A DNA stretch of 58,352 nucleotides from Rickettsiales bacterium (GTDB lineage Bacteria; Bacteroidota; Bacteroidia; Cytophagales; Cyclobacteriaceae). Where the stretch lies: positions 191,995 to 250,346 of the forward strand of contig PBTY01000012.1 of assembly GCA_002729235.1 (NCBI GenBank), written 5' to 3'. The translations under genes were made by a program, and so were the position numbers. Positions 1 to 58,352 of the stretch are shown here, in pieces. Position 1 is the stretch's first letter. Each line of letters starts with the position of its first letter. The notes beneath the pieces are model-generated. The model was not told the origin of the DNA. It saw nothing but the letters and a program-made list of their open reading frames with translations, and searched no databases.

Positions 1-1784
1 CCATCGGACTAGACATTGAAGACTATGGTTTGCTCGGATCCAAATCCAAGGTCAAATCAGTAGACAGAAAATCAGTAAATGAATCTTTGATACCAGTAGT
101 TCAATTGAAGTCCTCCTCAATATCTAACAATTACAATGAACTAATAATTACTTACAAGGACGGAAATGGAGTAACCTTCCGTGCGTTTGATGATGGACTT
201 GCATACAAGTTCTTTACAAACATAATAAAGGACATTCAGATCAATGATGAGCAGTTTGACCTGTCATTCACCAAACCAACCATCTCTTACTTTCCTCAGG
301 AGGAATCATTGATCTCGCACTATGAGAGAACTTATAAGTTGACTAACCCTGACACACTAAATTCTGAAGATTTTTGTTCACTGCCGGTATTGTTTCAAAC
401 AAATGACATCAATGTTCTATTGACAGAAACCGATCTGTATGACTATCCAGGCTTGTTCATGAAAGGGACCAACAGCAATGGTCTTGCGTCCAAATTCGCA
501 CCCTATGTACTGGAAGCAAAACCTGACCCTGAAAGAACTGATCGTAATCAAGTGCTAACTAGTGCATCATACATTGCCAAGACCACAGGTAAAAGAGAAT
601 ATCCGTGGCGTGTCATGGTTCTTACATCAGACGATGCAGATCTAGTCAACAGTCAACTCACTTATACACTCTCAAGAGAAAATGAATCCACAGATACCGA
701 TTGGATCAAACCAGGAAAAGTAGCATGGGACTGGTACAACGCTAACAACATCTACAATGTAGATTTTGAAGCAGGTATCAATACAGAAACCTACAAGTAC
801 TATATCGATTTCGCTGCTAAATATGGACTGGAGTATGTAATACTGGATGAAGGTTGGTCCAAAACCACCACCAATATTCGCGAGTTCAATCCTGACATTG
901 ATGTCAATGAACTCATTGCTTATGGGAAAGAAAAGAATGTCGGGATCATCCTTTGGTTATTATGGGGACCATTGGATAATGATCTGGAAGCCCTCAAATT
1001 ATATAAAGACTGGGGAGTTAAAGGCATCAAGGTGGACTTCATGCAACGAGCTGATCAATACATGGTCAATTACTATGAACGTGTAGCAAAAGCCGCTTAC
1101 AAAAACCACCTTTTAGTGGACTATCATGGTGCCTATAAGCCAGCTGGCTTAAGAAGAAAGTATCCGAATGTGATTAGCTATGAAGGAGTTAGAGGTAACG
1201 AAACCAATAAATGGGATAACATCGTCACTCCGGAGCATAACCTATTATTACCTTTTATCAGAATGGTGGCTGGGCCAATGGATTATACACCTGGTGCTAT
1301 GTCAAATGGAACCGAATTGAATCATGTCATTTCCTTTTACCGACCAATGGCCCTGGGTACGAGATCTCATGAAATGGCGATGTACGTCGTTTTTGAAAGT
1401 CCATTACAAATGCTGTGCGACTCACCTACCGAATATTACAAAGAACCCAAATTAACTGAGTTGATTTCGAAAGTTCCTACAGTATGGGATGAATCCAGGG
1501 TATTAGAAGCCAAAGTTGGTGACTATATAGTGATGGCAAGACGTAAAGGAACAACGTGGTATTTGGGAGCAATGACCGATTGGACAGCAAGAGAATTTGA
1601 AGTGGATCTTTCATTTCTGGGAGATGGCAACTATAGCTATTCTAGCTTACAAGACGGTCCAAATGCACACAGGCACGCAGAGGATTATGTCTATAAATCA
1701 GAAAAAATAAATGCCAATAAAAAGCTATCACTGAAACTAGCTTCAGGAGGTGGCTACTTAGCCATTATCGAACAAGCTGAATAA
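1..1784 (+). CDS. GH97 glycoside hydrolase (alpha-galactosidase/alpha-glucosidase), 5' truncated by window edge
   Basis: The frame is open from base 3 with no stop (IGLDIEDYGLL...), so the gene begins left of the window; the TTG at 30 is only the first start-like codon. About 593 residues are visible. The N-terminal part is the GH97 beta-sandwich, followed by a TIM barrel from about base 715 (KVAWDWYNANN, YVILDEGW) and a C-terminal sandwich. KVDF (Asp codon at 1035) sits where retaining GH97 enzymes carry their nucleophile, and an acidic RGNE motif follows 55 residues later, which favours a retaining alpha-galactosidase-type member over a SusB-like inverting alpha-glucosidase; the subfamily choice is inference. 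It would remove alpha-linked galactose or glucose from oligosaccharides, usually in the periplasm. It ends just before a strong terminator and is followed by the GH5 gene. The signal peptide is outside the window. Confidence 0.9.
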   Translation, partial: IGLDIEDYGLLGSKSKVKSVDRKSVNESLIPVVQLKSSSISNNYNELIITYKDGNGVTFRAFDDGLAYKFFTNIIKDIQINDEQFDLSFTKPTISYFPQEESLISHYERTYKLTNPDTLNSEDFCSLPVLFQTNDINVLLTETDLYDYPGLFMKGTNSNGLASKFAPYVLEAKPDPERTDRNQVLTSASYIAKTTGKREYPWRVMVLTSDDADLVNSQLTYTLSRENESTDTDWIKPGKVAWDWYNANNIYNVDFEAGINTETYKYYIDFAAKYGLEYVILDEGWSKTTTNIREFNPDIDVNELIAYGKEKNVGIILWLLWGPLDNDLEALKLYKDWGVKGIKVDFMQRADQYMVNYYERVAKAAYKNHLLVDYHGAYKPAGLRRKYPNVISYEGVRGNETNKWDNIVTPEHNLLLPFIRMVAGPMDYTPGAMSNGTELNHVISFYRPMALGTRSHEMAMYVVFESPLQMLCDSPTEYYKEPKLTELISKVPTVWDESRVLEAKVGDYIVMARRKGTTWYLGAMTDWTAREFEVDLSFLGDGNYSYSSLQDGPNAHRHAEDYVYKSEKINANKKLSLKLASGGGYLAIIEQAE

Positions 1785-1806
1785 TGTTCAAACAAATCTT
1801 TAGTAC

Positions 1807-1834
1807 AAAGCCTCCCAATCGGAGGCTTTTTTTA
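1807..1834 (+). terminator. Rho-independent terminator after GH97
   Basis: AAAGCCTCC, loop CAATC, GGAGGCTTT, then a run of seven T. The 9-bp stem begins 23 bases after the GH97 stop codon, so transcription from the GH97 unit should end here and the next gene needs its own promoter. Confidence 0.9.
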
Positions 1835-1852
1835 GTTAATAAGAATCCTGCA

Positions 1853-1870
1853 AACGTTACCGGTAACGCT
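1853..1870 (+). promoter_or_regulatory. LacI-type operator, site A (upstream of GH5)
   Basis: AACGTTACCGGTAACGCT is a near-perfect 18-bp palindrome (core CGTTACCGGTAACG), followed by ATTTT. It lies about 150 bp before the GH5 start and after the GH97 terminator, so it belongs to the GH5 promoter. It is one of seven related sites in the window. Binding by the LacI-type protein encoded at 4254-5261 is inferred from shared sequence, not shown. Confidence 0.7.
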
Positions 1871-2018
1871 ATTTTCCCTGAATCCAAATAAGGTGATTGA
1901 GATTAACCATCTGGCCAGTTAAATTATCAATTCATTAATCAAGAGACCTAATACTTCCTTGAATTAACATATTACTCAATAAACAACTCCTTCACAAGGA
2001 ATTTATTAACCCAACACT

Positions 2019-4196
2019 ATGAATCGATTAAAAACACTCCTGTCTTTGTCATTAACACTAGTTGTCTTGATCAGCGTGGCACAGGAAACACGACCTGAAG
2101 GCAACGATGGCACTGGATTCTTCGCCAAGAATGGTAAAATCTATGACCCAGATGGAGAAGAATTTATACCACTAGGATTCAATGCCGCAACATTTTGGGC
2201 TCCGGCAGTGGGTGATTGTAAACAGGCAAATATGTATACAAAGGTTCCACAGAGTGGCGCCAATGCCGTACGAATTGTTTCTCAAGTGGATGGCTCATTC
2301 GGTTGGAATTCCAATCCTACCACTCAAAGGGAGTTGATTGATAGTGCTATTTCTAATCAGCTAGTTCCTATGTTGGAAATGCACAATGCAACATGCGGTG
2401 AACCCCTTCAACCCATAATTGACTATTGGGAATCAGAAACCATGGTGGAGATGGCTAAGGACTTTGAAAAATATCTATGGCTCAATATTGCTAACGAGCA
2501 TAATTTTGACAGCCCGGAAGAATGGCGAGACACTTATATTGACATCATCACAAGCCTTAGATCCAAAGGAGTTAAAAACCTAATAGTGCTGGATGCCGGA
2601 GATCGATGTGGTCAGGATCCAGAGGCGCCACTTACTTATGGCAAAGCTGTTTTAGATGCTGACCCTCAAAAAAATGTTGTATTCTCTATTCATATGTATG
2701 GCTTTTGGAGATCCGAGGATCGAAGTTTTACGGACTGGACCCCTCCTTTTCTCGTTGAAGAAGAATTGCCAAAGTTGAAAGAAACGGGAATCTCCTTAAT
2801 TGTCGGAGAATTTGCTCTGGACGATGAAGCTGCAGGTGAAGGCGGACCTAATTATACCGCGGATTCAGTTTTAGCTGTTTGTCAGCGGAATGGTATTGGA
2901 TGGTATGCCTGGTCTTTTTTCGATAGCCAGGAAGCTTACTATTATTCCATGGTGGATGATGTTTGCGGAGATCTGTCTGAGGAAAACCGTACCATAGCAG
3001 GTAAATACTTCATTCCTTACCTTCAGGAGCATGCATCTATACCTGAGCTAATGGGTTCGTTTCTAAGGGTTTCAGATCCACAAATTACCGTACCTCGAAA
3101 TAATGGTTCGGGATCCTTTTTCATTCAAACCAATGGTGATTGGACTGTAGAAACAGAGGATGCCTGGATTGAAATAGCGACACCAAATGGAACCAAGAAC
3201 GCGAAGGTTCAAATCTCAACTCAAAATACGGATGAAGACAGATCTGGAACAATTACCATTAGAACTAACACGGAAGTATTTGACGTAGAAATCAATCAGG
3301 CTAATGTCCTTAATGTGAATCCAACCTCAATCGAAACACCATCTTTCGCTGGTAGTAAGACGATTGAAATTGAATCAAACGGTGACTGGACCGTATCTAC
3401 TGAAGAACCATGGGTATCGATTTCTAAAACCAGCGGAAGTCTAAATGACACGTTTACCATCTCTTATGAAGCCAATACAGGTGTAGAGAGAAATGGTATC
3501 ATTAGTGTACAAATGAGTGAGAATGACAAGAAAACCATCGAAATCACGCAAGAAGCTCCCTCAGGAGCTCTAACTGAAACCATAAGATTTGAAGGAGAAG
3601 ACTTCTCTGCAAACAATGGTGGTGGATCTGACAATGCCTTAGCAGGTTTTACTGGGGAAGGTTATTTCGACTCAGGGGGTAATGGTTCATGGGTTGAGTG
3701 GACCGTCACTACATTAGGTGGGGATTATGAATTATTCTTCCAATATGCCAATGGTCAGGAGGACGTAAACCGACAATGTGCTTTATCTGTCAATGGGGCC
3801 TCTTTGGGAAATATCCCTTTTTCACCCAGCGGATCGTGGGAAACCTGGATTGCCACCGCAATAATAGAAATTGAATTAAACGAAGGAGAGAACTCCATTC
3901 GATTAACCGCTGCCGATGCAGGCGGACCAAACCTTGATTTTGGAGAGATTACTGGTGGTCCAGCTGAAGAGGAAGTAGTCCTTAATGCAGAAAACAATAA
4001 CATCTCCATTTTCCCGAATCCTTTCACCGGTACTATAGCTATTCAAAACTACAAAGGAAGCTATGAAATCAGAGCAATAAGTGGTCAAATACTAGCAAAA
4101 GGAAACATCGAAAAACAACTAAACCTCTCCTATCTAAAACCAGGTTTATACTTCATCAACCTGGAGGAGAAGACTTTCAAAATCATTAAAAATTAA
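2019..4196 (+). CDS. Secreted GH5 endo-glycanase with two BACON domains, CBM6 and T9SS sorting tail
   Basis: 725 residues. Signal peptide 1-21 (ends VAQ). A GH5 barrel spans about 33-340, with acid/base E160 in LNIANEH and nucleophile E264 in IVGEFAL; the NIANE and HMYGF patterns resemble bacterial beta-mannanases (subfamily 8-like), but the substrate is not proven. Two BACON domains follow (about 348-427 and 430-511, each with the GDWTV...W pattern), then a CBM6-like carbohydrate-binding module (521-643, starting FEGEDF). The C-terminal Por secretion tail begins near 658 (ISIFPNPFTG...LKPGLYFI), so it should leave the cell by type IX secretion. It is the only T9SS-tailed protein seen here; most other enzymes are lipoproteins. 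It stands alone between a terminator on each side and has operator A about 150 bp upstream. Confidence 0.92.
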   Translation: MNRLKTLLSLSLTLVVLISVAQETRPEGNDGTGFFAKNGKIYDPDGEEFIPLGFNAATFWAPAVGDCKQANMYTKVPQSGANAVRIVSQVDGSFGWNSNPTTQRELIDSAISNQLVPMLEMHNATCGEPLQPIIDYWESETMVEMAKDFEKYLWLNIANEHNFDSPEEWRDTYIDIITSLRSKGVKNLIVLDAGDRCGQDPEAPLTYGKAVLDADPQKNVVFSIHMYGFWRSEDRSFTDWTPPFLVEEELPKLKETGISLIVGEFALDDEAAGEGGPNYTADSVLAVCQRNGIGWYAWSFFDSQEAYYYSMVDDVCGDLSEENRTIAGKYFIPYLQEHASIPELMGSFLRVSDPQITVPRNNGSGSFFIQTNGDWTVETEDAWIEIATPNGTKNAKVQISTQNTDEDRSGTITIRTNTEVFDVEINQANVLNVNPTSIETPSFAGSKTIEIESNGDWTVSTEEPWVSISKTSGSLNDTFTISYEANTGVERNGIISVQMSENDKKTIEITQEAPSGALTETIRFEGEDFSANNGGGSDNALAGFTGEGYFDSGGNGSWVEWTVTTLGGDYELFFQYANGQEDVNRQCALSVNGASLGNIPFSPSGSWETWIATAIIEIELNEGENSIRLTAADAGGPNLDFGEITGGPAEEEVVLNAENNNISIFPNPFTGTIAIQNYKGSYEIRAISGQILAKGNIEKQLNLSYLKPGLYFINLEEKTFKIIKN

Positions 4197-4224
4197 AAGT
4201 AAACTTGTCTTCATTACTATCACA

Positions 4225-4250
4225 AAAACCTCTTCCCAGGAAGAGGTTTT
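4225..4250. terminator. Bidirectional terminator between GH5 and lacI-type gene
   Basis: AAAACCTCTTCC, CA, GGAAGAGGTTTT gives a 12-bp stem with A on one side and T on the other, so it can work on both strands. It separates the convergent GH5 gene (end 4196) and the LacI-type gene (end 4254). The loop as written is tight, so the inner pairs probably open. Confidence 0.85.
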
Positions 4251-4253
4251 GTT

Positions 4254-5261
4254 TTATGCAGACTCACGATTCATTAAAGAGGTCTTCAACTCAATGGTCA
4301 CGTTTGACAAGGATGAATTACCTATTCTATCCAATAAAATTTCTACTGACTTTTTACCTACCTCATATGCAGGTTGGATAATCGTAGTAAGAGGTGGCTC
4401 AATAACTTCTGAAAACTCCTCACCCGTAAATCCAACAACTCCAACATCCTGAGGAATCTTATAACCATGCCTTTTTAACCATGCCATACTTCCATACGCT
4501 ACTTCATCACAGACACAGAAGATTGAATCAGGTGGTTCTGGTAGACTCATCAAAGTTTCAGTACACTGCTGACCACTCTTTATACTAAAATCACTATGAA
4601 CCATGTACTGGTCTTTTACCGGATGCCCAGCCTTTTCTAAAGCTCTTACATAGCCCTCAGTTCGTTTGCGAGACAACAACAAGTCCGAAGGCCCCTGAAT
4701 ATGAGCAATGCGCTTATAACCCTTGTTAATCAAATGTTCTACTGCCTGAATAGCTGCATTCATATCATCTACACAAACCTTTGAGGATTCTACTTCCTCA
4801 GCAACGCGATTAAATAGAACGTACGGAATTCCCTTCTTCTTCAGCTCATCCAGATGATCAAAATTCTTGGTCTCACGAGACAAACTTATAATCAGACCAT
4901 CAACTCGTTTGCTAGCCAGCTTGTGAATGATGTCTTTCTCCAAATCATATGACTCACGCGTGTTGCAAATCATGATGTGATAGTCGTTCTCCAGAGCCAA
5001 CTCTTCCATACCTGAAATAGCCTCAGCATAGAAGTAATGATAGCAAGGAACAACCACCCCAATGGTATAAGATTTCTTACTCACTAAACTCACCGCAATT
5101 AGGTTGGGCTCGTAGTTCAATTCGCGAGCAAGCTCCTTCACTTTTGCTTTGGTTTCTGGGTTCACATCTGGACGATCTCTTAGAGCTCTGGAGACAGTCG
5201 ATGTAGAGATTCCCAGCTTGATAGCAATGTGTTTTATTGTTATGGATCTATTCTTCATCAT
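4254..5261 (-). CDS. LacI-family transcriptional regulator
   Basis: 335 residues, normal for the family. The N-terminal helix-turn-helix (about 6-30: ITIKHIAIKLGISTSTVSRAL) and hinge helix (LNYEPN) are followed by a periplasmic-binding-protein-like effector domain (about 62-330). It starts with two tandem ATGs. Its start codon is only about 6 bp from a strong palindrome (site B), so it is probably autoregulated and also controls the divergent gntP-type operon. Six further copies of the same palindrome lie upstream of glycosidase, sulfatase and other genes in this window, making this the best candidate for their regulator. LacI proteins of this type usually bind a sugar or sugar acid that releases them from DNA; the effector is unknown, but the divergent GntP permease hints at a sugar acid. 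Confidence 0.95.
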   Translation of the reverse strand: MMKNRSITIKHIAIKLGISTSTVSRALRDRPDVNPETKAKVKELARELNYEPNLIAVSLVSKKSYTIGVVVPCYHYFYAEAISGMEELALENDYHIMICNTRESYDLEKDIIHKLASKRVDGLIISLSRETKNFDHLDELKKKGIPYVLFNRVAEEVESSKVCVDDMNAAIQAVEHLINKGYKRIAHIQGPSDLLLSRKRTEGYVRALEKAGHPVKDQYMVHSDFSIKSGQQCTETLMSLPEPPDSIFCVCDEVAYGSMAWLKRHGYKIPQDVGVVGFTGEEFSEVIEPPLTTIIQPAYEVGKKSVEILLDRIGNSSLSNVTIELKTSLMNRESA

Positions 5262-5267
5262 TTCGGT

Positions 5268-5285
5268 AACGTTCCCGGTAACGTT
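5268..5285 (+). promoter_or_regulatory. LacI-type operator, site B (lacI / gntP divergent region)
   Basis: AACGTTCCCGGTAACGTT, with an extra half-site GGTAACGTT overlapping its left side (5265-5273), so three half-sites lie in 21 bp. It lies 6 bp from the start of the LacI-type gene and about 80 bp before the gntP-type start, and is followed by a run of T towards gntP. The position suits autoregulation plus control of the divergent operon. Confidence 0.75.
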
Positions 5286-5363
5286 TTTTTTATTTAACTA
5301 CCTTTCTAATTTTTAATCGTTCAATTCGACCACTTTTAATTTCATAATTTAACGAAATTCTTA

Positions 5364-6671
5364 ATGAATATGCAGCTTTTTTATCTGGGAATATCACTTC
5401 TTTTTTTGGTTCTGATCATGCTCAAGTTCAGAATCAATGCCTTCATGGCTTTGCTCATGTCGGCATTCCTCATTGGTGTTCTCAATCAAATGGGACTCAT
5501 CCCTACGCTGGAGTCTATCACCACTGGACTCGGCAACACCATCGGATCGCTCGCACTCATCATTACTTTCGGAGCTATGCTGGGTAAGGTGATGGAAGTT
5601 ACCGGTGCCGCTTTTAAGATAACCGATGTGATTGTTCAAAAATTAGGGAAACAGAACATCACCTACGCTGTACTTTTGGCTGGGTTCATCATCGGCCTAC
5701 CCATGATGTACAATGCTAGTTTTTTGGTATTGATACCTATTATCTATGCATTTAGTCATCTCACCAAAATCCCATTACTTCAATTAGGAATTCCGCTATC
5801 TGCGTCACTATCAGTAGCTCATGGCTATTTACCACCGCACCCTGCTCCTGTGGTTGTTTCCCAGATGTATGGAGCCGATATGAACACGGTATTTATTTAT
5901 GGCATCATCGTAGCAATACCAGCGATTATTGTTGCTGGTGTTATCCTGCCAAAGTTCTTCACTAAGCTAGACAATAAGCCACCAGAAAACCTTTTTCAAG
6001 CAACTGACTTTGATCAAAATAATTCTCCATCATTCATCATAAGTCTGCTGTGTGCTATCATTCCTTTTATTCTGATGGCTTCCGCTGCTATCTTCCAAAC
6101 GGAAGAAGATAGCGTTTTACAATTTCTAGGAGATCCTAACATAGCACTTTTTATTGCTGTTTTAATTGCCATTTATTTCCTCGGAGTTAGAAGAGGCATT
6201 TCCAGTAAAAGTTTGATGTCTGATTTGGAAAAATCCATCATGAGCATTGCCATGATCCTACTAATTATTGGTGCTGGTGGCAGTTTCAAACAGGTATTAA
6301 GTGATAGTGGATCAGCAAACTACATCAAAGAATTAGCTGCTGGCTGGTCTTTAAATCCGATCATTTTAGGTTGGCTTCTGGCAGCAGTCATTCGTTTGAT
6401 TTTGGGCTCTGCCACAGTAGCTACCATCACTGCTGCAGGGATAATGGCTCCAATCGTACAACAAGGCATTGTGCCGATGGAGATCATGGTATTGGCCACG
6501 GGATCTGGAAGCCTGATGTTTTCACACTTCAATGACATTGGTTTCTGGATGTTTAAAGAGTACTACAACGTATCCATCAAACAAACATTCATGATCTGGA
6601 CAACCATGGAATGCTTGATTGGAATTATTGGTTTAATCGGTTGCTTAATCTTAAATCTCTTTATAGGATGA
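5364..6671 (+). CDS. GntP-family permease (gluconate / sugar-acid symporter)
   Basis: 435 residues with about 12 hydrophobic segments along the whole length and no soluble domain, typical of GntP-family proton symporters for gluconate and related hydroxy acids. Supporting stretches include the conserved TFGAMLGK region near 70 and GSATVATITAAGIMAP near 345. It acts in the inner membrane. It is divergent from the LacI-type gene with operator B in between, and its stop overlaps the next start as ATGA (6668-6671), so it is translationally coupled to the lipoprotein gene. The exact substrate cannot be read from the sequence; a uronate, aldonate or deoxy sugar acid released by the nearby polysaccharide enzymes is a reasonable inference. 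Confidence 0.88.
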   Translation: MNMQLFYLGISLLFLVLIMLKFRINAFMALLMSAFLIGVLNQMGLIPTLESITTGLGNTIGSLALIITFGAMLGKVMEVTGAAFKITDVIVQKLGKQNITYAVLLAGFIIGLPMMYNASFLVLIPIIYAFSHLTKIPLLQLGIPLSASLSVAHGYLPPHPAPVVVSQMYGADMNTVFIYGIIVAIPAIIVAGVILPKFFTKLDNKPPENLFQATDFDQNNSPSFIISLLCAIIPFILMASAAIFQTEEDSVLQFLGDPNIALFIAVLIAIYFLGVRRGISSKSLMSDLEKSIMSIAMILLIIGAGGSFKQVLSDSGSANYIKELAAGWSLNPIILGWLLAAVIRLILGSATVATITAAGIMAPIVQQGIVPMEIMVLATGSGSLMFSHFNDIGFWMFKEYYNVSIKQTFMIWTTMECLIGIIGLIGCLILNLFIG

Positions 6672-7618
6672 AGCACCTGATTTACATAGCATTACTACTC
6701 CTCTTTTCTTGCCAGTCTCCGGCCAAAAAGATTTTCTATGTCAACTCATACCATCCGGGATATGGGTCTAGCGATCAGGTTCAAGAAGGCATTGTCGAGA
6801 ATATCGACACGACCATATATGCGTTCGAAATGGCTTATTTGAATGCCAAAAAAGCCTCTGATGCAGAACTTGCAAATAATGCCGAAACGATTTGGAACCA
6901 AATCAAGTCGAATTCTCCAGATCTCTTAATCGTATCTGATGACAATGCCGTGCAAAGCATTGTTGTCCCACATCTGAAGGAATTGGATATTCCAATATTG
7001 TTTTGTGGGGTCAACTGGTCAGCCGATAAATACAACCTACCTGCTAATCAGGTATCCGGGATGCTGGAAATCCTTCCAGTTGAAGCTTCTCTTGACCTAA
7101 TCAAAAAGTCGGGTTGGAAGTATTCTAAAATCACGATTTTATCAGAAAACTCTGCTGGGGAAATCAAGAATAAAGAAACCCTAACACCTCTCTTAACCAA
7201 CAGAGGCCTCGAGGTAAATTATCAAATGGTAGATGATTTTGATGCCTGGAAAAGGGGTTTTAAAGAATCTCAAAGTGACAGTTCCAACATTGTTTTCCTA
7301 CCAACTAATGGAGCTATCAAGAATTGGAATAATCAAGATGCCACCTCATGGGTACAAGAACACCTAGTTGTTCCGGTCTTCACCTGTGATGACTTTATGG
7401 TACCCTACGCCACATTTGGTTTAACCAAGGTAGCCAAAGAACAAGGAGAATGGGTAGTGAAAAGAGCAATCGAAATTCTCGAAAAGAAAATAGAAATCAA
7501 CAACCTATCAGTAGCAAACAACTCTCAGTTCGAATGCTTCCTCAATGAGCCATTGATGGAACAGATTGGGCTGAACCTGGGAAATGATGTAAGATGTAAA
7601 AGCTATCAGAATGAATAG
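6668..7618 (+). CDS. ABC-type substrate-binding lipoprotein (PF04392-like)
   Basis: 316 residues from the ATG at 6668. This start is chosen because it gives a clean lipoprotein signal (LLLLFSC, Cys at about 14) and a 4-bp ATGA overlap with the permease; the longer frame from 6611 lies inside the permease gene. KIFYVNSYHPGY near the N-terminus, PILFCGVNWS and FTCDDFMVPYATFG match the two-lobed ABC_sub_bind/TrpX-like family that binds small organic ligands. No ABC permease or ATPase gene is adjacent. Its partners are a GntP symporter and an amidohydrolase, so it may bind the ligand for sensing or delivery outside the usual ABC setting. The start of the next gene overlaps its end by 8 bp. Confidence 0.8.
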   Translation: MKHLIYIALLLLFSCQSPAKKIFYVNSYHPGYGSSDQVQEGIVENIDTTIYAFEMAYLNAKKASDAELANNAETIWNQIKSNSPDLLIVSDDNAVQSIVVPHLKELDIPILFCGVNWSADKYNLPANQVSGMLEILPVEASLDLIKKSGWKYSKITILSENSAGEIKNKETLTPLLTNRGLEVNYQMVDDFDAWKRGFKESQSDSSNIVFLPTNGAIKNWNNQDATSWVQEHLVVPVFTCDDFMVPYATFGLTKVAKEQGEWVVKRAIEILEKKIEINNLSVANNSQFECFLNEPLMEQIGLNLGNDVRCKSYQNE

Positions 7619-8636
7619 TGACTTAGCCAACGAAAAGATTAATAATTTATTAGAGTACTTACTAGCCAACGGATCTCACCTGGTTATTGACGGAGACACC
7701 CATCCGACAGACCTATCCACCCTTGAGGGAAACATTCGTGATCGGTTCAAGGAAACCACAGACTATTATCAGGGTCGTCCGATAAGCCCTGAGCAATTGA
7801 TTCAATCAATGGACTGTAGTGGAGTAGACATGTCACTTACGTGGCAGAATCCTGCAGCATTTGACTATGGTGAAGACGAGTCAGAAAACTTCCAGAGATT
7901 GCTTCGTGCCAATCAGGATATTGCACGATTTGCCGAGAAATATCCAACACGATTCATTCCAGCAGGATGGACTGACCCCAAAAGTCTGGGAGTTGAGTAT
8001 GCGTGCAAACTAGCTGAAATATGTGTACAAGATTTAGGCTTTACAATAGTAAAAATGAATCCTGCGCAAAATTCATTTCCTATTGATAGTCCTATGGTTA
8101 AGACTGTGGTCGACAAAATAGTTCAGCTAGGTGCTGCCTCCGCATTTCATTTTGGAGGGGACTCCCCCTTTACCCCTCCTTCAGGCTTCAAAAAATTACT
8201 TGAGCAATACCCAAAACATCCTTTTATAGGTGTGCATATGGGTGGTGGTGGCTCCCACTATGTAGATGGTGATGACACCTATATTGGAGCAAGGAGTCTG
8301 GGAATCGAGCACCCAAATCTATTCTATGTGATTAGTGCTAAGAGAGATTGTCATCTGGAAACCGACATGGTGCTCTATTTTGAAAAAGGTGCACCATACG
8401 CTCAAAACTTAGGATGGGGAAGTGACGCCCCATATGGTCTTCAAAGCTGGAATCTGGGTGGTTCGAAGGAATTAATTAATAGTTTAAGTAAACAAGTGTC
8501 TATGTCAAGACCAGTAAATGACCCTAAACTATATGGAGGTGATAACCTATCAGGATATATGGGTAGCAACCTGGCTAGAATAGTCATTAAATCGGCCAAA
8601 AACATCCTTGCTAAAAACAACATTACTGTTTCATAA
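7611..8636 (+). CDS. Amidohydrolase-family (Amidohydro_2) metal-dependent hydrolase
   Basis: 341 residues, no signal peptide, hence cytoplasmic. The TIM-barrel metal ligands of the Amidohydro_2 family are visible: DTH (H31) after strand 1, H180 in AFHFGG, H209 in GVHMGG and D272 in WGSDAPYG. Family members hydrolyse lactones or decarboxylate or hydrate carboxylic acids; the real substrate here is unknown. It is the third gene of the gntP-type operon and overlaps the lipoprotein gene by 8 bp, so it probably acts on whatever the permease brings in. LacI-type control through site B is inferred. Confidence 0.85.
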   Translation: MNSDLANEKINNLLEYLLANGSHLVIDGDTHPTDLSTLEGNIRDRFKETTDYYQGRPISPEQLIQSMDCSGVDMSLTWQNPAAFDYGEDESENFQRLLRANQDIARFAEKYPTRFIPAGWTDPKSLGVEYACKLAEICVQDLGFTIVKMNPAQNSFPIDSPMVKTVVDKIVQLGAASAFHFGGDSPFTPPSGFKKLLEQYPKHPFIGVHMGGGGSHYVDGDDTYIGARSLGIEHPNLFYVISAKRDCHLETDMVLYFEKGAPYAQNLGWGSDAPYGLQSWNLGGSKELINSLSKQVSMSRPVNDPKLYGGDNLSGYMGSNLARIVIKSAKNILAKNNITVS

Positions 8637-8729
8637 TGCACCGAGCATTAAAGCTCTATTGGGCTGAGTAAATGATAGAAGGCAAATCTGATCAAACTTC
8701 TGTATCATGTGCATACTTTCATCAGATTC

Positions 8730-8762
8730 AAAAAAAAATAGGTGCTCGAACAAGCGAGCACC
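8730..8762 (-). terminator. Rho-independent terminator of the GH30 gene
   Basis: Read on the minus strand: GGTGCTCG, loop CTTGTT, CGAGCACC, then TATTTTTTTT. The perfect 8-bp GC-rich stem lies 50-80 bases beyond the GH30 stop codon. Confidence 0.88.
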
Positions 8763-8810
8763 CTACCCTAAACACAACAAACACCCGTTCTCAGAGGTGT
8801 GTTGATTCCT

Positions 8811-10538
8811 TTAATTAGATTGTAAAGTATAAATGCTATTAGCTTCAAGAATAATATAACTACCTCCATCAGATACGCCTGCCACTTCTTCACAATTGCT
8901 ATCCTCTGATGTCTGGTAGACTTTAAAACCGTTCTCAAAACCCTCATTACCCGTCAATCGAATCAATTGCTCATTGCTACTATCATTGATAAAGACAAGC
9001 GTTAATGTTTCATTGCCTGGATGATGAAAGGCCACCACTCCTACTTGCTCATGATCCAATTCCGAAGCTACCTGTACTGCTCCAGGCCGTATGAACCGAT
9101 AGAAGTTTTTAGAGGTCCAGTATTTGGGTCGTTCATCCGAAGTTTGACCATTCTTAGTAAACCCATTTCGAGTATTGGTCTCCCAGTCTGGTGCACCGAC
9201 AGACCACCAGAGCCATGCTGACACTTTCCCAAACTTAAGTGCTGAGAAAATTCGTTTACCTGCATTAAAGGCACCTTCCCATCCCCCATTTTCTTCCGTT
9301 TCGGTCATCCATAGTGGTTTTTCTCCACCTTTTTGCGAATAGTCATACAATTGTCCCCACTCCGAAGCTGAACCTGATTCGATGGTAATCCCATCTCCAG
9401 CATAACTATGTGTTGCCATTATATCCATGTAGGTATGAGCTACCGGATCTGCAAATACGGGATCCATGATAGTGGTCATTCGTTCAAGGAATCTCACCGT
9501 CTCTGGCCCCATTATTCTCACATTTATTCCGTCAGCGACCAGCCGCTCTTTAACCAACTTTAAAACTGTATTGTAATTATCACCAGTATAACTACAACCA
9601 AATGTCCATTCAGGATGCTCCAGGTTTGGTTCATTTTGAATGCTAATGGCATAAGGCGTCACCCCACTCAGTGCAATGAATTCTTTGAGGTAATCACGAA
9701 TAAAATCAGCAAAGTCTCCAAAGTGCTCTTCGGCCAAACTTCCTTTCATATGATCTTCATTGGTCTTCATCCATGCCGGAGGGGTCCAAACCGACATAAT
9801 GTATTTGAGCTCCTCTCCCTTTGATTGAAGTTTTTCATTTAGCCCTTTAGCGTACATTGCCTTCGTACTTAGTTGCGTACCAATTGGCCCTACTGGTGTA
9901 TCCTTTCCATCATAAAATGTATTGGTTGATGGAATTTGGTTATTGCTCTCATCTCTGGGAAAAAGGGGAGTCATCCCATCCACATCATATTCTCCCTCAA
10001 AAGCCTCAAAACCAGGACTTATATCATCTCGAAAGATTGTAGCTCCCCAATCGTCAATCATCAGGTCCAACCAGGCATCATCCCAATAACCCCGCCCCTT
10101 TCCGTATCGATTAGGATCTGGACTGAAATAGAAAGGAATTGCAGGTCCAGCACCACCAAAACCATCGATGGTTTGATAAGTAGTAGATAAATCAATAATC
10201 ACCTGTTTGCTCTGCAAATCAAGGTCTAATGACGCTTCCGTCTGATTATCTCCATCGGACACGGTTAAATGTATGGAGTGCACTTCTTCTGGCTCCAGAG
10301 CTAATTCTATCTCCTCTCCATCTTCATCAAGTACCTGATCATTCAATTCCCACAGATAATCCAATTGCTCCGAATCATCAACTACAGTAGCTTTTAGCTT
10401 AAAAACAAATGGCTCTACCGAGATTCGTTCGGATTCCAATGTTACTATTGGTTGCTTGTTCTCTGGCGATGCCCCTTCTTTCTCTCCACAAGAAGTAAGA
10501 AATAAGGCTCCAATGAGAATTCGAAATAGTTGATTCAT
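8811..10538 (-). CDS. GH30-family glycosidase lipoprotein with PKD-like domain
   Basis: 575 residues. The lipoprotein signal ends at LTSC (C17). A PKD/Ig-like domain (about 28-110: VTLES...YLWELNDQ...HLTVSDGDN) precedes a GH30 barrel (about 115-480) and the short beta-domain typical of GH30. The catalytic pair is visible: acid/base E303 in IQNEPN and nucleophile E413 in WMTETEE. GH30 members cut beta-1,6-glucan, beta-1,6-galactan, xylan, glucosylceramide or fucosides; the subfamily cannot be fixed by eye. Lipidation suggests anchoring in the outer or inner membrane. It is transcribed alone, divergent from the GH3 operon, with operator C in the shared promoter region and a strong terminator after it. 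Confidence 0.92.
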   Translation of the reverse strand: MNQLFRILIGALFLTSCGEKEGASPENKQPIVTLESERISVEPFVFKLKATVVDDSEQLDYLWELNDQVLDEDGEEIELALEPEEVHSIHLTVSDGDNQTEASLDLDLQSKQVIIDLSTTYQTIDGFGGAGPAIPFYFSPDPNRYGKGRGYWDDAWLDLMIDDWGATIFRDDISPGFEAFEGEYDVDGMTPLFPRDESNNQIPSTNTFYDGKDTPVGPIGTQLSTKAMYAKGLNEKLQSKGEELKYIMSVWTPPAWMKTNEDHMKGSLAEEHFGDFADFIRDYLKEFIALSGVTPYAISIQNEPNLEHPEWTFGCSYTGDNYNTVLKLVKERLVADGINVRIMGPETVRFLERMTTIMDPVFADPVAHTYMDIMATHSYAGDGITIESGSASEWGQLYDYSQKGGEKPLWMTETEENGGWEGAFNAGKRIFSALKFGKVSAWLWWSVGAPDWETNTRNGFTKNGQTSDERPKYWTSKNFYRFIRPGAVQVASELDHEQVGVVAFHHPGNETLTLVFINDSSNEQLIRLTGNEGFENGFKVYQTSEDSNCEEVAGVSDGGSYIILEANSIYTLQSN

Positions 10539-10640
10539 AGCTGTGCGTTATTATTCAAACAGTTCAAAAACATGATCTGCATACTTATTTATTAGAAAAT
10601 TCGTAAAAGAATTCACACTCACAGAATGAATAAACAAAAT

Positions 10641-10658
10641 AGCGTTGCCGGGATCGTT
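10641..10658 (-). promoter_or_regulatory. LacI-type operator, site C (GH30 / serine hydrolase divergent region)
   Basis: On the minus strand AACGATCCCGGCAACGCT followed by ATTTTG. It lies about 103 bp before the GH30 start and about 85 bp before the divergent serine hydrolase start, so it could control both units. Left half weaker than in sites A and B. Confidence 0.6.
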
Positions 10659-10743
10659 CCCGAAAATGAATCTTCAATTTCAGCCTATATTATCTTACAT
10701 TCAATCTCTAAAATCATTACAAACCAATTTTTAGCTTCAATCC

Positions 10744-12015
10744 ATGAGATTAAAATCACTATTAATTACTGCGTTTTACATCCTTGTAAGTCTATATGGT
10801 TATAGCCAAGATTTAACTGTTGTTTCACCTGAATCCGTTGGTTTATCAGCTGAGCGGCTTGACAGGCTCGAGTCCAGATTCCAGGAATATGTTGATGACA
10901 ACAAAATGTCCGGGTGTGTCATGTTGGTAGCAAGGAAAGACCAAGTCGCCTACTATCAATCTGTGGGTTACAGTGACCTGGAGAAAAAGACAGAGATGAA
11001 GAATGATGCGATTTTCCGAATTGCTTCTCAAACGAAAGCGATCATCAGTGTGGGAATAATGATCCTGCAAGAAGAAGGGAAATTACTAATTCAAGATCCT
11101 GTGAGTAAATACATTCCTGAATTTGCAGAAACGACCGTTGCTGAAGTTCAAGAAGACGGTAGTTATAAAGTGGTACCAGCCAAACGACAAATCACCATTA
11201 GAGATTTATTAACGCATACCGCGGGTATCGGCTATGGATGGGGACCAGCTAAAGACCAATGGGAAGCGGCAGGCATTCAAGGTTGGTACTTTGCTAACCG
11301 TGATGAACCAATAGCTGAAACAGTAAAACGTATGGCGGCACTCCCTATGGATGCACAGCCTGGTGAAAAGTGGGTTTATGGCTATTCCGTGGATATACTG
11401 GGAGTCATTATTGAGAAAGCTTCTGGCTTAACTTTAGACAAATTCCTTGAAGAAAAGCTTTTCAATCCATTAGGAATGAAAGACACACATTTCTACTTAC
11501 CAAAATCCAAGAAAGATCGATTGGCCACAGTGTACAACCCTAAAAAAGACGGGACCATTGAACCTGCACCAAAGGAAGGCACCATGAATAGTCAGGGAGC
11601 CTATGTCGACGGGCCACGAAAGAGTTTTTCTGGTGGTGCCGGGTTACTTTCTACTGCGAAGGATTATTATCTGTTTTTGCAAATGCTGGAAAATGAGGGT
11701 GTATTGGGTGGAAAACGAATATTGGCTCCCAGTACAGTGAATTTGATGACCGTGGAGCATTTACCTGATTACGTTTCATTTAGAGGGGATGCTGAAGGCT
11801 TCGGATTGGGCTTCAATGTGGTGACTGACACCGGACAAAGAGGCTTCCCAGGTTCCGTCGGAGAATATGGCTGGGGTGGTGCCTATGGGTCCACCTATTG
11901 GGTAGATCCAGAAGAAGAGTTGGTAGTGGTCTATTTCGTTCAGCTAAGACCAGGTTCTATCGAGAAAGATCAATTGCAACTACGTGCTTTGATCTATCAA
12001 GCGATTATAGACTAA
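10744..12015 (+). CDS. Beta-lactamase-fold serine hydrolase (class C/esterase-type)
   Basis: 423 residues with a signal peptide (1-22, cleavage after YGYSQ or nearby). The SxxK motif S95-QTK sits in IASQTKAI and a YGY motif at 212-214 in WVYGYSVDILG fits the second catalytic element; GWGGAYGSTYWVD near the C-terminus is the KTG-like strand. Such secreted proteins are usually esterases or peptidases acting in the periplasm rather than antibiotic resistance enzymes. It is first of a five-gene plus-strand operon with tight spacing (4 bp to the next gene), so a role such as removing ester groups from the glycan is plausible but inferred. Confidence 0.9.
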   Translation: MRLKSLLITAFYILVSLYGYSQDLTVVSPESVGLSAERLDRLESRFQEYVDDNKMSGCVMLVARKDQVAYYQSVGYSDLEKKTEMKNDAIFRIASQTKAIISVGIMILQEEGKLLIQDPVSKYIPEFAETTVAEVQEDGSYKVVPAKRQITIRDLLTHTAGIGYGWGPAKDQWEAAGIQGWYFANRDEPIAETVKRMAALPMDAQPGEKWVYGYSVDILGVIIEKASGLTLDKFLEEKLFNPLGMKDTHFYLPKSKKDRLATVYNPKKDGTIEPAPKEGTMNSQGAYVDGPRKSFSGGAGLLSTAKDYYLFLQMLENEGVLGGKRILAPSTVNLMTVEHLPDYVSFRGDAEGFGLGFNVVTDTGQRGFPGSVGEYGWGGAYGSTYWVDPEEELVVVYFVQLRPGSIEKDQLQLRALIYQAIID

Positions 12016-12019
12016 TGGC

Positions 12020-13333
12020 ATGAGCAACCGTAGAAAATTCCTTTCTGACGTTAGCAGGTTTTCTTTAGGAGTCGGGCTAATTTCCATAAACCCCTCCTTT
12101 GTCAAAGCTGCCAAAAGACTCATCCCTCCAAGTGACACGATCAAACTAGGTTTGATTGGAGCACGAGGAATGGGTTTCCATATTCTCACGCAAGCACTGA
12201 TCCAACCAGATACAGAATGTGTTGCCATTTGCGATATTGATGACGCTGTGTTGAATGAACGAGTTGCTGATGTATTGGAACTTCAGGACAAAAAGCCTAA
12301 AACCTTTAAGGACTTCAGAAAACTTCTCGAAGACAAGGAAATAGATGCGGTAATTATTGGCACTCCAGATCATTGGCATTGCTTACCGATGGTATATGCT
12401 TGTGAAGCTGGCAAAGATGTCTATGTAGAAAAGCCAATGGCTAACTCTTTAGCTGAACTAGACGTCATGGTTGCTGCTGCTAGAAAGTACAAGCGTATCG
12501 TACAAGTAGGACAGCAACAGCGAAGCGGATTGCATTGGGCTCAAGCGCTGGACAAAATCAAATCAGGTGATATTGGACAACTGAGAAAGGTTAATATCTG
12601 GGCCAACTTCAATTATGGAGTAGGTGGAATGAAACAACCAGATACTCCACCTCCACAAGGAGTTGACTACAATATGTGGCTTGGGCCAGCACCGGATAGA
12701 TCGTTTAACGAAAATCGCTTCCACGGACGATGGCGGATGTTTTGGGATTATGGTGGTGGTCTACTCACCGACTGGGGAGTTCATCTCATTGACATGGCTT
12801 TGTGGGCCAAAGACGTGGATTACGCGCCTCTGGCTGTGACCGCAAGCGGTGGAAATTACTCCCACACTGATCACGCTCATGAGACATTTGACACGATGGA
12901 CGTGAGTTGGCAAATGGAGGATTATTCTATCCACTGGCAGAATATTGCAGGAGTTGAAACCGGACCGTACGACAGAAAATACGGATTGGAGTTCATTGGA
13001 AATGATGGCAAAATCATCATTAACCGTCAAAGTTGGGAATACATCTCCTATGCTGATAAACAAGCTTCACAAGTGTACACAGATGGCAAACAATATCACG
13101 AAGAACACACCAAAAACTTCCTTGAGTGCATCAAGACCAGAAAAGACCCTGCGTGTCCAGTAGAAAATGGACGTCTGGTTGGCCAATATGCCCACATGGG
13201 GAATATCGCATTAAGAACAAACAGTAGATTGGAATGGGACCAGACAGAGAGAAATTTCGGATCCAATCAGGCGGCAAATGAATTGATTACACCGGAGTAT
13301 CGTGCTCCTTGGAAATTACCTAAGATATCATGA
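12020..13333 (+). CDS. Gfo/Idh/MocA-family oxidoreductase with Tat-like signal
   Basis: 437 residues. The N-terminus carries a twin-arginine-like signal (SNRRKFLSDVSRFSLGVGL), then a Rossmann domain (about 40-160; GLIGARGMG and the EKPMA motif near 140) and the GFO_IDH_MocA C-terminal domain (WANFNYGVGG, GGGLLTDWGVHLIDMAL). Family members oxidise or reduce a sugar hydroxyl with a tightly bound nicotinamide cofactor. The stop overlaps the start of the DUF1080 gene (ATGA), a pairing known from 3-keto-glycoside routes in which the oxidoreductase makes a 3-keto sugar and DUF1080 cleaves it. That function here is inference from the gene pair and the export signal. Confidence 0.9.
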   Translation: MSNRRKFLSDVSRFSLGVGLISINPSFVKAAKRLIPPSDTIKLGLIGARGMGFHILTQALIQPDTECVAICDIDDAVLNERVADVLELQDKKPKTFKDFRKLLEDKEIDAVIIGTPDHWHCLPMVYACEAGKDVYVEKPMANSLAELDVMVAAARKYKRIVQVGQQQRSGLHWAQALDKIKSGDIGQLRKVNIWANFNYGVGGMKQPDTPPPQGVDYNMWLGPAPDRSFNENRFHGRWRMFWDYGGGLLTDWGVHLIDMALWAKDVDYAPLAVTASGGNYSHTDHAHETFDTMDVSWQMEDYSIHWQNIAGVETGPYDRKYGLEFIGNDGKIIINRQSWEYISYADKQASQVYTDGKQYHEEHTKNFLECIKTRKDPACPVENGRLVGQYAHMGNIALRTNSRLEWDQTERNFGSNQAANELITPEYRAPWKLPKIS

Positions 13334-14088
13334 ACAAAACAATCACGCTATTCAGTATCATCATTTTATCAGGAATTACTTGCTTCTCACAAGAAGAGCA
13401 AATGAAACCCTCCGAAACAGAGGTTTGGGAACCCGTTCCTGAGGTAGTCACTCCAGGAATAGGTACGGAAGCTCCTTCAGACGCCATAATATTGTTTGGA
13501 GGTAATGATGACTTTGATAAAAACTGGATTGTACCGGATATTTCCAATTGGTACGTGAAAGACAATGTCCTCTGCATCAATGCTCAGGATGATCAATTAG
13601 AGAATATCAAGATGTTGGAGAGCAAGCAATCTTTTGGGGATATCCAACTTCATGTAGAATGGAAAGCTCCCACCGAAATCAAACGAGACGGACAGCGCAG
13701 AGGAAATAGCGGGATCTTCTTGATGGGAAAATACGAAATTCAAGTATTGGATAATTACGAAAATAGAACCTACAGCAATGGTCAGGCAGCAAGTGTATAC
13801 AAACAGACCATTCCCTTGGTCAATGCTTGCAGAAAACCAGGAGAGTGGCAGACCTATGACATCATCTTTACAGCTCCACGATTTGACATTGGAGGAAATG
13901 TGGAATCTCCAGCCTATGTAACAGTCATACACAATGGAGTGCTGGTTCAGAATCATACGGAAATCAGAGGTCCTATCAAGTTTAGAGGTTATCCAAGATA
14001 TGAACCACATGCCGAGAAGCTTCCATTGAGACTCCAGGATCATGGAGATGCGGTGAATTTCAGAAACATATGGGTGAGAGAACTCTAA
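13330..14088 (+). CDS. DUF1080 protein (3-keto-glycoside hydrolase-like)
   Basis: 252 residues with a signal peptide (about 1-20, ends ITCFSQ). The concanavalin-like DUF1080 fold is recognisable from AIILFGGNDDFDKNW, SFGDIQLHVEWKAP, RGNSGIFLMGKYEIQVLDN and PGEWQTYDIIFTAPRF. The family contains enzymes that split 3-keto-glycosides by elimination or hydrolysis in the periplasm. It is coupled by ATGA to the Gfo/Idh oxidoreductase and lies 3 bp before the GH3 gene, so it very likely works on the same oligosaccharide pool. The N-terminal segment 25-45 is unusually acidic and proline-rich and has no recognised fold. Confidence 0.88.
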   Translation: MNKTITLFSIIILSGITCFSQEEQMKPSETEVWEPVPEVVTPGIGTEAPSDAIILFGGNDDFDKNWIVPDISNWYVKDNVLCINAQDDQLENIKMLESKQSFGDIQLHVEWKAPTEIKRDGQRRGNSGIFLMGKYEIQVLDNYENRTYSNGQAASVYKQTIPLVNACRKPGEWQTYDIIFTAPRFDIGGNVESPAYVTVIHNGVLVQNHTEIRGPIKFRGYPRYEPHAEKLPLRLQDHGDAVNFRNIWVREL

Positions 14089-14091
14089 GAA

Positions 14092-15858
14092 ATGAAAGCT
14101 CATAAATTTTTCTGGTTGTTGCTAGTTCTGTTGGCTTGTAATGAAAAGCAACCCATATACCTCAATCCAGATACACAAGTATCAGAACGAGTAGAAGATC
14201 TATTGGCTAGAATGACACTTGCTGAGAAGATTGGGCAAATGGTTCAGGTTAATTACACCTCGATAGATTCTGTCCACGAATTAGCTACTATGAATATCGG
14301 TTCTTTTTTAGCTATTCCTGGAAATTTGAAACAATCAAACAGTCCTGAAATATATGCAGACCTATATGACAGTCTTCAAAAAGTAGCACTTGACAATAGA
14401 CTTGGTATTCCTATCCTTGGAGGAATAGATGCTGTGCATGGTCACAACAATGTGAAGGGAACTGTCATTTTTCCGCATAACATCGGCCTTGGGTCTATAC
14501 AGGATAAGAGACTCATCGAAGACGCTACAAAAATTACAGCCATTGAGACCGCTGCAACTGGATTTGATTGGACTTTTGCTCCATGTATAGCTGTCTCCCA
14601 AAATGAGCGTTGGGGAAGAACCTATGAATCATTTTCAGAGAAAACAGAATTGGTTTCTGAATTAGGAGTTCTTGCGATCAAAGGTTTCCAGCAAGAAGAC
14701 TTAGCCCTTCCTACATCCATACTAGCATGCGCTAAACATTACCTTGGCGATGGAGGTACAGTGGATGGAAAAGATCGAGGTGATGTGAAAATAGATGAGG
14801 ATTCATTACGATCTGTGCATCTACCTCCCTACAAGGCTGCAGTAGATGCCGGAGTGTCCTCTGTGATGGTTTCATTCAGTAAGTGGAATGGAATCAAGTC
14901 AATACAACAAAAGTACCTTTTGACCAACATCCTAAAAGATGAATTAGGTTTTGACGGGATCGTAATCACAGACTACGGCGATGTGAAAAACATTTCTCGT
15001 GACAATTACGATTACAGTGTCGAAGCATCAATAAATGCTGGTGTTGATATGGCAATGATGCCTCAGAGGTACGAGTTATTCATTAATACGCTGATTAAAC
15101 TCGTAAAACAAAACCGTGTTTCAGAAGAACGAATTGATGATGCGGTGCGAAGGGTTTTGACCAAAAAGTTTGAATTGGGGTTGTTCGAAAATCCATATGC
15201 AAAGCGCGAGCTTTTACCCTCTGTTGGCACTCCTGAACACAGAGCTATCGCTAGAAATTGTGTCAGTCAATCGCTAGTTCTTTTGAAAAATGAAAATAAC
15301 ATCCTTCCCTTATCTACAGATATTGAATCCATCAGTCTTGGTGGCAGAAGAGCCAACGATCTTGGCGGTCAATGTGGAGGTTGGTCGATCCAATGGGCCG
15401 GTGGTAAAGGACAAATAACTGAAGGAACTACTGTACTGCAGGCATTGGAGAAGGACTTTCCTGATGTTCAGGTTATTGAAAATGGAGAAGTTGGTTTGGT
15501 TGTGATTGGTGAGAAACCATATGCGGAGATTCAAGGAGATCGAGATGATTTACATTTAGATGAAGAGGACGTGAAAGCTGTCAAGGATATGAAAGCAAAA
15601 GGGATTCCAGTAGTGGTAATTCTTTTCTCGGGAAGACCAATGATTTTGGATGACATACTATATGATGCTGATGCAATTGTAGCTGCTTGGCTTCCAGGAA
15701 CAGAAGGTCAGGGCATTACAGATGTCTTATTCGGAAAGGTAAAACCAACAGGTAAACTATCTTTTAGTTGGCCAACATCTATGGATCAAATACCTATTAA
15801 TTTGGGAGACACTCCTTATGAGCCGCTATACCCATTTGGATATGGTCTAACCTATTAA
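14092..15858 (+). CDS. GH3 beta-glycosidase lipoprotein
   Basis: 588 residues; lipoprotein signal with LLAC (C16). The TIM-barrel domain (about 25-370) shows GGIDAVHGHNN, the KH pair at 215-216 and nucleophile D294 in GFDGIVITDYGD. The C-terminal sandwich (about 385-585, RNCVSQSLVLLKNENNILPL to YEPLYPFGYGLTY) provides the acid/base region. There is no fibronectin-III domain, so it is shorter than many Bacteroidota GH3 enzymes but complete for the two-domain type (exo-beta-glucosidase-like). It is placed to cut beta-linked sugars from oligosaccharides made by the upstream and downstream operon products; exact linkage unknown. Confidence 0.93.
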   Translation: MKAHKFFWLLLVLLACNEKQPIYLNPDTQVSERVEDLLARMTLAEKIGQMVQVNYTSIDSVHELATMNIGSFLAIPGNLKQSNSPEIYADLYDSLQKVALDNRLGIPILGGIDAVHGHNNVKGTVIFPHNIGLGSIQDKRLIEDATKITAIETAATGFDWTFAPCIAVSQNERWGRTYESFSEKTELVSELGVLAIKGFQQEDLALPTSILACAKHYLGDGGTVDGKDRGDVKIDEDSLRSVHLPPYKAAVDAGVSSVMVSFSKWNGIKSIQQKYLLTNILKDELGFDGIVITDYGDVKNISRDNYDYSVEASINAGVDMAMMPQRYELFINTLIKLVKQNRVSEERIDDAVRRVLTKKFELGLFENPYAKRELLPSVGTPEHRAIARNCVSQSLVLLKNENNILPLSTDIESISLGGRRANDLGGQCGGWSIQWAGGKGQITEGTTVLQALEKDFPDVQVIENGEVGLVVIGEKPYAEIQGDRDDLHLDEEDVKAVKDMKAKGIPVVVILFSGRPMILDDILYDADAIVAAWLPGTEGQGITDVLFGKVKPTGKLSFSWPTSMDQIPINLGDTPYEPLYPFGYGLTY

Positions 15859-15867
15859 CAGTATAGT

Positions 15868-18630
15868 ATGCGACTAATTGTGTTATTCATTTTAATAGGC
15901 TTATTAGTCTCTTGTAATTCTTCTAAAAGTCTTAAAGAGAAACTACAAGATCCTTACATCCAATCGAATGGATCGGCTTGGCACATTTCGTTGGGAAACC
16001 TCGATGAAGACAGTTCGAATGAACTGATCTATGCAACCTTTGAAGGAAAGCTTATTGGGTATGATCTTGAAACCTCCAAAGAACTATTTTCATTCGACTT
16101 GAAGGCTTTTCCATACGCTTTGGAATCTGGAGATCTAAATGACGATGGATATATAGAAACTATGGTGACCACCGCACAAGGTGATCTGTTTGTGCTAAGC
16201 CATGAAGGTGCTTTGCTCTGGACATTCAAGAGTAGTCAGCCGCTATTTGATGTGGTCCTATTAAGGCAAAAAGGAATGCACTATATAGCGACAGGTGGAT
16301 TGGACAGAACACTTTACCTATTCGATGTGAATGGAGATATCATATGGAAGAAAGAAGACATTAAAGGTCATGTTCATCGACTAGCTGCAGGGAATTTTGA
16401 CAATGATGAGGATGACGAAATTGTTCTTATTGAAAATCGGACCATTGCTACAATTTTCGACTTCAATGGTGAAAGCATTACGCCTATCATTTCTAAAAAC
16501 CTGGAACTTCCCCAGGAATATAGTAATTGGGAGAATCCAAGATCAAACTTCTTTGTTTTTGACATTCACACATCAGATCTTAATGAGGATGGAGTAGATG
16601 AGATTCTAGTCGGTGACACATTTTTCAATCGTCAGATTGTTGGGGTCTATAATGATCAGCTATCACCAAAATGGATTGGAGAGAAACTCCCATTTTTTCA
16701 AATCGAAAAAGAAGTGGATCGGTTCAGCGAATTCTACAGTTTTTCTCAAGTTACAGCCTCAGACATTTTTGATGAATATCCTGGTAAAGAAGTCATATCT
16801 GTTGCGGGTGGAAGTTTAAGGATCTACACGGCACAAGGAGAAAAAATTGGTGATGCCAATGCAAAAATCGGTTTCACTGATCTAATCAGCTCAGGTAGAG
16901 ATGTATATCTGGGATCGTCACCGAATGGAGATGACCAGATTTACCATATAAGCATAAATGAGGATTGGGAAGACCAGATTCTTTATCTAGAAAGAAAGGG
17001 ACAAGTAAAGACTATCGAGAATGATTTAATGAAATTGAGAGATCAAGTCATGAATTATCCCAACAAAACCCAATCAGAAACACCTTATTATATTTCTATC
17101 AATGATAGAGATGGTTCCTTTTTTAAAAACCTAGAAAGGTATCAATCTCAGTATCCTTACAAGAATTTCAAGTACTTCACCCAAACCAAGGTAATGGAGT
17201 CCTCTCCTCCACTGGATGAAAATGGTGAGCCCTGGTCACAACACCGCTGGAATACGGATGCCATCAATGGTACAATGTCGATTGATGAAATTGTAGCGAA
17301 AGCTCGACAGATAGAGGCTAATAAAATACCTACTATATTCAAAATAGGTCATTCCTGCATGCCTTTTATAACTCTGGAAACAGCTGAAAAAATTCTGCAG
17401 GCTGCTCCAACTTATTGCCTTGGTTTTGAAACTGCTGAAGATGAAGATTTAGATCGCATTCCCAGGTATTTCAAGCATTATTATCAACCACTCTCAGACC
17501 TATGTGTCAGGTATGGAGCTAAATTCAACATTACCAAAAACAAGGGTCTTTGGTGGGCCTCTACCGTTTCAATCCCTGAAGTTTACAGAGGCATGTTTGG
17601 TGATTTAAAACGTCAAAGACTTACTGTTGGATCCACTGAAGACTCCAATTCTCGGACTCCTGAACTGAATCTTCTTGGGAGAAGTGGGTTGTGGTTGGCG
17701 GGTGATATGGATTACATTTATATCAATACCAACTCTGATCTATTCTCATTCAATCGATTCTTTCAATGGGAATACCCAAAACATGGTCACCCTTATTTTC
17801 GAAGATTAGTAGCTCACACATTACTGGGCGGATCCATGTTTCATTTCCGCCATTTAGGAGGACATGACACAGAAGACGGATACGAATTCACGCAAATGTG
17901 GCGAGAATCAACTGATTTATTTTTGCATATGGTCGGAAAGGGAATTATCGGGAAACCAGATAGAGCCCAAGTCAGAGGCTTCAATAAAATTGGTTTTGTA
18001 GTACACACCCCGTCTGAAAAATGGCTCAGAGATGCTCACAATGGACACAGTCCTCAAAGCTGGAAAGATGATGATGAATTAAATAATGCAATCATTCCTC
18101 ACAATGGAGTCAATTGGGGAATGACCAATACCCCTGATCACGCACTACAAAAAGTACTGTTACACAAAGAAAGACAGTTTGGAAACAACATTCCAGCTAC
18201 GCCTTACGGACTGATCGCCTTTGTGCCCGAACAAACTGATCTTAGTAATGTGTCAGGAATTACAGATTGGTGGCACACCGATGGGATTTATGCCTGGAAA
18301 AATGGTGGGCCTAAACTAACAGGTATGGAAGCTGCCAAAGCGATAAAAGCGGACTTCACCGAGTCTGCTAAGGAGCTTGATTTTAGCTACACAGGTGATG
18401 ACGTTTTCATGCAAGTCATTGAGGTAGAACCAGGCCGATTTTGGGTATATCTGATTGATCCGGGATGGTTAGATCCATCTGATCGTAGCATAAGTCTTCA
18501 TGCAAAAGACCCTAAAATAACTAGCAGCAGAGACATTCTCTCTGGCAGTGACTTACCATTTGAAAATGGTAAGTCAAGCCTGTCTGTTCCTGCAGGTTCG
18601 ATGAGAGTCATTGAAGTGAAATATAATTAG
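15868..18630 (+). CDS. 920-residue lipoprotein with beta-propeller, lambda-carrageenase (GH150)-like
   Basis: Lipoprotein signal with LLVSC (C16). Residues about 38-340 are FG-GAP/PQQ-like blades (LGNLDEDSSNELIYAT, SGDLNDDGYIETMVT, AGNFDNDEDDEIVL, SDLNEDGVDEILVG) forming a beta-propeller. The rest (about 385-920) is a single large domain rich in Trp, His and acidic residues (FKIGHSCMPFITLETAEKIL, CLGFETAEDEDLDRI, GGSMFHFRHLGGHDTEDGYEF). Overall length, the N-terminal propeller and the neighbouring sulfatases resemble the lambda-carrageenase family, known as about 100-kDa proteins with an N-terminal propeller. I could not align it, so the name is tentative; it may be a new glycanase family. 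It is last in the five-gene operon, 9 bp after GH3, and meets the convergent SpoIIAA-like gene with a 16-bp gap. Confidence 0.6.
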   Translation: MRLIVLFILIGLLVSCNSSKSLKEKLQDPYIQSNGSAWHISLGNLDEDSSNELIYATFEGKLIGYDLETSKELFSFDLKAFPYALESGDLNDDGYIETMVTTAQGDLFVLSHEGALLWTFKSSQPLFDVVLLRQKGMHYIATGGLDRTLYLFDVNGDIIWKKEDIKGHVHRLAAGNFDNDEDDEIVLIENRTIATIFDFNGESITPIISKNLELPQEYSNWENPRSNFFVFDIHTSDLNEDGVDEILVGDTFFNRQIVGVYNDQLSPKWIGEKLPFFQIEKEVDRFSEFYSFSQVTASDIFDEYPGKEVISVAGGSLRIYTAQGEKIGDANAKIGFTDLISSGRDVYLGSSPNGDDQIYHISINEDWEDQILYLERKGQVKTIENDLMKLRDQVMNYPNKTQSETPYYISINDRDGSFFKNLERYQSQYPYKNFKYFTQTKVMESSPPLDENGEPWSQHRWNTDAINGTMSIDEIVAKARQIEANKIPTIFKIGHSCMPFITLETAEKILQAAPTYCLGFETAEDEDLDRIPRYFKHYYQPLSDLCVRYGAKFNITKNKGLWWASTVSIPEVYRGMFGDLKRQRLTVGSTEDSNSRTPELNLLGRSGLWLAGDMDYIYINTNSDLFSFNRFFQWEYPKHGHPYFRRLVAHTLLGGSMFHFRHLGGHDTEDGYEFTQMWRESTDLFLHMVGKGIIGKPDRAQVRGFNKIGFVVHTPSEKWLRDAHNGHSPQSWKDDDELNNAIIPHNGVNWGMTNTPDHALQKVLLHKERQFGNNIPATPYGLIAFVPEQTDLSNVSGITDWWHTDGIYAWKNGGPKLTGMEAAKAIKADFTESAKELDFSYTGDDVFMQVIEVEPGRFWVYLIDPGWLDPSDRSISLHAKDPKITSSRDILSGSDLPFENGKSSLSVPAGSMRVIEVKYN

Positions 18631-18646
18631 TCTTCAAATACTTTAA

Positions 18647-18997
18647 TCACAACCAATTCAATGCAAGCGTACCATGGGTGAAGAACTTCAGTTGGTCTGA
18701 TTCAAACCATTCCCGCTCTTGATTGAAACTTTCTGATTCATCGTTCACTATAGCTGTCTTTTGAACATGCCTTTTCAAATAGGGTCCATGAACGAATTCT
18801 GACCATTTTTTGTGAGTAGGTAATCCATCAAACTCAGACCTCCTCAAGTCAAGTAGCAGGTTAAATTTTCGATCACTAGACAAACACAGTACCTTAAATG
18901 CTTTTATATCTTCTTCTACATGCTCAATAGTGACTCTTCCACTCAATCTATAGGTGAGTAAATCTCCAGCGATATGAAGTCTTATGCCATCACCCAT
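18647..18997 (-). CDS. SpoIIAA/STAS-like protein
   Basis: 116 residues, cytoplasmic, no signal. The alternating pattern (LTYRLSGRVTIEHVEEDI, KFNLLLDLRRSEFDGLP, KTAIVNDESESFN, FFTHGTLALNWL) matches SpoIIAA-like (PF11964) proteins with a STAS fold, small soluble proteins of mostly unknown role. It is the last gene of the minus-strand glycosidase/sulfatase operon, overlapping the sulfatase gene by 8 bp. Nothing shows how it would serve polysaccharide use, so the link may be regulatory or only positional. Confidence 0.75.
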   Translation of the reverse strand: MGDGIRLHIAGDLLTYRLSGRVTIEHVEEDIKAFKVLCLSSDRKFNLLLDLRRSEFDGLPTHKKWSEFVHGPYLKRHVQKTAIVNDESESFNQEREWFESDQLKFFTHGTLALNWL

Positions 18998-20480
18998 TTC
19001 TCAGAGAGTCTAGTTCAGGAAATTGATCATCTGTATCATGGTATTGTACCTTCAATTCATCCATTTGAAGTTTAAGTTCTTCTACGACATCTGCATACTC
19101 CGGATCAGCATAAACATTATTCATTTCCATTGGATCTTTTCGCAGATCAAATAGTTCCCATTCAGGAGGTGTAGCAGCCTCCTCGGTTTGTCCGAGATTT
19201 AATCCATAGAAGAAAATGAGCTTATAATCCTTTGTTCGAATACCATAATGCGCCGCTACATCTCTATGAAGAATGTGTTGCCAGTAATGGTAGTAGATCC
19301 CATCACGCCACTCAGTAGGAGGGTTCCCGAAAAGAAATCCTTTGATGCTCTCACCCTGCATGTCCTTAGGTACCTTCTCCCCCACCAGATCAATCAATGT
19401 TGGAGCAAAATCGATGTTGGCCACCAGTGCGTCTTCAACAGAACCAGCTTTCACTTTTCCAGGATATCTTACAATGAGTGGCATTTGCATGGATTCGTCA
19501 TACATAAATCGCTTGCTAAAGAACCCGTGCTCCCCCAGGAAATGACCTTGATCACTTGTGTAAACCACAATGGTATTCTCAGCTAATCCCTGTTCTTCCA
19601 GAAACTCCATTAAGCGCCCAACCTGATAATCCATTACCGCGGCACTTCTTAGATATGCCTTGATATATTGCTGATAGATGTGCTTACGTTGCTCACAGAT
19701 ATCGTCCGTCTCCAATTTGGTATGATGAAAGGTTTTCCAATCAAGAATATCCAATTTCAATGTCGTCCTTTTGGATGCCTCTGTACGATTCTCGTAGGTG
19801 TCGCATAGGTTATCCGGAATAGGAATATCAATATTCTCAAACAGTGTATCAAAGGGAGTCCGAGAATCCCATGGATCATGTGCACCTTTGAACTGCGTCA
19901 TCACATAAAAAGGTTTGCTTTTATCCAAGCCTTTGATGTAGTCCATCGTTAAGTCGGTAATGACATCATCTGCCCAGCCTTTCTTTTCAATTTTTTCAGA
20001 AGAACCTTTACTAAAAAACTCTGGATCCTGGTAGCGGCCTTGCTTTTCCAACACCATATATTCATCTAGACCAAACGGCTCAGAAACCAGGTGCCACTTA
20101 CCAAAAAGAGCCGTTGTATATCCTGCATCTTGCAAAATGGTTGCTGAGGTTGGTTGCTCCGGAATAGGTTGATTGAGAATATACACTCCGTTTTCATGAC
20201 TGTACTTTCCCGTAAGTATGGCCGCTCTACTCGGAGTGCATATGGAATTGGTCACAAACACATTAGAGAACCTCATTCCTTCTGAGGCAAGATTGTCAAT
20301 ATTTGGAGTGTAAGCCACATCTGACAAACGCATATCATAACAACCAATGGCGTTTACCGCATGGTCATCGGACATGATGTAGAGTATGTTTGGTCGTTCC
20401 TTCTCTTCCTTCTTGCTCTCACATTCTGTTAAAAGTCCAGTGACAATTAGGACTAGTAATATGTTAATAGTTGCTTTCAT
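18990..20480 (-). CDS. S1-family sulfatase lipoprotein
   Basis: 496 residues from the ATG at 20480, chosen because it gives a lipoprotein signal (GLLTEC, C20) and leaves 4 bp to the upstream gene; the longer frame to 20579 lies inside that gene. Formylglycine motif C81-TPSRAAILTG follows the metal site DDH (38-40). GKWHL, TSDQGHFLGEHG and the C-terminal YHYWQH/DPMEMNN region fit S1 arylsulfatases of the heparan/choline-sulfatase-like kind. It should remove sulfate esters from the glycan in the periplasm after activation of C81 by a maturation enzyme, which is not encoded in this window. Confidence 0.92.
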   Translation of the reverse strand: MKATINILLVLIVTGLLTECESKKEEKERPNILYIMSDDHAVNAIGCYDMRLSDVAYTPNIDNLASEGMRFSNVFVTNSICTPSRAAILTGKYSHENGVYILNQPIPEQPTSATILQDAGYTTALFGKWHLVSEPFGLDEYMVLEKQGRYQDPEFFSKGSSEKIEKKGWADDVITDLTMDYIKGLDKSKPFYVMTQFKGAHDPWDSRTPFDTLFENIDIPIPDNLCDTYENRTEASKRTTLKLDILDWKTFHHTKLETDDICEQRKHIYQQYIKAYLRSAAVMDYQVGRLMEFLEEQGLAENTIVVYTSDQGHFLGEHGFFSKRFMYDESMQMPLIVRYPGKVKAGSVEDALVANIDFAPTLIDLVGEKVPKDMQGESIKGFLFGNPPTEWRDGIYYHYWQHILHRDVAAHYGIRTKDYKLIFFYGLNLGQTEEAATPPEWELFDLRKDPMEMNNVYADPEYADVVEELKLQMDELKVQYHDTDDQFPELDSLRNG

Positions 20481-20484
20481 TCCA

Positions 20485-21450
20485 TTATTTTTTCTCATGC
20501 TCATTAAGCCAATCCAACATTTTCTCCTGATATTCTCCGAGGTATTTATGACCAACACCTTCCACTTCAGTCCACTCAAAGTCTTTCACTCCTGCCTCAA
20601 TGAACAGGTCTCGGATTTGTCGATTGCCATCCGCCCAACGCTCCTCTGATCCCCAGGCGATCCAGACCGGCACATCTACGAATTGTTTTGCTTTGTCTAG
20701 ATCAGCATCCCTCAGAGCCCCTGAATAAGAAGCGATTGCGGACCACCTTTCTTTAGTCATAGGATACATTTTCAAAGTGCCCATTCCTCCCATTGAGAAG
20801 CCATATAGATATTGTCTTGTTGGATCGGTTTTAAATCTCGAATCAAAATCCGCCAATGCTTCCAGCACATCTTTCTCAGCTTGATCGCGGTATCCTTTAT
20901 CTCCTCTGCCCCAGGGAAAAACCCAAAACCCTTCTTTTCGGCTACCACCTGTTGCAACTCCCTTTAGGTCAGGTTGTAATGGTTGGAAAATCATTTTTCT
21001 GGGATTGTTATTACTACCTCCTCCACTTCCATGAAGCTCAAAATACAAAGGATAATCCTTTTTAGTTGAATCATAGTTTTTCGGCAGAACCAACCAATAA
21101 TAAGATCTCAATCCGTCGCTTGGAGAGATGAAGGATAACATAAGAGGCCTTGGTTCATTCAAATAGGTTTCCCAATTCAAACCTATGGAATCAAAATAAC
21201 TAAGAGATTCACTGGCCCATTTGTAATCCTCCGCTCCTGGTTTGAATCCATGCGTTGTATCCTGTGCAAAATACATGACAGTCTCAAAATGTTCTTTAAG
21301 TAAAGAATTCTCCGTTTCAGAGGCCGCTTTCGTCAGCAAAAACAAAAGCTGTTGATATCCCTGTGCGTCTTGAGGATTGGGTATGCTATCCTGAGCGTTT
21401 GATAGAAATGCGAAGCACACAAAAAATGGCATTAAGAATACTTTCATCAT
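20485..21450 (-). CDS. Secreted alpha/beta-hydrolase esterase (CE1/PHB depolymerase-like)
   Basis: 321 residues with signal peptide 1-19 (FLSNAQ). Alpha/beta-hydrolase landmarks are the oxyanion loop FELHGSGGG (138-145), nucleophile S219 in YGFSMGGMG and a C-terminal His in VEGVGHKYL. It resembles feruloyl/acetyl esterases and PHB-depolymerase-like enzymes used to remove ester groups from polysaccharides. Its start overlaps the GH92 stop by ATGA (21447-21450) and its end is 4 bp before the sulfatase gene, so it is part of a tight operon. About 100 residues precede the hydrolase core (mostly helical) and are not assigned. Confidence 0.85.
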   Translation of the reverse strand: MMKVFLMPFFVCFAFLSNAQDSIPNPQDAQGYQQLLFLLTKAASETENSLLKEHFETVMYFAQDTTHGFKPGAEDYKWASESLSYFDSIGLNWETYLNEPRPLMLSFISPSDGLRSYYWLVLPKNYDSTKKDYPLYFELHGSGGGSNNNPRKMIFQPLQPDLKGVATGGSRKEGFWVFPWGRGDKGYRDQAEKDVLEALADFDSRFKTDPTRQYLYGFSMGGMGTLKMYPMTKERWSAIASYSGALRDADLDKAKQFVDVPVWIAWGSEERWADGNRQIRDLFIEAGVKDFEWTEVEGVGHKYLGEYQEKMLDWLNEHEKK

Positions 21451-23657
21451 TTTAATGGTTTGTCAGATGTGTTAAAATTCAGTTTTCCACCAACAATAAG
21501 CTCGTCGTGTATAAGCTGGTAGTTGGGGTGATCTAGATTATTCAACTGAATGGATTCAATGAAACTGTGATTCCCATTCTTAGTAATTACAAACTGATCC
21601 TCAGCATAAAATCGCTGATCCAAAACAATCTCGATTCGATCGAAAGAAGGAGTTGTGAGTTGATAAAGGGGTTTTCCCGGGCAATCTGGATATAATCCCA
21701 TCATAGAAAAAACAAGCCATGCAGACATGGTTCCACAGTCATCATTTCCAGGCAAACCATCTGGTTGATTTTTAAAATTATTCCTGATCGCCTTTTGAAC
21801 CTGCTCCTGACATCTCCATTCTTCTCCAGATACATAATTAAATAAATAAGGATACGCTATATCTGGCTCATTGCCCATTGAAAACCCATCTCCATCAAAA
21901 GCTTTTTGCAGTTGATCAACAAATCGCTGTTCACTTCCATATAATTGGATCAAACCCTCCATGTCATGGGGAACAAAGAAACTGTAATTCCAGGCATGGC
22001 CTTCCACATATCCAGGAGCACCCGGCCAACCGGTTGTTGTCGTATCTAGGGGATTAACAAATTCTGCTGAAAGTAGCTTCGGACGTAAAAAACCAGTTAA
22101 CGAATCAAAGAAATGTCTGTAACCTGAGGATTGCTTTATCAGTCGATCATGTTCATCTTCTTTCCCCAGACTATTCGCAAATTGAGCCAAAGCAAAATCA
22201 GCCAAATTGTATTCAAGAGAAGACGACAACTCTCCCCAGACCCTTTTCTTATTCTCTATTCCAAACGGGATGTACCCATATTCCAGATACGCATCATTTC
22301 CAGGCCGCAATTGATTGGAGTCTTCTGGTGTCCTAAAAGACTTCCACATAGCTTCCCAGGCAATATCTTGATCAAATTGAGTAAGACCTTTCTGATAAGT
22401 ATCCGAGATAACGATGGTGGCAGGATCTCCTACCATAACATTGGTCTCGCTCCCAGACAACTCCCATTTAGGCAACCATCCCGATTCTTCATACATATCA
22501 AGCATGGATTTAACCATATCTATTTGGCGATCTGGATATACTAGGGAGAACAAAGAATGAACATTTCTATAAGTGTCCCACAACGAAAAAGTCGTATATC
22601 GATCATGATCAGAGGTAACAATTTCATCACCTTCTAACTCTCTGTATTGACCATTTACATCATTATAGATATTGGGATGAATCAGACAATGATATAGCGC
22701 CGTATAAAAGATGGTTTCGTCATCTTGAGAACCTCCATCAACCATGATTTTAGATAATTCTTCATTCCAGGAATCCTCAGCTTCATTCTTGACCTTTTCA
22801 AAATCAAAACCTGGCTGTTCTACTTCCATATTTTCCCAGGCATTTTCCGCACTCACATATGAGATGGCTACCTTCACTAAAACCTCCTCTTCTTCCTCCG
22901 TAGTGAACTGGAAAAACCCACCTATATCATCTCCATTGGTTGATATTAAATCTGTGTAAACTTGACCATCACGCCAAACACCAAAATTCTCTGCGGGTTT
23001 ACTTAACTCAATGGCATAGAATACTTTCCTTACGCCACTCGGCCCACAGAAATTCCCATAATTTCTGAACCCCTCCGCTTTCGTACCGGACAACATATGG
23101 ATAGAAGCTCCATTCACATTGGTTTGAGCCAATCCCAGGTTTATCAACACGTTGGATTGACCAGCGGAAAAGGTGTATTTACTTACACCCGTTCGAATTG
23201 TAGCACTAGTCTCAACATCAATATCATACCGATCCAGGTGCGTGGTGTAATAACCCGGACTAGCTTCCTCCTTTGAATAGGTAGAGAAATAGTCAGAAGG
23301 TTCGGTTTGTACTTTTCCTCTAGTTGGCATTGTCAGGACAACTCCTAGTTCAGGACAACCTACCCCACTCAGGTTAACATGTGAGAAACCAGATATATGT
23401 GACCGATTGTGAAAGTAAGGGGCTTGAGATCGTCGATGATTCCATTTGCTTTTCACCAATGAGGTATCATAAGCATTGAATGGACAAACTGAAACCATTC
23501 CAAATGGAACGAGTGCCCCAGGATGGGTACGTCCTTCCAAATCCACCTTATCTGCATAGGTCCCAATAAAAGGATTTACCTTATCTATTGGTTTGAAAGT
23601 TGTCTTTGGTAGACAACCAAACAGCATCACCAATCCGCTGATGACTAGCCATCTCAT
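21447..23657 (-). CDS. GH92 alpha-mannosidase lipoprotein
   Basis: 736 residues with a lipoprotein signal (LFGC, C15). GH92 landmarks run through the protein: VNPFIGT and HPGALVPFGMVSVCPF near the N-terminus, HISGFSHVNLSGVGCPE, FSLWDTYRNVHSLFSL, and NDDCGTMSAWLVFSMMGLYPDCPG near the C-terminus. The family comprises calcium-dependent inverting exo-alpha-mannosidases; DDCG carries expected catalytic carboxylates. It is coupled by 4-bp overlaps to both neighbours. It implies alpha-mannose in the target glycan or a host-glycoprotein source; linkage (1,2, 1,3, 1,4 or phosphomannose) cannot be told. Confidence 0.95.
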   Translation of the reverse strand: MRWLVISGLVMLFGCLPKTTFKPIDKVNPFIGTYADKVDLEGRTHPGALVPFGMVSVCPFNAYDTSLVKSKWNHRRSQAPYFHNRSHISGFSHVNLSGVGCPELGVVLTMPTRGKVQTEPSDYFSTYSKEEASPGYYTTHLDRYDIDVETSATIRTGVSKYTFSAGQSNVLINLGLAQTNVNGASIHMLSGTKAEGFRNYGNFCGPSGVRKVFYAIELSKPAENFGVWRDGQVYTDLISTNGDDIGGFFQFTTEEEEEVLVKVAISYVSAENAWENMEVEQPGFDFEKVKNEAEDSWNEELSKIMVDGGSQDDETIFYTALYHCLIHPNIYNDVNGQYRELEGDEIVTSDHDRYTTFSLWDTYRNVHSLFSLVYPDRQIDMVKSMLDMYEESGWLPKWELSGSETNVMVGDPATIVISDTYQKGLTQFDQDIAWEAMWKSFRTPEDSNQLRPGNDAYLEYGYIPFGIENKKRVWGELSSSLEYNLADFALAQFANSLGKEDEHDRLIKQSSGYRHFFDSLTGFLRPKLLSAEFVNPLDTTTTGWPGAPGYVEGHAWNYSFFVPHDMEGLIQLYGSEQRFVDQLQKAFDGDGFSMGNEPDIAYPYLFNYVSGEEWRCQEQVQKAIRNNFKNQPDGLPGNDDCGTMSAWLVFSMMGLYPDCPGKPLYQLTTPSFDRIEIVLDQRFYAEDQFVITKNGNHSFIESIQLNNLDHPNYQLIHDELIVGGKLNFNTSDKPLK

Positions 23658-25048
23658 TTAGTAGTAACAAAATCATAAGCCCACATATAAACGCCATAAG
23701 ACCATCCCTGAAATTCTCTTCCCGCGTACTCAGAATCATTCACCGTACCATCCAGTACGTTGTATTTTTCATAGACAAAACCCGGTTTTCGAGTTATGCT
23801 TACCTCTGCCCCCTTTTTATTAGTCTGAACATAAACCTGAGGCTCTGGTGATAAATAATTTTTAGTGACAATGTCTAAATATTTGGATGCAATTCGCAAT
23901 GCATCTTCGTGATACCCATAGGCTTCCAAGCCACTTGCAACGATGTAATACAAAGGCGGCCATCCTGCAGGATAGTCCCATTGATAGTGTCGATCTTGCT
24001 TTGTGGGTTCACAAACCGTAGGACCAAATTCAAATTCAATTAGACCCAAATTATCTCTCACCTTTTGTGCTTGTTCCCTTGAAGCTATTCCGGCCCATAG
24101 CGGATAAAAGGAGACCGAACTGGCTACTTCAGAGTGCCTCTGATTCACAAAGTCATAGTCCAGATACATACCGCGTTCTTCACTCCAGCAATATTGATTA
24201 ATCAAAACCTTTCTTTTGTTCGCTCTCATTTGCCAATCAGGTTGATCAGAAAGATCTAACTCTTTCACCATCCAGGAGAGGATTTGCTCATATTGATACA
24301 GGTTAGAATTGAGATCGACAGGAATAAAATCAGGACATCTATTTTCAAATCGAGGAGTAAAATCCATACCAGATTCTGCCTCAGCCATCCATACTGAACC
24401 GATGGCAATTTGCTCAGACCTGGGAATGGTATCAGAGAATCCAAACCTTGGCGCCAACTGACTATAGAATGCAATCAGTTCGTCATCGGTAGCATGATGG
24501 TAATATCGCTGAAGCCCATCAATGGAAGTGGTGTTGTCTTCAATTGCTGTTTCAGACGAGTCCATCCAAAACTGATACTCTTTCACAATCGCGTCATATG
24601 ATTGCATCAACCAATCTTTACCAGGATTGATCGTCTCATAGACATCTTTCACTTTCATCGCCAAAAAAGGTGGTTGTGAACGATTGAGTGCCCATGGTTC
24701 CGAAGCGTTAGGAATATAACCTACCTGATCAATCTCTTCCATTTGATTGTCGGCCGAGTTTTTAGCATAAATGGCTAAACTATCAACAGTAAGTAATCCA
24801 AGATTGGTAAAGTATGGATCCCAACCAAATAGCACATTACGTCCAGGCTTAATACTCATGAACGGATAAGGAACGTTCAGGCTACCAGTCATCTGCCAGG
24901 TTGATGAATCAACTTTTGACAAATGCCAGGTTTCCTGAATTGTAAACGCAACATTCTCCCAATGCTCCTTATAACCGGAATGGTAGGAAGGGCCATCTTT
25001 GGCACTTGAACATGACACTACTAATAGCAGAAGGAGTAATCTTCTCAT
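23654..25048 (-). CDS. GH37 trehalase-like / GH63-like (alpha/alpha)6-barrel hydrolase, lipoprotein
   Basis: 464 residues; lipoprotein signal with VVSC (C13). Stretches match the trehalase signatures in altered form: PGRNVLFGWDPYFTNLGLL (signature 1-like), AEAESGMDFTPRF (catalytic-Asp region), QWDYPAGWPPLYYIV (signature 2) and FVYEKYNVLDG near the end. Altered signatures and association with GH92 and sulfatase suggest another alpha-glycoside than trehalose, for example glucosyl- or mannosylglycerate-like units; this is inference. It is first in the minus-strand operon, about 143 bp from operator D, and overlaps GH92 by 4 bp. Confidence 0.82.
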   Translation of the reverse strand: MRRLLLLLLVVSCSSAKDGPSYHSGYKEHWENVAFTIQETWHLSKVDSSTWQMTGSLNVPYPFMSIKPGRNVLFGWDPYFTNLGLLTVDSLAIYAKNSADNQMEEIDQVGYIPNASEPWALNRSQPPFLAMKVKDVYETINPGKDWLMQSYDAIVKEYQFWMDSSETAIEDNTTSIDGLQRYYHHATDDELIAFYSQLAPRFGFSDTIPRSEQIAIGSVWMAEAESGMDFTPRFENRCPDFIPVDLNSNLYQYEQILSWMVKELDLSDQPDWQMRANKRKVLINQYCWSEERGMYLDYDFVNQRHSEVASSVSFYPLWAGIASREQAQKVRDNLGLIEFEFGPTVCEPTKQDRHYQWDYPAGWPPLYYIVASGLEAYGYHEDALRIASKYLDIVTKNYLSPEPQVYVQTNKKGAEVSITRKPGFVYEKYNVLDGTVNDSEYAGREFQGWSYGVYMWAYDFVTTK

Positions 25049-25152
25049 CTAAGGGCTGCTTGGTTAATGGAATTAATGAGAAAATTTAATTCGAATTAGT
25101 CGTTCTACACAGTCATATATACTGGCTTAGGTCCATTTTAGACCGAATAAAC

Positions 25153-25177
25153 AGCCCCAATTTTGAAAATTAGGGCT
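25153..25177 (-). terminator. Possible terminator after the monooxygenase-like gene
   Basis: AGCCC, C, AATTTT, G, AAAATT, A, GGGCT is a long inverted repeat. On the minus strand it is followed by GTTTATT, a weak T tract. It lies about 50 bp past the end of the 25227 gene and before the GH37-like operon. Confidence 0.4.
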
Positions 25178-25182
25178 ATGCA

Positions 25183-25200
25183 AATGTTCCCGGGAACGTT
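25183..25200 (+). promoter_or_regulatory. LacI-type operator, site D (upstream of GH37/GH92 operon)
   Basis: AATGTTCCCGGGAACGTT, with perfect inner palindrome GTTCCCGGGAAC, followed by ATTTTG. The nearest start it could control is the GH37-like gene about 135 bp to the left on the minus strand. Its ATTTT side points away from that gene, unlike most other copies. Confidence 0.65.
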
Positions 25201-25226
25201 ATTTTGAAAAGATGATATTTTGATGA

Positions 25227-25550
25227 TTAAAGAGGGATAAACTCAGAAAACAACTCTCCCATTTCCGGCAATTCACCAACAGGAACATATTCACAGACTT
25301 CTGCAAACTCCTGCCACATTTTCTGGACCTCAGCATTGGTGTGTGCCAATTCAATAGCAGCTTGGGATTTCCATTCAAAGACTTCCACAATGGTTCCATT
25401 ACTAGATTTGACAATAATCGATGGTCGACTTGTTGACAATCCTTCATCTCTCAATCGACTAACATGGCTCTTCATTAAAGCTTCAAGTGCTTGCTCCTTC
25501 CCAACCAGAGGCCGATAACCCCATTACTATTCTTGCTTCTGACATTATAA
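25227..25550 (-). pseudogene. Antibiotic-biosynthesis-monooxygenase-like small protein, broken by a one-base frameshift
   Basis: The minus-strand frame encoding MKSHVSRLRDEGLST... to GELFSEFIPL (82 residues, 25227-25475) is a typical C-terminal two thirds of a small ABM-like dimeric alpha/beta barrel protein (RPSIIVKSSNG, VEVFEWKS, AHTNAEVQKMW). Upstream in the same frame GYRPLVGKEQALEAL continues, but stops follow immediately. An ATG at about 25549 reads SEARIVMG in the other frame and would join exactly if the run of four C at 25519-25522 (GGGG on the coding strand) had three. So the gene is either frameshifted or carries a sequencing error; a shorter protein from the ATG at 25475 would lack the first beta strand. 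Confidence 0.7.
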
Positions 25551-25635
25551 ACTTATTTGCTTATCAGAAAGTTAACGGATCAATTGCTGACACTTCCGTT
25601 GATTAGCATTTATTTTGAGTTTACACTTTTAAGAA

Positions 25636-25992
25636 ATGAACTTCACTCTCGAATCCCATTCAGACTCATCCATTGCTATCCTGGACCCAACTGAAGTGGT
25701 TTCCAGTGCGCACGACCTAGCCGAATTGCTCATGAACGGCCGCTTTTATGGATTTGAAAAAGTGATCCTATTTGAAAGCAACCTTACTCCAGATTTCTTT
25801 GAGCTCAAAACCGGCTTAGCTGGTGAGATGCTTCAGCAGTTCTCCACTTACGGTGGATACTTAGCTATAATTGGAGAGTTTGATCACCTGGAAAGTAAGA
25901 GTCTCAACGACTTCATTAGAGAAAGTAATCGAGTTGGTAGAATCAACTTTGTTTCGAGCAAAGAAGAAGCCATTGAGAAGCTAAATCGTTGA
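25636..25992 (+). CDS. DUF4180 protein
   Basis: 118 residues, cytoplasmic. FYGFEKVILFESNLTPDFFELKTGLAGEMLQQFSTYGGYLAIIGEF and SKSLNDFIRESNRVGRINFVSSKEEAIEKL match the DUF4180 family, whose members are small STAS-like proteins without assigned function. It stands alone, convergent with the AlkD-like gene (6-bp gap), with a start 86 bp from the broken ABM-like gene. Confidence 0.85.
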   Translation: MNFTLESHSDSSIAILDPTEVVSSAHDLAELLMNGRFYGFEKVILFESNLTPDFFELKTGLAGEMLQQFSTYGGYLAIIGEFDHLESKSLNDFIRESNRVGRINFVSSKEEAIEKLNR

Positions 25993-25998
25993 GATCAT

Positions 25999-26814
25999 TC
26001 ATTTCTCTAGTGACCTCATGGCTTTCTTGATGATTTTAGCTGTTTCTTTTGTTGGAGACTCTTGCGACCATCGTTCACAAACTGAAATCACAAAATCAGG
26101 TCGCGTTTTACTGGCATCATTCAACCAGTTGCCGACACTATCCTGAACATACTTAGTGGTATCTGACTTTAAGGGATTTAATATGGGGAGTGCTTCTTCG
26201 GGATGTTGCTTTAACTGATCAATGTGCTTACACCACACTCCTCTTGGCCTGGTAGCCTCACTTGCAAATCGGCGGACGTTTGGATCAGGATCTTTCGTCC
26301 ACTTTGAAAGCAACTCAATTGCCAGAGGCAACTCAGCATCTAGTGAAGGTCTCAGTGCCATCCAGGCAATCTCCCGAACTCCAAAATGCTCATCTGCAGC
26401 CGAAACGCTAGCGATCTCAAGCTTTTCATTCAAAGACATTTGCTCATTCAGACCAATGATATAAGGCGCATAACAACGAACGCTATCAGAGGGATGACTA
26501 CTCATAGACTGATAGGTAGCCAGTGAAATATCTCTTTTCATACAATAATTACCTAGATGAGTACCCACCTCGCGAGTGATACTCATGCTAGTTGGTTTCT
26601 TAAGGTTTTGAATGATGGAGACAGCACCTTCAATAGCCTCTTTCAAACCCAAATCAGGGAAGGCATTTTCAATAATCATCACATGATCTACCGCCAGCCA
26701 TTCGGTAAGGTTTACAGTGGGTATTTTAGCAGTATTCAATAACTCCAGTACTTCTTCAGGAACCTCTTCCACTTTTCTGGCACCTTTTCTTTCCAATATA
26801 TTCTGGTTGATCAT
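25999..26814 (-). CDS. AlkD-like DNA alkylation repair protein (HEAT-like repeats)
   Basis: 271 residues from the ATG at 26814, chosen over the longer frame to 26871 because MINQNILERKGARKVEEVP is a typical family N-terminus. The rest is HEAT-like alpha-helical repeats (EIAWMALRPSLDAELPLAIELLSKWTKDPDPNVRRFASEATRPRGVW), as in AlkC/AlkD-related glycosylases that remove bulky or positively charged N-alkyl purines. Predicted cytoplasmic. A single gene, convergent with DUF4180. Confidence 0.8.
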   Translation of the reverse strand: MINQNILERKGARKVEEVPEEVLELLNTAKIPTVNLTEWLAVDHVMIIENAFPDLGLKEAIEGAVSIIQNLKKPTSMSITREVGTHLGNYCMKRDISLATYQSMSSHPSDSVRCYAPYIIGLNEQMSLNEKLEIASVSAADEHFGVREIAWMALRPSLDAELPLAIELLSKWTKDPDPNVRRFASEATRPRGVWCKHIDQLKQHPEEALPILNPLKSDTTKYVQDSVGNWLNDASKTRPDFVISVCERWSQESPTKETAKIIKKAMRSLEK

Positions 26815-26993
26815 GTGTATTGGTTTAGTCAGATTATCGGCTACAAAGAAGGCATGAAAATAACCGAACAACCAATTATTATCAAAGCAACCGCTACGAA
26901 TTAATTATAAATTAATCAATTGGAATTACCAGTGTCATAGGGCTGTCACTGAGAAGTTTTCTTTTGTATCTGTATCATGAATAATTTATAATT

Positions 26994-27434
26994 ATGGAGA
27001 CCAAATACTGGATCATCGCAGCGTCTAAGGATCATGTGAAAATTGGAGTGAATGGCGGATTTGCACAGGCATGTCATGGCAAAACATCCCCTCTTAAACG
27101 AATGAAGGCTGGTGATTATATCATCTATTATTCGAGTAAGGTCACTATGGGTAAGCCCGATAAGTGCCAGGAATTCACAGCCATCGGTCAAATCAAAGAC
27201 GATACGGTATATCAACATCAAATGAACGAGAACTTCTGTCCATCCAGAATTGATATCGAATTTTTCGAATCAACTGATGTTTCCATCCTTCCGTTGATCC
27301 ATCAATTAAATTTTATCAGCAATAAAAGCAGATGGGGCTATCCCTTCAGATGGGGAATTTTGGAAATTGGACAAAACGATTTTGATATCATTGCTGATCA
27401 AATGCTATCTAGTAGAGAAGAATTAGTTGGTTGA
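26994..27434 (+). CDS. EVE-domain protein (UPF0310)
   Basis: 146 residues forming one EVE domain: KYWIIAASKDHVKIGVNGGFAQACHGK...MKAGDYIIYYSS...QEFTAIGQIKDD...IEFFESTDVSILPLI...WGYPFRWGILEIGQNDF. EVE domains are PUA-like folds that bind modified bases in RNA or DNA. The stop sits 2 bp before the ATG of the RibD-like gene (27437), so the two are probably cotranscribed. Confidence 0.85.
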   Translation: METKYWIIAASKDHVKIGVNGGFAQACHGKTSPLKRMKAGDYIIYYSSKVTMGKPDKCQEFTAIGQIKDDTVYQHQMNENFCPSRIDIEFFESTDVSILPLIHQLNFISNKSRWGYPFRWGILEIGQNDFDIIADQMLSSREELVG

Positions 27435-27436
27435 AG

Positions 27437-27973
27437 ATGCAGGATAAAAGAAAACTAATCCTATACATCGCGTGCTCTCTAGATGGATATATTGCGGCAC
27501 CAAAAGATGACTTAAGCTTCCTAAACAAAGTACAAAAAGATGGCGAAGATTATGGTTATGCTGAATTTGAGTCCACAATTGACACGGTGATTCTAGGTCG
27601 CAGAACATACGACTGGGTGATAAAAGAAGTTGGATACTTTCCCCATCAGGAGAAGGAGACATTTGTGATCACCAAAACAGAAAGACCTGGGTCTGAAAAC
27701 CTCACATTCTATACCGGATCATTGAAGGCACTCATAGACAATTTAAAACGCAGCGATGGAAAAAACATCTTTTGTGATGGTGGTGCAGAAGTCGTACACC
27801 TTCTTCTCAAAGAGAATTTTATTGATCAATTGATCATATCTGTTGTCCCAACATTATTAGGTAATGGAATCAAACTATTCAAGGATGGAAGACCTGAACA
27901 AGACCTTACTTTAGTATCCTCCAAATCATTTGATACCGGGTTGGTGCAATTGCATTATACCACGGACAATTGA
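27437..27973 (+). CDS. RibD C-terminal / dihydrofolate reductase-like protein
   Basis: 178 residues from the ATG at 27437; a TTG six bases earlier overlaps the EVE gene and is less likely. YIACSLDGYIAAPKDDLSFL, DTVILGRRTYDWV, FCDGGAEVVHLLL and IISVVPTLLGNGIKLF are the conserved blocks of the DHFR-like RibD_C family, predicted NADPH-dependent reductases of unknown substrate. Cytoplasmic. It follows EVE in a two-gene unit. Confidence 0.88.
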   Translation: MQDKRKLILYIACSLDGYIAAPKDDLSFLNKVQKDGEDYGYAEFESTIDTVILGRRTYDWVIKEVGYFPHQEKETFVITKTERPGSENLTFYTGSLKALIDNLKRSDGKNIFCDGGAEVVHLLLKENFIDQLIISVVPTLLGNGIKLFKDGRPEQDLTLVSSKSFDTGLVQLHYTTDN

Positions 27974-27979
27974 TTTAAC

Positions 27980-27997
27980 CCATTCATCGGGAACGTT
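27980..27997 (+). promoter_or_regulatory. LacI-type operator-like half-site, site E (upstream of M23-like gene)
   Basis: CCATTCATCGGGAACGTT followed by ATTTTT. The right half is intact (GGGAACGTT) but the left half is degenerate, so it is a weak or half operator. It lies 77 bp before the M23-like start. Confidence 0.45.
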
Positions 27998-28074
27998 ATT
28001 TTTCCTTTGTTCATCACCACTGACCAGTTTTATCTAAAATGAATCATTAGTTTAGATCTCCTAAATTTAAATAG

Positions 28075-29439
28075 GTGATTCAAAAAACTACTGTCTTTGT
28101 AATCTTCTGCATTTTGGTCTCCTACTCCAATGCACAGTCTTTTCGATATGGAAATGCCCTTTATGTCAATTTGAATCAAGGAGAACAATATTCCTTCAAG
28201 GGAGTCAGTGTGAAAGTGCTGGCGATTGAAAATACATGGACCAAAGTTCAAATAGACCAACAGGAAAAATGGTTGAATGTAGCTAGAAGAGAGTTACCAC
28301 TAGAAATCGCAGGCATCCGAGTATTTGTTGCAGATCACAAAAATTTGAAAGCTCTAACCACCGATGATTATGTTCATCAACTTCTGACTAAGGATGTCAT
28401 ACTTTGTTTATCCGATGCTTCATTTCCTCTTTTGGACACCTCACAATTTACTTTTCCTATAGCTAGAAGCGATGGATTTGAATGGTCTATGGAAGAGGAC
28501 AGTCATTTGTTCGCTTATCTTGGATTAAGTGAATGGATCGCTCCTGATTACTATCGCTCACATGAAGGAATGGACATTAGCATGCATCAATTCAGAGGTA
28601 AAAAGCAAAGCCCGGTGGTTGCAGTAGAGGATGGCATAATTACCTTAGTGGTTGACTCAATTATTACTGGCAGCAAAGATGGTTGTATCATCTTAAGAAG
28701 CTCTTCCGATTCTACTATCTACTATGTTTATCGACACACCTTGCCCACTACTCATCAAGTAAAAGTAGGTGACGAAGTGAACAAAGGTCAAATACTGTCG
28801 CACATATGGGGGGATAATCGCTGGGGTCATTTGCACTTCGCAGTTGTCAAGCGTGAAGACATGCCAGATTACGAGGATCGCTACACCAGTACCATAGGAT
28901 TCTTCCCTCAGATGTTTGAATTATACAATGGAAGCTTAGAGTTAAAAACAACGTTTTTTACTGAAGGCAATTTTGAGTTTGGTCAATTCCGATGGCTGTG
29001 CGAAAACTCCCAAAAGCTTGACGCATTTAATACTAACGTCGGTTTTGGATGGAATCTGGGCCGATGGAGTAAAACCGGCAAAGTAGAGAGAGTAAGATCA
29101 GCTAAGGGAGGAAATGCAAGACTTTGGAAGACGTTACATCAAGGAACACCTGCAGCTTCTACAAACCCTGAAAACTTTTACGAATTCAGTATTCAAGTAG
29201 AAAATGGTCTATACCAGGTTGATCTGGTAATTGGTGATCTGGAATTGCCTACAGCACAAATAGTCATGATAGAAAATAAAAACCTCGGCATTTACAGACT
29301 TTTACCAGGCGACTTTAAACCACTTAGTCAAGAATCAATCAGTGTAGAAGACAATCTACTAACCATTCGCTTGGAGCTAGTAGATCCCAATATATGTGCA
29401 GGAATAAGTCAATTAAGCTTTGTAAAAATTGAAAAGTAG
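28075..29439 (+). CDS. M23 (LytM-type) metallopeptidase-like exported protein
   Basis: 454 residues from the GTG at 28075; signal peptide 1-20 (SYSNA-QS). The N-terminal third (about 25-120) is an unassigned SH3-like region, the M23 core is about 150-270 with zinc ligands H163, D167 (HEGMD) and H254, with H252, in HLHF, and the C-terminal part (about 290-450) is a beta-sandwich resembling galactose/malectin-type binding modules (FNFGFGWNLG-like WNLGRW, VENGLYQVDLVIGD). It would cut peptide cross-links in cell walls or be a carbohydrate-binding relative. It stands alone, preceded by site E. Confidence 0.8.
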   Translation: MIQKTTVFVIFCILVSYSNAQSFRYGNALYVNLNQGEQYSFKGVSVKVLAIENTWTKVQIDQQEKWLNVARRELPLEIAGIRVFVADHKNLKALTTDDYVHQLLTKDVILCLSDASFPLLDTSQFTFPIARSDGFEWSMEEDSHLFAYLGLSEWIAPDYYRSHEGMDISMHQFRGKKQSPVVAVEDGIITLVVDSIITGSKDGCIILRSSSDSTIYYVYRHTLPTTHQVKVGDEVNKGQILSHIWGDNRWGHLHFAVVKREDMPDYEDRYTSTIGFFPQMFELYNGSLELKTTFFTEGNFEFGQFRWLCENSQKLDAFNTNVGFGWNLGRWSKTGKVERVRSAKGGNARLWKTLHQGTPAASTNPENFYEFSIQVENGLYQVDLVIGDLELPTAQIVMIENKNLGIYRLLPGDFKPLSQESISVEDNLLTIRLELVDPNICAGISQLSFVKIEK

Positions 29440-29444
29440 GCTAC

Positions 29445-29798
29445 TCAATCATCTGAACAAACCACTGCCCCTTTTTCAGCCATTTGTTTGGCACCCCAAT
29501 TTTTGATCTGCTCAATCGCAGGAATCAATTCTCTCCCAACATCAGTAAGCGAATATTCCACTTTAGGGGGCACTTCGTGGTACACATGTCTATTGATTAA
29601 TCCATCATCTTCCAACTCACGAAGAGATTGGGTCAGCATCTTGGTGGTAATGTCTGGAAGTGTTCTTTTTAGCTCACCATATCGTAAAACCGAATCGACA
29701 TGGAGGTGCCACAAGATCCTTGCTTTGTACTTTCCTCCGATCCTGCGAAACGCATAATCAACCGAGCACATCACTACCTCATCAATCATTTTAAACAT
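29445..29798 (-). CDS. HxlR-family transcriptional regulator
   Basis: 117 residues; one winged-helix domain with the family pattern CSVDYAFRRIGGKYKARILWHL, RYGELKRTLPDITTKMLTQSLRELEDDGLI and VEYSLTDVGREL. The N-terminal Cys (C11) is in the position used for redox or electrophile sensing by several HxlR proteins. It is divergent from a quinone-oxidoreductase-like gene, with a clear inverted repeat (29843-29871) in the shared promoter, so control of that gene and itself is likely. Convergent with the M23-like gene, with a 5-bp gap. Confidence 0.92.
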   Translation of the reverse strand: MFKMIDEVVMCSVDYAFRRIGGKYKARILWHLHVDSVLRYGELKRTLPDITTKMLTQSLRELEDDGLINRHVYHEVPPKVEYSLTDVGRELIPAIEQIKNWGAKQMAEKGAVVCSDD

Positions 29799-29842
29799 TT
29801 TTCAAATTTTAACTAACTGATATTCAACAATACATTCTTTTT

Positions 29843-29871
29843 AGTATGTAGGGTACTTTTTCGTACATACT
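29843..29871. promoter_or_regulatory. Candidate HxlR operator
   Basis: AGTATGTA at 29843-29850 and TACATACT at 29864-29871 form a perfect 8-bp inverted repeat with a 13-bp spacer, midway between the HxlR start (29798) and the oxidoreductase start (29921). Position and symmetry fit a dimer binding site; binding is inferred. Confidence 0.55.
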
Positions 29872-29920
29872 TTCCTCAAAGGTATATACATTCTACTTTA
29901 GCCTCAAAAAAGAATTAATC

Positions 29921-30856
29921 ATGAAAGCATATTTTTTGAAAGAAGCCGGCCCTGTTGAAAACCTACAACTGCAAGAAACTCCGATCCCAGAATTGAAAGC
30001 TGGAGAAGTCCTGGTCAAAGTGAAAGCGATCAGCATCAATCCGGTAGATTACAAAGCCAGAGGCAATGATGGAGTCCTTAGCTGGATCTACCAGGATGTG
30101 AGACCTATAATCTTGGGTTGGGACATTTCAGGAGTAGTGGAAAAAGTGGATGAAGGCACAAACTTCCAAGTTGGGGATGAGGTATTCGGAATGGTCAATT
30201 TTATAGGGTTTGGTAATGCTTATGCTGAGTATGTAGCTGCTCCGGCAAGTCACCTGGCATTGAAACCCGCGAACATATCATTTGAGGAAGCGGCTGGAGC
30301 TACACTTGCTGCTTTGACTGCTCTGCAGGGAATCAACACTGCAGGAGTAAAAGCCGGTGCGAAAGCTTTGGTTCATGGAGCATCCGGTGGTGTGGGACAT
30401 TATGCCGCTCAATTACTCGTGAACCTTGGAGCTGATGTATACGGAACATCGTCTTCCAACAGCAAGGATTTTGTAGAGTCATTGGGTGTAAAACACATTG
30501 ACTATTCTGCTCAGCGATTTGAAGATGTCGCAACAGATTTTGATTTTGTATTCAATACTGTACCGGGTGAAACTTTCATCAGATCAATTGATGCAGCGAA
30601 ACCAGGTGGATCAATTTTATCTATTATCAACCCATCAGAAGAGATTCAAGCAAAAGCCGCAGCAAAAGACGTCAATCTTGAATACATCCTGGTGGCTTCC
30701 AATGGAGAGGATATGAAGACACTTGCCGATTTGATGGCAGCAGGCAAAGTAAAAACGAATGTGGAAGAAGTGTTTTCTTTCGAGAATTTACCTCAAGCTC
30801 ACACACGAGCAGCGGCAGGTAATGTGAAAGGAAAAATTATTGTGACGCTTAGTTAG
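29921..30856 (+). CDS. Zinc-independent NADP-dependent quinone oxidoreductase-like (MDR family)
   Basis: 311 residues, the usual length. The N-terminal GroES-like domain (MKAYFLKEAGPVENLQLQETPIPELKAGEVLVKVKAISINPVDYKARG) and the Rossmann domain with VHGASGGVGHYAAQLLVNLGADVYGT identify a medium-chain reductase of the quinone-oxidoreductase type, lacking the structural zinc lobe. Such enzymes reduce quinones or reactive enals. Divergent from HxlR, so it is probably induced by electrophiles or oxidants. A strong terminator follows. Confidence 0.92.
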   Translation: MKAYFLKEAGPVENLQLQETPIPELKAGEVLVKVKAISINPVDYKARGNDGVLSWIYQDVRPIILGWDISGVVEKVDEGTNFQVGDEVFGMVNFIGFGNAYAEYVAAPASHLALKPANISFEEAAGATLAALTALQGINTAGVKAGAKALVHGASGGVGHYAAQLLVNLGADVYGTSSSNSKDFVESLGVKHIDYSAQRFEDVATDFDFVFNTVPGETFIRSIDAAKPGGSILSIINPSEEIQAKAAAKDVNLEYILVASNGEDMKTLADLMAAGKVKTNVEEVFSFENLPQAHTRAAAGNVKGKIIVTLS

Positions 30857-30863
30857 CGAAAGC

Positions 30864-30893
30864 AGAGGTGTCAAAATTGACACCTCTTTTGTT
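30864..30893. terminator. Bidirectional terminator
   Basis: AGAGGTGTCA, AAAT, TGACACCTCT followed by TTTGTTT gives a perfect 10-bp stem between the convergent oxidoreductase (end 30856) and SDR gene (end 30894). Confidence 0.9.
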
Positions 30894-31736
30894 TCAATCC
30901 TTATTCAATTGATGCCTGTAGAACTCCTCAAGTGTATGACTGCCATATTCAGGAGCCACCATATCATATGACATTGCAGTAAGAAAAAATTCTGCTGGTC
31001 CGTAAGTTTTAACTGAAGTGAATGTTCGTAGCAACCACAATACAAACCTTCTTATTCCATCTGGTAAATGAACTACCCTTATCTTCTTCCCCTGAACTCG
31101 TAATGCCAATTCGGCAATTTGATTTTGAGAATAAGTGATAGGCCCTCCAACTTTTAGAATTTTCAAATCACTATGTATGCTACTTACACATTGTTCAGCT
31201 AAATCGGCACCATGGATTGGATTCATTTTCTTTTTGCCATCCCCAAAGAGGTACACTCGCCCTTGTTTCGCCATGTCTAAAAAATCTCCCATGTCAGAGA
31301 AAAAACCATTGGGTCGAATCACACAATAGTCCATTCCTGAATTCATAAGCGTATTCACGAACTTCTCCTTGGCTTCGCAAATCTTTAGTTGAGTCAAATG
31401 CTCTCCATTAAGCACAGAGACATAAATAAATTTCTTAACTCCTGCTTTCCGTGCTTCATTCAGCAAATTAAGGTTAGCCCGATAGTCGACCGCCATATAA
31501 GTTAGACCATCTTTTTGACGTGTAATACCAACAGTAGAAATCACCACATCCACTCCTTGCATTGAACCCTCCAGAGTCTTGGGCTTGGTCAATTGCACAG
31601 AGTGAGCTTCATATTGCCCTTCAGGCAATCGAGAGGTGTCTCTTGCTAGAGCAACCACTTGATAGTTTTGAATTAATAATTCTCTCAAGATGTAAGAACC
31701 TAAATAGCCAGTTCCTCCAGCTAATAAAACTTTCAT
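30894..31736 (-). CDS. NAD(P)-binding SDR / NmrA-like protein
   Basis: 280 residues. N-terminal Rossmann motif GGTGYLGSYILREL, then DVVISTVGITRQKDGLTYMAVDYRANLNLL and KFIYVSVLNG, as in atypical short-chain dehydrogenases related to NmrA and complex I NDUFA9-type proteins. Reaction unknown. It follows the Crp-like gene on the same strand (74 bp gap that holds a 14-bp Fnr-like palindrome), so it is probably its target. Confidence 0.85.
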   Translation of the reverse strand: MKVLLAGGTGYLGSYILRELLIQNYQVVALARDTSRLPEGQYEAHSVQLTKPKTLEGSMQGVDVVISTVGITRQKDGLTYMAVDYRANLNLLNEARKAGVKKFIYVSVLNGEHLTQLKICEAKEKFVNTLMNSGMDYCVIRPNGFFSDMGDFLDMAKQGRVYLFGDGKKKMNPIHGADLAEQCVSSIHSDLKILKVGGPITYSQNQIAELALRVQGKKIRVVHLPDGIRRFVLWLLRTFTSVKTYGPAEFFLTAMSYDMVAPEYGSHTLEEFYRHQLNKD

Positions 31737-31789
31737 AGTAATCCTTTTTTTTAAAGGAGCTAAGCTAGAAGACTGACAGTTGATTCCTC

Positions 31790-31803
31790 TTGACGAACGT
31801 CAA
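31790..31803. promoter_or_regulatory. Candidate Crp/Fnr-type binding site
   Basis: TTGACGAACGTCAA is a perfect 14-bp palindrome with the TTGA-N6-TCAA layout of Crp/Fnr boxes. It lies between the Crp-like gene and the SDR gene, about 54 bp before the SDR start. Which protein binds it is inferred. Confidence 0.4.
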
Positions 31804-31810
31804 GTAATCA

Positions 31811-32404
31811 CTAACTCATGGCCTTTTTGGCTACTCTTCGCTTTATCCTACTCAAAGTTTCAGGAGACACTCCCAGATAAGTTGCAATGTATTGTTGTGG
31901 AACTTTAAGAAATAACTGAGGATTAGTTTCTATTAATTCTAAAAACCGATCTTCAGCTGATTTGGTAACGAAAGAAGCAATCATTCGCTGATAATGAATC
32001 AACTCATCTTCCGTTGCAATGCGAGCCATGAGCTCAAATTTGGAAGAACGGTTGATCAATAATTCTAGCAATTCCCGATCAAAACTCATCACCAGAGAGT
32101 CCTCAATAGCCTGTAAATTCTCTTTAGCAGGAATTCCATTGGTATAGCTCTCTCCTGCACAAAAGAATCTACCTTCTGAATAGAAAAAAGCGGTTTTATC
32201 CACCCCTTCCACATAGTAAAAAAGTCGAATATATCCTTCTAGCAAAAAATAAATCCTATCTGTTACTGTACCCGCCTGGAGAATATACTCACCTTTTTTA
32301 TATAGTGTCACTGGCACTTTATCCTGAATCAATTGCTTCTCCTCATGATCCAGTTCTGCATAATACTGAATGAGCTGAAAAAATTTTGAGTATGAATGTG
32401 ACAT
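31811..32404 (-). CDS. Crp/Fnr-family transcriptional regulator
   Basis: 197 residues. The cyclic-nucleotide-binding-like domain (about 15-125: VTLYKKGEYILQAGTVTDRIYFLLEGYIRLFYYVEG) and a C-terminal winged helix with KVPQQYIATYLGVSPETLSRIKRR are clear. It lacks the Cys cluster of Fnr, and the Arg/Ser of a cAMP pocket are not evident, like most Bacteroidota members. It is upstream of an SDR gene. Confidence 0.92.
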   Translation of the reverse strand: MSHSYSKFFQLIQYYAELDHEEKQLIQDKVPVTLYKKGEYILQAGTVTDRIYFLLEGYIRLFYYVEGVDKTAFFYSEGRFFCAGESYTNGIPAKENLQAIEDSLVMSFDRELLELLINRSSKFELMARIATEDELIHYQRMIASFVTKSAEDRFLELIETNPQLFLKVPQQYIATYLGVSPETLSRIKRRVAKKAMS

Positions 32405-32515
32405 GTCGAGAAAATTAAAGGATTCAATAATGATATCGAAAGAATGCTAAATGAATCAGAATAAGTTATCAAGAATCATAACAAAATATTCACACAAAAC
32501 ATATCTACAATTATG

Positions 32516-32531
32516 AATATGTTAATATGTT
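32516..32531 (+). promoter_or_regulatory. Tandem repeat before ArsR-type gene
   Basis: AATATGTT occurs twice in a row (32516-32523 and 32524-32531), ending 6 bp before the ATG; AAACATAT lies upstream at 32498-32505 in inverted orientation. Could be an operator for the ArsR-type protein; weak evidence. Confidence 0.3.
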
Positions 32532-32537
32532 TACATC

Positions 32538-32840
32538 ATGGATGCGATTGAAATACACAAAGTACTCTCCAACGAAACGCGAATGCAGATTTTAATGTGG
32601 TTGAAAGATCCTGCGGGAAACTTCCCTCCCCACAAATCAATTGACCACTTTGATTTTGGTGTTTGCTCGCAAAACATTCAGATCAAAGCCAATCTATCGC
32701 AATCGGTTATATCACAGTATCTGAGCATGATGGAGAAAGCGGGCTTACTTATTTCCACTAGGCATGGCAAGTGGACCTACTTCCGACGAGATGAGGAAGC
32801 CATCAAACGATTCACCGAATCATTAAGAAATGAACTTTAA
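32538..32840 (+). CDS. ArsR-family transcriptional regulator
   Basis: 100 residues, one winged-helix domain: EIHKVLSNETRMQILMWLKDP, then NLSQSVISQYLSMMEKAGLLISTRHGKWTYFRRDEEAI. An insertion (about 25-45, PPHKSIDHFDFGVCSQNIQ) precedes the recognition helix; no CxC metal motif is present, so metal sensing is unlikely. It leads a unit with the racemase (15 bp) and cupin (4 bp) genes. Confidence 0.9.
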   Translation: MDAIEIHKVLSNETRMQILMWLKDPAGNFPPHKSIDHFDFGVCSQNIQIKANLSQSVISQYLSMMEKAGLLISTRHGKWTYFRRDEEAIKRFTESLRNEL

Positions 32841-32855
32841 ACTAGCACTGAACTA

Positions 32856-33548
32856 ATGAAAAAAATAGGAATGATTGGTGGGATGAGTTGGGAATCAACC
32901 CAAGTCTACTACCAGTTGATGAATCAAAAAGTAAAAGAAGAGCTTGGTGGATTCCACTCTTGTAAATGCATTTTAGACTCTGTTGATTTTGCCGAAATCA
33001 AAAAACTTCAATTTGACGGAGATTGGGAAACGCTAGACAAATTAATGGCTCAGTCAGCTGCAAACCTTGAAAAAGCTGGTGCGGAACTATTAATTATCTG
33101 CACCAATACGATGCATTTGAGTGTTCCGGAAATAGAAAGGGCCGTTGATATCCCTGTCCTGCACATAGCCAAAGCCACTGGAGAAGAAATTCAAAAAAGT
33201 GGGCTCAGCAAGGTACTTCTATTGGGAACTCGTTTCACCATGGAAAAGGATCTGTACCATTCTTATTTAAAAGAAAATTATGGCATTGAAATCATGATTC
33301 CGGAAGAAGATGATCGAGAATTAGTTCATCAAATCATCTATCAGGAGTTGGTTCAGGGAAAGATCACCGACTCCTCAAGAGTTGAATTCCAACGAATCAT
33401 TAACAAAGGACAAAAACAAGGAGCTCAAGGAGTCATTCTGGGCTGCACAGAAATCCCATTACTCATCAAGCCTCATGATGTAGAGATCCCAGTCTTTGAT
33501 ACTACAGCAATACATTCAACTTATGCGGTTAAAACCGCAATAAATTAA
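32856..33548 (+). CDS. Aspartate/glutamate racemase-family protein
   Basis: 230 residues, the family length. KKIGMIGGMSWESTQVYYQLMNQ is the standard N-terminus, and the two catalytic cysteines are C82 (IICTNTMH) and C197 (ILGCTEIPLL). It interconverts L- and D-forms of an acidic amino acid or a related compound without cofactor. Cytoplasmic. In the ArsR-racemase-cupin unit. Confidence 0.93.
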   Translation: MKKIGMIGGMSWESTQVYYQLMNQKVKEELGGFHSCKCILDSVDFAEIKKLQFDGDWETLDKLMAQSAANLEKAGAELLIICTNTMHLSVPEIERAVDIPVLHIAKATGEEIQKSGLSKVLLLGTRFTMEKDLYHSYLKENYGIEIMIPEEDDRELVHQIIYQELVQGKITDSSRVEFQRIINKGQKQGAQGVILGCTEIPLLIKPHDVEIPVFDTTAIHSTYAVKTAIN

Positions 33549-33552
33549 TCCT

Positions 33553-33912
33553 ATGAATCCATTCAATCTAAAGTCCAAGTTCGAGCTATTTGATCGCCAA
33601 TGGACACCACATATCGTTGCAGAACTCAATGGTCAGTATGTAAAAGTGGCCAAACTTAAAGGTGAATTTGTCTGGCATGATCATGCCAATGAAGACGAGT
33701 TGTTCTACATAGTAAAAGGTTCACTCACCATTCAATTTAGAGACAAAACAGTCACCTTAAATGAAGGTGATATGGGTGTAGTACCGATGGGTGTAGAACA
33801 CAATCCTGTTGCTGAAGAAGAAACCTGGGTCATGCTACTTGAACCAAAAGCCACCAAGCACACTGGAGATGTAGAAGATGAAAAAACGGTAACGGATCAG
33901 AAGTGGATATAG
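33553..33912 (+). CDS. Cupin-domain protein
   Basis: 119 residues, one small cupin barrel: GEFVWHDHANEDELFYIVKGSLTIQF holds the HxHxxxxE metal motif and LNEGDMGVVPMGVEHNPVAEEE the second. Metal-binding small cupins are isomerases, dioxygenases or storage proteins; the substrate is unknown. It starts 4 bp after the racemase and is third in the unit. Confidence 0.9.
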   Translation: MNPFNLKSKFELFDRQWTPHIVAELNGQYVKVAKLKGEFVWHDHANEDELFYIVKGSLTIQFRDKTVTLNEGDMGVVPMGVEHNPVAEEETWVMLLEPKATKHTGDVEDEKTVTDQKWI

Positions 33913-33929
33913 ACTTAAATAATTTCAGT

Positions 33930-34358
33930 CTATAATTCTGATAGAATTTTTTGAATGCGTCGATCTCGCGTCTCATCTGTTTTGGCAGATGCTACAGATA
34001 GAGCCATGACTTTCTTCTTACTTGGTGCGAGTTTCTCGAATTTCTCTTTTTTGATTTGGTCTTTATCCAATTCCTGTTGAAGTTCTATTGGGACTTCTAC
34101 TGTACGTGGTTTGGTATCCAATTCAATGATTACTTCGAGCTCGTCGCCTCCCAGTACCTGTGCGTTTTTCCGGTTTTCAGCGCTTAGACTAATCATAAAT
34201 CTATTACCCATCTTACCAACAGCACTTCTGTAAGTGTAGTTATTAAGAGTTACCTCTACCAATGGTCGTTTACCCCCTCCCAACTCTTCTAACTGCTCTT
34301 CACTAATTTCAATACCAGTGTTATTACCTGTCTGAACGATTTTGGTCTTAAATTTCAT
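33930..34358 (-). CDS. YdeI/DUF1905-like protein
   Basis: 142 residues from the ATG at 34358 (the frame can be extended three codons to a TTG). The N-terminal half (KFKTKIVQTGNNTGIEISEEQLEELGGGKRPLVEVTLNNYTYRS) is DUF1905 and the C-terminal part (LDKDQIKKEKFEKLAPSKKKVMALSVASAKTDETRDRRIQKILSEL) is the OmdA/YdeI helix pair. Proteins of this kind are linked to bacteriocin and antimicrobial-peptide protection in some Gram-negatives; role here unknown. Cytoplasmic, convergent with the cupin gene (18-bp gap). Confidence 0.85.
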   Translation of the reverse strand: MKFKTKIVQTGNNTGIEISEEQLEELGGGKRPLVEVTLNNYTYRSAVGKMGNRFMISLSAENRKNAQVLGGDELEVIIELDTKPRTVEVPIELQQELDKDQIKKEKFEKLAPSKKKVMALSVASAKTDETRDRRIQKILSEL

Positions 34359-34526
34359 TTTGATCAAGTTCCGTATTCACTTAATAATTTCGTACTTAGA
34401 CGTTTATTTCGCTCTTAAAGATCTCTAATTATTTAATTTTGGACGGAGTACTATTCCGACTATATCACGGGTAGATTACGTCACAGAAATTAGCCTCTGA
34501 TTAGACAATTCGGTTAGCATAAAGTA

Positions 34527-34544
34527 CATCATTCCGGGAACGTT
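34527..34544 (+). promoter_or_regulatory. LacI-type operator-like site F (upstream of NAT)
   Basis: CATCATTCCGGGAACGTT followed by ATTTT. Right half intact, left half partly conserved (TTCC). It lies 45-62 bp before the NAT start. Confidence 0.45.
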
Positions 34545-34606
34545 ATTTTAAGTATGCAGACCAGAAAGTAGGAATTCGTTGATATCTTATGATTGAAATT
34601 CAAATC

Positions 34607-35350
34607 ATGGATTATTCCAAATACCTCCAACGAATAAAGCTCACAGAAGAAATCACTCTCGATCTGACCAGTCTCAAAAAGTTACAAGAGCATCATCTGT
34701 ATGCAATCCCTTTTGAGAATTTGGATATCCATTATGGCAACAAGATCGAGTTAGATATTGATCGGACATATACTAAGGTGATCGAACAAAATCGTGGTGG
34801 GTTTTGCTATGAACTCAACACACTATTTCACTACCTGCTTTCCTATATGGGTTTTAATCCCAAATTGATTGGGGCAACAGTATATAATAAAGAGTTACAA
34901 CAATACACCGAAGAGTTAGGTCATTTAGCCCTGGTGGTAGAAGTAGACAAGCGGCATTATCTAGCCGATGTTGGATTTGGTGAGTTCGCTTTACATCCCT
35001 TAATGATCGATTGTACTGGTCCACAAACAGACCCTAGAGGCACCTTCCAAATTGACAGGTTGCAAGAACAGTATCAGGTCTCCACATTGATCAATGACTC
35101 GTTCGTGCCGTGCTATCGATTCGAATTCATAGAAAGGAAATTGGAAGAGTTTGAATCAATGTGTCATTTTCAGCAAACGAGTCCAGAATCTATTTTCACC
35201 AAACAAAAACTAATTACTCGACCTACTCCGAATGGACGTATCACCTTGACCTCATCATCACTAAAAATCACAAAAGGAAACAAGGTTCTGCAGGAAGAAG
35301 CCATCAACGATGAACTGTTTGATCAATACTTAATTAAATACTTCCAATAG
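34607..35350 (+). CDS. nat: Arylamine N-acetyltransferase
   Basis: 247 residues from the ATG at 34607 (MDYSKYLQRIKL fits the family N-terminus; an ATG at 34589 would add six residues). The Cys-His-Asp catalytic triad is visible: C67 in RGGFCYELN, H106 in LGHLALVV and D121 in ADVGFG. The enzyme moves acetyl from acetyl-CoA to arylamines or hydrazines. It has its own promoter region with site F and is convergent with the GH36-like gene. Confidence 0.92.
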   Translation: MDYSKYLQRIKLTEEITLDLTSLKKLQEHHLYAIPFENLDIHYGNKIELDIDRTYTKVIEQNRGGFCYELNTLFHYLLSYMGFNPKLIGATVYNKELQQYTEELGHLALVVEVDKRHYLADVGFGEFALHPLMIDCTGPQTDPRGTFQIDRLQEQYQVSTLINDSFVPCYRFEFIERKLEEFESMCHFQQTSPESIFTKQKLITRPTPNGRITLTSSSLKITKGNKVLQEEAINDELFDQYLIKYFQ

Positions 35351-35415
35351 TCATTGCCTATTCATTATATTGATATTTTGAGGCAACGACATTGATGGTT
35401 TTAAGTTATCAAAGT

Positions 35416-37557
35416 CTACCTCTCCAACCCAACTTCAAAGATTCTACCATCATAATCCTTCTCTATCGTCACAACAAATCCATCTTCCATAAGGGATTGA
35501 CCGGAGGCTTTAAGTAGTTCATTTTGTGATGGTGCCTCCCTTATTACATACACCTGATCTGGAATAAGATCGCTTAAAAACACCTTTCGCTCCTCTTCCC
35601 CAGCTCCCTGACGGAACACTCCAAAAATACCTCCCTCCATGGTTTTGAAGTTGATCCGCTGCCAACCATCCCAGTGACCTTCTCTCGGCTCACCAAAACC
35701 AGCAAGGTCTCTTCGATAAGACATATAATCATATTTGTCCTGCATATTCTGCATCCACTCAGACCAGTTTCGGATCTCTTTTCGCTGCTCAGAAGACAAT
35801 TTTCGAGGATCACCTAATACAATCGGAAAAGTGCCTACCAAAGACTTTAAACAGAATTGGAAATCAGGATCATCAAGTGGCTGATTCCCAATAACCATAG
35901 AGCTTGCAGGAATTGCCGGAGATCTCCACCACGCCATCTGACGCACGCGCAAAGGACCTGTTGGTGATGGCTCCTCAAAATTGGAAAGCCAGTTACCTTC
36001 TGCATGTTGCGCAATTGCATAATCCATCAGCTGCATTTTACCAGCCGTTTCAAATGTGCAATCAATGAACAATTCTGGAGCCTCCTCATGGAGGTCATCA
36101 AAGAAATCAAGTAAGCGTTGATACAAGACAATAAAGGATTCATTATGGTCGCGATATCTGAAGTGATCCTTAGCATAAGAGCCGGATATCTCGTCATTAT
36201 TAAGATAAGGACTTGTCACAATCGCCAGGTCAAGCTTAGCGTATTGCAAGCCATGTTCCTTGACCAGATTGAGTATTTTCCCTTTGATAAATTCATACCA
36301 ATCCGTCCCAAAGGAGGCCGAATAAAAGCCATCTTCAGGTTTTGCATCATAGTGGAGATTACCAGGATTGCCTTCCTTGTCCTTCACGAACCACTCAGGA
36401 TGCTTCTTGAATACCTGTGAATCATCGGTCGCTGACGCAATCGAGATCCATAGCCCAGGGGTCATTCCCAAAGATTTGATGTAATCAAAAGTTGGCTTTA
36501 GCCCACCAGGAAATTTATTTTCATCCACCAACCAGTCTCCATAATTTTCACCCCAACCTTTAATGGTTGATTGACGGTGATGATTGACCTGCCAGCCATC
36601 ATCGATGACAAACTCCACAATTCCACACTCAGCTGCAGCTTTGGCTACACTTCGCACCAGCGTATCACTCAACTGAGTTCGAAAAGGGTACCACGTATTG
36701 TAAACAAATACGGGTTTCTCAGCGAGTTTTGTGATTCTCGTTTCCATATGAAGCGTCACAAATCGATTCACTTCCTGATCTATGACTTGGAAGCCATCAT
36801 CCCGATCTTCATAGAGACACACAAAAGTCTTAGGACTTTCCCAGACCTGTCCGGGATTCAAATATTTTCGGAAACCAAATGATTGATCCGGATGTGTCAG
36901 TCCAATTTCCACATTGTTTTTGGTGGTGTGATAAGCAGTCCTTTTTAGCACCGCCACACCTTCGTTTCCTAGGGCCATTCCCATTCGTTGGCTGATATCA
37001 TGAACCACCACTACAGGGTCATCCCAATTTCTCACATACTGTCCAAGGTGCTTCATCCGCCCATAATTATGATGTACCACCGACTGAATAAATGAAAACC
37101 GGGTGTCCAGATCCTCAACATTGAGGCGTTCCAACTTCAATATTGGCTTACCAATATTCTGAAAAGTGATCCACTTACGGATCAGAGGTAGATCAGGATA
37201 AAGAAGAAAATTAAGCGAGACTTTGAGCCGAGTCGTTTTTGATTGGAGGTCTATTTGGACGCCTTTCCCATTACTTGAATCTTGAATTGGTGAAGTACCT
37301 AAAAAGACCCACTCAGAGAAACCAGAAAGCAATTCATCATTAATTGTAAATGAAAAATCCTTACTTGATAATGACACTCCGATAGTATCATTTGTTAATC
37401 CAAAGAAGGTAGTTTGAATGGAATCACCAGAAAAACTAAGCACCCTTCTAACCAGTCCATTATCAAGAATGACCTGATCACCGTTTTGCATATAATAGTC
37501 CTGAGCCTGAATCTGGTATGCGGTAAGGAAAAGCAGAAATGCAATCTTAAGACGCAT
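35416..37557 (-). CDS. GH36-like alpha-galactosidase (variant acid/base region)
   Basis: 713 residues from the ATG at 37557; signal peptide 1-18 (AYQIQAQ). The N-terminal sandwich (about 20-270), barrel (about 280-620: PVFVYNTWYPFRTQLSD, EFVIDDGWQ) and C-terminal sandwich of GH36 are present. The nucleophile is D443 in YAKLDL. The GH36 acid/base Asp, usually in a SDNTD-like motif, is replaced here by HAEGNW around 518-523 (E520 candidate), and the ligand-binding CxSG segment is CTFETAG. So it may use another carboxylate or another substrate. It would release alpha-galactose in the periplasm. Its start lies 6 bp inside the convergent... same-strand sulfatase end, so the two are coupled. Confidence 0.85.
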   Translation of the reverse strand: MRLKIAFLLFLTAYQIQAQDYYMQNGDQVILDNGLVRRVLSFSGDSIQTTFFGLTNDTIGVSLSSKDFSFTINDELLSGFSEWVFLGTSPIQDSSNGKGVQIDLQSKTTRLKVSLNFLLYPDLPLIRKWITFQNIGKPILKLERLNVEDLDTRFSFIQSVVHHNYGRMKHLGQYVRNWDDPVVVVHDISQRMGMALGNEGVAVLKRTAYHTTKNNVEIGLTHPDQSFGFRKYLNPGQVWESPKTFVCLYEDRDDGFQVIDQEVNRFVTLHMETRITKLAEKPVFVYNTWYPFRTQLSDTLVRSVAKAAAECGIVEFVIDDGWQVNHHRQSTIKGWGENYGDWLVDENKFPGGLKPTFDYIKSLGMTPGLWISIASATDDSQVFKKHPEWFVKDKEGNPGNLHYDAKPEDGFYSASFGTDWYEFIKGKILNLVKEHGLQYAKLDLAIVTSPYLNNDEISGSYAKDHFRYRDHNESFIVLYQRLLDFFDDLHEEAPELFIDCTFETAGKMQLMDYAIAQHAEGNWLSNFEEPSPTGPLRVRQMAWWRSPAIPASSMVIGNQPLDDPDFQFCLKSLVGTFPIVLGDPRKLSSEQRKEIRNWSEWMQNMQDKYDYMSYRRDLAGFGEPREGHWDGWQRINFKTMEGGIFGVFRQGAGEEERKVFLSDLIPDQVYVIREAPSQNELLKASGQSLMEDGFVVTIEKDYDGRIFEVGLER

Positions 37558-37562
37558 GATCA

Positions 37563-38990
37563 CTAATTCTTCGAAGTGAATGGAAATAGATCAGAGTGAG
37601 TTCTGGAGGCACTCATCAGCGAATCAAGCTCTTTCACTTTTTCAGGAAATTGACCTGCCACATCGTTGGTCTCACCTAGATCCATGCTCAGATCATAAAG
37701 CTCGATTGGGCCTCCAGGATTTGCGATTGCATCTGGTCGGACAGCTTTCCATTTACCCTGAAGAATGGCTTGAGAACCACTTCCTTCATGAAATTCAAAA
37801 TAGAGGTCAGTATGTACTTTTTGATTGGATAGCCCCAGCAAAGTAGGCACAAAGCTGATTCCATCTGTATTTTCAGGGGTAGATTCTCCAGCCAACTCAG
37901 CCAGCGTAGGCATCATATCCCAAAATGCACCCTGAAAATCAGAGGTCGTACCAGCCTTAACCTTCCCTTTCCATCTGGCAATCATTGGCTCCCGAATACC
38001 ACCTTCATAGAGATCTCTTTTACCTCCTCTTAGATCACCATTACTATCGAAGAAGTCAGTGGTTGGATGATTGTTGTACGGTCCATTATCCGAAGTGAAC
38101 ATGATTAGTGTATTTTCATCAAGCCCAAGTGCATCAATTTGATCTATCAGCACCCCAATGCAGCTATCCATTCGAGTGATCATGGCCGCATAATCCTTGT
38201 GCGTTTTTGGCCAATCCTCCTTTGCATATATCCCCTGGCTAGGAACTTCAAATCGCATGCTATCAGGTTGCTCCCCATTGTCATGAGGAGCAGTTATTGG
38301 CAAATACAAGAAGAATGGGTTTGCTTGATTTTCTGTGATGAAGGCTGCAGCTTCTTCAAACATCAAATCATTGGAGTAATCAACTTTCTTGGTGGAATAG
38401 CTCCCCAGTCCATCATGCCAAGCTGCGGTATCCAGGTACTTTACTTCATTTCTTAGATAGATCTTATCATTGTTTCTCCACAAATATTCGGGGTAATAAT
38501 TATGTGCCAACACCTGATCGGTGTAGCCGAAAAAGAAGTCCCAACCGTGTTTCAGTGGATTCCCAGGAGTGCTTGGCTCACCTAAACCCCACTTACCGAT
38601 CATCGCGGTAGTATAGCCCGCCTCTTTCATTACCGTTGCAATGGTGGTTGTGCCAGCCGAAAGTGGCTGTTGACCATTTCTTAGTCCATACTGTTTGTTT
38701 CCCCTGATCTCAGTATGTCCGGTATGCAGACCGGTAATCAATGAAGATCTGGAAGGTGCACATACCGAAGTACCTGCATAGAATTGGGTAAATTTCATTC
38801 CTTCAGAAGCCATTTCATCCAATCGTGGTGTTTGGATCTTGGTTTGTCCATAGGCACCAATATCTGCATAGCCTAAATCATCAGCCATGATGAAAATGAC
38901 ATTGGGTTTCGTTTTAGCAGGCTCTTTCTGTTCTGGCGAGCAACTGAATAACAGAAAGGAGATAATAGAAATAGTTAGGTACTTATTCAT
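37563..38990 (-). CDS. S1-family sulfatase lipoprotein (GalNAc-6-sulfatase-like)
   Basis: 475 residues; lipoprotein signal with LLFSC (C17). Metal site DDL (37-39), formylglycine motif C77-APSRSSLITGLHTGH, then MIGKWGLG, ITAPHDNGE and TSDNGPYNNHP. The GLHTGHTEIRGN pattern and the GGKRDLYEGGIREPMIARWKG block resemble galactosamine/arylsulfatase A-type enzymes of the S1 family. Removes sulfate from sugar units in the periplasm. It is followed directly by the GH36-like gene; 72 bp separate it from the SGNH gene upstream, so it may have its own promoter or belong to the 42468 operon. Confidence 0.93.
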   Translation of the reverse strand: MNKYLTISIISFLLFSCSPEQKEPAKTKPNVIFIMADDLGYADIGAYGQTKIQTPRLDEMASEGMKFTQFYAGTSVCAPSRSSLITGLHTGHTEIRGNKQYGLRNGQQPLSAGTTTIATVMKEAGYTTAMIGKWGLGEPSTPGNPLKHGWDFFFGYTDQVLAHNYYPEYLWRNNDKIYLRNEVKYLDTAAWHDGLGSYSTKKVDYSNDLMFEEAAAFITENQANPFFLYLPITAPHDNGEQPDSMRFEVPSQGIYAKEDWPKTHKDYAAMITRMDSCIGVLIDQIDALGLDENTLIMFTSDNGPYNNHPTTDFFDSNGDLRGGKRDLYEGGIREPMIARWKGKVKAGTTSDFQGAFWDMMPTLAELAGESTPENTDGISFVPTLLGLSNQKVHTDLYFEFHEGSGSQAILQGKWKAVRPDAIANPGGPIELYDLSMDLGETNDVAGQFPEKVKELDSLMSASRTHSDLFPFTSKN

Positions 38991-39062
38991 GATTTGTTTA
39001 GGCTAAATCTTATTTATGTAAGTTGATTGGAACTCGACCCTTCATGCGCCAATGAGTATATT

Positions 39063-39815
39063 CTACCACTCCTTCTCCTGATCATTTACCACCTGATCGG
39101 CTACTTGCCTGAAAAACTCAGTATCCAGTTGATCAAAAAAGATGAGGTTGATATATTCTCCATTGCTGTCTTTGTAATCCAAGGACCAATGAATAGATGC
39201 AGGAATTTCACCAGTAATCTTCCGAACCATCGTACAGGCCGTAAGGAAACTACCATAAATCGATGGATGACTCCCATCTGGGGCATAAAGCTTAATTGTT
39301 GGTCTGAGATCACTGGCATATGCCCATGCATCCCCTACAGGTATAACATTAGCTCCACTTCTGGTAGCAGCCTCTAGATAAACAGCATTGATCTGAGATT
39401 GCATTTGAGGAAGTTTCTCTCTCGCCCATGTATTATATAAGTAGGTTTCTGCCCCATTTTCTCTAGCCAGTTCAGCAAACAATCGCATGTACTTAATCAA
39501 GCTATCTGGATACTCGATAGCCCCCATGCTATGATCCTGCAATACGACTACATCAAAATCTCCTGAAGCAACAAGTGACCTGGATTGAAGTCCTCTTTGC
39601 TCAAGCCAATGCTCCCAAATATGGGCTCCACCTTTAACACTCTTGCGAGTTTCTAATTTGGTAGATCCATAGTCAGAAATCAGAGATACTACATGTGATA
39701 AATTATTGTAGTTGGTATAGCTATTACCCACAAAAAGGACTTTGAGCGTATCCTTTTGAGCTGTCAAGTTTAGACTCGCACAGCTCACAACGAGTAAAAT
39801 CAGAATTCTTTTCAT
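39063..39815 (-). CDS. SGNH/GDSL-type esterase (DUF4886-like)
   Basis: 250 residues with signal peptide 1-19 (SLNLTAQ). SGNH blocks are visible: FVGNSYT (S32 nucleophile candidate), KGGAHIWEHW, VVLQDHS and DGSHPS with D180 and H183. Such enzymes remove acetyl or other ester groups from carbohydrates. Its start overlaps the GH172-like stop by 4 bp (39812-39815). Confidence 0.85.
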   Translation of the reverse strand: MKRILILLVVSCASLNLTAQKDTLKVLFVGNSYTNYNNLSHVVSLISDYGSTKLETRKSVKGGAHIWEHWLEQRGLQSRSLVASGDFDVVVLQDHSMGAIEYPDSLIKYMRLFAELARENGAETYLYNTWAREKLPQMQSQINAVYLEAATRSGANVIPVGDAWAYASDLRPTIKLYAPDGSHPSIYGSFLTACTMVRKITGEIPASIHWSLDYKDSNGEYINLIFFDQLDTEFFRQVADQVVNDQEKEW

Positions 39816-41041
39816 TTGGTTGAGGTTTTAAGGTTGTGTAATCGCATAGCTAATGACTGCAGGTCTGGTAAATCATTGGTTGGTTTTGATAAATAGAAAT
39901 ATGCTGTGGCACTGTAATCGTCCGATCTATAGAAATTTGTCCAGGATCTAGGGTAATCCTGATCATCCAAATCCAGGACCTCTCCAGGTTCATAGACATG
40001 ATTTAAATGTTCGGTCAAAATAGTTACCGGAATTAGCGGTACACCTTTATTCTGAATTCGGTTCAGTTTCCAATGAGGAGCACCACCCATCTGCTGATGA
40101 GTGACCTTTATTCCCTCACTGAAGTATATAGGATCTACTACATGAAATCGATAATAAGCCCATTGGTACATGGAGTCATTAGCTATAGTACATCCGGTGT
40201 ATCGATTGATAAACTTCCCCTGTCCCCAGGCAGTACCGATGTAATCTTCAGTGCCTGTACCTACAAGTGTCGGCCATTCTTCATCCCCATCTTCATACAT
40301 TTTGATCTCCCCTTCGCCCCACCAGGTGTCTTCATACAACGGATTGGCATTTACACCTACGTTGACACCAAGAAATCTTCCAGTACCACTGACTTGTGGC
40401 AACAATTCAAAATCTTCCGTCAAAGTTGTAGCCGTATCCCTACTCCAATAACAATGAAAATACAGCATGTCATCACTCCAATTTGGAAGAAGCTGGTAAT
40501 CAATATCAAAAAAGATGCTGTTATCATTCAATGAAAGTGAATCCGACTCATTGGTCAATACTATCTTTGCAGCAGACTTGAAAGGCATCGGAATAAAGCT
40601 ATTGAAAGATCTCCCTTCAGGATTGGCGAAATACTCATTTTGAAACACGATAGTCCTACCCAATCCAACACTAAAGAAGTCTCCAAAAGGAACTGAAACA
40701 GCAGGTTTACTTGAATGATCCCAATACATATCCAATCGAAGTGATCTCAACATTTCAGGTGACCGATCTCTTACTGTAAACCACATCCTTCTAATAACAC
40801 CAGTTGCTTCAATATTGAGTAAATCAATAGACTCACCGGGTTCTAATCCAACACTTGGTCTTCCTTTAGCTCCATTATTGAGTTGACCTCCCTCTCCTTT
40901 TAATCCATTAATATTTTCGGGACTACTCCACCGAGTATCAGCATCCTGATAGGAATATACTGGAGGATTTAAATCAACTGTTTTGGATGGCTGACATGAA
41001 AAGCCAATAATTAAGACACTTAAAATCAATAGAATTCTCAT
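39812..41041 (-). CDS. GH172 (DUF2961) glycoside hydrolase lipoprotein
   Basis: 409 residues; lipoprotein signal with IGFSC (C16). DUF2961 signatures are RWSSPENINGLKGEGGQLNN, GVIRRMWFTVRD, VPFGDFFSVGLG, and GTGTEDYIGTAWGQG, the latter containing the catalytic Glu candidate. Family members act on furanosides (fructofuranosides and D- or L-arabinofuranosides) and assemble as trimers. It overlaps the sulfatase before it and the SGNH gene after it by 4 bp each. This suggests a furanose or another ketose side chain in the target; inference. Confidence 0.9.
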   Translation of the reverse strand: MRILLILSVLIIGFSCQPSKTVDLNPPVYSYQDADTRWSSPENINGLKGEGGQLNNGAKGRPSVGLEPGESIDLLNIEATGVIRRMWFTVRDRSPEMLRSLRLDMYWDHSSKPAVSVPFGDFFSVGLGRTIVFQNEYFANPEGRSFNSFIPMPFKSAAKIVLTNESDSLSLNDNSIFFDIDYQLLPNWSDDMLYFHCYWSRDTATTLTEDFELLPQVSGTGRFLGVNVGVNANPLYEDTWWGEGEIKMYEDGDEEWPTLVGTGTEDYIGTAWGQGKFINRYTGCTIANDSMYQWAYYRFHVVDPIYFSEGIKVTHQQMGGAPHWKLNRIQNKGVPLIPVTILTEHLNHVYEPGEVLDLDDQDYPRSWTNFYRSDDYSATAYFYLSKPTNDLPDLQSLAMRLHNLKTSTK

Positions 41042-42468
41042 CTCTGACTTTTTAAGAGTTCCTTCAGCTCACTAACCGTTTCTGAATAAGCACTGTCCAT
41101 GGCAAGATTGGTTAACTCCTTTGGATCTGACACGTGATCATATAGCTCCTTACCATATTCACCTTGCTTCCATTCAGTGTACCTCCATCGATCAGTACGT
41201 ACACTTCTACCCAGCAATTGCATTCCCCAATTTGGTTTGGAACGATCCGGTGTTCCATCTGGACGAGCAACTACCATATGAGCAGCCCTACGCCATGACA
41301 GTTCTGGATTTGTTAGCAAAGGCACGAAACTTCGACCGTTCAGATTTTTAGGAGCATCTAGACCGGCCAACTCTGCAAGTGAAGGGTATAGATCAACCAT
41401 CTCCGTTAATTTGCTAATGTCTCCCCCTCCATCATGACCAGGAGCCGAGACAATCAAAGGAACCAAATTGGCCTCTTCAAATAAATTAAACTTATGCCAC
41501 AGTCCATGCTCCCCCAAATTGTATCCATGATCACTAGTAAATACCACGATTGTATTATCCTTTAATCCCAAACTATCCAAAGCATTAAGAATTCGCCCAA
41601 CTTGAGCATCCATAAAGGAAATAGAAGCATAATAAGCCTGTACTGCCAGCTTCAAATCAGATTCAGGTAGTCCATAGTTTGGGTTAACCACAGTAGAAAC
41701 CGCCAATTCTGGGATATCCTCTCGATCATTGCCTAGTTTGGGAATTACGATTTCAGCGGTATCATACAAATCAAAATATTTCTTTGGTGCTATATAGGGA
41801 CAATGAGGGCGGAAAAATCCAGAAGCAATGAAAAATGGTTCTTCTTGATGCATAGACAATAGATCAATTATCTCTGTGGCAACCATACCATCAGTTTGCT
41901 CCTTATCTTCACCGTCAGCTTGTAAAAATGAAAGACTTGCACCAAGGTGCTTGTTGGGAGTGAGGTTAATCACCTGATCTTCATCCCATTTATCTCGTCC
42001 TTTTGGATTTCTTCGCTCGTTCCAGGAAAGGGTGTCGTCTAACCCATCCGTACCAATATCTCCAGGAACTCCATAATGAAACAGCTTCCCGACTCTAGCA
42101 GTAAAATATCCATTATTCATGAATAATTGAGGCAACGTTACCACATCAGGACGATAGTCTCTGAAATTGGTTTCATTGATGAATACATTAGTTGAGTCGG
42201 GATATAGTCCAGTCAGAATAGAAACCCTACTTGGACCACACAATGGAAGCTGGCAATATGCTCGGGTGAACTTCACCCCTTCTTGAGCAAGCTGATCAAT
42301 ATTTGGGGTTTGGACTAAAGGATGCCCATAAGCACCAATATTGTTATTGAGATCATCCGAAATGATCAAAAGCACATTCATTTTGGGAGGATCCTCACTG
42401 CATGATAACAGAGCTATTGCTCCAACAAATGATAAGCAATAAAGCCACCATCTTGAACGGTTCATCAT
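41038..42468 (-). CDS. S1-family sulfatase lipoprotein (iduronate-2-sulfatase-like)
   Basis: 476 residues; lipoprotein signal with LLSC (C23). Metal site SDDLNNN (37-43), formylglycine motif C77-GPSRVSILTG, GFFRPHCPY, TSDHGYNLGEHGLWHKF and a DHVSDPKELTNLA end, all seen in iduronate-2-sulfatase-like members. Removes sulfate from sugar chains in the periplasm. First gene of the minus-strand sulfatase/GH172/SGNH operon and divergent from another sulfatase, with operator G between them. Confidence 0.93.
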   Translation of the reverse strand: MMNRSRWWLYCLSFVGAIALLSCSEDPPKMNVLLIISDDLNNNIGAYGHPLVQTPNIDQLAQEGVKFTRAYCQLPLCGPSRVSILTGLYPDSTNVFINETNFRDYRPDVVTLPQLFMNNGYFTARVGKLFHYGVPGDIGTDGLDDTLSWNERRNPKGRDKWDEDQVINLTPNKHLGASLSFLQADGEDKEQTDGMVATEIIDLLSMHQEEPFFIASGFFRPHCPYIAPKKYFDLYDTAEIVIPKLGNDREDIPELAVSTVVNPNYGLPESDLKLAVQAYYASISFMDAQVGRILNALDSLGLKDNTIVVFTSDHGYNLGEHGLWHKFNLFEEANLVPLIVSAPGHDGGGDISKLTEMVDLYPSLAELAGLDAPKNLNGRSFVPLLTNPELSWRRAAHMVVARPDGTPDRSKPNWGMQLLGRSVRTDRWRYTEWKQGEYGKELYDHVSDPKELTNLAMDSAYSETVSELKELLKSQR

Positions 42469-42548
42469 CTGGTTAATAGGGTGTTTGATGTTGATTAAAT
42501 TTCAACCCACAAGTTAGCTACTACCACATCGCAATGCCCAATTTCGGA

Positions 42549-42566
42549 ATGGTTACCGGGAACGTT
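42549..42566 (+). promoter_or_regulatory. LacI-type operator, site G (between two divergent sulfatases)
   Basis: ATGGTTACCGGGAACGTT followed by ATTTTG. The right half is complete and the left half good (GGTTACC). It lies about 81 bp from the minus-strand sulfatase start and 83 bp from the plus-strand one, so it can serve both. Confidence 0.65.
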
Positions 42567-42648
42567 ATTTTGAGTATCTGACGCAGTTCATCAATATTTA
42601 GCTCCTTGCAGCATGTATATTTACCATAATAGTATCCCAAAATTGATC

Positions 42649-44409
42649 ATGAGAAATATCCCATCAATCATCCTCTTTTTATACTTCACAAGTGTTTTAT
42701 TCAGTTGTCAACCATCTAAAGAAGCAAGCCAACCTGTTTATCAACTAAATGACACTGTTACTTCCTTCAATCCATCACTTCCTGATCAACCTAACATCGT
42801 TTGGTTAGTGGCTGAGGACTTGAGCGCTTATCTTCCCTCCTTTGGGGACTCCACCATCACCACCCCTAATCTTAGTCGTCTGGCAGCACAATCAGTTAGA
42901 TACCCTAATGTATTCTCTCCATCGGGGGTATGTGCTCCTAGCCGATTTGCCTTGGCTACAGGGATGTATCCATCCTCTCTTGGTGGTCATAACATGCGTA
43001 CCCAATATGTAAAAGCACACATGGATTCATTAGGATTGAAGCTCTATGAAGTGGTAACACCTCCTGAGGTAAAAATGATGAGTGAGCTCATGCGCACTAA
43101 TGGATATTACTGTACCAACAATGATAAAACTGATTACCAGTTCGCACCAGTCATCACTGCATGGGATGAAAATGGTAATCTCGCTCACTGGAGAAATCGA
43201 CCAGACAACCAACCATTCTTTTCCGTATTCAATTTGGATGTGACGCATGAAAGCCAGGTATTTCACCCTACATCAGTGAAGAACCTTCGGTACAATGAGA
43301 ATTTCCCTGACTCCTCCTACACCTACACGTATTCCGATTGGATTCCGGATAGCTTGTGGACATTAGAAGTATCAGCGGATTTGAAAGTTCCAGTTCCTCC
43401 TTACCTACCTAACACGGAATTGGTAAGAAATGATATCCGCAGGGTCTATTCTAATATCAAAATTATGGATCGTCAGGTTGGTTTGATCCTCGATCAATTA
43501 GAAGAAGATGGATTACTTGACAACACGATCATCGTTTTCTACACTGATCATGGAGGTCCATTACCACGTCAGAAACGTCTGATGTATGACTCTGGCATCA
43601 AAGTCCCTATGATGATATGTTATCCAGGTCAAAAAGGTGCCGGAATAGTGGATGATCAACTCATTAGTTTTATTGATTTTGCACCAACAGCCTTTTCCAT
43701 GGCTGGATTTAAAGCTCCAGAATACATTCAAGGTCAGGCATTCGTTGGCCCATACAAAGCGGATCAGAATAGAAAATACATTCACGCTGCAGCTGATCGA
43801 TTGGACACAGAGATTGACATGATCAGAGCTGTGAGAGATAATAGATTCAAATACCTCAAAAATTTCCATCCTGATCAAGGTTATTATCTGGAAGTGACAT
43901 TCCGTGAGCAGATGAATAGCATGCAGGAACTACTTAGAATGAGAGATGAAGGAACTCTGAATGAGATACAAATGCAGTGGTTTCGCGAAACCAAACCTGA
44001 GGAAGAACTATTCGATACCTGGAATGACCCACATGAAATCAACAATATAGCCAATGATCCGAAATACGCATCCAAGTTGAGCGAGCTTCGAGAAGAATGC
44101 CAAAGATGGATGGCGGATATCCACGATATGGGCAAGATTCCAGAAAAAGACATTTTAAGTAGCTTTTGGCCAGATTGGCAACAACCTGTTACTTCCACTC
44201 CTTCTATAGAAGAAGACAACAATCAAATTGTAGTCTCCTGTGAAACCGAGGGGTCTTCCATTGGTTATCAATGGATATCTCCAGATCAACAGCCACTGAA
44301 CAAGTGGAAAGTATATACCGAGCCAATACCTGTTCAGGAAGACAAGCAATTAATTGTATTGGCAGACCGTATTGGGTTCATGAAAAGCGATACAGTAAGT
44401 TGGCATTAG
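42649..44409 (+). CDS. S1-family sulfatase lipoprotein with C-terminal Ig-like extension
   Basis: 586 residues from the ATG at 42649, chosen since it yields a lipoprotein signal (SVLFSC, C20); a start at 42613 would put 12 residues before it. Metal site AEDLSAY (55-61), formylglycine motif C95-APSRFALATGMYP, FYTDHGGPLPRQKR and DPHEINNIAND. The last 60-70 residues (from about 515: SSIGYQWISPDQQPLNKWKVY) form an Ig/chitobiase-like domain absent from the other three sulfatases, possibly for binding. Alone on the plus strand. Confidence 0.92.
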   Translation: MRNIPSIILFLYFTSVLFSCQPSKEASQPVYQLNDTVTSFNPSLPDQPNIVWLVAEDLSAYLPSFGDSTITTPNLSRLAAQSVRYPNVFSPSGVCAPSRFALATGMYPSSLGGHNMRTQYVKAHMDSLGLKLYEVVTPPEVKMMSELMRTNGYYCTNNDKTDYQFAPVITAWDENGNLAHWRNRPDNQPFFSVFNLDVTHESQVFHPTSVKNLRYNENFPDSSYTYTYSDWIPDSLWTLEVSADLKVPVPPYLPNTELVRNDIRRVYSNIKIMDRQVGLILDQLEEDGLLDNTIIVFYTDHGGPLPRQKRLMYDSGIKVPMMICYPGQKGAGIVDDQLISFIDFAPTAFSMAGFKAPEYIQGQAFVGPYKADQNRKYIHAAADRLDTEIDMIRAVRDNRFKYLKNFHPDQGYYLEVTFREQMNSMQELLRMRDEGTLNEIQMQWFRETKPEEELFDTWNDPHEINNIANDPKYASKLSELREECQRWMADIHDMGKIPEKDILSSFWPDWQQPVTSTPSIEEDNNQIVVSCETEGSSIGYQWISPDQQPLNKWKVYTEPIPVQEDKQLIVLADRIGFMKSDTVSWH

Positions 44410-44661
44410 CCGACTTATCAGGACTTACTGCAAAATATAGTTGCTTCCATATTTAAACTCAAATCACCACTTGTAAATCATTCAGGTAGAAAGTAGAGTT
44501 AATTCACGGTTCATTAAGAATTGTTGTTAATTGAATTGATTACCCCAACGTCAATTTTCCCTACTCATAAGATATTCTTTCCTAAAACCGAACCATAGTG
44601 ATCAAGGTATTCTATTTTTATCCTCAGATGAATTATATTATCTCTTGATATTCCTAGGTTT

Positions 44662-44671
44662 GCCCCGGGGC
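44662..44671. promoter_or_regulatory. GC-rich palindrome before hybrid histidine kinase
   Basis: GCCCCGGGGC, a perfect 10-bp palindrome, sits 29 bp before the kinase start in otherwise very AT-rich DNA, next to TTTG (44659-44662). The 291-bp gap 44410-44700 holds no gene. It could be an operator or only chance; no partner is identified. Confidence 0.25.
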
Positions 44672-44700
44672 TAGTTTATATTGAGGGCAAGTGGTGAAAT

Positions 44701-46479
44701 ATGAATAAACTATTATCCAGCTTTAGTAAAATTATGGAAGCATATGATACACCTTATTACAAGGTGCATCAAAAAGCTTTATCCTTCTTTGCTGTATTAG
44801 GCATTGTAAGCAATGCATTCTTCTATATTTTCCTCGAATATTTCACAGAATACACTGAGTACTTTTGGCTAAGAGGTATCGTTATCATCCTTTTTGCAAG
44901 TCTCTTTTTGATCCCCAAGGATCGTGAACTTAAAAAAAGAGAATTTTGGTATCTGGAAATGGTATGGCTGATAACCTTACCGATATTCTTCTGCATCATG
45001 CTATTCACCAATGGCATGAATGCCTATTGGACCATGTCTCTGCTTCTAGCGGTGACATTGTATGCGTTGCTTGCCGACCCAATCAAAGGTTTGATATTGT
45101 ACCCTGTCGGATATGTCCTTGTTTTTGGGGCGTTCTATTTCTATCTCGGTTTTTCATCAGATAGCATGCAGCAAGTTTATGAAAGCTTTTTCGCTACTAA
45201 TTTGATGAATGTTGTTATCGGAGGACTGCATGCCTTTACAAGATCAGTATTCCTTCAATTCGAACAAAAAAATGACATCATTGAAGCCAACAAACTAGAA
45301 CTAATCAAGCGACAACAAGTAGCTGAGAAGGCGAGCAAAGCAAAGACAGACTTTCTTGCCAACATGAGTCATGAAATAAGAACTCCTCTTAACTCCATTA
45401 TCGGATTCAGTCGTGTACTAGAAGAGCAGGGAGAGCAATTTGAATTCCCTACAGATTCTCGTACACTTATCGGGTACATTAGAAATGCAGGAGAGCATCT
45501 AACTGAATTGATCAATAACGTTCTGGACCTATCCAAAATTGAGGCAGGAAAAATGGAATTGTATAAACAACCATTTAGACTTCATCGACTGATTGAGAGT
45601 GTTTATCATTTACATCTTCAACAAGCCCAAAACAAAGGTCTGAATCTGGAATTCAGTATAGACAAACAACTTCCGGAGTTTATCTTATCGGATCGGATCA
45701 AATTGAACCAAATACTGTCCAACCTGGTAGCCAACGCCATTAAGTTTAGCTCCACTGGTACCATTTCTATAAAAGTGACCGCCAAGGAAAACAAACTTTT
45801 GCTAGCCGTATCCGACGAAGGGATTGGCATTTCGCCTGACAGACAAGCTGCGATATTCAATTCGTTTGAGCAAGCTGACAATACCACCACACGAAGATTT
45901 GGAGGTAGTGGACTAGGCTTGGCAATAAGTAAAAAAATGGCTGAACTTCTTCAAGGCAATATTACTTTGATCAGCCAACCAGGCAAAGGGTCGACATTCT
46001 TTGTCCTGATTCCATATGATCGTGCTAATAATGACTATTCTGATAAAGGAGAGACTAGTACCTTGGCTAGTACCATACCTACAGATAAGCAAATACTGAT
46101 TGTGGAAGACGACATGATGAACCAATTGGTCATTAAAGGAATGCTTGCCAAAACGAAATTGCCTCTACACATAGTATCTAATGGAAAGGAAGCAGTTGAC
46201 TACATTAAAGAAGCAGTAAAGACCCATACGTTACCCGATTTGGTATTTATGGATCTACACATGCCCGTGATGGACGGAGTAGAGGCTTTGGGTCATATCA
46301 GGAATGAATTAAACTTAGGAAGCTTACCAGTGGTTGCACTGACTGCAGATGCACTGGCAGAACAAAAAGCAAATGGTTTAAGAATGGGCTTTTCCGAATA
46401 CATCACTAAACCCATCGCACAGGAAGAATTATTCCTTGTATTGAATCAATTCCTCAACCAGCCAGTTGCAGCTAGTTAA
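44701..46479 (+). CDS. Hybrid sensor histidine kinase with response-regulator domain
   Basis: 592 residues. Residues about 25-185 hold six hydrophobic segments with no periplasmic sensor, so the signal is probably membrane or cytoplasmic. HisKA with H224 in MSHEIRTPLNS, HATPase with NLVANAIKFSS, SDEGIGIS and FGGSGLGLAIS, then a receiver domain (about 460-585) with D518 in VFMDLHMPVMDG. The phosphate may go from H224 to D518 and then to an Hpt protein not present here. Convergent with another kinase gene (67-bp gap with overlapping inverted repeats). Confidence 0.93.
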   Translation: MNKLLSSFSKIMEAYDTPYYKVHQKALSFFAVLGIVSNAFFYIFLEYFTEYTEYFWLRGIVIILFASLFLIPKDRELKKREFWYLEMVWLITLPIFFCIMLFTNGMNAYWTMSLLLAVTLYALLADPIKGLILYPVGYVLVFGAFYFYLGFSSDSMQQVYESFFATNLMNVVIGGLHAFTRSVFLQFEQKNDIIEANKLELIKRQQVAEKASKAKTDFLANMSHEIRTPLNSIIGFSRVLEEQGEQFEFPTDSRTLIGYIRNAGEHLTELINNVLDLSKIEAGKMELYKQPFRLHRLIESVYHLHLQQAQNKGLNLEFSIDKQLPEFILSDRIKLNQILSNLVANAIKFSSTGTISIKVTAKENKLLLAVSDEGIGISPDRQAAIFNSFEQADNTTTRRFGGSGLGLAISKKMAELLQGNITLISQPGKGSTFFVLIPYDRANNDYSDKGETSTLASTIPTDKQILIVEDDMMNQLVIKGMLAKTKLPLHIVSNGKEAVDYIKEAVKTHTLPDLVFMDLHMPVMDGVEALGHIRNELNLGSLPVVALTADALAEQKANGLRMGFSEYITKPIAQEELFLVLNQFLNQPVAAS

Positions 46480-46508
46480 AACAACATCAGAAATAAGTTG
46501 GGATAGTC

Positions 46509-46551
46509 TATTGATTCTGTCTTAAAGAACATCAGAATCTAAAGAATCAAT
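46509..46551. repeat. Overlapping inverted repeats between convergent kinase genes
   Basis: ATTGATTCT (46510-46518) pairs with AGAATCAAT (46543-46551), and GATTCTG (46513-46519) pairs with CAGAATC (46533-46539). The two hairpins share their left arm, so only one can form. No T tract follows. The right arm overlaps the stop codon of the 46547 gene. Confidence 0.45.
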
Positions 46552-48442
46552 CTTCAAATAACGGAAGATAGAGGGTAAATGTAGTGCCTTGGTTCAATTC
46601 GCTATGAACCTCGATTTTACCTTTGTTCTTTTTGGTAAACTCTGAAACTAACTGCAATCCCAGACCTAATCCGGATTCTCCAATAGTCCCATTGGTGGTA
46701 AACGTTTCATCAGAATTGAAAAGCTTCGATACTTTGTCTTGTGACATGCCTACTCCAGTGTCAGACACCGTCAATTTGCAATGCCCTGCTGTTTTATCCA
46801 TAGTAGCACTCACTTCCACTTGTCCACCAGTATTGGTGAATTTAATGGCATTATGCACCAAATTTCTCAAGATAGTAGATATGGTATTTCTATCTCCATT
46901 CAGGAAACACTGTCCATCAGGCATAGTCAGCTTAAGATCAATTTCCTTAGCAGTTGCGTTGTCCTTGTACATTTCCAAAACTCGTGAAGCCATCTCATTC
47001 AAATTGAGTTTTTCAGGTACATATGGAAACTGGCCACGTTGGTTCATTGCCCAATTGAGTAAGTTATCCAGCAGCATGATCAATCGCTGTACTGAATTAC
47101 CCATTTGGTCGACAATACCGGTAATCTGTTTTGGATTGCCATCTTTCAGATACATCTGACAAACCGTAATCAAACCACCTAATGTGTGAACTGGCTCTCT
47201 TAAATCATGTGAAATAATGGAGAAGAACTTATCCTTGGCATGATTCAACACTTCTAAATCCTCATTTTGTTTTTCTAGCTGTATGCTCAGTCTATTCTTA
47301 GATTTGAAAGAGGTATAAACGATGATAATCAAAAAGATAAAGGCAACAAGCAACAACGAGCCCGTGATAATGATGATACGGGTATTCTTTTGCTGCTCCA
47401 GTAGCAGATTTACTTCTTCTTGCTTCAGACCCACCTCATATTCCGTTCGCATGTCACCAAGCCTCTGTGTTGTTTCTAAGTTCTGAATACTGTCCTTGTA
47501 GGCATAGTATTGCGTTTGATATTCTATGGCATCTTTCAGGTTATTCTTTTTCAGGGAGAGCTTGTAGAGAATTTGAGAAGCATCCCTTGCTTGCTCTTTT
47601 AGTCCAGCGTTTTTGGCAAGTTCTAATCCTTTTAGAGTATATGTGAAGGCCTCATTTTCCTTTTGCTCTTCCAGATAGATTCTTCCCAATTGATTATTAT
47701 AATCAGCCATTCCATAGTCATCACCTATTGGCTCCAGCATGTCTATAGCCTCAAAAAGTCCACGCTTAGCAGTTTCTATATCTCCTTGTTTCCAATATAT
47801 CAACGACCTATTACCAATTACATAAGCAATTCCTTGCTCCATATTTTTGATATCTCGTAAGATAGATTCGGACTCATTGTAGTAGGACATGGCTGAGTCA
47901 TACTGTCCAATCAGGTAATAATCATACCCATAGTTCAGTAAGCTCAAAGCCAGATATCTTCTCCGATTAGTTTTACGGAGGATATTGATGGATTTAGAAC
48001 CATAATACAAGGCATTTTCAGAGTCTCCATTTTGCGTGTAGCAAGTAGAAATCTCAGAATAAATATCTACAGCAAGGATATTTCGAAACTGCTCTTTTCC
48101 CTTTGCTTGCTCTGCAGCTCTGAATAAGTATTCCAAGGATCGACTTAGATTTCCCATAAATCGATGGGCAATACCAATTTTACAATTGGCTTTAATCTTG
48201 TATTCTAAGCTATTGGCCTTTTCAGCCAACTTCTGTAGTTTTTCCCCATACTGAAGAATTTCATCTGCAGCACTAGAAAAGGTAGCTAACCTGTAATACG
48301 CCTCCATTTCCTGGCTTGGAGACAGTATTCCTTTATCGATTATAAGCTTTAGACTATCTGCTTTTACCTGGTTCTGAGCGGATACCCGAGAAGCAAATAA
48401 CAGTAGTAATGCTAGGAAAGTGGAGTATATATAGCTGGACAT
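46547..48442 (-). CDS. TPR-containing membrane histidine kinase
   Basis: 631 residues. Signal peptide 1-22, TPR-like helices about 45-320 (periplasmic sensor), coiled coil about 320-352, one membrane segment 355-378, then HisKA with H412 in IISHDLREP and HATPase with NLVHNAIKFTNTGG, SDTGVGMS and GLGLGLQLVSEF. No receiver domain, so it needs a separate regulator that is not in the window. This layout is common in Bacteroidota. It lies 13 bp after the lipoprotein gene on the same strand, so they are probably cotranscribed. Confidence 0.93.
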   Translation of the reverse strand: MSSYIYSTFLALLLLFASRVSAQNQVKADSLKLIIDKGILSPSQEMEAYYRLATFSSAADEILQYGEKLQKLAEKANSLEYKIKANCKIGIAHRFMGNLSRSLEYLFRAAEQAKGKEQFRNILAVDIYSEISTCYTQNGDSENALYYGSKSINILRKTNRRRYLALSLLNYGYDYYLIGQYDSAMSYYNESESILRDIKNMEQGIAYVIGNRSLIYWKQGDIETAKRGLFEAIDMLEPIGDDYGMADYNNQLGRIYLEEQKENEAFTYTLKGLELAKNAGLKEQARDASQILYKLSLKKNNLKDAIEYQTQYYAYKDSIQNLETTQRLGDMRTEYEVGLKQEEVNLLLEQQKNTRIIIITGSLLLVAFIFLIIIVYTSFKSKNRLSIQLEKQNEDLEVLNHAKDKFFSIISHDLREPVHTLGGLITVCQMYLKDGNPKQITGIVDQMGNSVQRLIMLLDNLLNWAMNQRGQFPYVPEKLNLNEMASRVLEMYKDNATAKEIDLKLTMPDGQCFLNGDRNTISTILRNLVHNAIKFTNTGGQVEVSATMDKTAGHCKLTVSDTGVGMSQDKVSKLFNSDETFTTNGTIGESGLGLGLQLVSEFTKKNKGKIEVHSELNQGTTFTLYLPLFED

Positions 48443-48455
48443 ATTGGATTATGTA

Positions 48456-49079
48456 TCAATTTGTCATTGCATCATCGTCATTCTCTTCAACACCTCCTCC
48501 AACTACTATTTTTGGGTCCAATCGAATTTTCACTCCAGCCTGACCTCTTATCTCGTAAACAATATCGTATTTCAGAACATTATGCTCTGGATCATAGTTC
48601 TCAGGAACCTTAACTACCCACATGCTATATTCTTGGAGTCTAGTTGGCAATTCGTCCAAAAACTCCACCGCATGACTATCAAAATCAATGCTATCCAGAG
48701 TACTAATTCCTGCACCTGCAAACCAAAAAATCAATTCTCCTGGCTCAACCGATGCGGTTACAGTAGTTTCAGTAACCGGATAATAACCTTTTAAGGTATC
48801 AGTATTTGTTTTGTACATCAACTGACCTCTTTTGAGCTTCAATACAGTGATTGACTTATCGATATTATCTATTTCGTCCACCCCTTTTCTGCCAGCAGTT
48901 GCCGTGAAATTGAAATTATCAGCTATATACAAATCAGCTAATCCAGCAGCTGTTTCCATGTCTTCATCTATTTCATCAACCACAGTAGGAACATCATTGT
49001 CGCTACATGATAGTGTAATGAAAAGAATAATTGCGAATGGAACGGTATTTTTAAAGATTCTCGTGATGGTGGTGGACAT
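48456..49079 (-). CDS. Lipoprotein of unknown function
   Basis: 207 residues from the ATG at 49079; the lipoprotein signal ends at ITLSC. The mature part begins acidic (NDVPTVVDEIDEDMETA) and continues as beta-rich sequence (TVLKLKRGQLMYKTNTDTLKGYY, VEPGELIFWFAGAGISTLD) and ends GGGVEENDDDAMTN. I recognise no family. It is 13 bp before the TPR-kinase gene, so it may take part in signal reception by that kinase; this is inference from position. Confidence 0.75.
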   Translation of the reverse strand: MSTTITRIFKNTVPFAIILFITLSCSDNDVPTVVDEIDEDMETAAGLADLYIADNFNFTATAGRKGVDEIDNIDKSITVLKLKRGQLMYKTNTDTLKGYYPVTETTVTASVEPGELIFWFAGAGISTLDSIDFDSHAVEFLDELPTRLQEYSMWVVKVPENYDPEHNVLKYDIVYEIRGQAGVKIRLDPKIVVGGGVEENDDDAMTN

Positions 49080-49532
49080 GTTGATCACTGTTTGTTGATG
49101 ATTGTGTGGTTTGTTGCGTACTTTATAATCTAACAAATGTCTTCAAAATAGCATCAAGTGATCGTGTTACTACCAAACTCTTAGATAAACTATGCTTTTT
49201 GTTCCATGAATATTGGGTATTTATCCATCAATTACACAGTACCGTTATTAATAATTCTAACACGCAACAAAGGATAGGATTAACCTGAAAAAACCGCATA
49301 AATGGCACTCCTATAGAATTATTCACCTTTTTTCATCAGTAAAAGACAAATCAAGTTATTACGGGTTGATATTACCCAAACGACTGATACTTCATATATT
49401 TTCATTTAGAACTAACCCTGAAGGTCCTCTGACAAAAATCAACGGCCACTGTGACCATCTTCATTAGTCCGGTAGGGATAAGTAGATAATTTCATCCTCA
49501 GAAATTCATCCTTTCTACAAAACCCTACAATC
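49080..49532. other. 453-bp gap without a supported gene
   Basis: AT-rich divergent promoter region for the lipoprotein gene (minus) and the HEPN-like gene (plus). An open frame of 60 codons at 49106-49288 has no recognisable product. A small inverted repeat GGGT-TGATATT-ACCC is at about 49365-49380. No LacI-type operator copy, tRNA or clear terminator was seen. Confidence 0.5.
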
Positions 49533-49898
49533 ATGGAAAATCTACAATTAAATCTAGCTTTTGAGAAGGGCGAAGAATTACTTCGTATCGCTCAAGATGA
49601 ACTATGCAGACCGGAAGAGGACGTGGTTCCTTACATGGTCTATGAAAAAGCGAAGCTTGCTACCGCTGAATTTCTAATCAGCTTCCTGACTCATTATGGA
49701 ATACAAGTATTCTCTATAGATCCAGAAGTTTTGTTGAATCAATGCCGAGAGGTCAATAATGGTTTCTACGAGCTCAACATCACTGCTTTAATCAATGTAG
49801 GCAAAGATGACAATGCCTGGGTGAATCTAGCCTCTGCAAAAGACTTTGTCACGATCGCTGAAAACACCCGAGCTATGGTAATCAGCCAGATAGGTTAG
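49533..49898 (+). CDS. Small helical HEPN-like protein
   Basis: 121 residues, no signal. LAFEKGEELLRIAQDELCRPEEDVVPYMVYEKAKLATAEFLISFLTHYGIQ, with VEVNNGFYELNITALIN, is mostly helical and resembles HEPN-domain proteins; the RNase motif RxxxxH is not present. It lies 55 bp before the pyruvate:ferredoxin oxidoreductase gene on the same strand, so it may be its first cotranscribed neighbour. Function unknown. Confidence 0.6.
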   Translation: MENLQLNLAFEKGEELLRIAQDELCRPEEDVVPYMVYEKAKLATAEFLISFLTHYGIQVFSIDPEVLLNQCREVNNGFYELNITALINVGKDDNAWVNLASAKDFVTIAENTRAMVISQIG

Positions 49899-49953
49899 TC
49901 CATCCACAAATCAAGTGGAAGGGACGAAGATTAGACAATAAGAGCATATAGAA

Positions 49954-52900
49954 ATGAAAGACTCCTCAAAAAATTTCAAATATCCTGGTAAAAGAATGGC
50001 ATTGGATGGAAACACAGCCGCTATCATGTGCGAGCGTGAATCATCCGATGCTGCAGGTGCCTACCCAATCACTCCATCTACACAAATGGGTGAATACTGG
50101 GCAGAAGAAGCGGCCAAAGGTCACTTGAATATTTCAGACAAACCTTTGATCTTCATTGAGCCTGAGGGTGAGCATGCTGCGGCTGCGGTGACTGCCGGCC
50201 TGTCCATGACAGGTCAGCGAGCTTCCAACTTCTCGTCCGGTCAGGGGATTGCTTACATGCACGAATCACTTTATGCCGCTGTTGGAAAGCGGCTTACTTA
50301 TGTATTGAACATTGGTGCTCGTGCGATGACCAAATCCACGCTAAACGTTCATGCAGGCCATGACGATTACCATGCGATAGACGATACAGGATTCTTTCAG
50401 ATGTTTGCTAAAAACGCTCAGCACGTTGCAGATTTAAACATCATCACCCACCGAATTGCCGAGTTGGCCTTAACACCTGGCGCTATAGCTCAGGATGGGT
50501 TCTTAACCACTCACTTGATTGAATCACTCAATGTACCAGAGCGTGATTTGATTAAAGAGTATCTGGGAAGACCTGATGACATCATTGAGACCCCTACTCC
50601 TGCTCAGCGTATGATCTACGGCGAAACCAGGCGTCGAATCCCTGAACTATGGGATGTAGACAATCCGGTGATGGCGGGTATCGTTCAAAACCAGGATGCT
50701 TACATGCAAAGTGTAGCTGCTCAGCGTCCCTTCTTCTTTGATCATATTCAAGGATTGGCAGATCAGGCTTTTGATGAGTATTATCAACTAACTGGCCGCA
50801 AATACAGTCGTGTCATGACCTACAAGGCAGACGATGCAGACTATCTGATACTTGGTCAGGGAAGTGTGGTTCCGAGTGCTGAGGCCGTGGTTGATTACTT
50901 ACGCAAAACCCGAAAAATCAAAGTTGGAGTGGTGGATCTCGTCATGTTCAGACCATTCCCTGCTGATTTGATCGGTGAAATTCTCAAAGGCAAAAAAGGA
51001 GTCGTCATTCTTGAACGTTTGGATCAACCATTAGCCGTTGATGCTCCTATTGCGAGAGAAGTGAGATCAGTAATCACCAAGTGTTTGGAAAATGGAATAG
51101 ACAAGAAAAACAGACCATATCCAGAGCTAGACACCTACCAACCTAAAGATGTTCCAGCCATTTATTCTGGCTCATTTGGTATGGGTAGCCGGGATTTGCA
51201 ACCTGAGGGAATTATTGGTGCGGTAGAAAACATGCTTCCTGACGGCAAGCAAAAGAAACAGTTCTACTTATCCATAGATTTCATACGAGAAAACGCCTTC
51301 ACACCAAAACAACGCGCACATCAAGAAAACATTCTTGAAGCATATCCCAAAATCAAAGACCTGGCCATCAAGGGTTCTGAAAACCCTAATTTGATGCCTC
51401 CAAACTCAATTACCGTACGTTTCCACTCAATCGGTGGATGGGGTATGATTACTACAGGTAAGAACATGGCGATGACTTTGTTCGACCTGTTGGATTATGA
51501 CATCAAGGCCAATCCTAAATATGGTTCTGAGAAAAAAGGACAGCCAACCACCTATTACCTGGTAGCTGCTCCAGAGCCAATCAAAGTGAACTGTGAGTAC
51601 AACTTTGTAGATGTAGTATTGTCACCAGATCCAAATGTATTCAAACACACCAATGCTATTGCTGGATTGAAACATGGTGGTGTTTTCATTATCCAAAGTG
51701 ATAAGAAAAAACAAGAAGATGTTTGGAACGACATTCCGAAGCACTACCAAAAACTGATCATCGACAATGAAATACATGTGTTCTATGTGGATGGATTCAA
51801 CATTGCTCGTGAAGAGGCAACAGATCCGGAATTGCAACTAAGAATGCAGGGTATCGCCTTCCAGGGTGCTTTCTTCTCCGCATCACCTTTGATGAAAACT
51901 GCAGGTTTAACTGAAGAAACCTTACTCAAAGCAATTGAGGATCAGCTACAACACAAGTTTGGATCTAAAGGTCAACGTGTAGTAGATGACAACATGCGTG
52001 TGGTAAGAAGAGGCTTTGATGAAGTGAGAGAGATCACCAACAAAGTGGTCTCCACAGAAACTAAAAAAGCAAATGGAAAAGCGCTTTTACCAATTCCAAG
52101 AATGGTGAGAGAACTGCCAAAGAGCGAAAGCCAGTTAACAGACATCCATCGTTTCTGGGAACAAACCGGAAGCTTCTACATCGAAGGAAAAGGAAATGAC
52201 AACATCACCGATCCTTTCATTGGATTGAGTGTTATTCCGGCAAGTACTTCTCTTTTCAGAGACATGACCGGCATCCGATTCGAGCATCCAGAGTGGGTGC
52301 CAAACAATTGTACCGCTTGCGGAAACTGTTACACTATTTGTCCGGATACAGCCATACCTGGTTTGGTAAGTGATTTGGGTGATGTATTTGACACGGTAGT
52401 TAGAAAAGTAAAACGTAATCATCCGCAACTCTCCCACTTACCAAAAGCGGTCCGCAAAATGGAAAGTCAGGTCCGAGCATTGTTTGATGAACCACATGGT
52501 GACGCTACTGTCAACAACCTGATTCAGGACACGATCGATAAAATGATCAAAGGTGAATCTGATCCGGCATTTGGACAAGAATTTGGCTGGTTCCGTGAAG
52601 AGCTTGGGGAATTCGAATTTGCATTGACCAGACCTTACTACCACTTAAGAGAGAAAAAAGAAAAAGGCAGTGGCGGACTCTTCAGCATTACGATCAATCC
52701 AAATACCTGCAAAGGATGTATGGAATGTATCAAGGTCTGTAATGACGATGCATTGCGTCCGGTAATTCAAACTGAAGGAACCATTGCTAAACTTCGTCAG
52801 GACTGGGATTTCTGGAATGATCTCCCTACCACGCCTGAGAAATACAATCGAATTGATGACCTGGAAGAAAAAATAGGGCCATTAGAAACAATACTTCTAA

Positions 52901-54852
52901 ACAAAGATGCTTATACCAGCTTCGCGAGTGGAGATGGTGCGTGTCTTGGTTGTAGTGAGAAATCAGTGGTTCACCTTTTCGTAGCTACTGTAGAATCTCT
53001 GATGCAGCCAAGGGTGAAAAAACACCTCGAAAAAATCAATGACTTGATTGCTAAGCTGGAGAATCACATTCAGACAGAGTTGTTGCAAAGCGTAAAAGTG
53101 ACTGATCCAGATTCGATAAGCAAGATCCTATCGGTTAGTGCCAACAAAGATTTGACTATGGCAGACATCACTAGCAAGTTAGAATCCGACGCTGGTGGTG
53201 AACCGATAGATCAGGACTGGCTGCGTAGAGTCACCCAAAACCTGGCACAATTGAAAAACCTTCGTCAGAAATACGAAGGCGGAATAACTGGCCGTGGAAG
53301 AGCGAACATGGGTATGACCAACTCAACTGGATGTACCAGTGTGTGGGGTAGTACGTATCCATTTAACCCATACCCATTCCCTTGGGCCAACCACTTATTC
53401 CAGGATAGTCCATCTGTAGCAATGGGAATCTTTGAAGGTCATATGAGTAAAATGGCTGATGGTTTCAAAGCAATACGTAGGGCAGAAATGGAACTTGCAG
53501 GCACTTATAACCCAGCAGAACACGATGGTTTCTTTACCTACTTCACCTGGCAGCAGTTTACCGACGAAGAGTGGCTATTATGTCCTCCAGTGGTAGCACT
53601 GGGTGGTGACGGAGCGATGTATGACATTGGTTTCCAAAACCTATCCAGAATGATGGCATCTGGTAAGCCAATCAAAGTGATTGTGGTAGATACCCAAGTC
53701 TATTCCAACACTGGTGGTCAGGCCTGTACTTCAGGTTTCATTGGTCAGGTATCCGATATGGCTCAGTATGGTAAAGTATGGAAAGGTAAACCAGAGCCTA
53801 GAAAAGAGATCGGACTAATCGCCATGGCACATAGAAACACTTATGTGATGCAAGGCACCTTGTCCAACACTTCACACATGATTGAAGGCTTTATCGATGG
53901 ACTGATGGCGCGCAGACCTGCCCTATTCAACTTGTATACCACATGTCAACCTGAACATGGTGTCGCAGATGATTTAGGAGCACATCAAGCGAAATTGGCA
54001 GTAGAGTCACGAGCGTATCCAATATTCAAGTACAATCCTGAAAAAGGAGTGAAAACTTCTGAAGCGTTTGATTTGAATGGCAACCCAGCTTTGACTGATA
54101 CCTGGCCAACATACGAACTTAAGTACATCGAAAATGGTCGTCAGAAAACCATGGAAGTAGCCATGACATTTGCAGACTTTGCGATTACTGAAGCACGTTT
54201 CAGAAAACACTTCCGTAACGCGCCTAGAGATACCTGGAATGACAATATGGTGGTATTATCCGACTTCCTTGAGTTGTCGGCAGAAGATCGAGTTGGCAAG
54301 TTCCCATTCATCTGGGCAGTGAACAGAAAACAAGAGTTGACACGCGTGATGGTAGCAAAAACCATCGTTGATTCCTGTGAAGAACGTAGAGACTTCTGGC
54401 TATTGCTAAAAGACCTTGCAGGAGTTGAAGAAGAGCAACAACCTCAGGAAGATGTGGAAGCAAGAGTTCGTAAAGAAGTGGTAAGCAAAATCGCTCAAGG
54501 CTTAATGAAGCTTGCTGGAGATGGTGAATTGGGAAGCCTGGTAATAGATGAGCCAGTAGCTGAAGCCAACGGAGAAGCGCAGGCTGAAACTGCCGCTGCA
54601 CCCTCACTAAAACCATGGCTAGAATCTTCCGAATGTACAGCATGCGATGAATGCATGAAGATCAACTCAAAGGTTTTTGCTTACAATGATGATAAAAAAG
54701 CCTTCATCAAAGATCCGAATGCTGGCACTTTTGAAGACCTTGTAAAAGCGGCAGAGAAATGTACAGCTGGTGTGATCCATCCAGGACTCCCTGCTGCGGA
54801 TGCAAAAGGTGATCTATCCAAGTTAATTGCTAGGGCTGAAAAGTACAACTAA
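49954..54852 (+). CDS. nifJ: Large pyruvate:ferredoxin oxidoreductase with extra C-terminal ferredoxin-like module
   Basis: 1632 residues, against about 1170-1230 for typical single-chain enzymes. Order: pyrimidine/TPP domain I (GNTAAIMCERESSDAAGAYPITPSTQ), domain II (from about 300), gamma domain (about 480-640, RFHSIGGWGMITTGK), two [4Fe-4S] motifs near 786 (CTACGNCYTICP) and 918 (CKGCMECIKVC), and the TPP-binding beta domain from about 995 (ACLGCSEKS, GGDGAMYDIGFQN near 1218). The spacing between the Fe-S motifs (about 130 residues) and a helical insert (about 1025-1110) are longer than usual. After about 1490 a linker and a ferredoxin-like end with CTACDEC and a fourth Cys follow. It turns pyruvate and CoA into acetyl-CoA and CO2, reducing ferredoxin. 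Stop lies 1 bp before rnfC. Confidence 0.93.
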   Translation: MKDSSKNFKYPGKRMALDGNTAAIMCERESSDAAGAYPITPSTQMGEYWAEEAAKGHLNISDKPLIFIEPEGEHAAAAVTAGLSMTGQRASNFSSGQGIAYMHESLYAAVGKRLTYVLNIGARAMTKSTLNVHAGHDDYHAIDDTGFFQMFAKNAQHVADLNIITHRIAELALTPGAIAQDGFLTTHLIESLNVPERDLIKEYLGRPDDIIETPTPAQRMIYGETRRRIPELWDVDNPVMAGIVQNQDAYMQSVAAQRPFFFDHIQGLADQAFDEYYQLTGRKYSRVMTYKADDADYLILGQGSVVPSAEAVVDYLRKTRKIKVGVVDLVMFRPFPADLIGEILKGKKGVVILERLDQPLAVDAPIAREVRSVITKCLENGIDKKNRPYPELDTYQPKDVPAIYSGSFGMGSRDLQPEGIIGAVENMLPDGKQKKQFYLSIDFIRENAFTPKQRAHQENILEAYPKIKDLAIKGSENPNLMPPNSITVRFHSIGGWGMITTGKNMAMTLFDLLDYDIKANPKYGSEKKGQPTTYYLVAAPEPIKVNCEYNFVDVVLSPDPNVFKHTNAIAGLKHGGVFIIQSDKKKQEDVWNDIPKHYQKLIIDNEIHVFYVDGFNIAREEATDPELQLRMQGIAFQGAFFSASPLMKTAGLTEETLLKAIEDQLQHKFGSKGQRVVDDNMRVVRRGFDEVREITNKVVSTETKKANGKALLPIPRMVRELPKSESQLTDIHRFWEQTGSFYIEGKGNDNITDPFIGLSVIPASTSLFRDMTGIRFEHPEWVPNNCTACGNCYTICPDTAIPGLVSDLGDVFDTVVRKVKRNHPQLSHLPKAVRKMESQVRALFDEPHGDATVNNLIQDTIDKMIKGESDPAFGQEFGWFREELGEFEFALTRPYYHLREKKEKGSGGLFSITINPNTCKGCMECIKVCNDDALRPVIQTEGTIAKLRQDWDFWNDLPTTPEKYNRIDDLEEKIGPLETILLNKDAYTSFASGDGACLGCSEKSVVHLFVATVESLMQPRVKKHLEKINDLIAKLENHIQTELLQSVKVTDPDSISKILSVSANKDLTMADITSKLESDAGGEPIDQDWLRRVTQNLAQLKNLRQKYEGGITGRGRANMGMTNSTGCTSVWGSTYPFNPYPFPWANHLFQDSPSVAMGIFEGHMSKMADGFKAIRRAEMELAGTYNPAEHDGFFTYFTWQQFTDEEWLLCPPVVALGGDGAMYDIGFQNLSRMMASGKPIKVIVVDTQVYSNTGGQACTSGFIGQVSDMAQYGKVWKGKPEPRKEIGLIAMAHRNTYVMQGTLSNTSHMIEGFIDGLMARRPALFNLYTTCQPEHGVADDLGAHQAKLAVESRAYPIFKYNPEKGVKTSEAFDLNGNPALTDTWPTYELKYIENGRQKTMEVAMTFADFAITEARFRKHFRNAPRDTWNDNMVVLSDFLELSAEDRVGKFPFIWAVNRKQELTRVMVAKTIVDSCEERRDFWLLLKDLAGVEEEQQPQEDVEARVRKEVVSKIAQGLMKLAGDGELGSLVIDEPVAEANGEAQAETAAAPSLKPWLESSECTACDECMKINSKVFAYNDDKKAFIKDPNAGTFEDLVKAAEKCTAGVIHPGLPAADAKGDLSKLIARAEKYN

Positions 54853-54853
54853 G

Positions 54854-56200
54854 GTGTTTAATCGACTCAGAAATACGTTTAAACACGGTGTACATCCACC
54901 GGAGCACAAGGACGAAACCAATGGCCTGGCCATTAGACAATTCTCTTTTGCTCCGGTGATCACCCTACCCACTTCTCAGCATTTGGGGAAACCCTCCAAA
55001 ATCATTGTGAGAGAAGGTCAGGAGGTGGTGCGTGGACAGTTATTGGCAGAAGCCGATGGCATGATGTCCGTACCGCTTCATGCTCCGGTGACGGGAGTCG
55101 TTCGGAAAATCGCCAATGTCCCTACCATTTCTGGCAAGATGACTTCTGGGATCTTCCTGGAGAGTTTGACTGCCTCTGGACAGGAAGTGATTGAAGGAAC
55201 ACCCATATCACTGGAAAGCTCACCAGAAGAAATCTTACAGGGAATTCAAAATGCTGGAATCGTTGGTCTGGGAGGAGCAGCATTTCCTACCCATGTGAAG
55301 CTGAAAATTCCTGAAGGGAAGCATTGCGAAACGCTATTGATCAATGGAGTGGAATGCGAACCTTTCTTAACCACAGATCATCGGGTGATGCTCGAACAAC
55401 CAGATGACATATTCATAGGAGTTCGCTATGTGATGAAAGCCACAGGCGCACAAAAAGCGATACTGGGAATTGAAGCCAATAAGCAAGATGCTGCTGATTT
55501 CTTGAAATCACGAATACCCGAAGATCTTCCATTGGAGGTTCGTGTGGTGCCTGTCAAATACCCGCAAGGAGCTGAAAAAATGCTCATTACGAGTATTTTG
55601 GGAGTAGAAGTTCCATCTGGAGGCTTACCAATTGATGTCAATGTGGTGGTGATTAATGTCGCGACTACAGCAGAGATCGGCAGGCTATTACCTCATGGAC
55701 GAGGCATTCAGGAGCGAGTGATTACCATCACCGGACCTGGAGTGAAGAAGAAAGGCAACTACCTCATTCCGATAGGTACTCCTCTCCGATACATTTTGGA
55801 AGAAGTGGGTGTGGATGGCGCTATCCGAGAAGTATACATGGGTGGCCCAATGATGGGCGTGGCAGTAAGCAATTTGGATATCAGCGTCACTAAAGGCACT
55901 TCAGGTGTGGTGGTTTTCTCTGAGAAACAGGTGACCACCGAGCAACCTGAGTACCCATGCATTAAATGTGCTGCTTGTGTAGATGCCTGTCCTTTATCTC
56001 TCAACCCTTCTAAACTGGGTATTCTAGCCAAAAATGAGTCCTATGATTTGATGGCGGACGAATACCATCTGATGGATTGTTTTGAATGTGGTTCTTGTGC
56101 CTACGTGTGTCCTTCACACATTCCGCTGGTACAGTATTTCCGCATTTCGAAATCGATTGTCAGAAAACGTGCAGCTAAAAAACGATTGGAAAATGCTTAA
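54854..56200 (+). CDS. rnfC: RnfC, Fe-S/NADH-binding subunit of the Rnf complex
   Basis: 448 residues from the GTG at 54854, chosen since it follows the oxidoreductase stop by 1 bp and gives FNRLRNTFKHGVHPPEHKD, the family N-terminus; a TTG at 54827 would overlap the previous gene. The N-terminal barrel and NADH/FMN region (EGQEVVRGQLLAE, GVGGAAFPTHVKLK-like GLGGAAFPTHVKLKIPEG) precede two [4Fe-4S] motifs near the C-terminus: CIKCAACVDACP and CFECGSCAYVCP. Links NADH to the membrane part. The RnfC C-terminal tail extension is short. Confidence 0.93.
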   Translation: MFNRLRNTFKHGVHPPEHKDETNGLAIRQFSFAPVITLPTSQHLGKPSKIIVREGQEVVRGQLLAEADGMMSVPLHAPVTGVVRKIANVPTISGKMTSGIFLESLTASGQEVIEGTPISLESSPEEILQGIQNAGIVGLGGAAFPTHVKLKIPEGKHCETLLINGVECEPFLTTDHRVMLEQPDDIFIGVRYVMKATGAQKAILGIEANKQDAADFLKSRIPEDLPLEVRVVPVKYPQGAEKMLITSILGVEVPSGGLPIDVNVVVINVATTAEIGRLLPHGRGIQERVITITGPGVKKKGNYLIPIGTPLRYILEEVGVDGAIREVYMGGPMMGVAVSNLDISVTKGTSGVVVFSEKQVTTEQPEYPCIKCAACVDACPLSLNPSKLGILAKNESYDLMADEYHLMDCFECGSCAYVCPSHIPLVQYFRISKSIVRKRAAKKRLENA

Positions 56201-57212
56201 CAAGACCTTACATATTAGCACCTCTCCTCACCTCACCAAAGGCTTGACTACAACGCAGATCATGAGAAACGTGGTATACGCTCTACTTCCTGCTGTGGGG
56301 TATGCGGTATATGCTTTTGGATTGGATGCTTTTCTGCTCATCTCTACTACAACCATCGCGGCGGTAGTGACTGAGCATATGCTGTGCAAATGGTCGAATA
56401 AGGATTCTACAGTTGGCGACTGGTCAGCAGTCATCTCAGGATTACTGCTAGGAATGACATTGCCTCCATCCTTCCCTCTTTGGATGGCCTTTTTAGGTGG
56501 TGTGATCGCCATTGGTTTAGGGAAATATGTATTTGGAGGATTAGGCAATAATTCCTTCAATCCAGCATTGGTTGGCCGGGCTGTTTTGCAAGCTGCCTTT
56601 CCAGTTGCGATCACTACCTGGTCCACCTCCTTCATTCCGCATCGATTTACAGAAGTTTCCTCCTCCGTATTGGCGTTGCCATTCATGAAACCAACCTATG
56701 ATGCCGTATCTGGAGCGACTCCACTTTCCGCATTCAAATTTGATGGAGTGATTGCAGACTCAATGGATCTGGCAATGGGTATGGTCAGTGGATCAGCTGG
56801 TGAAACCAATGCTTTACTCATTCTCCTTGGCGGAATATACCTGGCAAGTAGAAAAATGCTGAATTGGCGAATTCCAGTAGCTGTTATTGCAACCGTATAT
56901 GTTTTCAGTTCCATTCTGCACCTGATCAATCCTGAAGTTTACCCATCTGGTGTATTCATGATATTTTCAGGCGGTTTAATGCTTGGAGCGGTCTTCATGG
57001 CCACTGACATGGTCGCTTCTCCACTAACCACTCCTGGTGTAGTGATTTATGGGATCCTGATCGGAACGCTCATTGTGGTCATCCGCATATGGGGTGGCTT
57101 ACCTGAGGGTGTAATGTATGCCATTCTGTTGGCGAACGCGGTTTCTCCGCACATAGACAAGTTCACACAAAATAGAGTATATGGCACCTCTAAACGAAAA
57201 CAACTAGCATGA
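56193..57212 (+). CDS. rnfD: RnfD, membrane subunit
   Basis: 339 residues from the ATG at 56193 (8-bp overlap with rnfC); MLNKTLHISTSPHLTKGLTTTQIMRNVVYALLP is the family start. About nine membrane segments. FMN is attached covalently to the Thr of the SGAT motif in YDAVSGATPLSAFK. GNNSFNPALVGRAV is another family stretch. Part of the ion-pumping core. Confidence 0.95.
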   Translation: MLNKTLHISTSPHLTKGLTTTQIMRNVVYALLPAVGYAVYAFGLDAFLLISTTTIAAVVTEHMLCKWSNKDSTVGDWSAVISGLLLGMTLPPSFPLWMAFLGGVIAIGLGKYVFGGLGNNSFNPALVGRAVLQAAFPVAITTWSTSFIPHRFTEVSSSVLALPFMKPTYDAVSGATPLSAFKFDGVIADSMDLAMGMVSGSAGETNALLILLGGIYLASRKMLNWRIPVAVIATVYVFSSILHLINPEVYPSGVFMIFSGGLMLGAVFMATDMVASPLTTPGVVIYGILIGTLIVVIRIWGGLPEGVMYAILLANAVSPHIDKFTQNRVYGTSKRKQLA

Positions 57213-57880
57213 GCACTGTAGCAACCAAACCGAAAACACAAAGCTCTAAAATGATTCAAGTCATGGGAGGACTAGGCGCACTATGTGCATTATTGATTGT
57301 ACTCACTTACGAGGGCACTGCGGAACGAATTGCTCATCTGAAAGATGAAGCGCTGCAAGAAGCAGTGATTTATGTACTACCTGGAGCTAAAACCACTAAG
57401 GAATTTTACATTGATTCGGACCATCACATATCCTCCGAATGGACGGAAAATGCCGTTCCAATATTCGCTGGTTATGATGCCAACAATCAACTGATAGGTG
57501 TTGCCATTGAAGCATCCGGACGTGGATATGCGGATATCATCAAGGTGCTTTATGGATATGATCCAATCAAGCAGCAAATCATTGGCTTTTATGTACTCGA
57601 GAGCAAAGAGACTCCTGGTCTGGGAGATAAGATTCAAAAAGATGCCAGCTTCCTGGAAAACTTCACCGAACTGGATGTTTCCCTGGGATCCAATGGTTCT
57701 ACCAACAATGGGGTGGTCACCGTCAAACATGGACAGAAGAAAAACCCATGGGAAATTGATGGAATTACAGGAGCTACCATTTCTTCTCGTGCTATTGGGG
57801 TCATGCTTAACGCAAGTACCAATGAATGGCTAGCGATCATTCAGGCAAACTTACCTGTCATTCAAAATCCAGAAAGATGA
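57209..57880 (+). CDS. rnfG: RnfG, FMN-binding subunit
   Basis: 223 residues with one N-terminal membrane segment (about 15-34). The flavinylation motif is GITGATISSRAI, with the FMN-bearing Thr in SGAT-like TGAT. GRGYADIIKVLYGYDP and LESKETPGLGDKI are usual RnfG blocks. It overlaps rnfD by 4 bp (ATGA) and rnfE by 4 bp. Confidence 0.95.
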   Translation: MSTVATKPKTQSSKMIQVMGGLGALCALLIVLTYEGTAERIAHLKDEALQEAVIYVLPGAKTTKEFYIDSDHHISSEWTENAVPIFAGYDANNQLIGVAIEASGRGYADIIKVLYGYDPIKQQIIGFYVLESKETPGLGDKIQKDASFLENFTELDVSLGSNGSTNNGVVTVKHGQKKNPWEIDGITGATISSRAIGVMLNASTNEWLAIIQANLPVIQNPER

Positions 57881-58352
57881 GTCAGCTTGTGAAAGAACCG
57901 AAACAGAAAAGCTTTTTTACCACACTGGCAGAAAGTCCATCTACCAATGAGTTCATGAAAGGTATCTGGAAGGACAATCCCGTCTTTGTGCAGGTATTGG
58001 GTATGTGTCCGACATTGGCGGTCACCAATACGGCAGAGAATGCCCTGGCCATGGGATTCGCAACGACTTTCGTGTTGGTGATGTCCAACATCCTGGTATC
58101 GGCACTTAGAAACGTGATACCGAAGGAAGTACGAATTGCCAGTTACATCCTGATCATCGCGACGTTTGTGACTATGACTGACTATGCCATCCAGGCCATT
58201 AGTGTGGATTTACACAAAAGCCTTGGAGCATTCATCTCACTGATAGTGGTCAACTGCCTGATACTCAGCCGAGCAGAGGCTTTTGCCTCTAAAAACACTA
58301 TAATCCCCTCTGTACTTGACGGGCTCGGTATGGGATTGGGATTTGTGCTCGC
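57877..58352 (+). CDS. rnfE: RnfE, membrane subunit (3' end outside window)
   Basis: 158 codons are visible from the ATG at 57877, which overlaps the rnfG stop (ATGA); the frame is open to the window end. LGMCPTLAVTNTAENALAMG, LIVVNCLILSRAEAFAS and SVLDGLGMGLGF are diagnostic of RnfE. Membrane protein. Order C-D-G-E is the usual Rnf core order; rnfA would be expected next outside the window. Confidence 0.95.
   Translation, partial: MSQLVKEPKQKSFFTTLAESPSTNEFMKGIWKDNPVFVQVLGMCPTLAVTNTAENALAMGFATTFVLVMSNILVSALRNVIPKEVRIASYILIIATFVTMTDYAIQAISVDLHKSLGAFISLIVVNCLILSRAEAFASKNTIIPSVLDGLGMGLGFVL

Follow-up and report, generated by a model that had tools for sequence, protein, structure and literature searches.

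The E. coli regulators GntR and IdnR act at an operator centred on ACCGGT and have a gntP-type permease as a target. Local regulons of the LacI family have been described by comparative genomics (Ravcheev et al. 2014, PMC4052901), and LacI regulators of Bacteroides thetaiotaomicron include KdgR, UxaR, UxmR and UxuR (PMC3878776). In Zobellia galactanivorans, a carrageenan regulon consists of distributed sulfatase, hydrolase and susCD units that are induced together (PMC5698469). We recognised no description for Bacteroidota of the operator considered below in the literature searched, RegPrecise lying outside that search.

Here we analysed a stretch of 58,352 nucleotides (the window) and the contig, C13, that carries it; plain numbers are positions in the window. 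The sites described below are, with a probability of about 0.88, the operators of a local LacI-type regulon over a SusC/SusD sulfated-glycan cluster, predicted to be read by the protein encoded at 4254-5261.

Candidate operators and their genes

The original prediction listed seven copies of one palindrome, and each of its seven 18-mers (sites A to G) was found at the position given for it:

1853..1870, plus strand: site A, full operator AACGTTACCGGTAACGCT-ATTTT, with the ATTTT towards the GH5 gene (start 2019; 148 bp from operator to gene)
5268..5285, plus strand: site B, full operator AACGTTCCCGGTAACGTT-TTTTT, 6 bp from lacI and 78 bp from gntP
10641..10658, minus strand: site C, full operator AACGATCCCGGCAACGCT-ATTTT, with the ATTTT towards the GH30-like gene at 102 bp
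25183..25200, plus strand: site D, full operator AATGTTCCCGGGAACGTT-ATTTT, 134 bp upstream of the GH37/GH92/esterase/sulfatase row, from which the ATTTT points away
27980..27997, plus strand: site E, half-site CGGGAACGTT-ATTTT (exact) with a degenerate left half, 6 bp past a stop codon and 77 bp before an M23-peptidase gene
34527..34544, plus strand: site F, half-site CCGGGAACGTT-ATTTT (exact) with a degenerate left half, 44 bp before an arylamine N-acetyltransferase gene
42549..42566, plus strand: site G, operator ATGGTTACCGGGAACGTT-ATTTT with 6/8 bases in the left half, between divergent sulfatase units (46 and 80 bp)

The right half, GGKAACGYT, is nearly invariant across A to G, as had been described. 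With C taken on its minus strand, ATTTT follows six of the seven sites, the exception being B, where TTTTTT takes its place. The notion of a single palindrome holds for A, B, C, D and G, whose left halves match the consensus at 6-8 of 8 bases, but not for E (2/8) and F (4/8), which are half-sites. Three more full sites, U1 to U3, lie upstream of the window (C13:175417, 184128 and 184481). An even palindrome with a central CG is found at eight of the ten cluster sites (A, B, C, D, G, U1, U2 and U3), E and F failing on the left half. All ten lie outside open frames of at least 100 codons, compared with 6.4% of the stretch, which bears out the intergenic placement.

The genes around these sites are as follows:

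3..1784, plus strand: GH97, on the same strand as, and after, the gene row C13:184553-191813, whose upstream region bears U2 and U3
2019..4196, plus strand: GH5 with BACON and sorting domains, proposed target of A
4254..5261, minus strand: LacI-family regulator (PF00356 and PF00532), proposed reader of the sites
5364..8636, plus strand: genes for the gntP permease, an ABC_sub_bind protein and an amidohydrolase
8811..10538, minus strand: GH30-like gene (PF02055 just under the cut-off), proposed target of C
10744..18630, plus strand: beta-lactamase fold, MocA oxidoreductase, 3-keto-disaccharide hydrolase, GH3 and lambda-carrageenase-like genes, possible second target of C
18990..25048, minus strand: GH37, GH92, esterase and sulfatase row, probable target of D
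35416..42468, minus strand: sulfatase, DUF2961, DUF4886-like (below cut-off), sulfatase and melibiase-like row, probable target of G on the minus side
42613..44409, plus strand: sulfatase, proposed target of G on the ATTTT side

With its SusC/SusD pair (L003:8703-11939 and 7084-8703) beside GH30, GH78, GH97, GH5, GH3 and sulfatase genes, the cluster is a SusC/SusD polysaccharide utilisation locus. No Rfam family matched the window at gathering thresholds. On its other side, C stands 85 bp from the beta-lactamase-fold/GH3/CGLA-like row. Site B had been said to overlap the start region of lacI; it lies 6 bp upstream of the ATG, clear of the gene, and its orthologue in G439, a genome of a different genus, stands 12 bp before lacI, again at the regulator's own gene. 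The claim that the sites serve both sulfatase units does not extend to E and F, whose neighbours are the peptidase and acetyltransferase genes. GH97 had seemed to lack a site, an exception that probably vanishes: since the same-strand gene row from C13:184553 starts behind U2/U3, GH97 is probably covered by that operon, with predicted co-transcription.

The protein encoded at 4254-5261 carries PF00356 (49.0 bits, cut-off 27) and the sensor domain PF00532 (127.9 bits, cut-off 22.2). Pfam scans agree that its gene is the only one of LacI type in the window, but not in the cluster, which has a homologue at C13:174387 (34%); a further homologue (C13:137163, 39%) lies some 38 kb before the cluster.

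Confinement of the sites to the cluster

Allowing at most two mismatches, AACGTTNCCGGNAACGYTATTT (AACGTTNCCGGNAACGYT-ATTT) has eight matches in the 6.55-Mb host genome and none in the reversed control. All eight fall within one 60-kb stretch (C13:175-235 kb), five in the window and three upstream; likewise, the seven exact matches to CGGNAACGYTATTTT in the host genome are all inside the cluster. Scattering of the sites over the genome had been named as grounds for rejecting the regulon, and they proved to be confined. The shorter CCGGKAACGYT alone is weak (12 matches vs. 9 in the reversed control), and a core scan of the host genome gave 50 matches per strand in the reversed control against 20, making three-mismatch matches uninformative. 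Off the cluster there is a two-mismatch place on C33; the look-alikes that we placed relative to frames, those on contigs C38, C44 and C4, are each contained in a stop-to-stop frame (869, 541 and 261 codons, respectively).

The half-sites E and F are beyond chance despite their degenerate left halves, because GGGAACGTTATTTT occurs exactly only at D, E, F and G, whereas about 0.08 exact copies are expected by chance in 6.55 Mb; these were also the only matches with up to one mismatch (reversed control, one). A 23-mer weight matrix built from the eight full cluster sites scores those sites at 32-39 bits (by construction), F at 17.7 and E below 8, and the top score in Markov nulls (3 x 130 kb) was 20.7. 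E and F fit a dimer operator poorly, which counts against the regulon.

A palindrome followed by a T-run could also be an intrinsic-terminator-like element or a dispersed repeat. The inverted repeat before ATTTT has that look, E lies just past a stop codon, and both A and E are downstream of a same-strand gene, as terminators would be. B, C, G and U2/U3, however, separate divergently transcribed genes, a position at which transcripts do not end. The ATTTT side of A, B, C, E, F, G and U2 gives onto a start codon, 44-188 bp away from the operator. It is unlikely that a mobile repeat would be confined to one cluster in 6.55 Mb or sit at three orthologous places in another genus. Given the divergent genes, the confinement and the cross-genus orthology, we discarded both the terminator and the repeat, which retain a negligible probability.

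Conservation with the regulator

In G439, LacI and GntP are each 73% identical to their counterparts here. The three G439 matches at up to three mismatches (reversed control, two) all lie in one cluster and are orthologous to B (lacI/gntP), C (GH30) and U2 (SusC). U2 and its counterpart are identical at 28 of 28 bases amid a diverged promoter, and the T-run of the B orthologue likewise points towards gntP. In C7:1-100000 of G439, the GH5, GH97, GH3, lambda-carrageenase-like, GH92 and GH78 proteins had no match at E 1e-10, meaning that conservation in that genome is limited to part of the cluster.

Site and regulator occur together in three of the seven relatives with LacI at E 1e-95 or better: G439 (three sites), G362 (one) and G507 (two full and one half). 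The gntP and amidohydrolase genes also adjoin the LacI homologue in G362 and G439, as does the amidohydrolase gene in G507, which carries GH129, sulfatase and GH2 genes. The original prediction had proposed conservation in relatives as a check: the sites are kept with the regulator in another genus, but four more distant relatives (G510, G450, G453 and G538; LacI 48-50%) have none at up to three mismatches in the roughly 1.5 kb beside lacI (less in L131), nor a match elsewhere on the lacI contig. Five species of the host's own genus lack the sites and also lack any LacI reaching E 1e-95. A contig scan with the LacI protein added one 37% relative (Terrimonas), too distant for use.

Across the order, a blind search for the exact core found it in 39 of 380 genomes, our own included, against about 2 of 380 for the reversed control (as read from the table). 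Thirty loci were fetched, 29 of them from other genomes; 11 of these 29 contain a LacI homologue with the site no more than 350 bp upstream, and 18 have no LacI homologue. With up to two mismatches the count was 40 of 390 genomes, own included, and was not used alone as evidence: the reversed control matched about 29 genomes (as read from the table), so we relied on the exact-core search and the location of matches instead. The core sequence could help to locate LacI-controlled sugar genes elsewhere in the order.

The sites might instead be read by the other LacI homologue of the cluster, encoded at C13:174354-175388 beside U1, whose perfect core lies 28 bp past the end of that gene. We consider this improbable. 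That gene has no site within 350 bp upstream (best, seven mismatches), and its protein has Asn after the recognition helix, where 18 of 21 homologues with an upstream site, and also the 4254-5261 protein, have Arg, a correlation confounded by kinship and by the selection of loci. Moreover, the site-bearing LacI of G439 shares 73% identity with the 4254-5261 protein but 36% with the second LacI of the cluster, for which C7:1-100000 holds no second match. In a LacI tree, the 4254-5261 protein (P0001) clusters with L037, L038 and L046, the last of which has a one-mismatch site upstream; the tree carried long-branch warnings, including for P0001 with L037, and we give it little weight.

A lopsided site

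The site is asymmetric, its ATTTT usually directed towards the target gene: it faces the adjacent gene at seven of ten own sites. At D and U1 it faces away from the likely target, an observation that speaks against the regulon. Copies made of a half-site plus ATTTT recur (E and F), with one in another genus (G507). Tentatively, and with the odds against it, the functional unit could be a polar element of about 28 bp, roughly TTNYGNN-AACGTTNCCGGNAACGYT-ATTTT, whose ATTTT-side half alone might recruit a gene, as at E, F and the G507 copy. If so, directional control would come from a dimer on one strong half-site plus a fixed flank, or from LacI together with, for instance, RNA polymerase as a partner; unrelated neighbour genes would be cheaply recruited through half-operators.

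An explanation compatible with the regulon, which we likewise hold to be possible but doubtful, is that the half flanked by ATTTT, which the LacI core would overlap and which stands alone at E and F, serves as a promoter element or is bound by a second factor. Its orientation at most own sites fits, and ATTTT or a T-run is kept at all three G439 sites and the single G362 site, as well as 5' of lacI, in the gap, in nine species of genus g60. Yet ATTT is absent from 26 of the 29 exact-core loci in other genomes and from the two full G507 sites. Nor did TANNTTTG, which we take to be the Bacteroidota -7 consensus, stand out downstream: over 17 sequences it summed to 27 mismatches against a null mean of 23.6 (p 0.97). 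In 58 own upstream regions there were 10 sense and 6 antisense copies (shuffles: mean 7, maximum 12-13), which is no clear enrichment. We also set aside a -33/-7 promoter with the operator as spacer, based on a Bacteroidota consensus; TTTG-N19-TATTTT fits U2 but is unsupported by the TANNTTTG tests.

The proposed regulon and known systems

Taken together, the LacI regulon withstood the genome-wide and relative-conservation tests, with corrections to E, F, the uniqueness of lacI and GH97. In the model that we propose, the 4254-5261 protein acts as a dimer on intergenic copies of the 18-bp core AACGTTNCCGGNAACGYT, which has a central CpG and AACG as half-site. Bound LacI would repress the 60-kb cluster, its own gene included, and would be freed by a sugar derived from the glycan. 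Our guess is that this effector may be galactose-related, since galK or galK-galT adjoins some of the LacI's relatives. Judged from sequence, such a regulon would very probably unite about thirty enzyme, transporter and sulfatase genes as one switchable set. A LacI protein that, by sequence, spans SusC/SusD, sulfatases and glycoside hydrolases over 60 kb suggests how the switching of such a large sulfated-glycan cluster may work, and it predicts as members the orphan genes behind U1-U3, E and F.

The GntR/IdnR system of E. coli shares with this locus a CCGG-centred LacI-type operator adjoining a gntP gene; the difference is that the 4254-5261 protein scores far under the NCBIfam cut-offs of both GntR (116, cut-off 433) and IdnR (174, cut-off 500). 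The regulons of the comparative survey, as far as its main text describes them, have the same even palindrome with a central CG, operator at the regulator's gene, sugar-utilisation targets and sites mostly 30-140 bp before start codons; the Bacteroides phylum is represented in the survey by one taxonomic group, with UxaR, UxuR and KdgR named there, and neither 'half-site' nor 'asymmetr' occurs in the main text (PMC4052901). The B. thetaiotaomicron regulators have in common with ours the LacI type, a role in sugar catabolism and the phylum. In the portions consulted, they are assigned to the pathways for glucuronate, galacturonate and mannuronate, HTCS and SusR-like regulators being dealt with separately (PMC3878776), whereas the LacI-type protein of this locus seems to extend over one cluster's SusC/SusD, hydrolase and sulfatase units. 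Z. galactanivorans, a marine Bacteroidota, resembles this locus in its distributed sulfatase/hydrolase/susCD set, known here from sequence, a likeness to which the GH129, sulfatase and GH2 genes of G507 add, but its regulator is of AraC type (CgrA), and 'LacI' is absent from the main text (PMC5698469). The kind of system is already known; this gene set is a prediction, and the new detail is the lopsided site, whose polar flank and half-sites depart from the textbook symmetric operator.

Sites in the window and across the genome

All seven 18-mers of the original prediction (A-G) were found where it had placed them, and the ATTTT reported after six of the seven was borne out in one reading orientation (C reversed), B having TTTTTT instead. 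The description of seven copies of one palindrome holds only in part. In random DNA of the same composition, at least four left-half matches to AACGTTNCC (of 8; counts listed below) occurred in 11% of draws and at least six in 0.4%; A, B, C, D and G were therefore classed as palindromes, but E and F as half-sites (one conserved half plus ATTTT).

We scanned the whole genome (6.55 Mb, 116 contigs), in which the window spans positions 191995-250346 of contig C13. The sites were not scattered but gathered in C13:175-235 kb, a sugar-degradation cluster: at up to two mismatches, AACGTTNCCGGNAACGYTATTT had eight matches, every one in this interval, compared with none for the same pattern reversed (reversed control) and none in five other species of the genus. 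CGGNAACGYTATTTT had seven exact matches, all in the cluster (0.14 expected genome-wide), and six additional matches at one mismatch, of which three fall there too (reversed control, 1). GGGAACGTTATTTT, at up to one mismatch, matched only D, E, F and G, all exactly (reversed control, 1). When the 18-bp core was scanned without ATTT, 11 places were found at up to two mismatches, 8 of them within the cluster; matches at three mismatches are uninformative because of the reversed control (50 vs 20 per strand at up to three mismatches, not split by mismatch number). Of the off-cluster places, which also include one on C33, those on contigs C38, C44 and C4 lie inside stop-to-stop frames of 869, 541 and 261 codons. 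None of the 10 cluster sites falls within an open frame of at least 100 codons, although only 6.4% of the stretch is free of such frames.

Sites in the cluster, with left-half matches for A-G. U1-U3, from the core scan, lie on C13 outside the window.
U1, C13:175417: gene encoding FG-GAP and UnbV/ASPIC domains
U2, C13:184128, and U3, C13:184481: between SusC/SusD and a row of 255-aa, 3-keto-disaccharide-hydrolase-like, 490-aa, GH30 and GH78 genes
A (8): GH5
B (8): lacI/gntP
C (7): between a GH30-like gene and a row from beta-lactamase-fold to GH3 to lambda-carrageenase-like
D (7): row GH37/GH92/esterase/sulfatase
E (2): 77 bp before an M23-peptidase gene
F (4): 44 bp before an arylamine N-acetyltransferase gene
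G (6): two divergent sulfatase units

Genes marked by the sites

That the sites mark carbohydrate units is true of A, B, C, D and G, but not of E and F, which stand among non-carbohydrate genes. This run (window 25.2-35.4 kb: DUF4180, HEAT/alkylation-repair-like, EVE, RibD_C, M23 peptidase, ADH, racemase, cupin, NAT) divides the sugar cluster and holds both half-sites. The GH97 part was correctly said to have no site in the window; however, GH97, at the left edge, follows the U2/U3 row ending in GH78 on the same strand, and a candidate operon behind U2/U3 and running into GH97 probably accounts for the exception.

Between D and the GH37 start lies an inverted repeat, AGCCCCAATTTT-G-AAAATTAGGGCT (window 25153-25177), which could be part of a GH37 leader RNA. 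Genes for two large proteins, each with numerous FG-GAP repeats and an UnbV/ASPIC domain, lie in or near the sugar cluster (L003:3507-6857, the one behind U1, and L002:1216-4776).

Relatives and the proposed reader

The protein encoded at 4254-5261 is a LacI-family member by Pfam domain matches, and reached the equivalog cut-off of none of the 18 NCBIfam families listed. Its gene, the only LacI-type one named in the original prediction, is not alone on the contig: the genome has four more homologues (identity 32-40%), of which two lie on C13 (137163, in L001:5163-6200; 174387, in L003:2354-3388). Neither of these two has a AACGTTNCCGGNAACGTT-type site upstream; ACTGTTTGCGCAATCGTT lies upstream of the former.

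G439, of a different genus in the same family, has a LacI 73% identical and a site 12 bp before lacI. The ATTT-bearing pattern had three matches there at up to three mismatches, all on C7 (reversed control, 2), and these are the orthologues of U2 (SusC), C (GH30) and B (lacI/gntP). Scanning C7:1-100000 for the core alone, with ATTT left off, returned the same three and two 3-mismatch places. U2 and its counterpart are identical across 28 bases, TTGCA-AACGTTCCCGGCAACGCT-ATTTT, whereas the surrounding sequence has diverged. Orthologues in the G439 cluster include LacI and GntP (both 73%), the 490-aa protein (71%), sulfatase (67%), amidohydrolase (60%), GH30-like and GH37 (both 57%), SusC (50%) and SusD (44%); the GH5, GH97, GH3, lambda-carrageenase-like, GH92 and GH78 proteins had no match in C7:1-100000 at E 1e-10. 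In G362 (LacI 50%), gntP, amidohydrolase and SusC/SusD genes adjoin lacI, with one 1-mismatch site. In G507 (LacI 52%), two sites lie 5' of lacI, and a single half-site bearing ATTTT stands 271 bp ahead of a GH129-like gene, after which comes a sulfatase gene. In contrast, G510, G450, G453 and G538 (LacI 48-50%) have no site at up to three mismatches in the lacI flanks (about 1.5 kb or less), which counts against the 4254-5261 protein as reader. It is favoured because only 6 bp separate B from its start, as the G439 site lies 12 bp before lacI, and because G439, G362 and G507 carry sites together with its LacI relatives.

The proposed operator across the order

In a blind search of 380 genomes from the order, 39 (own counted) carried the exact core and 2 the reversed pattern, the latter by our reading of the table. 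Of 30 loci fetched, 29 were not our own; 11 of these have a LacI homologue, each with the site at most 350 bp upstream, and 18 have none. An ATTT-containing search, whose locus set overlaps this one, gave LacI homologues in 14 of 29 non-own loci. Nine species of a distant genus (g60) have the site 5' of lacI, with AAAATA.CGTTACCGG.AACGTT..CGG.AA invariant in the aligned gap and galactokinase on its far side (one species read for genes). In G210 (L127:7816-11980), a LacI with CCGG-type sites is divergent to galK-galT, with one site between them and a second before the SSF symporter gene adjoining the LacI, a probable galactose regulon.

A site (at most one mismatch) lies within 350 bp upstream of 21 out of 70 distinct LacI homologues. 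Arg follows the recognition helix in 18 of these 21 vs 11 of the 49 others, a correlation confounded by kinship and ascertainment; the 4254-5261 protein also has Arg. The tree, which carries long-branch warnings, places it beside L037, L038 and L046 (99/93).

Thirteen loci (L073-L081, L086, L094, L107, L115) have sites stacked in a 12-bp register (AACGTTNCCGGNAACGTTNYCGG) adjoining a full core, 11 with a LacI homologue; their CpG steps at 6-bp intervals suggest overlapping occupancy by LacI dimers. A different LacI group (L023, L041, L044, L060) has a longer upstream site, TGCAAACGTTTGCGGTGACGTTTGCA in L060 and variants in the other three.

The ATTTT flank

ATTTT or a T-run points toward the adjacent gene at 7 of 10 cluster sites (A, B, C, E, F, G, U2); at U3 it faces SusC only past U2, and at D and U1 it points away. 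It also faces the target in G439 (3/3), G362 (1/1), the G507 half-site (1/1), G210 (2/2) and, toward galK, the one g60 species read, these relatives having been found, except in local scans, by an ATTT-containing pattern. The flank is not universal: ATTT is missing at 26 of 29 exact-core loci elsewhere and at both full sites of G507. No TANNTTTG box (the Bacteroidota -7 consensus) was found downstream of ATTTT. Our best guess is that the flank belongs to a promoter-linked element or serves as a second contact.

A probable local LacI regulon

Judged by sequence, the LacI-type regulon is real and partly conserved in three other genera. Its effector is suggested to be a galactan sugar, because galK adjoins lacI in relatives, carrageenase-like and sulfatase genes occur here, and G507 has a GH129-like gene. 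Most likely, the sites form a local LacI repressor regulon like those in the survey PMC4052901, which describes mostly even palindromes with CG at the centre, over 75% of sites at 30-140 bp before the start codon, and 72% autoregulated. It would be an added case of an already known kind, whose unusual part is the polar flank and the putative half-operators.
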